Below, piece after piece: positions 1 to 39,528 of a stretch of 39,528 bases of DNA. The notes beneath the pieces are model-generated. The model saw only the letters and a list, made by a program, of their open reading frames with translations. It did no database searches and had not been told where the DNA came from. Each line of letters starts with the position of its first letter. The stretch's first letter is position 1. Origin of the DNA: Gonapodya prolifera JEL478 (taxonomy: Eukaryota > Monoblepharomycota > Monoblepharidomycetes > Monoblepharidales > Gonapodyaceae). The position numbers and the translations under genes are program-made. The DNA lies in NCBI GenBank assembly GCA_001574975.1, contig KQ965798.1, forward strand, positions 18,245-57,772, read 5' to 3'.

Positions 1-1
1 T

Positions 2-346
2 TTATTATCACCTCACTATGAGAATAAAATTCCTGGAAGACATATACCTCCACCCCCTCCAGTAGAAGTTTCAGAAGGCATTGCTGAATGGGAAGTGGAA
101 AGGATCTTGGATGTGAAACGTAGAGGTCGTGGATGGGTATGGCTAGTACACTGGAAGGGCTATGGGGTTGAACAACGAACATGGGAACCATGGCAAAACC
201 TACAAAATGCACAGGATGCCGTGTTGCAGTTTCATAAGGAACAGCCCATATATATCCAGAAAAGATTAGTAGATATGGATAACAAGGAAGGGGAGAGAAA
301 AGGAGGGAAGCACACTGTCACCATAGCCTCAGGTGACATCCATTGA
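2..346 (+). CDS. 3' end of Ty3/gypsy (chromovirus) polyprotein with C-terminal chromodomain, partial
   Basis: The frame is open from the first bases of the window and stops at 344-346. After a Pro-rich stretch, residues from about 30 form a chromodomain: a WEVERILD start, then WLVHWKGYG, then TWEPWQNL. Chromodomains of this kind sit at the C-terminus of integrase in chromoviral Ty3/gypsy elements and are thought to guide integration to marked chromatin. A 27-nt purine run (284-310) and an LTR from 316 follow, as expected at the 3' end of such an element. The stop codon lies about 30 nt inside the LTR. The rest of pol lies outside the window, so I cannot say whether the element is intact. Confidence 0.85.
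   Translation, partial: LLSPHYENKIPGRHIPPPPPVEVSEGIAEWEVERILDVKRRGRGWVWLVHWKGYGVEQRTWEPWQNLQNAQDAVLQFHKEQPIYIQKRLVDMDNKEGERKGGKHTVTIASGDIH
284..310 (+). other. Polypurine tract of the gypsy element
   Basis: An uninterrupted run of 27 purines lies 5 nt upstream of the LTR start (TGTCAC at 316). This is the standard position of the plus-strand primer for reverse transcription. It supports placing the LTR edge at 316 and not at the inner TGACATCC. Confidence 0.65.
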
Positions 347-556
347 CATGGTATATATAGTGTGAGGTGTTAAGTGCTGTGCCACTACTGTGGTCATGNA
401 TTTAGATGACTGCACCTGCAGGGCGTGCCCCAAGTTTGGCATCACGTTCCTGCAGGTGAGTTCTGTGTGCGCTACAACATATTATGTATGTTTGATCATA
501 TATATACATGTTCCTGCAGTTTACAGGCTCGTGCAGCTCACCTAGGTTGTGTAGCA
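316..556 (+). repeat. Gypsy 3' LTR, copy 1
   Basis: Starts TGTCAC and ends TGTAGCA (TG...CA). It matches 3263-3502 and 35442-35681. A TATATATAG box lies near 352-360. An inverted repeat (CACCTGCAGG...CCTGCAGGTG) spans 413-458. A perfect splice donor (GTGAGT at 456) and acceptor (CCTGCAG ending at 519) are present. The start codon of the next gene copy lies 12 nt beyond the LTR end. One N is at 399. Confidence 0.85.
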
Positions 557-567
557 CCACAGATGTA

Positions 568-2143
568 ATGATGACCCCTTACAACACTTTCCAAGCAGCA
601 GCAGATGGCACTGACGCTGCTGGCAAGATCAAAGGTGAATGGACCAATGAGGATGTCCTTGCAATGCTCCCAGGAGCTGGATCCAGTGCCCAGATTAAGA
701 AGTGGATTCCAATGGTTCAAGTAGCCACTAAAGTACCTGGAGTGAGTTGCTGCGTGTGTTCAATTCTGGTACAATGTAGTAATTGGATATCTATGCACTT
801 CACAGCTTGTGGAGCTTATAAAACGGGACTCACAGGACAACTGGAATTGGCCATACCTAACGATCCAAACCCTGTACCCTGACAGCAAGGTGTATAAATT
901 TGCAAAAGACTACCCTGAACTTGCTGTAAGTAAATGCTGCAATGTGAAATGTGAATTTTCTTGCTAATGGAATCTGCTTTCAGGCTATCTTTTATCACCA
1001 ACTTGTAAACTCTGATCCTCAAGTAACAAACGCAGAGGTTGAGGATCTTGCGGTCCAGTGGACAAGCAAGTACGGCCCTTGGTACAATGAGATCAAATCA
1101 AAATGGATCATGGATGTTTGGACTGCTGCAAAAATAAACAAAGCCCTTCTGGCACTGTACAAAGGTGAGGCTTCATTGGATTTTGAACTTGCACATTTTC
1201 AACATTTCCATGAAGGAACATTTGTCAATTGTGCTACAAGACAAGAGTTCCTTGACATGGCAGCTGAAGTGTGCTTGGGCTGTAACAGGCCAGGCAAAGC
1301 AAAAGGTATGTTTTTCTCCTGCCCCATATTGATTACTTTCTTACACTCTGTAAAACAGGAAAGCAGCCACTCTCAAAACCCATTGTCTTGGAGAGTGATG
1401 ATGACCAAGCCCTCAAAGGTTTCTCACCACCTCTTGAGTCACGTCCAGCACCTCCAAATTCAAAGCCAGGGCCACTGCTAAAGGCTTCTTCTTTGGGTGC
1501 AAAGTCTGCAAAGGCAAATGTACCATCAACAGCAATGCCACCTTCTGTTCCTATTACACCAAAAAGTAAACCTGAAGATTTGGAAGTTGTTAACAAGGTG
1601 GAGGTATTACTGTTTCATTTTGCCCAGTTCATGGAGATACATGCTCATATATTTTGCTCACAGGAGGATGCAGATAATGACAAACCACAACTCCTTGTTC
1701 CTTTTGTTGATCCAGTCATCAAACTTGCCCATAAACATTCCTTTGCTTCTGATGTATCAACATTCTGTACAGACCAAAAACTTCAAATGGGCAAAGTAAT
1801 GGAACCCTCCATGATTGTATAGCAGATGAACCATGACAGGGTTGATGGCATAGTAAGTAAACAATTTTTGTTTACTTATACACTGTGACACCATATTATA
1901 TCCCTCAGGGCTCATCTCCTGCACCTCAAACTATCTGCCAACACTGCTTTCCACTATATTGTTGTTGGCAAAACACCTACTATGACAAAGGCAAAGACTG
2001 ACACTGACATTGCAAATTCTACCACCATCCTGAAGACCTGGGATGGTGTTATCTTCCTTGTTGTGGTAAAAGGTACAGTTCCAGGCCAATTCACATGGTC
2101 AAGTGTCACGGCTTTCTGGTCACAGCTGGCTTCATCAATGTTT
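568..2143 (+). pseudogene. Decayed copy of an unrecognised intron-rich multi-copy gene family
   Basis: Exons inferred from splice sites: 568-741, 806-925, 984-1164, 1216-1305, 1359-1597, 1664-1852 and about 1909-2143. The product starts MMTPYNTF and carries WTSKYGPW, CATRQEFLDMA, a GFSPPLESRP linker, KPQLLVPFV, FASDVSTFC and KGTVPGQF. The second copy at 37091-39528 (-) matches it exon by exon. Exons 4, 5 and 6 are 90, 239 and 189 nt in both copies. This copy has an in-frame TAG at 1820-1822. It also has an internal deletion joining the CQHC and VVGKTP regions, and loses its 3' half where a copia LTR begins at 2144. I do not recognise the family. The start at 568 follows the gypsy LTR directly, so upstream exons may be missing. 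Confidence 0.7.
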
Positions 2144-2395
2144 TGTGAAGACGCTAGAGTTGTGGGACTTGTTAAGGATTGGCTGGTTTGGGTTCACTTT
2201 ATGCCCAAATGGATGATTGATGTTTCACACTGAATGCTACAAGTCTGGCCTATTTATATGCATGTGCTGAGTTATGACTAATACCTATGAGTCATACTAT
2301 GTGTCATATGTGTGAGTCATCTATGAGTCCCACATGAGTCACCACATGTCATCTATGAGTCCTCCATTATGAGTCACCAATGACTCATCTCAACA
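2144..2395 (-). repeat. Ty1/copia LTR (minus orientation)
   Basis: On the minus strand it begins TGTTGAGATG, directly after a G-rich purine tract (2396-2405) at the 3' end of a copia pol remnant, and ends CTTCACA at 2144. The inner edge falls exactly where similarity between the two unknown-family copies stops, just after ATGTTT. This suggests insertion there. A TATAAATA box lies at about 2252-2259 on the minus strand. The other end of the element is not visible, so no target duplication can be checked. Confidence 0.7.
2288..2387. promoter_or_regulatory. Cluster of five TGA(G/C)TCA bZIP sites in the copia LTR
   Basis: Perfect 7-mers lie at 2288-2294, 2313-2319, 2335-2341, 2370-2376 (TGAGTCA) and 2381-2387 (TGACTCA), with further one-mismatch copies between them. 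This is the consensus of AP-1/Gcn4-type bZIP activators. The cluster lies about 30 nt upstream of the LTR's TATA box in its direction of transcription, the layout of an upstream activating sequence. Confidence 0.6.
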
Positions 2396-2440
2396 CTCCC
2401 CCTGAAGATGAACACTCTAGTTTGAATCTTCCAACATGCA

Positions 2441-3257
2441 TCAAACAACTTGCATCATTCCCATTGATTCCTTGTGCTTCTCATAAGATTGTTTGGCAAC
2501 TGGTTTGGTCATGATGTCTGCAACGTTCTTCTGAGTTGTGCAGTAACCAAAGACAAGATTCCCTTTTCATCCCTGATGAAGTGATTCTTAATGTCAAAAT
2601 GTTTTGACAGCTTGTGATGAACAGGGTTTCTTGCAAGTGCTTGTGCTCCTTGATTGTCTCCTAGGAGCTTTGGGGGTCTGTCCATTTGTCCATAAACTTC
2701 TATAGCTCCCCCTTAAGCAAAACCAAGCTCTCCCAGAAACTGAATGATCCAAAGTAGCTCACGTGTTGCATGATATTGCATTCTCTTGGTGTCTTCCTTG
2801 GTGTCATGTTTCACAAATCCTCAATGTCTGTGAAAGTGCTTTTACCATGAAGCAGTCAACTGCTTCAGTGTTGGGCAGAACTAGTGGCAAAATGATATCA
2901 ACACACCAAAATCCTAAAGGATCCAGAGAAAGAGAAACTGATGATAAATCTCCCAGTGACACCCTGCGCAGCTCAACATCTCATAAAGGCCCCTGGCCAC
3001 TTACTCTTTCACTTGTCTCATACACTTTGCTTGCATCTGCCTCTGTGGCATACATCTTGAGCTCCCACACCCACCTACTTTGTGAGTATGGCATCATGTG
3101 CCTTGAGTGTTGATGGTAGGAACAACAGGTAACCATCTCAAATGGAACTCCATCTTTGCACAAGATACGCACAGTCCGCCAGGTACATTTCCAGTCATAT
3201 TTCTCTGGTGACCTACACTTTGATACAGTTGGACGTCAAGCCAGAATTGCATTGCTG
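2441..3257 (-). pseudogene. Ty1/copia pol remnant (RNase H end)
   Basis: The minus strand encodes the C-terminal RNase H part of a copia polyprotein: LLWIIQFLGELGF, then GDNQGAQALARNP, VHHKLSKHFDIK, and an end matching YCTT...VADIMTKPV with a stop at 2441-2443. A one-base shift at an AAGGG run (about 2545-2555) and in-frame stops upstream show it is dead. The sequence from about 2830 to 3257 still has short open stretches (for example CKDGVPFEM, WVWELKMYA) that I cannot align to copia. It may be other inserted DNA. Confidence 0.75.
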
Positions 3258-3262
3258 GGCAT

Positions 3263-3502
3263 TGTCACACTGACATCCACTAACATGGAGTATATAGTGT
3301 AGTATGAGTGTTGGGTATTAGCTGCTGTGCTACTACTGTGGCCGCGGGTTTAGATGTGCACACCTGCAGGACGTGCCCTAAGTTTGGCATCACGTTCCTG
3401 CAGGTGAGTTCTATGCACATTNCGTCTTGCTATGTACATCTGATCATATATACACGTTCCTGCAGTTTACAGGCTCGTGCAGCTCACCTAGGTTGTGTAG
3501 CA
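3263..3502 (+). repeat. Gypsy solo LTR, copy 2, with target duplication GGCAT
   Basis: A 240-bp TG...CA repeat of the same family as 316-556. GGCAT lies immediately before it (3258-3262) and immediately after it (3503-3507), a perfect 5-bp target-site duplication. There is no internal sequence, so this is a solo LTR left by LTR-LTR recombination. It fixes the family LTR boundaries. It contains the inverted repeat (3361-3406) and the conserved splice-site pair (3404 and 3465). One N is at 3422. Confidence 0.9.
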
Positions 3503-3507
3503 GGCAT

Positions 3508-4265
3508 ATTCCCTCACCTTTTCCACGTCCTTTCTGCACAGGCACTCATTGGGCTCCATCCTGCACACGTTTGCTGCATGGGATTTATCATGAGCTTGAC
3601 AGCCTTTACTTCTGTGGGAATAAAAGGTGCATGGCCTGAGGCTGACTCTGCATTCCCCTTGCTCATGCTCACGTGTGCTGGTGCTTGCACAATTGGGTGC
3701 CCTTTGCCATGGCCATACATGTGGCACAATTCATTAGCTCCCAACACTCTATATGCATCTCTTTGCAATGCCATCAAGAACAATGGCGCCTGTAGTTGCC
3801 TGGATTGCAGGCATTTCCATCTTGCCAACTTTTCCACTGACAAACAGCTTGTTCTGAAGGCTGGGCTCCAAGAGGACTTCATCACTTGGCTCTCAAACCC
3901 CACAACCACATCCCTGGACAACAGTGCATTGAAACAGCCTTGCCTGGAAGGCCCCAGCACCAGCACCATGCCCTCAGCTCCCGCAATCAACATGAACTTT
4001 GCCACTCTGCTGAACACATCAATCCAGAGCCAGGTTGACACCATCAACCAGGTCAGTGAAATGTCAACTTTGTCTATCAGCAACTCAATCTTATACAGCT
4101 CAAATGGTCCCACTCACCACTCCACTCCTGGGACTAGGCACCACAATTGAGATCTTGAAAGACATGCTGGTGGCATTGGCCAAGAAGCTTGGCAAGCCAG
4201 AGGACGCCAGCAGGGACTCCTCAGCTGGCCCAAACACAATGGAAACAGAGGTGGACAAGCCATAG
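3508..4265 (+). pseudogene. Unrecognised coding fragment with a Cys/His cluster
   Basis: From the solo LTR the plus strand is open to 4150, with coding-like text: CNAIKNNGACSCLDCRHFH about one third in, then a Ser/Thr/Pro-rich part and TSIQSQVDTINQ. A GT...AG pair (4052 to 4098) looks like an intron. After it a second frame reads LGTTIEILKDMLVALAKKLG and ends in VDKP with a stop at 4263-4265. The phases across that intron do not match, so the gene is either broken or spliced differently. The Cx1Cx2Cx3H spacing does not fit a zinc finger I know. It may belong to a transposable element, given its neighbours. Confidence 0.35.
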
Positions 4266-5957
4266 TGGTATGGCACTCTTTGGACTGGGTTTAGAAACCT
4301 GAGACTCTTTGGACTTTGGCAGGTGAATGGTTGGACCCTTCAAACTTTGGCAGGGAAGGAGTTTGGAGATTGGATGTATCAGACACTTGCGTAGTTGTTT
4401 AGCCTTTATTGGATCGTCTGTTGAGCCCAGAAAGGGCCTCTCTACACACAATACACTTGGGAAAGAATCCCTTTTATGCGCCTAAACCAATGTGCAAGTG
4501 CAGTACCCAAAATTAAAAACATACAATAGCTTTCTTTCATGCTACTTATTCTCTACGGCGTCACAGTGGCATACTTTTCTTTCAGTTCTCTTCCACCCCT
4601 ACGACCTTCACAGTTGCAACAAACTGGGTCAGCCTCTTCGCTTCCTTCCTGACCCCAAGCAACATGTGCTGTGAAGACTTTGAAACCTCTGCTGGGTCCT
4701 TTTTGCTGAGAGAATTTCTGGTGTGCGTATCTTTTTTCACACTGGCTCTTTGGTACTGCCATTTTTGGAACATGGATGGTGTACATATGGGATGAACCAA
4801 TGAAAGATCTTTGACAGAGCCTGCTTGGATCTGCACCCTTGCTGGCTGTAATGGCAGGGCTGGCATACAGCCATTGGCATTAATTTGCAGAGTTACCATT
4901 TGTACATCACTATTTTCAACTGAATCGCCTGACGACTTTTTCCACACCATAAACTTGAGTCCCATGGAACCCTCAACCTCCCGAGGCCAGTTGGACACGC
5001 ACAGACACGCAACGTCCTAAAATTAATAATATAACCCTCAGACGGGGCTTGGAGCAAGTCTTGGGTGGATTTGAGAAAGAGCAAATAGCAAACACGGACT
5101 TGAAACGGGCATCTGGACCCCGAGACCACGCCGGATAGAAGTGGGCGATGCGAGCGGGGAAGAATGGCGGGGTTCACTGGCAACTTTATGTGCTCTACTT
5201 GATTTAGCTTGGAGCTGGCGGAGTTTGTTTGCAACCAACGTGAGAGTATTCTGGTGTACTTCTCATGCGGGGAGTGACTCTGCAGCTCTGGTTGAATTCC
5301 GGAGAACCGGCAGGCGACATCTCGATGCACTGGAGCGACGATTACATTTTTTCGTTGAGATTTGGAGGTTACAGCCGGAGCGCGGTGGATCAATTGCTCC
5401 GCGGACACAAATGACCGCAACCAAAGAGACGCGTCTGCGGTGCAATGTAATCTTACAATTGGCTATCCGCCTCCGTCTTCATTGTCTTCGCCTTCGCGTC
5501 CGCCGCTGTCATTCAAGTCGCCGCTCGCCACCTCGTTGGTTGCCTCGCCTTCCCGCCTGTCGCAGCTGCGCATCTCGAGGCTTGAAGGATCACATTCCCC
5601 TCGAGCAAGCAAACTTTTCCTCCTCGCCGCGATTGCCATCGGGAACAAAACAGTCGCGGGTTGTCGGCTGACTGGAATACCCGCTGGGCTGCGGTCACCG
5701 TGACTCCTCACACTTTGCACGCTCCTCAGTTGTCTGCCTAATGAGATTAAGTGACAGGCAGAACCTAATGCAGCACAGAGTTGGCTGGCGGGCGATCACC
5801 GAAAAATGAATTCAAAATGCAATGCGGGGTTGTCGTGGTCAGCACCCTGATTTGGCAGGTACCTGCCGAGGGGGAGAACCCCGGGGTCGATTGATTTTCC
5901 GTCCTTGCATTATAATGACAACCTGCAGTTTCCTAATCGCTAATCTCCATCATCACC
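4266..5957. other. Gene-poor interval upstream of the homogentisate dioxygenase gene
   Basis: I see no recognisable gene. Positions 4280-4380 carry short direct repeats of CTTTGGACT and AAACTTTGGCAGG. The stretch 5040-5720 is GC-rich with overlapping open frames on both strands but no family match. A minus-strand frame (ATG near 5636, acidic GREGEDNEDGGG end near 5470) could be an exon, but I cannot extend it. ATTATAA at about 5909 is a possible TATA element for the downstream gene. Confidence 0.4.
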
Positions 5958-7959
5958 ATGGCTGCTCCTAAAGCTCCGGACTCCGCCGCGCCATGGGTCC
6001 CAAGCAACCCCAATGGTACAGTGTTGATGGAGATTTGCGTCTTCACCCCAGACCTGACCGCGATGACCCCGTTGAAACACTGGATGAATCATGCCACGAT
6101 GTAAATAGACCCATACAAGTATCAGTCTGGCTTCGGTAAGTCCTGAACTGCCAAGAAGTTCCACACATTTTGTTCTTACGTTCCGTTCTCTCTCGCAGGC
6201 GGACACTTTGCGTCTGAGGCCCTTCCCGGAGCCCTCCCGGTGGGACAAAACAGCCCGCAAATCTGCCCTTACAAGACCTACCCCGAATGCATCAACGGAA
6301 CTGCGTTCACCGCCCCGCGACACTCCAACCAACGAGTGTAAGTTGCCACTTGGGATTTCTTGACCCTTGCTATCACGTGTCTGACTCATCTACGCCTCCT
6401 TTCTTAGCTGGCTCTACCGCATGGTGGCCTCCGTCGCGCAAAGCAAGTTCCGCCCCTACCTCAAGAACAAATACGTGACGTCCGAATTCCACAACATCGA
6501 CCCGCGCAACCCGTCTTCGGTCAAAACGCAGGACGGCGTGCACCAAGCGCCCAACCAGACCCAGTGGTCTCCGTTCAAGCTGCCCGGCAAGGACGAGAAG
6601 GTCGACTTCATTGACGGCCTCAAGACCTTGATTGGAGCGGGCCACCCGTCGCTTCGTCACGGTATCGCCACCCACGTGTACTTGGCCAACGTCGGTATGG
6701 GCAAGAAGACGTTCTACAACTCGGACGGAGACTTCCTGATCGGTGAGTCGGGTCTTTGCGCCTTTCCATTCCTCACATTACTCGTAACACTGTGCCGTCC
6801 CAGTCCCCCAGCAAGGTGTCCTCGACATCACCACCGAAATGGGCAAGCTCTCTGTCGCGCCTAACGAGATCGCCGTCATCCAGCGCGGCATCCGGTTCTC
6901 TGTCAACCTCCCTGACGGTCCTTCCCGCGGATACGTCGGCGAGATCTACTCGAGCCACTTCGAGCTGCCCGACCTCGGCCCTATCGGCGCCAACGGTCTC
7001 GCCAACCCAAGGGACTTCCTCCACCCCACGGCCTGGTTCGAGCACGACGACTCGGCCTGGACGGTCATCACCAAGTACGGTGGGAAGCTCTACGACGCCG
7101 ACTTGAGGGGATCTCCGTACAACGTCTTGGGCTGGCACGGGTGAGTTTGATACCACGGCTGTGCTCACATAGCTGTTTGATTTAATCGTGTTTCCCCCAC
7201 AATTTCAAGAAACTACGTGCCGTACAAGTACGACCTCCAGCGCTTCCAAGTCATCAACAGCGTGTCCTTCGACCACAACGTAAGTTTCAATCCCACCACG
7301 TCTTCGCCAACATTACTGACCCTTCACATCACCCTCAGGACCCATCCATCTTCACCGTCCTCACCTGCCAATCGCCCCTTGCCGGACACGCCTACCTCGA
7401 CTTTGTCATCTTCCCGCCGCGCTGGAGCGTGGCTTCGTGGACGTTCCGCCCGCCCTTCTTCCACAGGAACGGTATGAGCGAGTTCTTGGGGTTGATCAAG
7501 GGAGACTTTGGTGGGTAGCAGCGAGGTGACTTGAAGTCGGACTTATGTTGACGAGCGTGCTTTGGTGCCAATCAGGTGACTACAAGCAAGGCCATGAAGG
7601 CCAAGAAATTGGTTTGTTCCCTGGCGGTGGATACGTCCACACCATGATGGGCGCCCACGGCCCCGAAGCCAAGGCATTTGAAACAGTACGTACCCTTTTT
7701 TTCTACCTTTCCCCACCCCCCCACATCGCCAACCTTTTGCGTCTCCCAGTTCTCCAAAATCCCTCTCGACCCCGTCCGCGTCGGCGACGGCTCGCAGCCC
7801 TTCATGTTCGAGTCCTACCTCCAGGTTGGGTACACCAAGTGGGCCTGGTCCGAGTGCGGCGTGGTCCAGGAGAACTACGTCATTGACGAGTGGGGCGACT
7901 TGGGCAAGTCGTTCGACCCCAACTTCAAGGGTCAGCACGCGACAAAGCCCAAGCTTTGA
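5958..7959 (+). CDS. hmgA: Homogentisate 1,2-dioxygenase
   Basis: Opens the aromatic ring of homogentisate to maleylacetoacetate in cytosolic phenylalanine/tyrosine breakdown, using Fe(II) and O2. Nine exons: 5958-6015, 6109-6135, 6199-6337, 6408-6742, 6804-7140, 7210-7279, 7339-7510, 7576-7685 and 7750-7959, all GT...AG. They give 485 residues, somewhat longer than the 445-residue human enzyme. Family signatures run in order: [35 protein letters not shown], then the cupin core. The metal-ligand region reads [10 protein letters not shown] (His364, Glu370) and GAHGP (His407), matching human His335/Glu341/His371. The first exon's frame runs into TAA at 6101-6103, but the 6016-6108 intron removes it and restores the [12 protein letters not shown] start. 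No other catabolic genes of this pathway are adjacent. Confidence 0.96.
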
Positions 7960-8114
7960 GCGGCGTTTTTAGAATCATATTTTTCGTTGCATATGTATTT
8001 TGGTTGCTGCATGAGATTCCGTAAATGCATTGAGTTCAGAAGTGTAGCGGGGTCCATCTTCGCTTCGCATCTGATTGGCTCACTTGATTCCACTACTGAA
8101 TCGAATGAGATACC

Positions 8115-11021
8115 ATGTCGGGGGATAGTTTCTCGTCGCATTTAGACTCCTTGGAACAATCTCTGGCTCTCGACCGAGAGAACGCCCACCGCTCCAAGCA
8201 TCGTGGAACCAAACGCGACGGACAGCGTGGAGACGTCCGACCCAAAGGGTAGCTCAAAGGCTCCGCTGTTTCGGACCCGGTCGTACAAGATGCGAAGCCT
8301 CAGAGAGAGAGAACCCCGCCTCTCATCGCCGAGCAGCTCGGCGACGACGCGCGGTCTTCGCAATTGGCCTTTGGGACCGATGAGCCGCTGAGACGGAGCG
8401 ATGGCCCCGAAGTTGAACATGCTCTTAGGTCAAGCTCAATTGACCTCATGAGCGTGGGGGATTGACGGCCACTGCGATGTTTGCTCATGGGACTGTGGAT
8501 CAAGCACCGCACAATACCGCTCCCGAACCACGAGTGGATTTAAGGCCCCCGAAGAATGTGGAGCACTCTATAGACCTGAACTCTGGAAGCGAAACTGACC
8601 CAGGGACAGTGGAACCGGTTACGAGTGGTCCTCACAATGGAGCATCACCGACTCCTGAACCCGGTCGTTCCACAGACGTTGCTCAAGCGGCACTGGCTGT
8701 GGCCTCTCTTGCACCGCCAAATGTTGCGAAGAAGCGTGTTCTTCCCGAGAGCTTCTTATCGGGAGGAGGAGGTGCGAAAAGAGCGCAGGGAGGGAAGACT
8801 GCCCAACCTAAAAGGAAGTTGGTAGCGGAGAAATCGGAAACCACGACGACCGTGACGCCAAGTAAGTGGGCAATTGATCTTTTGAGATCCTTCCTGGGCA
8901 AGAAAATTGCACGTTACGGCGGCAACCGCTGTCGAGCAAGGAGAGATCCATCCGCGTCCGATCGACTCACCAATGTTGTCTCGGTGATGGAGGCTGATTC
9001 TGAGGAGAAGAGAATCAAGGCGGCCGGCTGGGACGAAAAGGTACGGCATTGTCTCACAAAGCGGGATGAGGGTGGCGGTGCTCTGGGTTTCTTTTCGCGC
9101 ACCTTTCAAGGGGGCTTTTGTGATTGTCAACTCGCTTTGGGTGGAGGATTCCATTCGAAGTGGCCGGTGTATGCCATTGATTGCAAGCTACACCACTGAA
9201 CCCTCTAGCGCACTTGTACCGAAACAACTTCTGCACGGTCGTACTCACAGCAACTGAGACACCGACGACGATGGTCTTGAAGAAAATTCTTCTACTGTGG
9301 TAGCTCAAGTTACCTCGAGCTTTGTGGAGCACTCTGGTTCGTCGTTTCACATGACGTCAACAGCAACAAAGAGGCAACAGAGCATGACAGCGAAGGGGGA
9401 GGAGAGGAGCTCTCGTGGGAGAAAGCCGAGGCTGTCCTTTTCGGTGGAAGTGGAGGTACCGCCGGGTCTTTCCCAGCTCCATCTAACATTCCGACAAAGC
9501 ATAAAGGTTCAGATGCCGATTCCGACACTACTGAGGATGAGCACGACCGGGTGAAATCGTGGGCGATGACATTTCCCAAGACATTGTCGTTCACTACGCC
9601 AAGTAGCAGCGGCAGTGGCAGTGGGAGTGCGAGTGCGAATGGAAATGTACATGGAAATGGAAGTGGAAGAGGAAGTGGAATTGGAAATAGGGGCTACAAC
9701 CAATCCAAGGTGGCCTCGAACTCCGGGTTTCAATGCATGGATTCGAACCCTTTGGGTGCCAAAAGGAGACCGGAGGTCCAAACGACGACATAATTCAGAT
9801 GCTGACTTCTGAAAGATGTCGCAGTTCAGCATCTGAATGAAGGAGTATCGTAAAGGACAGATTGATGGAAAAGAGCATTTTAAAAACATCAATTACACCG
9901 TGCCATTGCTTCTCTGCGGAAGCATCCTGTTCGGATAACATCAGCCGCAGAAGCCAAAAAGCTCAACGGAATAGGTGACAGTATCGCTAGGCACGTGAGT
10001 GCATTTGTTTATTATCCTCGTAAAGGCGTGTTCTCAACAATTTCCTGCATATCGAAGAGTGTCTCAATCAGGGCACGAATTCAAAGCTGCCTTCCCTTCA
10101 AAATGACGAGCAGCGGCGTATTGTAAATCTATTTTCCACTATACACGATGTTGGTACCAAAACGGCCTTGAAGTGGTTTGGCTTGGGGTATTGCACCACT
10201 GAGGACATAGTTGCGAACTTAAAACTGTCGGGAAACCAGAGGATGGGTTTGAAGCATTGCAAGATCTGTCACATTCTAGCGCTCTTGCTTGACAAGAATC
10301 TCTGCTCAATATTTTGTTTTTGTGGATCTCCTTGTTCGTATTCCTCGTTCTGAAGTCGAAGAAATAGCTGAAATCGTTCAAAATGAAGCCCGCGCGATCA
10401 ACAATAGATGGAATCTCTACATCATTGGCTCTTATCGGAGAGGCTCTCCAGACAGTGGCGACATTGACGTCTTTCTTGTTCATCGCCAAGACGAAGATCT
10501 GAAGAACATTTTGGCAGCGCTTGTGAAAAAGCTAAAAGCAAGGGGCTTCATTGTAGATGAACTTGTCAACGTTTTTCACCTCAAAGGAATGACCGAAAAT
10601 GATATCGCGAAGGTAATCTTTTAAAGATTCCTCATAAAGTTGATCAACCTGACCAGCAATGGCAGGGAATTGTGAAACTGAAAGATAAACCACACCATCG
10701 CCTCGATAGATTGCTCACTGAGTATCGGAATCTTGGTGCAGCACTGATGCACTGGACAGGTACTTCTCGAAATATTCTTGTCATGCGAGCGTCTGATCCG
10801 TCATACGTTCATTTGAAGGAAACGACATCTTCAATCGCTCCATCCGCCTCCTTGCCCGCAAAAGTGGGATGAATCTATCCCAGTACCGCCTGTTCAAAAA
10901 TGTTTCGCGGGGTCGAGGCGGTGTCAAGGTTAATGCTGGTGTGCGAATCGCTGGCCAGGCAGAGGAAGAAATTTCTGAAGCACTTGAAGTACCGTACAGG
11001 AGACCGGAGGGGCGGAAGTGA
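8115..11021 (+). CDS. Family X DNA polymerase (Pol lambda/Pol IV-like), apparently disrupted
   Basis: Gap-filling polymerase of base excision repair and end joining, nuclear. The order of parts fits Pol lambda. First comes a BRCT domain (about 8870-9200: RSFLGKKIARYGG, LTNVVSV, then FVIVNSLWVEDSI after an intron). A Ser/Gly-rich linker follows (9550-9790). The 8-kDa domain reads RAIASLRKHP and AEAKKLNGIG, then VGTKTALKWF. The palm has IIGSYRRGSPDSGDIDVFL with both metal-binding Asp. The thumb has HRLD, WTGNDIFNRSIRLLA across an intron, and ends YRRPEGRK. The last exons splice cleanly. Upstream there are problems: an in-frame TAG near 8248, a frame change near 8440, a one-base shift near 9890, no AG at the expected acceptor near 10057, and no GT-AG pair joining GLKH to VDLLVRIPRSE (10255-10310). 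It is either a decaying gene or poor sequence. The start is uncertain. Confidence 0.75.
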
Positions 11022-11315
11022 GTGCAACCCCTGGGTTCAGCAGCTTTTTTAATTGTAGCTGACGATTTGGATAGTCCTTGATAACCCACACAACGTTTTT
11101 GCATGGCACACGTATTCCATCTTGCAGCACTTTGTAATTCGCATACAACCTTCACACTTGTAATTTGATAATTGATTGTGCTTTAATTCTCAATATTTGA
11201 TTCGCTCCGTCGCATATTCTCGGTTCGATTTTACCAGACAAGTTGAGATACATGTATGGCATCACTTTTTCGACGAAGCGATCCTCACGTCAAAGCTTCA
11301 TAAGTTATCTATATA

Positions 11316-14300
11316 TTATATGCCATATAACATTAAGCCAGGCCTTTGGAGAGCCCGAAGAGCACTCTTGCCATTGCTTCCGATCTTGTTGACTTTGCCA
11401 GACAGATAGGTTATTTTTTGCGGCAACAGTGTTGCTCATCAAATACTCAACTTACTGTCAACATCCAACATCGTCAGACTTGTACAACCTCTTAATGTTT
11501 CAGCCAGAGCCATAACACCAACATCTCCAATCTGGTTCCCTGTGGGGATGAGGAGTTTAGAACGGGGAAAAGAATCTGGCACACATGAGCTAACAGTTCA
11601 GATTGAGAGAGTCCAGAAGCTTGCAATTTCGCAACGCCCGGGCAATGGCTTCCCCACCTCCGGCTTCAATAGCGTTCGATTGTTTTGTGAACTGCAATGT
11701 TAGAACGAATCAGGCGATATCTCAAAATAACATCACAAACATGATAAGTTCAGGTTTGTTAGATTTGGGCAGTTTGCGAGGGCTTCAGAAAGAGCCATTG
11801 CGCCCTCTGTTCTGAAATTTGTCTCTGACAGGGAGGGCAGGTGGGGTCACCAACAGCATTTACTTTCATCTTGCTTTCACACCCACTGCATAAATTGAGA
11901 GATGTCAGCTTTGTACAGCTCTTCAGCGTGGCAGCGAGGGCACTTGCACCGTCGGCAATTCCCGTGTTATCTGTAACGACATGCATACGAATCAATGAAC
12001 TCTGCGGAAGCGGTCAGTGAAACTCAACGTACATGAAAGATCCAAATGCATCAAATTTGACGAGTGCTTCAGAGCTTCGGCAAGGTCCCTGGCATCTTCT
12101 GATGCAAGCGCCGTGTCTTGAACAATGAAACGACACAGAAGTAAACAGAAATAGGAGAATCAACTGGGATCCAACCTACTCCACAGGATTAAAGCATTAA
12201 GATTTGGACATAATTTCAAAGCATTGGAGAGAGATTTGAACCCTTCGTGTCCGATACCATTGCCTTGCAAGTTTGCACGATCAATCAGCAAATGTGTCAT
12301 TTTCAAATGATGTCACCTACATGAAAGATCCAATTTCGAAACATTTTTACAATGCTTTAGTGCTTCAGCAAGTGCTTTTGCACCTTTGGCTTCAATCCCA
12401 GTATCTGGAGGAGCCAAAAACCAAATCAAAACCAAAGGTTGCGTATTGGTTCTGACATGGGTGAGCTCTCCAACCCACCTCGAAAGTTTAACGTTCCCAG
12501 ATTTGGGCAATTTTGCAGTGCCTGTCCAAGAGCTATTACGCCATCCATTTCCAATCTATTGCCTGTATTGACAAGTGGTTAGTGTGGGAGAAGAATCAGG
12601 AATGGTGTTTCACTCCAGGGGTTCCGGTTCACAAACCTCCAAGATGCAACGTCACCAACTTCACACAGCACTTTAAGGCCTCAGCAAGTGCAATTGACCC
12701 ATGTAGCCCAAAGCCGTTTTCTGATATTTGAGGACGTATTAACCAAAGACCACAACGTCATAGACATGAATATTTACTTGAGAGGTCCAAACATTCCAAA
12801 CGAGGTAGCTCACGCAGACACGCGGCAATTGCCACAATTCCTGCCTCTTGCAATTCTCCACCTAAAGAAATTCAACAATAAATATGTAGATAAAGAATGG
12901 CATATAGATACCAACGGGCGATGTTAATTTTCCTTAAACTTTTCAAATTGCACAACGCTTGGGCAATGACTATGCCACCAAGCTTTCCAATAGAGTAGCC
13001 TGAAAATTGTGCCCACGTCGATTCAATTTTTTGAAAAGTTTTCACGTGTGTCCTCACAACTAATGCTCAATTGTGTCAGATCTGTGAGAGTTGCCAAAGC
13101 TTTCATCAAAGATTCTGCTCCAGTTTCAGTAAACTTGGTCCCTGTAAAAGCCGGCGTGTTGTTTGTTGGAACTAAGGTCTTGAATGTTGATGTGCCGTAC
13201 CTGAAAGATACAATGACTTCATGCCGACTTTGCCAATGAGGGAGTTCGCCAAGTGACTGACGCCAGAATCTCCGATATTTGGATTGACTTAACGTGTCAG
13301 AGTCATCTTTCAGCGATGGTCTATGAAAGGTAGCCATTTGCAGAAACCTACGAGATAAATCCAAAAACATCAAATGGTCACAAGCCCCGATATATTGAGT
13401 TATTTGCTCAAGTGTTGATGCAGTCAAATTGGTATCTAGTCAAAGACGATTATCAAGAGCTTAGGATGGCATCTTGAACATAACTCACTGCTCATCCACA
13501 AGTGCGTCATATCGTAACTCGCTTGAAGTTCCTCCACCAAAGTTTCAATGACGGAGGATTTTAGTGGTACTCCGGCGAGAACCACTTGAAAGCTCTTGCC
13601 GAGGGTAAAAGGTATGACACCAGCAGCTGCACGAATATCGAGGACATTCGACGCCGTTCTGATCATGTTCACTTGACCTGTTCGCAAGCTCCGAGCGCGA
13701 CACGAATCACTGTCCTTCCTCCAGTACTTAATTTCCACTACACAAAGTTAGTCCAGTGTGGAAACATATTACATTTTGATTTTCTAGTTCTCACCTTGAT
13801 CCCCGCGAATGATCTCCAATTCGCTTGCACTAGCAGGTGACTGTTTCCTACTAACATAATGCCGAGTATATAATATTGGTGTACAAATAAAGAAAAAAAA
13901 ACATAAAAAAATACCCACAGCGCTTCCAGTGTCCAGCCCTTCAAGTTTGAGAAGCATTCGGCGTCCATCAAATCAAGTGGATCAACGCAATTGGCATCAA
14001 GCGGCTCATCAGAGAACCATCTCTCGTCGGATAAATTGCTAGAACCTAGCAATGGCTCTATAAGGCAACCCTCACGTGGTGTTAACATCAGAACATACTT
14101 TGGTTTCCGCTCCCACTGTCTTCCCACGGGCCGGATGGGCTGTCAGAAACACCAAATCTAATGATGAATTTTTCTGGGATACGGCTTGACACACCAAATC
14201 GAACTCAATGTTGCAACAATTGCTTCAAATGTAGGTCGCTTGCTTGCATCGCTATCCCAGCAACTGTTCATCAGATCGATTACTGTTCGGTCCACGTCTT

Positions 14301-15194
14301 CAGTCAGGCACGTCTTGTCCGCTCGTCCCCCATTGATAATGAAGTGATAAATATCATTGTTTGTTTCGAGCTCAGGGAAGGGAGTTCCAGACGAAAGCAC
14401 CTTAACACAAGACACTCAGAAAACGTCCAAACAACTGGCATGCGAATGGCAATGGACAGAACAATCTCACCGCATACATCGTCATTCCAAACGCAAACAC
14501 ATCACCTTCCTTGTTCGTAGGTCCTCCACTCAATCGCTCTGGAGGCATGTACGCCCACGTCCCTGGCCTGTCGCCTTCTGTCGTCTCGAAACCTCCGACT
14601 TTTGCAGACCCAAAGTCAGCAAGCCGCGGTGCCAGGGACTGGTCCATCAGGACGTTGAGTGGTTTCAAATCGGCATGGACCACGTTGTTGCGGTGGAGAT
14701 GGTGCATTCCGCGAGCGATCCCCAGCAACTGCGCGCAAACGTTCATCATTAAGTGACGCTACGAAGGGAAGGGTTTCTGATCTCACCAGGCGGACCTTAT
14801 CAACGTTGTGCGTCGTCCTCAAAAAACTCGCGCAATCCCCATTACGCAAGAACGGTGACGCAATAAAGAAAGAAACGCGCTCCAGGCCATCCCAGGACCA
14901 CGTAGTGATGCCCGCGCCAAACAAGGGGCACACGTTGCGGTGGTCTTTGAGTTTCCACCAAGTTTCCACCTCGTGCACGAACACTTCGCGGTGCGATTCG
15001 ATGCTCGGATTCAGTACGTGCGGTTTGAAAATCTTGATGGCAACACGCGGGATGCCTCGGAGCTCGCCTTGGAAGACTTGGCTGCTGTACCCGTCTCCCA
15101 CGGGGGTTTTGGGGAGTTTGATGGATGTGTGACTTGTCCACCAAGCGTAGCCACGGAAGAGATCCTCGAAAACGAAGATTGCCTCGCCCATCAT
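11316..15194 (-). CDS. Protein kinase (TKL-like) fused to an RNI-type leucine-rich repeat array
   Basis: Start chosen at the [11 protein letters not shown] methionine (15194); an upstream open stretch lacks an ATG. The kinase occupies the first 290 or so residues: glycine loop [10 protein letters not shown] (33-41), VAIK lysine 54, catalytic loop HADLKPLN (Asp156; Ala replaces the usual Arg of HRD), DFG at 174-176, then MPPERL in place of APE. Kinase exons: 15194-14787, 14728-14471, 14400-14195. A linker of about 200 residues follows, including [19 protein letters not shown]. About 15 repeats come next, of the form N-x-I-x-x-x-G-A-x-A-L-A-x-A-L-K-x-C-x-x-L-x-x-L-x-L-S, as in RNI/NLR-type LRRs. 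The stop is at 11316-11318. No signal peptide or membrane segment is seen, so it is probably a cytoplasmic signalling protein. It converges on the polymerase gene 294 bp away. Confidence 0.85.
11420..13434 (-). repeat. Tandem one-exon-per-repeat LRR array
   Basis: Each 28-residue repeat is carried by its own exon, separated by introns of about 45-110 nt. Two exons counted base by base (about 12452-12369 and 12267-12184 on the minus strand) are exactly 84 nt. The repeats checked are flanked by phase-1 introns, so each exon is a symmetric module that can be gained or lost without shifting frame. Repeat cores include [55 protein letters not shown] and [11 protein letters not shown]. Confidence 0.8.
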
Positions 15195-15568
15195 CCTCTT
15201 CTGTTGCGGACGGGTCTTGGCTCCAGGCTTGACCACAGAGCGGCCACAGGCAGTTAAACTTTCCTTGCTTCTTCCTGCTGGACCACCGCGCTATGTATCA
15301 ATAAAATTAGTGCATTCAATTACAGTCTCCCCTGTGCCAAACGGCGCTCCCTATTTTGGTGATCACAAACAGTGGATAAATGACCGCGTCGCAAGTCGCA
15401 ATGGTACACGTATTTATGCTTGAAATTTCAACGTGTGATACGAAAACAGATATTGTGTCTGCCCTTTGCTGCAAGTAAGACGAAGAACCTCCCTGTCCCC
15501 AATCCCGTTGGAAGGTACTCTAAACCCAAACCACAATCCTCCCCTCGTTGCAACTGCCACTCCATAAC
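15195..15568. other. Intergenic region between the kinase-LRR and Hikeshi genes
   Basis: Holds the promoter of the kinase-LRR gene and the 3' end of the Hikeshi gene, both on the minus strand. I see no further gene or repeat. Confidence 0.5.
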
Positions 15569-16630
15569 CTAGTCCCTCATGATCCATCCTGGGTCGACCG
15601 AAGCTCGCTGTGTGACTTTGGCGTGCCATTCGCGGAGGATCTTCGTGACGGGGGTCGGGCACGGGCAGAAACGCAGGTGAGAAAGAGGAGACGGCAGACG
15701 TCGGTATGGGTTACATTGTGAGTATGGTTGCAGCCCCAGCCCATGCGCGGAGTAAGCCCCTGACTCACATTGAACGACACCATACCCGTAGACCCGACAT
15801 ACGATCCAACATGGTCCAACAAACTATCTGCTACCTTTTTGATGGCGCGTTGCGCTAGAGTTGCCATGTCGGATTGAGAAGGCGCAGTCGGTGTTGGTTG
15901 CGGAGGTTGGGTGGCGAGTTGCACGGCGATGGAGGCGAGAGGTTCGAGTGATATGCCGATCGTGGCCGTGATGGGGGATGGGCTGTGGTCCACCAAGAGA
16001 TGGTCAGAGGCGACCAGGAGACTGCCAGAAGCCTCGTACAGGTGTAAACTCACACCGAAGATCCTCCTTCATCCAGCATGTCGTCTGCGGCGACGCTCGC
16101 CATCGACGCGTCCAGTCGTCCTCCCTGTCCAGCAAACGTCGCGCTGGTCTGACCCACGGGCGGATGGGCGGTGGAGAATTTGTACACGGCCGAGGGTTTG
16201 TCGTTGGTCAAAGCGCCGAAGAGTTTCCATGTGGGCGTGGGGAGTGGCCTCTTGGGAATGAGCAGGGAGGGAAGAAGTGAGAATTCGGAAGTCTGAGATG
16301 ATCGCATCTTTTAAACTCACCAGAGCAAATGCACCGTCGCGCCAAATCCATCCGGAAGTGGTGTCGCACCGGTCAAGAACACCGCAACGCTTGTTCAAGG
16401 CGGAATAGGTCCACCCGCGTGATGGATTGCACGGATTCATTCCATTTGCATTCGAATCGCGGGTAGAAATCGGTGAGACTTGGGGTGAAGAACATGATGG
16501 AACGTGATGGAACTCACTGATTGATGTGTTCTGCGGATGGCAGCTCCATCATGAGCCGCATGGCATCCACTTGAACAAAATCGGTCCTAACCAACTTCCC
16601 CGCCACGAGCACTGCAAAAGGTGAAGTCAT
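15569..16630 (-). CDS. OPI10/Hikeshi family protein
   Basis: In animals Hikeshi carries Hsp70 into the nucleus during heat stress; the yeast homologue Opi10 is linked to phospholipid regulation. Five exons on the minus strand: 16630-16518, 16389-16321, 16248-16054, 15982-15769 and 15640-15569. Lengths sum to 663 nt, so 220 residues, slightly longer than the usual 195-200. Family motifs in order: FAVLVAGKLVRTDFVQVD at the N-terminus, INHVAVFLTGATPLPDGFGA, LFGALTNDKPSAVYKFS, IGISLEPLASIAVQLA, and a C-terminal ILREWHAKVTQR helix matching the family's LKWYENFQRRL. A middle insertion rich in Ala, Gly and Ser (about residues 98-125) accounts for the extra length. Start at ATG 16630-16628, giving MTSPFAVLVAGK. 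Confidence 0.92.
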
Positions 16631-16943
16631 TTTGTATGTGGTGGAAATTGAGCCGATGGAAGCTCCGGGTGAACTCCCCACTGACCCTCTGCGCCGCAGC
16701 CAAAAAGGACCAACACACCGATCGACTGCACAGACACGCGGAGACGATGGACGTGCAGCGAGAGGACGGGCAGGGGCGCAGACAGGACAGCAAGGGTACG
16801 AGATGGGACGGTGAGGCTGCGATCCAGGGTGGGCGATGACAGAGAAGCAAACTCAACTTCCTTCTTTTCCGGTTATCCGGTCGCTTTTCACCACTCCAAA
16901 GCCTTGCTGCCGAATGAGACACTCATACACATCTTCGAGGTAT

Positions 16944-18727
16944 GCTGATGTGCGACACCAGTGTCTCGTGCCCGGTACTAAACCCATCGCGCCACGTTCT
17001 GCTCGCACCTCGCTCGCTTACCGCCGTCCGCCCACGATCAGGGCCTGCGCGATCTCATCGACCTTCTCTCTCTGCGCTGCGCCTCACGGCGATTTCGTGG
17101 ACTCGCGGAGATTGTGCTCACGGATCGTTTGGAGGACCTCGTCCAGATGTCGCACGGGAGGAAGAAGGCAATGGACCAGTCGGTTGTAGAGCTCGAGAGG
17201 GATAAAGGGCCGAGGATGTCCCATTACAGGACGTTTTTAACAGGGCTGAGTCATCAGGAGGTCAATGAGTTGAGGTTTATGAGGGATCCTCCGCACGAGG
17301 TGAGGTTCAAGGCGAGGTCTGGATTGCGAACCACGGAAGACCGAGCGGTCCGAGCGCAGCGAGCAAAGCGGGCGGAGAGAGGACGCCGAGGCCTAAGCGC
17401 AGCTAGGCGCCGACCGAGTTCGATGCCTAAGCGCTACAGCGCTGACCGAGGCTGTTGTTGGACCGGAGCTATTAGAGATGAGAGCAAGGGGCCCGTCGGA
17501 ATGAATGAGTGGTTTCTTGGGAGATATACCTGCGAATCTCCTTCCTTCTGGGGTTCACACTTCACTGAACCCATTCCGTCTCTTCCAGGTCCGAGTTGTC
17601 TGCGGCTGCATCTCCATCCTCTTCGGGGGCTTGCACCAGGCACTACCACCGTCCTCCTCCAGCTCCGTGCCCCCGTCGACTCACCCGACCGCGACACCAG
17701 GAGCAGGACCTTCCTCGGGAGTCCTGACACCACCGTCATCACCGTCGCCTCATTCCCACTCCCACCTCACTCCTTCTACACCGCACTATCCTCATCCTCC
17801 TTCCCCACCCTACACTCCATCTCCATCTCCGCCTTCTTTCCCCGCACACTCACACTCACACTCACACAACACCCACTCTTCCACCATCACACCCGCACCA
17901 CTCGAGCAGTCCCCCGCGCAGGAAGAAGCTGCCATCGTGATGTCACTCGAATGGTCTGAAGTGCGCAAGCGTATGAGGTCGCAGGCGTTCAAGTCGTGGC
18001 TTGTCGGGCTGGACAGGGGTGTCGATAGCGTCAGCGTGGGTAATGTCAGGCCTGTGGAAAAGTGAGTTAAGTGGTGGTGGTTTGGCGGAGGGACGGCGAG
18101 GAGGAAGACCGGCGGTGACGTGAAGAAGGGACGATTCGTGCACCTTGGAACCACTTATGATTGACTCCTTCAATGCCACCCTCCAGAATCATCATGAACG
18201 ACTCCCACATCTCGTACCAAAACGTCCGCCGGGTCAACATCGCCGCATACCGTCTTCTCATCGTCGTTGCCGCCATAATTCAAGTCGTGAACATTCTCGT
18301 GAGTGCTCCTGTCCCTGGTGTTGAACCAAAGTGATGGCTAAGAGACCTCACCCACCCACCCTGCGCATCCCTGCAGGATGAGTTTAAAACCCGCCGGCAC
18401 TCCTCGCAGCAGATATCCAAGCAGCTCGCCCGCTACAAGTTTCTCATCGCATGTTGCGGAGGCTCGCGGAGCGCTCAAGGTTCTTCAGCGGGACGTGATG
18501 CACTTCCATCGCCCACGTCGGCAGGACTTGCCCTCCCACCCTTGGAAACTGCCGGTGGTGGTGGTGCGGGAGAAGTAGACGACGACGACGATGAAGATGG
18601 TGATGAGTATGAAGACGACGACGAGGATGATATGGACGAAGAGGCAGAGGTGGACCAAAGCGAGGATGGTGACGTGGAAGCGGGTGTGGGTGGAGAGGGG
18701 GTGCAAGGTGTCAGTATGGCGGCGTAG
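16944..18727 (+). CDS. Unrecognised protein with hydrophobic segments and an acidic C-terminal tail
   Basis: Five exons: 16944-16976, 17042-17299, 17589-18061, 18187-18298 and 18377-18727. They sum to 1,227 nt (408 residues) with consistent phases. The N-terminal third is helical and charged (LRDLIDLLSLRCASRRF, LTDRLEDLVQMSHGRKK, FLTGLSHQEVNELRFM). A short hydrophobic stretch (VRVVCGCISILFGG) is followed by a Ser/Pro/His-rich low-complexity linker with SHSHSHN runs. Next comes MSLEWSEVRKRMRSQAFKSW. A clear membrane-like segment follows (IAAYRLLIVVAAIIQVVNIL). The last 50 residues are mostly Asp/Glu. I do not recognise the family. The first exon is short and the least certain part. Intron 2 is unusually long (289 nt) and carries a repeat-like insert. 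Confidence 0.6.
17335..17455 (+). repeat. Candidate tRNA-derived SINE-like insert in an intron
   Basis: Within a 289-nt intron, a GC-rich block with internal palindromes carries GACCGAGCGGTC (17339-17350), which resembles a pol III A box of Leu/Ser tRNAs. It also carries GAGTTCGATGCC (17416-17427), which resembles a B box. The block contrasts with its flanks and with the short introns elsewhere. No poly-A tail or target duplication is evident. Confidence 0.3.
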
Positions 18728-20115
18728 TAGCGGGGGCGCTAATTTGAGTACGGAAAAGACGGGCGGACGGACGCGGCGACTTGTTTGTGGGTTGGATTGA
18801 ATGGATATTGGACTTTGTCATACGGACGTTGAGAGTTTTGTGTGGTGGTTTTCTGGAGCAGTACAGTATATACCTTGAGCCTTCTCCCGCACGTACGTTT
18901 GTGCTTGTGCGCCCCTCCTCCCACCCGGACTCGCATCCTGGCGATGCAAGCTTTCGGGGAGGAATTGCACTGAGGACCGACCTTCCCCGGTCATTTTTGA
19001 AGCACGAGCAGAAGCACGCGCACGAGCAACTTCCCGCGACCTCTGGTGTGGGAATAGCGGCATGTGCTCGCAGTGTGTTTTAGGACTATATACACACGAT
19101 GAGCAGTAGTACAATGCAATGCAAATACACTCATATCGTTTTTCTACGAGCTGTGTTTGTGGGTCGGATCAATATCACCTCGTGTAAAAGTCGCCCAACT
19201 TGGCATGCTGCTTCGCTTCCAAACAGCTGACAGTAGAGCTCCTCGTGTTCGCTTTCACACATATACTGAATAATACATCTGTCTCTTGCTCTTACGCTCC
19301 TAGCTTTTGAGCGTCCACAATTTGACATTATAATACATTTACAGAAAAGGTTCAAACATAGCCAAAAATGCTTGGTTGCTTATTTGAGGACAATTTGAGG
19401 GAGATCGTTCGACCACAGACGCGGTGTGGCCTGGTGTGGTACTCACATTCCTTCTTCTGAGATACCACGGCCGACTGCCATCATCACCCCGGAGCCACCC
19501 GGTGCTTCCTTATCTGAGTTGGGTGAGGAAAGAAGAGCTCAAAGGTCGAATCCAGCCACCAATGTCCGAGGACCCTCAGCCACTTCCACTCGTCCTCAAG
19601 GGCGTGGTCGTGGTCCCCTTGGTGGACGCCATTTTCTTCTGGAAGGGTCGACGATCACGGGGAACTAGTGATGTCCGATAGACGGTATTATTCTCCCGCA
19701 AACAGGGCTTCGGAAGATTACCATTTCTGGGTGGGATACCTCGACGAACTTATTTAAGATCACGAGAACAGAGGAGAGAATTGGTCATGTTCCATATATT
19801 CAAGCCACCCAGATTCTCGGGATGTACACAACTTTATCGATGGGAATTCTGGATTTGTGACGAACAGCGAGACATTAGAAAGTATCTTCACCCGGGTGAT
19901 CCTGCCAAGGATGAAAAGATTTCTGTGACTTCTGTGTGAATAATTGAGGCTCGTCGAGATCCCAAAACGAGAGGAAATGGTTTTGTACTGTTTGAAACGA
20001 CGTGGAATTTTGACTATCAGGCTCATTATGTCACACGGTTGATTACACAAGTATCTGGCTCCCACTCTTGCTACACGTGTTATGTTATTGACATACTACT
20101 GTGTAGGTTCTTTCA
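18728..20115. other. Intergenic region without a recognisable gene
   Basis: About 1.4 kb with no family match. One plus-strand stretch (19519-19668) reads SNPATNVRGPSATST then GRGRGPLGG and could be a degraded retroelement gag basic tail, but it is too short to claim. Confidence 0.4.
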
Positions 20116-21375
20116 ATGTCCTGTTCACTTGGCAACATGTCCAGTTCACTAGACGATATTTTCAAGGAAAGTGCTTATCCACGTCTATCTCGTGAACACA
20201 AACACTATGTCTGGTGCACCATCAATGCAATACTCCTTGCTTTCCTCTGTGTGACTTCCGTTTTATTTGTTTGGGTTGGTACATACTGGTCAGTCTCCTC
20301 TTCCCCACAAGGCACTTTGATTTGGGAGAAATCAACTATGGCAGTTTTTATGAACCAATTTTTGGGGGTTGTTGTGAGCCTTGCCACGTGCCAGCAGTAC
20401 AAAATGGATGTTGTTCAGACTCTTGTTTCATAGGTGCACAAAGATGACTTGTTTGAAAACCACTTGGTTCCTGGCATGACTACTGTAAGTCAAAAGGCTT
20501 TCTTACAAAACTCAGCTTTTCTTAATACTCATGGTTTAGCTTTGCATGACTTGGTGCTATCATATGCTGATTTATAGTTTAAAAAGTTTGAGGCTGCAAT
20601 TGATGCAGTTGGGGAACATATTGAGAAGCTTGGGTATGAAATGGCCCGGGCACCATTAACTGACAAAAGGAAGCTAAGCATCGCTGCACAAAGTGGTGAG
20701 CTCAAATTGCATTTGATAAAGGATTATTGAAATGATGATTTGTTGCGTTCATTCTCCCCATCAGCCCTTTTATCGGATGTATTTGGAGATCTTGTCTGTA
20801 CCTAAAGAAAAAGAAAAGTGCAACAAAATCTTTTCTGCATGCTTCTCAGGAGCTCTGGCCACACCTTGGAATTCAGAGAAAAGGCTTTCCAGCGTTATAG
20901 AATCTGATTTGGAGTCACTGTGTGACCTTCTTCATTATAGGCAAGAGCGATTCCATCTAAGAGAAGAAACTCATGCAAAACGACTTGAAAGTGATGTTGG
21001 GGTAAGAAATGGCAGGGTAGGTCCTTTGTGGTCTCTCTACTTACGTTTGTACTGTTGAGGAAGGGTGAAGGTATCCCTTGGTATTATTATTGTACTGACT
21101 TCAAGCCTGATGCAGTCGTTTGCATTAGCACTCTTGTTCTCACCATTGCGGTTTATCTGTGGCTTTGGTTTTACGATCTCCACGAGAAAATTGATCCATT
21201 GGTAGACTTTTTAAAGAAGCGGCGGACGGATCTCAAAAGCCGCATTGATCGGAAAATGTCGGCCATCATTGAACCACTCAAAAGTGATGGGAAGAAAACT
21301 GAGAATGGTAAAGCCACTCTGTTGGGACTCCAAAAAGTATCTCGGGAGTTACGAGAAACCTTACCAGAGGTATAA
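20116..21375 (+). CDS. Unrecognised two-TM protein, reading frame uncertain
   Basis: The first exon (20116-20373; an inner ATG at 20137 is also possible) encodes a charged start and a hydrophobic segment (WCTINAILLAFLCVTSVLFVWVG). The 20374-20433 and 20485-20577 introns splice in phase to VHKDDLFENHLVPGM and FKKFEAAIDAVGEHIEKLGYEMA. Later coding-like parts are SEKRLSSVIESDLESLCDLL, ERFHLREETHAKRLESDVG, and a last exon with a second hydrophobic segment (VVCISTLVLTIAVYLWLWF) and a basic tail ending in PEV at 21373-21375. Phases disagree around 20765-20870 and again at the GGGG run near 21000, so the gene has frameshifts or unusual splicing. Base composition is AT-richer than its neighbours. Family unknown. 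Confidence 0.4.
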
Positions 21376-21811
21376 CCCACTCTAATATGTAGATATCTGT
21401 GATTGAAAAGTACCGTTGCAGGTTGTGACATTGGCAGGTTTTAGAATAATTGCACTTTCGCGCTTCTCGTGCGCCTCTTGTGTGCGACTGTGCCTAATTG
21501 TGCGTACAGGTTTGCTTGGGCAGAGACGTCGACGAATGCGAGCAGGATGTCTGTGAGTGGAGTGCGAGCTGGACGGACAGTGGTGACAGGTGCAGAGTCC
21601 GATTAAAATGTCATGACTGGGTCTTCTCAGCTTCCGAACAAATTCGATGGTGACGTCTGGAACCGCAACACAACCAACGCAACAATGTAAAAAGGGGAGA
21701 TAGTGGTCTGAGTACAACAAAATTGAAGTGATCGGCCACGGCTTATGATGCCGATTGCCTATGAGCTGCTTTCCGTTACCCGCTGAAGCAAGCTCTGACT
21801 ATTAATTCGGG
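21376..21811. other. Intergenic region upstream of the Furry/Tao3 homologue
   Basis: About 435 bp, presumed promoter of the next gene. I see no gene, repeat or clear TATA box. Confidence 0.4.
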
Positions 21812-24800
21812 ATGGACCCCCCGCGTCCTCTCTCGACGGGCCGGACGCTGCCGCTGATTGTCATCCCACCTCCACCTGGCGACTCGTTGAGCAGTTCTCA
21901 ACGACCACACACCACCACTGCATCCTCTGCACCACGCAGCAGTGTATTCGAGGGTTTTCAGGGATTTCGGGCAGGAAGCCCATCACCAGCCCCCGCGGCA
22001 GGATTCGATGGACGAAAGACTCCAACACCGATTGTCATTCCCCCTCCTCCCGGCCCGAGCCGGGCTCCACCACAGCAAACAAGCCCCGTCTCGAGGAAAA
22101 GTGCCGACTTGCAGGGCACGCGACGGTCAGGCGGTGGTCGACTGCGCTCCACGAGTCTTCCTGGAGTCGCGATTTCGGGAGCCGACGCGGACGGCGCTTC
22201 GAATGGATCTGGTCCAAAAGACGGCGAGCGCATGGATCCCTTTGCAGGATTTTCTTTTGACGCGGCGGCGCGAACGGCGAGAGAGACGGTGTGGACGAAT
22301 GGTGGCGGCTTGGGGGTTGGGCGAGATCGGGACCGCGACGATGCTTACAGCGTTCACACTCGCGAATCTACGGCTGATACGACTTACGGTGGAATACCTG
22401 CAACTGGTGGGGGCAGGAAAGGGCCCACGTGGCTTGTGCTTCAGGACCTCATGGGAGAGTTTGTGCGCATTGCCGAGGTGAAAAGTGCAAGCATCCTTGG
22501 ATTAAATGTCTCTGTAAGTTCGTGAAGAGAGCTCGAAAATACTGGCTTGTGTCTAAAGGCGAACTCAAATTCTGCAAACGGAGCTGGGTGTCTGCGATTT
22601 CTGTTGCTGTGAGATGGCTCTAAGCATTCCATGCCAATCAATCATTGTAGGATCGTGACGCCGACCTCTCGTCGTACCTCCGTCCTGGAGTTGACCTTGC
22701 CTTCGACCGCGTCGTGTCGTCGTTGGGTCGCATGTCCCGACACTACCCAAAGCTCATCCTGGATTCTGTCATGGTGTGGCGCAAGACGAAAAGCGAAGCG
22801 GCAGACGACCAAGATGATTGGGGGTCAGACACTGCCTCTATGATTTCGGGGCCGCGGCGATCTATTGATGAGCGTTCGCGAGGGGTGTTGAGAGAAAGGC
22901 GATCTGTGAGTGTTGTCGAACAGGAAATCTCAGTTCCTGCAATCCCGTAACCGTGTGCGCTTGTTGTAAAAGCTTGTCGCCAACTTCATTCTCTGTCGCA
23001 TATTACTTGAAATCATTCGTAACAATGAGACCAGCCCAAGAGGCCTTCCTAATGACTTGGGTGCTAAACTGGAGGATATGCTGTTTGGCCAGCTCATTAA
23101 CAGTGACCCGTAAGTTACATTCAAATGAACGCGACTGGATGTATAGTCTCATATGAACGGTAGAGAACTTCTTGCACTCTCCCCGAACCGTCAAGCGAAT
23201 TTTGAAATGTTTGCTGAAGTTATCGGAGCACTTTCACGAATAAGGTGAGTAACGTCTAGAAAGGAATAGGGCCACGTTAAGGGAACTTTTTGCTAGGTTT
23301 TCATCAGTGACAGATAAATTCGCAGCAGAGTTGCCCAAGCTCTCCCAGGCGAAAGAGGGAAAGCTGGAATCTTTCCTCGGTGCCACCAGGTTCCTCAACC
23401 TAAAAGTAAGAANACTGTGATGGTTGGTAAAATTGAGGACCGTGACTCATCTAATTGTTCGTGATTTTCGTGGAAGTTGTATCCTGTTGAGTCGCTCGAA
23501 GAATCTGCGGACTTCATTGAGACTCTCGCCCACCACTTTCACAGCGCTCACTCTCAACGGACGAAACAAAGCTACGCAGAAGTTCTCGTAGAGGTATTGG
23601 AACCCCTAGGCGCGCAGGCAACCGCGGAGGTGAACGTCCAGAGTTGGGCCAAAGCCATCGAGTCACTCTACAGCAGAGCGCTCAAGCTCGCGGGAAAGCC
23701 CAGGCATTATCCCGTAGGAGTACCTCTTCTTGCAACAACATTATCTGTCGCTCCAAAGAACCTTTTCCTAAATAATTGGAGCACTTTCGTGGATTACTTT
23801 TTGACAAGACTGAAGGAGAAGAATACAACAATACGAAGACTGGCGTTGGCGTCATTGGCGCGAGTTGTATGGGTGTACTTGTTCCGGTGTGGTGATGCTT
23901 CGTTATCCAATGTGCAAAGAAAGCTCGAGCACATTTTTCGGTGAGTGGACCTTGGATGCTTGAGGTAGAAATTTTCTCATATTGTTTCAATGACAGATAT
24001 CTTCTTCCCCCACGCCGACGTGACATCTTCCCCTCTGAGACTCCAGGTTCAGTGGAGGTCCTCAGTCGTATGGTTGCCTATGTTGGAAACAAGCATTGGG
24101 AGTACGCTGTGGACTCGTTAATCCTGCCACTCTTGAGCAACGATCATCAGCCTTCAACAGCGACAGCCGGAGCAAGCTCCCTTGGAATTCCTGGGACTAT
24201 GGCAACAATGGCAACGTCGAACTTCATGGCAACAACCGGTGCGGCCAGTAGCACCTACGCTACGTTTGCGACTGGGGTCTCACTTGCCCCTTCAAGCCTT
24301 GCCCCGAGTATTCTATCATCCGCCTCAGACGAAACCGGAGATACATCGCTTGCGCCAGAGAGGATGATTGTAGCTCTGAGGGGCTTCTTAATGATGTTAT
24401 CGGACGCTGAGGCTGCTGTTAATGCGTCAATGGATGATGTGAAGCCGAGCAGGTCAAGGGCTGAATCAACTGGTAGTACAGGGCGGGGACTCTCTGGAAG
24501 AGTTGTCATGCCCGTCCCCCAGTTCCCGGGACTGCTCTCTGATGCCGACTTGAGACCCTCAAATGTCACCAAGTTAGGTTCGGGAGATTGGGAGTTTCTA
24601 AAAAGGGCATCTGCGGCAATTTCCATTGCAGTGAGTCGTCAGAGAGCAATGAAAGCGTGGCACCAGTTGAACTTCCGCTTCAGATTCCCTCGGTCGATCG
24701 ATCAGTGATTCCGTCAAAAACTCCCTCAAGCAATGAATTAGTAAAGCAATCCAGCTCGCAAGGGTTTCATCCGGATGGAGATGACTTGCCCTACCTTCCG

Positions 24801-27800
24801 GGGCATATTCTTTCTATAACCATATCTGAGAGGATGGGGCTTTCGGCCGTGGAATCTCTCCATACCGTGAACTCGATGTTTGGTCGGTTACTTATCAACA
24901 CAGACCACGTAGTTGGTAGTCTTCTAGTGCTCCTTGATGCAAACGTTTGGTCAACTGCTTCGCGTGAGAAGGAGAGAGACGATAACTATCGCCTGAGTAT
25001 CGCTTCCGCAATGTCCTCTGCTTCGAGCGGAAAAGAGGGATTTTCTGCTTCAAGAATTTCTCTCAAGCGAGGATCGTCGGGTGGTGGACTTGAACTCAAC
25101 TTGGATGGCTCCGCCTCGTCTTCACTGAATCAGTCATCAGGGGCCACGGCACTTAGCGCATCATCTTTTAAAAAGTATCAGCACATCGAACTTGCGAGAA
25201 CTCTGATATCATGCATCCCGAGATGCTGTCCCACATCTCTAACACCTGAGTTTGTCGTGGATTTATTGGCGAAGTATCTGTTGCATGCCGATGAAGGAAT
25301 ACGAAAGCAGAGTGCTCTGGCTCTGCTCCGGATAGCTAAAATTGAAGAAGATGGAGGCGACTCTGGTTGGTGGGTGAACGATCCTGGGGAAGAGTCGGAC
25401 CCACCTAGAGCCCGCACGCCATCTACAATCGGACCACGGTTGCAATGGATGAACGTTGAAGAGATGGTTGCACGAGTCTGCACCGAATCCTCTCTCACAT
25501 TCATTTCAGACCATATGTCAGAGCTGGTCGCGTTTCTGGGGAAGGGGGATGATTTCGATCAAAACGGGACGGGTAGCTTGTTTGACAATAACCTCAAGAC
25601 CATTGTGCGATTGTCGGAACTTTGGGCAGCAGAACGAAAGGACGCCTTCATCAGGTGCGATTATATTAATCTTGATACCCGACGTTTTCATTCAAACGAA
25701 CAATATTATCCCTTTCTAGCGGTTCAAAAGATGACCAAGATTCTGCTGACTCCCCGAAAGACCCCGATGCCGTCAACATGGTCTTTGAAGATATCGAAAG
25801 CTGGGGATTGACACTACTTCTGGGACCGATTCCGCCGGTTCGAAAGTACGGCTTGCAGCTTTTACGGATCGCCGCAAATCTCATGGATGAGACTCTCGGT
25901 CCGCCTCCATCGCCACCTGCCTTTCTTACCAGCCCCATACCAGGAATGGGCGATCCGAGAAGTTTCCTTGATAATCCCGGGAACAAAGAAATGCGGATCG
26001 TTCACATTATGGAAAATTCTAGCGATGAGCTGGTGGAAAAACATTTCAAGGGTATATCAGTGTCCGTGAGCGCAGGTGAAACGGCAAAACTGCAGGAAGT
26101 TGCGCGCCGCGCTCGACTATCAGGCAAGCAAGGGCTCGCTACTGTGGCAACNNNNNNNNNNNNNNNNNNNNNNNNNNNNNNNNNNNNNNNNNNNNNNNNN
26201 NNNNNNNNNNNNNNNNNNNNNNNNNNNNNNNNNNNNNNNCTCACAATGACGTTGACACGAATATGCAGACAAATTGCGCAAATGCTACCACATATTGTTG
26301 CTGCCGCCGATCAAACAACGCCGGCGCCAGAGCGAAGCGGTACCTCCACTATTGTTTCGTGGGCCACTACTCCGTATCGCGTCTTGGTACCCCTTACCAA
26401 GTTTGGATCACAGGCACCATCTTCTGTCCAACCTGCCACTGATGACATGATACAACAATGGTCAATTTGTCTCATTTTTGCAATGGCTGCTTTGGACTTC
26501 CTTTCACCAAATGGTGCGGAAGGTCCACAGTGGGAAGGCGCACTCCGTCGAGATCAACCCGGAGTGCGTCCTATACCCATCACTTCTTCAAAGGCTCTGT
26601 TTCAGCTTGTTCTGCCACTGCTCTCCGCGGAAAAATTATCAATCCGCGCCGCCGTCATTACCGCCCTTGGAAACCTTACATCTTCAAACTACTATCCACT
26701 GTTTCAAGAGCTACAGCCCTTGCTTAATGTTATCGCAGAAGACCACAACCAACGTTTAGCAGGGGGTGGAATGGAACAAGGCTTTGGGCAGAGGGCAGTT
26801 GCGTTACCACAGCAACCGCGACCTCGATCAACGAGTGGATTGCTTATGGCAAACTCCGCCGCCCAAACAAATGCTGCCCTGAAGAAGATTGAGCGCCTTC
26901 GTACAGAAGTAGCTCACCTATTCTCATTAACATCTTGCTTTATGAAGGACGAAAAGTGCCGTAACGATCCAGCCGTCCTATTCTCTGTTGCTCAGTATAT
27001 TCTGCAAGGTTCCCGCTTTCTCAGTGACCCAACAGTCCAAACAGATTGGGGTTTTCTTAAATATCGCTATCACTTTTGTGGGCTGGTAATATCTTACACA
27101 ACCTTTCGGTTGGATCTTCCTTCCCTAATGAGACGTTTATCTTTTTCAAGGTGGAAGAACTTTATAAATTGAATTCACCAAACAGGTCTACAGACGAGGA
27201 GACTGATCAATATCTTGATATCAATGCCTCCTTATCGGAACACTACCGTGGGAGCCCTGCGGAAACGCGAGTCCGGCAACTATTTTCTTCGGAAATGCGT
27301 CACGTTTTATTCAAGCTGGCGGAATCGTGAGATAGAGCAAAGCCGTGGAATGTGATGATGGTTACATTCATTTTCTTTCTCTTGATAGATGGTGTGGACA
27401 CGGTCCGATGGGTCCACTTTCCTTGGCACGAGACACCCGTACAATAAATACCGCCGTTGAAAACATCCGCGATCCTCGTGAGCGCTCAAACTTGGCCATA
27501 ACAATGCATGAGCAGCGGCAGCTTTTGGAGTACGCGGCACTTAAATGCATGTCCGTTTTACTTCAAGGACCCCTTGTTGCGACAGACAAATTGTCAGAAT
27601 CCTCTTCCCGAGATGAGGGCGCCATAAAGAAGAAGGGTCGACACTCAAAGAATGTCTCCGAGGGTGCCAGCGACGATTTGAGAACCGCTGCATCACTTAT
27701 AGGAGCAACTGACGAGGCAGGTGCACCCTCAGGCTCATTCAACATTGAGTCCGTGTTTTTGTGGATTGAATCCCTCTGTGAGTGGCAAGATTTTTATTTT

Positions 27801-30800
27801 GGGCAGTACATTGCTAATGCCTCAATTAGTCAAGGGATCCGACCAAACCATTCAAGGCATTGGTCGTGTTGCCTTGAAGTCACTCATAGAGAGCAGCAAG
27901 GATGATGGTGCACTCATTGTGCGCTTCATGAAGCACTGCTTTGTTCCGGGAAATGCTATTTTTGACAGAGCTTGCTTCACCGCCCTTGCGAATGCTATGA
28001 GCACAATCGAGGATTTCCGCTGTCGNCTCGTCAGACAATTAGTTTTGGCGCTCACAAAAGTTGCGGATGAGAGCATTGTTGTCAGGAAGTCTGCGATTAA
28101 GCTTATTGGGAGCGTTCAAACAAGGATCCTTGCAGACGAGCAGTTATCGTCCAATAGCCTCCGATCCCCACCGGTGTCCATGGATGATAGCGAGTCAACG
28201 CTGGCGTGCTCGGCGCTGCCAGGCGATTCAGAGACTGTGCAGCGGTTGTTCTCCGTACGGCTTGCCATGTCGCATCCTGAACAATCTTTGGAGGTTTGTG
28301 GTGCTGAAAATTTGGTTGGCTTTGCTCCTGCCTCACCGCTGTAAATCATGCAAAGACCATGTCCGAACTGTTCTATTGGCTGGACGTGGTTGCATCAACC
28401 AGTGTATCTCCCGCCCACACCAAAACCAAAGACGCGGCAATCAAGCTTATGCTGCGCATGCTGGTTCCATGGGTGAGAAACCTAAATTTGGCGAGTCCCA
28501 TGCAGTGGGACGTATTTGTTAGGTCTTATTCTCCCAAAAATGAACCGAACATGGAAGATTTCCAGAATAGCATCATCAACGGCCTTCTCACGAATTTGTT
28601 GGTCCTTTCGGTTCGATACATTGATCGATTTACCACGGAAATCGAAGCTCTATGGAGAAACTTTTTGGAGGAACTGTGAGATGTGTCGTGTCAGCTGTTC
28701 GCGACTTTTCACAAACAGAATTTCTCATAAAACATAGGTCTACTGTGGACTTGGGACTTCGCGCTTACCAATCTCTTGAAATGATGGTGGAAGGCGAAGA
28801 GGAAACGTGGACCCGTGGCATTGTCGGAGCAGCAGCACATCTTGAGGTTCTTCTGGATTTTCTTCTCACAATCGGGACTACTATTCGGAACAATAACTAT
28901 CTTAGTCTCGCGAGACAGATCATTGGTATTGCAGTGAGAAGTCGGATTGGTGGTGCTCACCTGGTCGAAAGGCTCGTTTCCGAGATCACCATAAAGAATC
29001 TACTTCCGCCCAAAGTGATGGACCGGGTCGGACAGGAGCCTGAAGACCAAGCTACAGTTCATTCGACGGTGAAAACATTTGCGCTCTCCGCTCTCACGGA
29101 CTCCACTGCCGCCCCAAAGAACCTCGATGCCAACAACAAATTCATGTATGTTGCGGACCTTGAACGTGAAATGGTCTCCACACCGCGGAGGCCGCCTTAC
29201 TCCCGCGCACAGCTTGCTGCAATGCTTTTGAGGGACTTGACGTACACTGTTGGGTCCGAAGTCTTTCTCGAGCATCTCCCAATCCTAGTGCACACCTGTG
29301 TTGTACACTTTGATGCCACCGTGACTGTGATCAGTGAAGATCTGAGAACACTATTTTACCATCTCATCCGAACTATTGTGCCAAGCAGCGTGGACGGAGC
29401 AGTTGGTTTGGCGAAGAGGCTCGAGGAAGCGAAAGGGCAAAAGTTATGGGGGAATGAAGACGTGGCCCCAACCGCAGATTCGATTGCAAGCAACGCGGAG
29501 CTCACAGAGTTTGTGATGTTGGCAGAATCCGTATTTTCTGCTGTCGACGAGGACTTTGGCCAAAAGTGGGGCGAAGTTGCATTGCTTTGGAGCACGACAT
29601 CCTCAATCCGCCATACCGCTTGTCGTTCACTCGAAGTTTTCCGAGCAATCATGCCAGCGGTGACGCTGGATATGTTGGGTGATTTTCTTGCGCGATTGGG
29701 CAAGACTGTTGGTGCACGTTCGGATGAGGCACAAGGATTCGCGTTGGAAGCCTTGAACACGATGAAGGCAATGGTAGAGCCTCTGGGACAGGACGATATT
29801 ATTATGTTTCCGCAGTTCTTTTGGACGTGTGTGGCGGCGCTGCAGAGTCCACATGAGTGGGAATTTTTACGCGGCGCTGAGATTCTGGATAAAATATTGA
29901 GGAAGTTGGACCTTAAGAACCTCCAGATGGTAAATTCTCTGAAAGCTAATCTCCCCCGTGACTGGAACAACGGATTTTCGGGTCTTCAGCCCCTCCTATT
30001 GAAAGGATTGGCATCTTCAGTCACTGAGCCGATATCACTTACGATTCTCAATTACTTGATTCAATTGGACCACAACCTTGTGGACGATTCTGGAGAACGG
30101 GTCCTGTTTTGTTTACTGGCCAATCTCCCTCGAATGCTCAATCGGGAGGAGCCGCATCCAGAACCCGATGCACTCAAAGACGAAACCACTTGGAACCTTG
30201 AGGCCGATCTTGCTGCGCTCGCTCGAGGGAAAGGCCATGATGCCTTGGCCAAGCAGCTCAGTGGGTCCCTCCGCACAAAGTTCCGTACCAAGGCAGACTT
30301 CTTGGGATACATTCTCAAAGGCGTCGAAGAGAGTTTCTTCCCAGCGCTCGAACTTCCTACGCTTCGTTTCGTGCTCGGATTGTTGGGAAACAGCAAGGAA
30401 ATCTATCGAAGAAATTCGCTCCAGATCCTGAAAGTTCTGATTCCCCGAGTGGGCCTTTCACAGTACATGGATCTCATCATGGGTGAAGAAGGCCTACTCA
30501 CGCCACTTTTGGACTTGCTTCGGTCTGACCTCGCGCCTGAAGTGTTGGAGGTGTTGGACGCACTCCTTGGGCAGGATGACCTCTCGGACTTGCGATATAT
30601 TTTCAGTTCACGCAAAATCGCTAAAATGTGTCGCAATTCGGCCAACTTTGACGTTTCAAATGCCGTTCCGTCGGTTGCACGGTCTGTTACGGGAGGCAAG
30701 GAGGAAGAGGTGAACATTGCAACCGGTTGGAGGGTCCACGACCGCGAAAAGGCGTCAGAACTCGTCAAGCACAACCTTGGCGTGGTTGCAGCTACTGCAT

Positions 30801-31178
30801 ATAAAGACACACAGGAAGACCAGACGGAAGGATTCATGGTCTCGGACTCCTTCGCAAAATTGAACCGGTCAACCACGAGTTTACCACCTGTGGGGGATGT
30901 CCCGACCATTAATCTGCCAGACCCAGGCCCTGAGAGAACGGACATTTCGAATACGTGAGTTCGCTTTGGAGTGATTGGATGAAAATGATTCATAACGCTT
31001 TGTCGTCGACAGATTGATGCAAAACCTCGACGAGATCTACTCCACGGTGACGTCCCGAATCATCGCGTCGTTAGAAGCGCCTCAGGCGATGCGGCACCAG
31101 CGAGACTCGAGCTCTGGCTCCAGTGGCCCACCGACGCGCCCAGTCACGCCAAGTCGCAATTCGATGGTAAAAGATTAG
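21812..31178 (+). CDS. TAO3: Cell morphogenesis scaffold, Furry/Tao3(Pag1)/Mor2 family
   Basis: Large HEAT-like scaffold that works with NDR-family kinases (Cbk1/Orb6) in the RAM/MOR polarity pathway at growth sites. Fifteen exons splice with consistent GT...AG sites: 21812-22513, 22651-22905, 22973-23109, 23164-23244, 23297-23405, 23477-23940, 23997-24630, 24684-25654, 25720-27085, 27151-27326, 27389-27777, 27830-28293, 28356-28675, 28738-30954 and 31013-31178. They total 8,451 nt, 2,816 residues, within or above the family's 2,200-2,400 plus. A disordered Pro/Ser/Gly-rich N-terminus (about 210 residues) has two copies of PIVIPPPPG-like sequence. The N-terminal morphogenesis domain follows (FILCRILLEIIRN, FAEVIGALSRIR, TTIRRLALASLARVVW). 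Helical repeats then continue to EIYSTVTSRII. An 88-base assembly gap lies in exon 9 but the frame continues across it. Ns also occur at 23413 (intron) and 28026. Confidence 0.9.
26152..26239. other. Assembly gap (88 N)
   Basis: A run of N inside exon 9 of the Furry/Tao3 homologue. The frame is open on both sides and in register across the gap as sized, so about 30 residues are unknown. Confidence 0.98.
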
Positions 31179-31781
31179 AGACGGGGTTTAAGCATGCTGA
31201 CGTTGTGGCTTCCCAGTCGGGTGAAGAGATTTAACTGTCGTAGCGTATTTATAGTGACGCAGTGAATTCAAAGGTTATTCTTCTTTCTCCGTATTGAGTG
31301 GGAATGCGACAAATAAAACAAAGCCAAATGAAGAATATGTATAATAAACATCTGGCATTCATGAAGTATGGCATATTCTCTCAGCCACTTTTATGAAGCT
31401 GTTGTTCATGTCTCAACTGCGGTGACACTGATAATGCGCCACACCCAGGGTCCAGGTCCAGGGTAAAGGCGCGAAGCCGGTGCGGGTGAAATACCTGATC
31501 TTCAAAGCGGAAGTTCTCCGCCAAACCTATCGCAATCCCCTTTAGCACATCGTAATATCAGCAGAGTTCCGGACTGATGACTGTCGCCGTGAGTAGTAGC
31601 CATCGTCGCTGAGCTGAGCATCAGAGAAGATAAACGTTTCCCTCACCCGTCAGAACACCGAGGCAAACAAATCGGAAGAGACGAAAGCCGGAGGCGTAGC
31701 ACTCTCTCTCCGCACTATAATCATCTTGCTGGTCTTCATCAAGTGTGTTTACGATATATCTTTGGAGTTGTTGGTGGATAA
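31179..31781. other. Intergenic region between the Furry and Cache-receptor genes
   Basis: About 600 bp. It probably holds the 3' UTR of the first gene and the promoter and first exon of the second. I could not identify the ATG-bearing exon of the second gene. Nothing else is recognised. Confidence 0.4.
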
Positions 31782-34032
31782 ACGCTCAACGCTCTGTGGC
31801 TCCGCCAAATCGGCGGGGACAAATCCACCTCTTTCCTCTCCTCTTCTGTTGCAAACATAAGCATCGCAGTTGTCGCATCGATAATAGTGGCAATCGCATC
31901 AACGTCGGGGACGAAAAACAATTCAGATGCCATCGCACAGTGTAAGTCGCCTCGATGAATTTTCACTTCCTTCCCAAGGCGTAGACCTAACTCTCAAAAT
32001 GCAGCCTCCAAAAGTATCCAGGATCTCGCCAGAATAGTGCAAAAGGATGCGAGTGTGCAGATCGCCACCACTATCCGGGACTACCTCACGACTGTGTGTA
32101 ACCATGGACTTTGAAGCAGCTTCAGCAATGAATGCATCCCCTTTATATTTCTAGGCCAACGTAATGCTACAAGCGGCCGCGGATGTTATCGCCTCTGGTT
32201 TGATTGACGTCCTCGATTGGGAGTGAGTTCTCATGTACTTCCGGTGCTAGCAAGTTCAGCGTATCCACGTCAACATCGACCATCTCAGTAAGTACGCACC
32301 ATACTTAAAGACCTCTGTCAATACCATCGGTCCCAAAAGTGAGATCAACGCAGCGGACTCATGTCATAACCTCCCAATCACGCTCACCTCTCTCATTACG
32401 GACGAACAGCCAATATGTTTGTCGTCTCCTTGGTTACATTTTTCCCGAGTGTCAACAGCTTCGCCGTCGTGCCCGTGGTCTCGCAAGATGGTCAATCCAT
32501 CTCCTCGTACCTGTACTCGTACTTCGCCACCAACATCACGTGCACCAGAGTGAGTACTTTCGATTGGTATACATCACTTGCTAAACGGTATTCTACGATG
32601 CAGTTCTGCCCCCAGCGGAACACCAACAATACTCTCAACCGGTACACCTGGGACGACGCGACCAATCAGATCGGGGCACAGCCTGTGTGGAGTTTGAGTC
32701 CATTCACCTTCGATGGAATCCCAGACTTCTCACCAACGCGCGTCGTCACGAAAAACGTCCCCCTTGCGATGCCGGACCCCTTCCTCATGCTCGGTGCCGT
32801 CAACCTTGCAATGTCGTAAGTCACACGTGTGAAATAGCAGGACTTGCTTCAAGTTTCAACCCTCACGTCCTTTTCGCTCGTCAGGTTCCCTGTATTCAAT
32901 CCTGCCGGGCGATACGTCGGTATTCTCACGGAGCAGTTCATCGTTCAAAACTTGTGCACAGTTCTGGACAGCATGCGCGCGAACGCTACGCCAAACACCC
33001 TTTACTACATTCTGTCCAGGAATGGTGAGGTGATGGCGATGTCAGGATTACCTAACGCGACTGTTCAACAAGACGTGAGTCCAAATTGTTGATACTGAGT
33101 CATTGAAACCTCCTACACAGTTGGAAGCACCGAAACAGGTTCTCACGAAGCTTGTGGACCCCGCGACGCAGACGTATGCCCTCAAGACGATCTTCGACTA
33201 CCCTCAAAGCTCGTACCCACTCTTGAATCTCTCCGCGGCAACAATTTACTCATATGCAGGAGGAAACTTTTCGTCGGGCTTCCAAGACAATCAATGGTAT
33301 AAGGGAGGATACCTCTTCCAAGTGACTACGTACAAACACTTGGGCTTTACATTCATTATCGTTTCTGGGGCGTGAGTGGACGTTTTTTGTGATGGTATGA
33401 AAGCGCCAAGACAGACTGTTTCTCAAATCCCAGACCCGACGTCGACTATCTGGGCGACACGGTTGCTCTTGCTGGGAGACTCGCCGATCTCCAGACAAAG
33501 ACAAACCTTGCAACGTCTCTTGTTGGTGAGTTTCGATCCTCGGAAGGCAGTGAGACCGTGCGCTGCAAGCTCTTGACCATTTATTAAACAGCTGTTGGAG
33601 TCATTATCGTTATGAGCATTGGCTCCGTGATGTTCACTTGGTACTTCATCACGAGGCCGCTTGGTCGCATTCTTGAAGTGATTAAGAAGGCGCGCAAGTT
33701 TGATTTCTCGGCAGTGAGTTTCGAAACGATCCCCTCTCAGTATAAAACATAACGCCCACAATCTTTCACAGGTACGGGATGGCAGCCTTGGTGAAAACAG
33801 GTCCATCGTCTCAGAAGTGCGCAACACACAAGAGCACTTCATGGAGATGTTGCAGACATTTGCGAAAGCGTTGAAAGGTGAAGCCTTTGTTTGATGAAAT
33901 TTGTGGTGATTTCGTTTACTGGACCAACGTTTACTACACGCAGACAACAAAGCACTGATGTCCGGTAGTATGAGCAAATCCTCTGTCACGAACGGCAATC
34001 CGTCCGCAATGGAGCTTGCGACGAGGCATTAG
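31782..34032 (+). CDS. Membrane receptor with extracellular Cache-like domain and HAMP-like region, no effector
   Basis: The first TM segment (SSSVANISIAVVASIIVAIAS) is in a frame open from 31782 with no ATG, so the true start is probably in an upstream exon. Exons supported: about 31782-31941, 32005-32093, 32155-32222, one or more unclear exons ending at 32549, 32604-32815, 32885-33074, 33121-33371, 33434-33525, 33592-33713, 33772-33877 and 33944-34032. The extracellular part has the Cache look (IQDLARIVQKDASVQIATTI; SFPVFNPAGRYVGILTEQF; LYYILSRNGEVMAMSG). A second TM segment (AVGVIIVMSIGSVMFTWYFI) runs into RPLGRILEVIKKARKFDFSAV and an EVRNTQEHFMEMLQTFAKAL helix, a HAMP-like signalling linker. 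The protein stops soon after (MELATRH, TAG at 34030), without kinase, cyclase or PAS domain. Confidence 0.65.
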
Positions 34033-35441
34033 CTCCCTGATAAATTGGTGAAACGAAAAGTTCAATATGTACATCTGAATGTAACAACACAAATCGCAAT
34101 ACTTTTGGGAGCAATCGTTAATAGAATAGGAAAAATGATGCCCGATGAATTCGAAGTCAGTGGACACATTCGTGGTTTTTTGAAACTACAGATTATTATT
34201 ATAATTATTGTCGAACAAATTTTAACGTGTCGTCATGCCGGAACGAAGCACCACTCATTTCAAACGAATCCATCTAAGAATCAACGTCAATCACCGACAC
34301 ATTGGGCATCGTCCTCCTTTCGCTTTCCCGCCTGCCCTCCTCTTTCCGCCCTTCCCGTTCCCGCAATTCATCTCTTTGCACCTTACTTATGTATTTTATA
34401 CTTGTAACCAACTGCTCACCTGAGAGAACCACGTGAAATCTGCCACAGCATTCGAAGTCAGGTACAATTCGCATAGCTGCGTATCAACAGATTCACGTAA
34501 AAGTCATCTAACGTCAGCTGCTTCGACTTCGTTGGATTGCGTTCCGGCGGATGGGGGCCCGGGCCTCCTCCATGAGAGCGAACCCGAGCTAATTGCTTCA
34601 CCGCCACTCGCTCACACTCTTGAACTGCAGGGGATCATTTGGGCAACCCATTTCCCAGATTGGATCGCTAGAGGCTACCCCTACGAGTTTAGACTCTCCG
34701 GAACTCCATAAAACTTCTGTAAGCTTCGGATTTTGCGTGAATTCAGCCAGTTCTCCCCGCACAGCAATGCCAAAGCAAGCAGAAGCGCAAGCTTCTTCGT
34801 TGAAAATTACTCACTCAATGTCCTATCGGTTCATCATTTGCAGGTGAGATTACCCTCTCGATTGGCTTCTCGCTGGAAGCATCGCCGAACAATCATGCTT
34901 TGGACGCGACGAGAACGTTGTCACTGCAACTTACGTTTCGCATCAAGTTCGAACAGAGCCGGCCAAAACTGGCTCAAGCAGGCCGAAGTCACTCTGTAAA
35001 TAAAAGCTATATACCGGCTAAATAAATGGCTTAGAGACAATTTCACGTCGTCGTCTTTGCCCAAGAAGGGGCGAAAAGTCCTGCTGGGTTTTGCTAAAGT
35101 GTGCCTATGAAACCCTAAAACATCTGGCGAATACTCCTGAAAAACGTGGCAATGCAAGCGCTCTCTTGCTGTTTCAGGCTGTTGAGTCAGCCATCAGAGG
35201 AAAGCCTAGTCAATGGTGCTGCTCCGCAAGGGGAAAGGGAAATTGGAGTCGTCACAACGGACCAATACAATGCAACAAGGCCAATAACCCTGCTACTGGA
35301 TGGGGACATCACGCTTGAGAGATCCAATCCTGCTGTAGAATACAATCATCTACATTCCTCTGTGATCACTAAGGATACTGCCATGCATGATGTGGAACAG
35401 CTGACTATAACTGCCAGGCAATTGGGGAAAAGCCTTGGTCA
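34033..35441. other. Gene-poor interval before the third LTR
   Basis: About 1.4 kb of mixed composition. From 35180 to 35440 a plus-strand frame reads TTDQYNATRPITLLLDGDI and DVEQLTITARQLGKSLG. It looks coding and may start after an acceptor at 35177, but I do not recognise it. It could belong to a transposable element. Confidence 0.35.
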
Positions 35442-35681
35442 TGTCACACTGACATCCACTAACGTGGAATATATAGAGTAGTATGAGTGTTGGGTATTAG
35501 CTGCTGTGCTACTACTGTGGCCGCGGGTTTAGATGTGCACACCTGCAGGACGTGCCCTAAGTTTGGCATCACGTTCCTGCAGGTGAGTTCCATGCACATT
35601 ACGACTTGTTATGTATATTTGATCACACATACACGTTCCTGCAGATTACAGGCTCGTGCAGCTCATCTATTTTGTGTAGCA
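35442..35681 (+). repeat. Gypsy LTR, copy 3
   Basis: A 240-bp TG...CA repeat, very close to copy 2 over its full length, in the same orientation as copies 1 and 2. Flanking pentamers differ (GGTCA before, TTATG after), so there is no target duplication. The inverted repeat is at 35540-35585 and the splice-like pair at 35583 and 35644. Confidence 0.85.
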
Positions 35682-36004
35682 TTATGCCAAACTTCCTTCC
35701 CTGTTTTTAGCCGACTGCAAGTTTCAGATGCTATACAGGGACGTGATTTTTAGCAGGCACACGCCCCATTACACTATCTATTGAGGCAACGCGTTGCTTT
35801 TTGAATTGAATCACTCAGTGAGCAGTAATCTCTCTTGGCGTAATTTTGAAAACGGGATTGGCGACACAGAGCGAATCCACATATTGCAATTTCAATGCCA
35901 CCGCTCGTTGCACATTACAATCGATATTGCACATTCAAATTTTCGCTTTAATTGGACTACTACATGTTGAGTTATTCACGGAATTGTCAGCAGATTGTAA
36001 CTCT

Positions 36005-36445
36005 CAGTCATTGATATGAGTGAGTGAGTTACTTGCTCATTTTGTTCAACTTGCTACTCACTCACAAGTCAGGTGCCAAACTTGCAACTCGGCTCGCTCA
36101 TCAACAGAGGCAACTTGCTACTCACGAGTTGACTTGCTTGGTGTTCAAACTAGTTTATGCAAAGCCCAAACCTTTGATTCACCCAATTGCAAAAAAAATT
36201 GTACAATTTCAAACCAACCAATAATAAAAATTGCTTTTATTCATCATTTTCTAGCCATTATTGCAGGAAACTCTTGTTTCCACTTCTTTAATAACATTAA
36301 GCTTCTAATCATCCCCACACCTAATCGCGCCCTCTTATCACCAATGGCATTCTGACCTGCTGAAAAGATCCTCTCTGCCTCTGCACTTCTCAAAGGTATG
36401 TTTGATTGCAGATGGTGTGGTATTGTCGTCTCTGTTCAGTTAATC
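36005..36445 (-). mobile_element. hAT transposon 3' end
   Basis: The minus strand from 36445 encodes the C-terminal dimerisation domain of a hAT transposase: PLRSAEAERIFSAGQNAI, GDKRARLGVGMIRSLMLLKKW, and a stop at 36244-36246. ERIFSAGxxxxxxKRxRL is the family hallmark. Between the stop and 36005 lie many GAGTGAG/CTTGCTACTC subterminal repeats. The end is probably CAGTCATTGATATGAG at 36005, as hAT ends often start CA. The adjacent 8 bp (35997-36004, GTAACTCT) would be one side of the target duplication. The frame stops upstream at about 36446, so the element is a fragment. Confidence 0.75.
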
Positions 36446-36461
36446 ATTTGTCTCTGGACAG

Positions 36462-36895
36462 GAGCGCTCTCCGAACAACACATGCATGTGGAAGTGCTTG
36501 CGGAGTTGGCCGCCATGCTGGAAATCACACGCAAAGGTTCTACAGGTGGCAATGGAAAGGAGAAAGGTACGTCTTATGAGATTCCATTGCAAAGCACTAA
36601 TGCAATGCATCACTCACCACCATCCAGCTCAAGAATCCTCCCTGCCACGCAACGCACCCCCTTCACCCAAACCACGTTGCACAAAACCAAGCCATCCCTC
36701 TGTGTCTGCCGGTTTGCCAGCCACAGATGCTGATCCCAAAACTGTGAGTAACTGGTGTATGCCAATTTGAACATTGCTAACATTCATTGGCTATATCTGC
36801 AGTTCAATCTGACTGCTGAACGCAAGGAAGACAACAACACTCAAAGTGCTTCTAAATCCTCAAAAAAAGAGACAGAGGCTACCCCAAAACAGAAG
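36462..36895 (+). pseudogene. Unrecognised plus-strand exon series
   Basis: Three exons with canonical sites and matching phases: 36462-36566, 36628-36743 and 36803-36895. They encode ALSEQHMHVEVLAELAAMLEI, then a Pro/Ser-rich stretch (PSPKPRCTKPSHPS), then a Lys-rich end (SASKSSKKETEATPKQK), and run into a GTAAGT donor with no partner exon in sight. The upstream acceptor (CTGGACAG) abuts hAT sequence. The exon-phase pattern (1-1, then a low-complexity exon) resembles the unknown family at 37091-39528, so this may be a divergent relative cut by the hAT insertion. It is a fragment. Confidence 0.35.
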
Positions 36896-37090
36896 GTAAG
36901 TGAAAGGCTTTAATTCCTCAGTACATTCATATTTGTCCCAATGCTGACACACCCCCCACCCTGGGGACATACCCCCACCAAAAACAGGAAGCACCCCCAC
37001 CTCACCAAAGTCATATTTGTGATTCAGAAAAGTAAAACACCAAGTTGTTCTCACACACATTTATTGTAAGGAAAATAAAAGTAGGTACTT

Positions 37091-39528
37091 CTACTTCCTA
37101 CCACGTTGAGTCCGAGCTCCCATACCCTCGTCATCAGTTGTGTCCCTTCCCCGCTTCCGTGTAGTCCGAGTATCCTTCACAGCAGCTGCTGCCCTAGTCA
37201 CAACTCCTGGTGAGAATGCTGCTGCAGAACCACCACGGCCCTTAGGCTTAGAGGGGGTGGGAATATCTAATGCAGATTACCATTTAGTATAGCAACAGGT
37301 TCAGTCCATGCATATAAGTCAAAAAACTCACCAACATCAGTTCCAGCAAAGGTAGATGCTGGAACTGCAGCTTGTTTGGACCTTTGGGGNGGTGTGCGTG
37401 TAACTATCAAGATGACTGAAGTGAGATTCCATGCTCATCCAAAAGGAAATAAGAAACACAAGCCCCTACCTTTTTCAAGATCAGGTCCACTTCCCTCGTC
37501 CTCACCTTCATCATCCTCATCATCCTCATCATCCTCCAAATCGTCCTCCTCATTGTCCTCCCGACCCTCTTTGGCCTCAAGAATCAAGTAGCNACCCACT
37601 GAAAGGAGTTTTCAGTGAGACTTAACACAAACATAAAATTGTTTCTCTCACCGTCTTTGGGAATCTGTGGCACCTTGGGGATGCCCTTCTCGTCACCACC
37701 AGCATCCTCCTCCTCATCCTGCTTGTCCCCATTATTACTCTCTTCTCAGAAGCTGCCTGATCCAGCACAAAGGTGCAGAACATCTGAGTGATGTATTGCA
37801 GCCTTTTCTTGTTGGAGCGTAGCAACCTGTTGGTGGGGTGGGTGTGGGTGTTGGTAAAGTACCAGATTAGTGCGGCAACGCATTGACAAACAAAAAACAC
37901 TTACATGTAAAATGCATTGAATGCATCTTTGCCAAACTCCTCCTCTAGCTTGGCCACAAGGCTGTCAACCCCACTGAGGATTTCACTTGATACTGTCATG
38001 CCATAGAAATGGCGGCCAAGTGCAGCACAAGCTATGGCAAGCGATCCGCATCCAACAATTGGTGCAAATACGGCATCTCCAGAGTCGGTCATCAGGAGTA
38101 GTAGCTCCATCCAAACCGCAGCAGCAATTTGGCTATGGAAAGCCACCGACAATGTCTTCTTGCCTGGAGAAGAGGTTTTCTGTAAATGGTGTGAGTGTGG
38201 GAAAGCTGAAAAAGTTCTGTAGAATGTTGTACCAGACTTACCAAAATCTCCAACTTATGTAACTTAGAGGCGGCCGGAAACATGGATGAAGTGAGCTGGG
38301 ACCAAAAAGCCATGGCACTAGACCAGGAGAACTGGCCAGGAACAGTTCCTTTCACCACCACAAGGAACATAACCGTGTCACCTGTCTTGAGGATGGTGGC
38401 AGTACTTGCAAAGTCGGTGTCAGTTTTTGTCTTGGTGGAGGTTGGTGTCTCGCCAACCTCAATGCGGTGGAAGGTTCTACAACCAGCAAGGTAGTAGTCC
38501 GACTGGATAGCGCCAAAAGTTGAAAGCTCAACAGCCTAGGGGATGGGCAAGTTATCATAGAGTGAGTTTGCACACACTCCAAGTCTGTCACATACCTCCA
38601 AAATAATGCCACCGTCTTTCAAGATGTTATTGTAGCAGTGTTGACGCACAGTTCGATGGGCAGGAGACGCACCCTAATGGATAGTGTAGTACTCTGCATA
38701 TGCAAAACCAAAATTTTACGTACCACACCATCCACCCCATCAGGTCGTATCTGCATTACGATAAGTGAGGGCTCCATTGCCTTGCCCACTTCAAGTTCTG
38801 AGTCTGCGCAAAATGTTGATACATCACTGGCAAAGGCATGGTTAGAGGCAAGCTTGAGAACTGGACCAACAAAAGGAACCAAGAGTTGCGGTTTGTTGGG
38901 ATCTGCATTCTCCTGCGAGCAAAATTGATGAATGCACATCAGAGTAAAAATTGCAAATGTGAAAGTGAGTGACTCTACCTCGATCGCAACTTCCTTGTCC
39001 TCCAGTTTCTTGCGGGGTCTACTGGGAGCTGCGGAAGTTGTTGCGGCGGAGGGCGCATCCGTCTTTGCAGACTTTGCACCCATCAAAGAAGCCTTTACCA
39101 GAGGGCCTGGCATAGGTTTTGGCGCTTGGGGACGTGACTCGAGGGGAGGTGAGAAACCTTCCTGCACTTGAGCGTCATTGCTTTCGTTGACGGTGGAATT
39201 GGAGAGCGGCTGCTTTCCTGTGTTGCACCAAGTAAGGCCACGCTCGAGTTCAGTTAGATGGAAAACATACCTTTAGCTTTGCCTGGCCTATTGCGGCCCA
39301 AGCACACTTCGGAAGCCATGTCGAGGAATTCTTGCCTTGTAGCACAATTGTCAAACGTGCCTTTAGGGGAATGTTAACAATGTATGAGATCAGACCCAAA
39401 CAAAGCATCACCTTTGTACATCTCCGTAACTGCTTCATTAATTTTTGCTGCAGTCCACCCGTCCGTGATCCGTTTTGATTTGATCTCCTTGAACCACGGG
39501 CCGTATTTGCTGGTCCACTTGACTGCAC
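37091..39528 (-). CDS. Second copy of the unrecognised multi-copy family, 5' end beyond the window
   Basis: Exons on the minus strand: 39528-39412 (partial), 39360-39271, 39217-38979, 38912-38724, 38673-38596, 38535-38242, 38179-37905, 37826-37652, 37598-37470, 37403-37332 and 37266-37091, all GT...AG. In order the product has WTSKYGPWFKEIKSK, CATRQEFLDMASEVC, a GFSPPLESRP Pro/Ala linker, KPQLLVPFVGPVLKLA, HRTVRQHCYNNIL, KGTVPGQFSWSSAMAFWSQL, FHSQIAAAVWMELLLLM and LRSNKKRLQYITQMF. A strongly acidic stretch (EDDLEDDEDDEDD) follows, then a basic tail with AT-hook-like PKGRGG and TRKRGRD. A nuclear, possibly DNA-binding role is a guess from the tail. A one-base shift in the 37826-37652 exon (GAAGAGAG, about 37740) separates two good frames. 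Ns lie at 37390 and 37593. Family not recognised. Confidence 0.65.

What the first reader, a model, noticed from the sequence alone, without database searches (positions are those of the whole stretch)
568..39528. Unrecognised intron-rich gene family present twice, facing inward at both ends of the window
The plus-strand copy at 568-2143 and the minus-strand copy at 37091-39528 share protein blocks (WTSKYGPW, GFSPPLESRP, KPQLLVPFV, KGTVPGQF) and intron positions. Neither matches a family I know. The C-terminal half, seen only on the right, pairs a long acidic run with a basic AT-hook-like tail. Both copies sit among transposons, so this could be a host family spread by element activity or an accessory gene of an undescribed element.
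Basis: partly seen in the sequence, partly recalled or inferred. Interest (0 to 1): 0.78.

Follow-up and report, generated by a model that had tools for sequence, protein, structure and literature searches.

The report
Fungal jumping gene with bacterial-style ParB
The two matching genes are pieces of a "jumping gene" in an early-branching water fungus that carries a bacterial-style DNA-binding and methylase-like protein; sister copies keep a row of mirror-image DNA sites beside it that the protein may recognise, and similar proteins have so far been reported on jumping genes of algae.

Summary
The protein joins a ParB-like domain to a permuted N6/N4 DNA-methylase-like domain with a degenerate catalytic motif, then acidic and basic tails. 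The annotated relatives found are all from Gonapodya prolifera JEL478. The genome holds about 36 loci. The right copy is the accessory gene of an 8,746-bp DNA transposon (C68:55178-63923; window 36934 to beyond 39528; 3.6 kb of it unread). It has inverted ends, a 5-bp target duplication (AATAT) and a divergent gene for integrase, chromodomain and Ulp1 protease (Ginger-like). Its joined flanks align as one 1.1-kb stretch to an uninterrupted copy of a second clade of the same family, so it jumped into a relative; half of that relative is a third, unreported copy at 36365-36910. The left copy is a truncated, broken remnant. In sister elements the space between the two genes is packed with lineage-specific palindromes (up to 16 in 1.3 kb; shuffles 0.1), possibly ParB-type binding sites. 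ParB-methylase transposon proteins are already reported in algae. New here: the fungal host, Ginger-like carrier, palindrome arrays and decayed catalytic motif. Function is inferred, not shown.

The parts
568..2161 (+). Left copy: 5'-truncated, broken remnant of the ParB-methylase-like gene (aligned exons about 592-741, 806-925, 984-1164, 1216-1305, 1359-1597, 1664-2161); ParB core and methylase motif I missing
   Evidence: Spliced alignment with 2 stops, exon E and front of F lost; preceded by a gypsy LTR end at 556
36365..36910 (+). Third family fragment (clade 2), left half of the copy into which the right element inserted; exons 36365-36566, 36634-36754, 36847-36910
   Evidence: Spliced alignment score 278 to the C38 model; 83% DNA identity over 545 bp to C38:363001-366342
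36929..36933 (.). Target site duplication, window-side copy (ATATT on +, AATAT on -); the other copy lies beyond C68:63923
   Evidence: Flanks identical over 5 bp; empty-site alignment
36934..37000 (-). 3' terminus and inverted repeat of the element (read on +: TGTCCCAATGCTGACACACC...)
   Evidence: Same boundary in 10 of 10 clade-1 copies whose 3' end was printed; pairs with the end at C68:63923
36934..39528 (-). Part inside the window of an 8,746-bp Ginger-like transposon (C68:55178-63923; 3,627 bases of it read N); the integrase-chromodomain-Ulp1 gene and the 5' end lie outside the window
37091..39528 (-). Right copy of the ParB-methylase-like gene, 11 exons in the window (39528-39412, 39360-39271, 39217-38979, 38912-38724, 38673-38596, 38535-38242, 38179-37905, 37826-37652, 37598-37470, 37403-37332, 37266-37091); the ParB exons would lie in the unread gap beyond the window
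   Evidence: GT/AG exons (exon 7 start corrected from 38163 to 38179); 95% identity to P0001 over 80% of the query
37905..38912 (-). Methylase-like domain (four exons); the motif IV position reads SLIVMQIRPDG, the motif I region VFAPIVGCGSLAIACAALGR
   Evidence: PF01555 on the motif I exon E=0.00026, below its curated cut-off; alignment; CcrM match
37470..37598 (-). Acidic exon, 55% D/E
37091..37266 (-). Basic last exon with RGR/GRG (AT-hook-like by recall, no profile match)

Best explanation
The gene family is the accessory gene of Ginger-like cut-and-paste DNA transposons in Gonapodya prolifera or a very close fungus. The best-preserved elements have inverted ends beginning TGT, a 4-5 bp target duplication in half of the cases, and two genes that point away from each other. 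One codes the transposase (zinc-binding domain, integrase core, chromodomain and, in clade 1, an Ulp1 protease). The other codes a protein with a ParB-like domain, a possible helix-turn-helix, a methylase-like domain with a degenerate catalytic motif and, in clade 1, acidic and basic tails. Between the genes lies an array of palindromes that differs between lineages. Most likely the ParB-like part binds its own element's array, as ParB binds parS, and the methylase-like part reads, marks or occupies that stretch, so that the element's promoters stay open and copies are told apart from relatives. Shown: the domain matches, the gene pair, the ends, the duplications, the insertion, the arrays in sister elements. 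Inferred: the array in the window's own element, binding, effect on expression or silencing, and loss of methylation activity.
For: Domains: ParB-like (phrog_1033 in 3 of 5 members, best 1.7e-7; 5x0j 0.0043; Noc 7nfu 0.22) and N6_N4_Mtase (PF01555 in 6 of 7 members, best 2.2e-7; CcrM 6pbd 1.8e-4). Transposase: in C173 Integrase_H2C2 3.1e-7, rve_3 2.8e-7, Chromo 3.9e-10; in C8 Peptidase_C48 2.3e-4; in the window's own element rve_3 3.4e-8, Chromo 6e-9, C48 0.0011. Pairing: 13 gene pairs within 8 kb, 10 of them divergent; 0.31 pairs expected by chance. Ends: one 3' boundary in 10 of 10 clade-1 copies printed; inverted ends clear in 4 of 5 elements aligned (C68, C158, C109, C44), weak in C146, and matched by sequence in C173. 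Duplications: AATAT (C68), GCGGG (C158), CCTG (C109), 3 of 6 loci with both ends. Insertion: joined flanks align as one 1,125-column stretch (78.6%, 30 gap columns) to an uninterrupted clade-2 copy. Arrays: AAGTTCGnnnCGAACTT 10, 7 and 16 times upstream of C44, C38 and C125, 0 in C8, C173, C109 and C1; CTACCGAnTCGGTAG 8 and 4 times in C173 and C109, 0 in the six others. Exact sites genome-wide: 5 of 5 (control 2) and 3 of 4 (control 0) fall in these arrays, the fourth beside another integrase match.
Confidence: 0.78

Rival explanations
1. A host gene family duplicated passively because it sits among transposons; the integrase genes are neighbours by chance.
For: Introns are retained; most copies have no integrase match nearby; LTR copies surround them.
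Against: 10 of 13 near pairs are divergent, 0.31 pairs expected by chance; shared ends, target duplications and the empty-site alignment. The species is intron-rich in general (4.5 introns per kb; PMC8476143 passage), so introns say little.
Confidence: 0.04
2. The protein is an active N6-adenine or N4-cytosine methylase that marks the element as an active gene. In Spizellomyces 6mA marks expressed genes and 5mC is confined to transposons, so such a mark would mimic a host gene.
For: beta-class order with the motif I region kept (G-x-G-S) in 7 of 7 aligned sequences; 6mA context from PMC12695648 passages.
Against: Motif IV, (D/N/S)PP(Y/F/W) by recall, is absent in 7 of 7 aligned sequences: MQIRP, LQTNS, FHIHP, LHVHA, LDFPS, LDFLL, INFPS.
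Confidence: 0.25
3. A captured passenger gene with no role for the element; the palindromes are transposase-binding sites.
For: Subterminal repeats that bind transposases are common in DNA transposons (recall); no binding test here.
Against: The gene is kept in two clades that are 21-27% identical and the array motifs differ with the clade; but the integrase lineage would differ in the same way.
Confidence: 0.18
4. A plasmid-like partition device: the array is a small centromere and the ParB-like protein helps element DNA to be inherited.
For: ParB-like domain plus a palindrome array beside its own promoter.
Against: No ParA-like match in the 20 ORFs scanned of the 43 listed in or next to the C109 element; the elements seen are integrated.
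Confidence: 0.05

Closest known systems
ParB + N4/N6 methylase accessory protein of Sola1-1_Ec32 in the brown alga Ectocarpus (PMC12477816, passages and part of its reference list read; it cites similar proteins of green and red algal transposons: Iyer 2011 and Petroll 2025, neither read)
   Same: ParB-like domain plus N4/N6 DNA methylase domain in one protein; accessory gene of a DNA transposon; transcribed on the strand opposite to the transposase
   Different: Carrier is Ginger-like, not Sola1; host is a fungus; complete elements 7.4-8.7 kb, not 21.5 kb; catalytic motif degenerate; palindrome arrays found here (none mentioned in the passages read)
Ginger1 and Ginger2/TDD DNA transposons (PMC2836005, abstract and passages read)
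   Same: Gypsy-like integrase with H2C2 zinc domain, Ulp1 C-terminal domain in clade 1 (as in Ginger1), inverted ends of about 45-95 bp, TGTNR starts at most ends, 4- or 5-bp duplications
   Different: Chromodomain in the transposase (the word does not occur in that paper); a second, divergent gene; target sites are not CCGG/CCGT
VANC anti-silencing proteins of VANDAL transposons (PMC5735166, abstract read)
   Same: Accessory protein of a transposon; its targets often form tandem repeats that vary between related elements
   Different: Different protein; action shown experimentally for VANC, only inferred here
Bacterial ParB-parS (recall)
   Same: ParB-like domain; palindromic sites beside the gene
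   Different: Sequence similarity weak; no ParA seen; sites in arrays that differ between lineages

Membership tests
Transposon-borne ParB-methylase accessory proteins (algal type) | ParB-like and N4/N6 methylase domains in one protein | tested here: met
   P0001 and P0004 carry both
Transposon-borne ParB-methylase accessory proteins (algal type) | Gene lies inside a DNA transposon, opposite strand to the transposase | tested here: met
   C68, C109 and C173 have both ends and both genes; 10 of 13 near pairs divergent
Transposon-borne ParB-methylase accessory proteins (algal type) | Common descent with the algal proteins | not tested
   algal sequences were not fetched; they were not among the hits
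Ginger superfamily | Gypsy-type integrase with H2C2 zinc domain and DDE core, without reverse transcriptase | tested here: met
   (H2C2 seen in C173 only; in C68 it would fall in the gap); no reverse transcriptase, RNase H or polymerase match in the 20 ORFs scanned of 43 listed in or next to the C109 element. No tree was made
Ginger superfamily | Inverted ends 40-270 bp, start TGTNR | tested here: met
   4 of 5 elements aligned clearly, C146 weakly; 5' ends TGTCA/TGTTA fit, the clade-1 3' end TGTCC does not
Ginger1 | 4-bp CCGG or CCGT/ACGG target duplication | tested here: not met
   AATAT, GCGGG, CCTG
Ginger1 | Ulp1 or OTU domain at the C-terminus | tested here: inconclusive
   PF02902 2.3e-4 in C8, over its cut-off, 0.0011 in C68, under it; no match in the C173 and C109 pieces
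Ginger2/TDD | RTATAY target preference | tested here: inconclusive
   three duplications only; AATAT is AT-rich, GCGGG and CCTG are not
Polinton/Maverick | 6-bp duplication and protein-primed polymerase B | tested here: not met
   4-5 bp duplications; no polymerase match in 20 of 43 ORFs; elements 7.4-8.7 kb
LTR retrotransposon | LTRs and reverse transcriptase | tested here: not met
   Inverted ends; no reverse transcriptase match in 20 of 43 ORFs
Catalytic N6/N4 DNA methylase | Motif IV (D/N/S)PP(Y/F/W) | tested here: not met
   absent in 7 of 7 aligned sequences (motif recalled)
ParB | Binds a palindromic parS-like site | not testable with these tools
   palindrome arrays present; binding not tested

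The most novel reading that the evidence does not exclude
A parS-like system in a eukaryote: a transposon-coded ParB-like protein is loaded at lineage-specific palindrome arrays between its two promoters, spreads along the element, and uses a decayed methylase domain as a reader or scaffold, not as an enzyme, to keep the element open and to tell its own copies from relatives. The presumed recognition helix appears to follow the site: Q-[IL]-K-K-W in 4 of 4 copies with AAGTTCG arrays (C44, C38, C146, and the C125 subfamily read from P0001), Q-I-G-[KN]-W in 4 of 4 with other arrays (C8, C173, C109, and C1, which has a stop in place of Q). C44/C38 and C173/C109 are close pairs, so about six independent cases.
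Probability: 0.23. Interest if true: 0.85.

Novelty: new variant of a known kind. Interest (0 to 1): 0.62.

Why it matters
Algal work has proposed that ParB-methylase proteins of transposons bind and mark their own element, without naming a binding site in the passages I read. Here candidate sites can be pointed to: palindrome arrays whose exact copies were found only in or beside these elements and which change with the lineage. That makes the idea directly testable, and carries it to fungi and to a different kind of transposon. The decayed catalytic motif suggests that at least in this fungus the job may not need methylation. It also shows that the element inserted into one of its own relatives.
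Full report
What is in the window. The window is C68:18245-57772 of a 47.6-Mb genome in 207 contigs. The spliced right copy has 11 exons in the window with GT/AG borders. In the protein set it matches three proteins at E up to 0.001, all annotated as Gonapodya prolifera JEL478; the best, P0001 (631 aa), is 95% identical over 80% of the query. A profile search with seven rows found six proteins at E up to 1, all from the same strain (only the 7,994 candidates sharing most words were scored). The organism is therefore this species or very close to it. No relative elsewhere was found, but that search needs shared five-residue words. The many introns are ordinary here: G. prolifera is reported as the most intron-dense fungus of its survey, 4.5 per kb (PMC8476143, passages).

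Gene family. The N-terminal part of P0001 has GVVDGRHRLCAL and matches ParB-like phage families (phrog_1033 in 3 of 5 members, best 1.7e-7), with weaker matches to TIGR00180 (0.015, one member), to the serine kinase 5x0j (0.0043; a ParB-like fold by recall) and to Noc 7nfu (0.22); HxlR also scores 0.024. The C-terminal part matches PF01555 N6_N4_Mtase in 6 of 7 sequences, best 2.2e-7; two unrelated Pfam families reach 0.002-0.004 in one member each. CcrM scores 1.8e-4. In the matches shown only the motif X/I/II end is covered. The motif IV position is degenerate in 7 of 7 aligned sequences (motif recalled). A Pfam ParB_N six-frame search of the genome found 0 matches. AlphaFold2 was poor (pLDDT 47.7). 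Its helices at 174-180 and 187-200 are where a helix-turn-helix would be expected after a ParB core; this is inference.

Copies. The P0001 search gave 80 exon matches at E up to 0.01, which cluster into 36 loci; the weakest may be chance. Two clades are clear: clade 1 (window left and right, C125, C158, C143, C149, C74, C8, C44, C38:85k, C146, C174, C73, C90) and clade 2 (C173, C109, C1, C38:363k, C126 and the window fragment at 36365-36910). The C173 model has no stop or frame break to residue 632 against its own template; a longer automatic alignment of it ran through 2 stops. Most other copies are damaged or cut by gaps and contig ends.

Mobility. Ten of ten clade-1 copies whose 3' end I printed end at the same place, followed by unrelated DNA; the distance from the stop codon is 139-157 nt in the seven measured. 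Upstream and divergent lies a second gene with zinc domain, integrase core and chromodomain (C173) and an Ulp1 protease match (C8). By my reading of the C173 sequence the last two acidic residues of the integrase triad have 35 residues between them. In the C109 element 20 of 43 listed ORFs were scanned: chromodomain, rve_3 and N6_N4_Mtase were found, and nothing else at E up to 0.01. Inverted ends were aligned for C68, C158, C109 and C44 clearly and for C146 weakly (score 12.5); C173 has matching ends. The window's right copy belongs to C68:55178-63923, 8,746 bp with 3,627 N, TGTCATGATT...GGGACA, flanked by AATAT on both sides. Its second gene runs from C68:61397 outward (the start is in the gap) and shows rve_3 3.4e-8, Chromo 6e-9 and C48 0.0011. 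C158 (8,635 bp) has GCGGG on both sides, C109 (7,435 bp) has CCTG; C173 (7,760 bp), C44 and C146 show no exact duplication. So 3 of 6 loci with both ends carry one. Joining the flanks of the C68 element without one duplication gives a single alignment (1,125 columns, 78.6%, 30 gap columns) to the uninterrupted clade-2 copy at C38. The element jumped into a relative. At C74 too, the DNA just beyond the 3' boundary reads like a clade-2 methylase exon (my reading).

Gene pairing. Of 36 ParB-methylase loci and 26 integrase loci, 13 pairs lie within 8 kb: 10 divergent, 1 convergent, 2 tandem; 0.31 pairs are expected by chance. Thirteen integrase loci have no ParB-methylase match within 8 kb, and 26 ParB-methylase loci have no divergent partner there.

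Palindromes. The stretch upstream of the accessory gene holds arrays of palindromes. With up to 3 mismatches, AAGTTCGnnnCGAACTT occurs 10 (C44), 7 (C38), 16 (C125) and 2 (C146) times, against shuffled means of 0.03-0.11, and 0 times in C8, C173, C109 and C1; 31.8 kb of window between the two copies gave 4, shuffle mean 2.2. CTACCGAnTCGGTAG occurs 8 (C173) and 4 (C109) times and 0 times in the six others. C8 has its own motif (5 hits), which also gives 5 in C125 and 2 in C44. The motifs were derived from these regions, so these counts describe, and the genome scan is the fairer test: all 5 exact motif-1 sites lie in C38, C44 and C125 arrays (reversed control 2); of 4 exact motif-2 sites 3 lie in C173 and one about 180 bp from an integrase match on C2 (control 0). 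With one mismatch, 17 of 30 sites are in or beside elements, control 23. C44 and C38, and C173 and C109, are near-identical pairs, so these are not all independent. The window element's own array would lie in its N gap; its close sister C125 (99% over the last 162 bp) has one.

Mechanism. The simplest account is that the ParB-like protein binds the array between the two promoters and acts on its own element. Whether by marking, shielding or recruiting is open. The degenerate motif IV argues against methylation. The nearest precedents are the Ectocarpus Sola1 protein, proposed to bind and epigenetically modify its own element (PMC12477816, passages), and VANC, an anti-silencing protein whose targets often form tandem repeats that vary between related elements (PMC5735166, abstract). 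In Spizellomyces 5mC is confined to transposons and 6mA marks expressed genes (PMC12695648, passages), so an element that alters its own marks could gain.

What is known. ParB-methylase accessory proteins of transposons are reported from algae. Ginger elements are reported from animals and a protist, with one vestige in a fungus, Malassezia (PMC2836005, passages). I found no report of either in Gonapodya in ten searches, which cover an open-licence library only. Hence: new variant of a known kind. On rechecking I lowered the main confidence from 0.80 to 0.78 and the novel case from 0.25 to 0.23, because the Ulp1 domain is unmatched in clade 2, one inverted end is weak, and the palindrome cases include near-identical pairs.

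Noticed in passing
window 1-556, 3263-3502, 35442-35681: 3' end of a Ty3/gypsy element (chromodomain recognised by reading) with its LTR, and two more LTR copies (240 bp, 94% alike to each other, 79-80% to the first over 149 nt). LTR-like matches also sit in or beside family copies on C8, C146, C90 and C44 and, by reading, in the last exon of C74.
   Followed up: partly
window 20995-31000: Long multi-exon gene that reads like a cell morphogenesis (Furry/Tao3/Mor2) protein; name from recall, not tested.
   Followed up: no
L070 (C167:10353-13388), C167:11853-11888: An isolated, exact 36-bp piece of the element's inverted end; no other part of the element was recognised in the 3 kb read.
   Followed up: partly
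P0001 residues 244-273: The deposited gene model of M427DRAFT_33493 reads one exon in another frame than the sister copies and skips the exon before it.
   Followed up: partly
C173:34092-34493 and C68:248413-248721: Further integrase matches without a divergent ParB-methylase match nearby, so degraded or shorter relatives of the element may exist.
   Followed up: no
L058 (C173:25901-29700): Best preserved clade-2 accessory gene seen; no stop or frame break in the spliced model; useful for bench work.
   Followed up: partly
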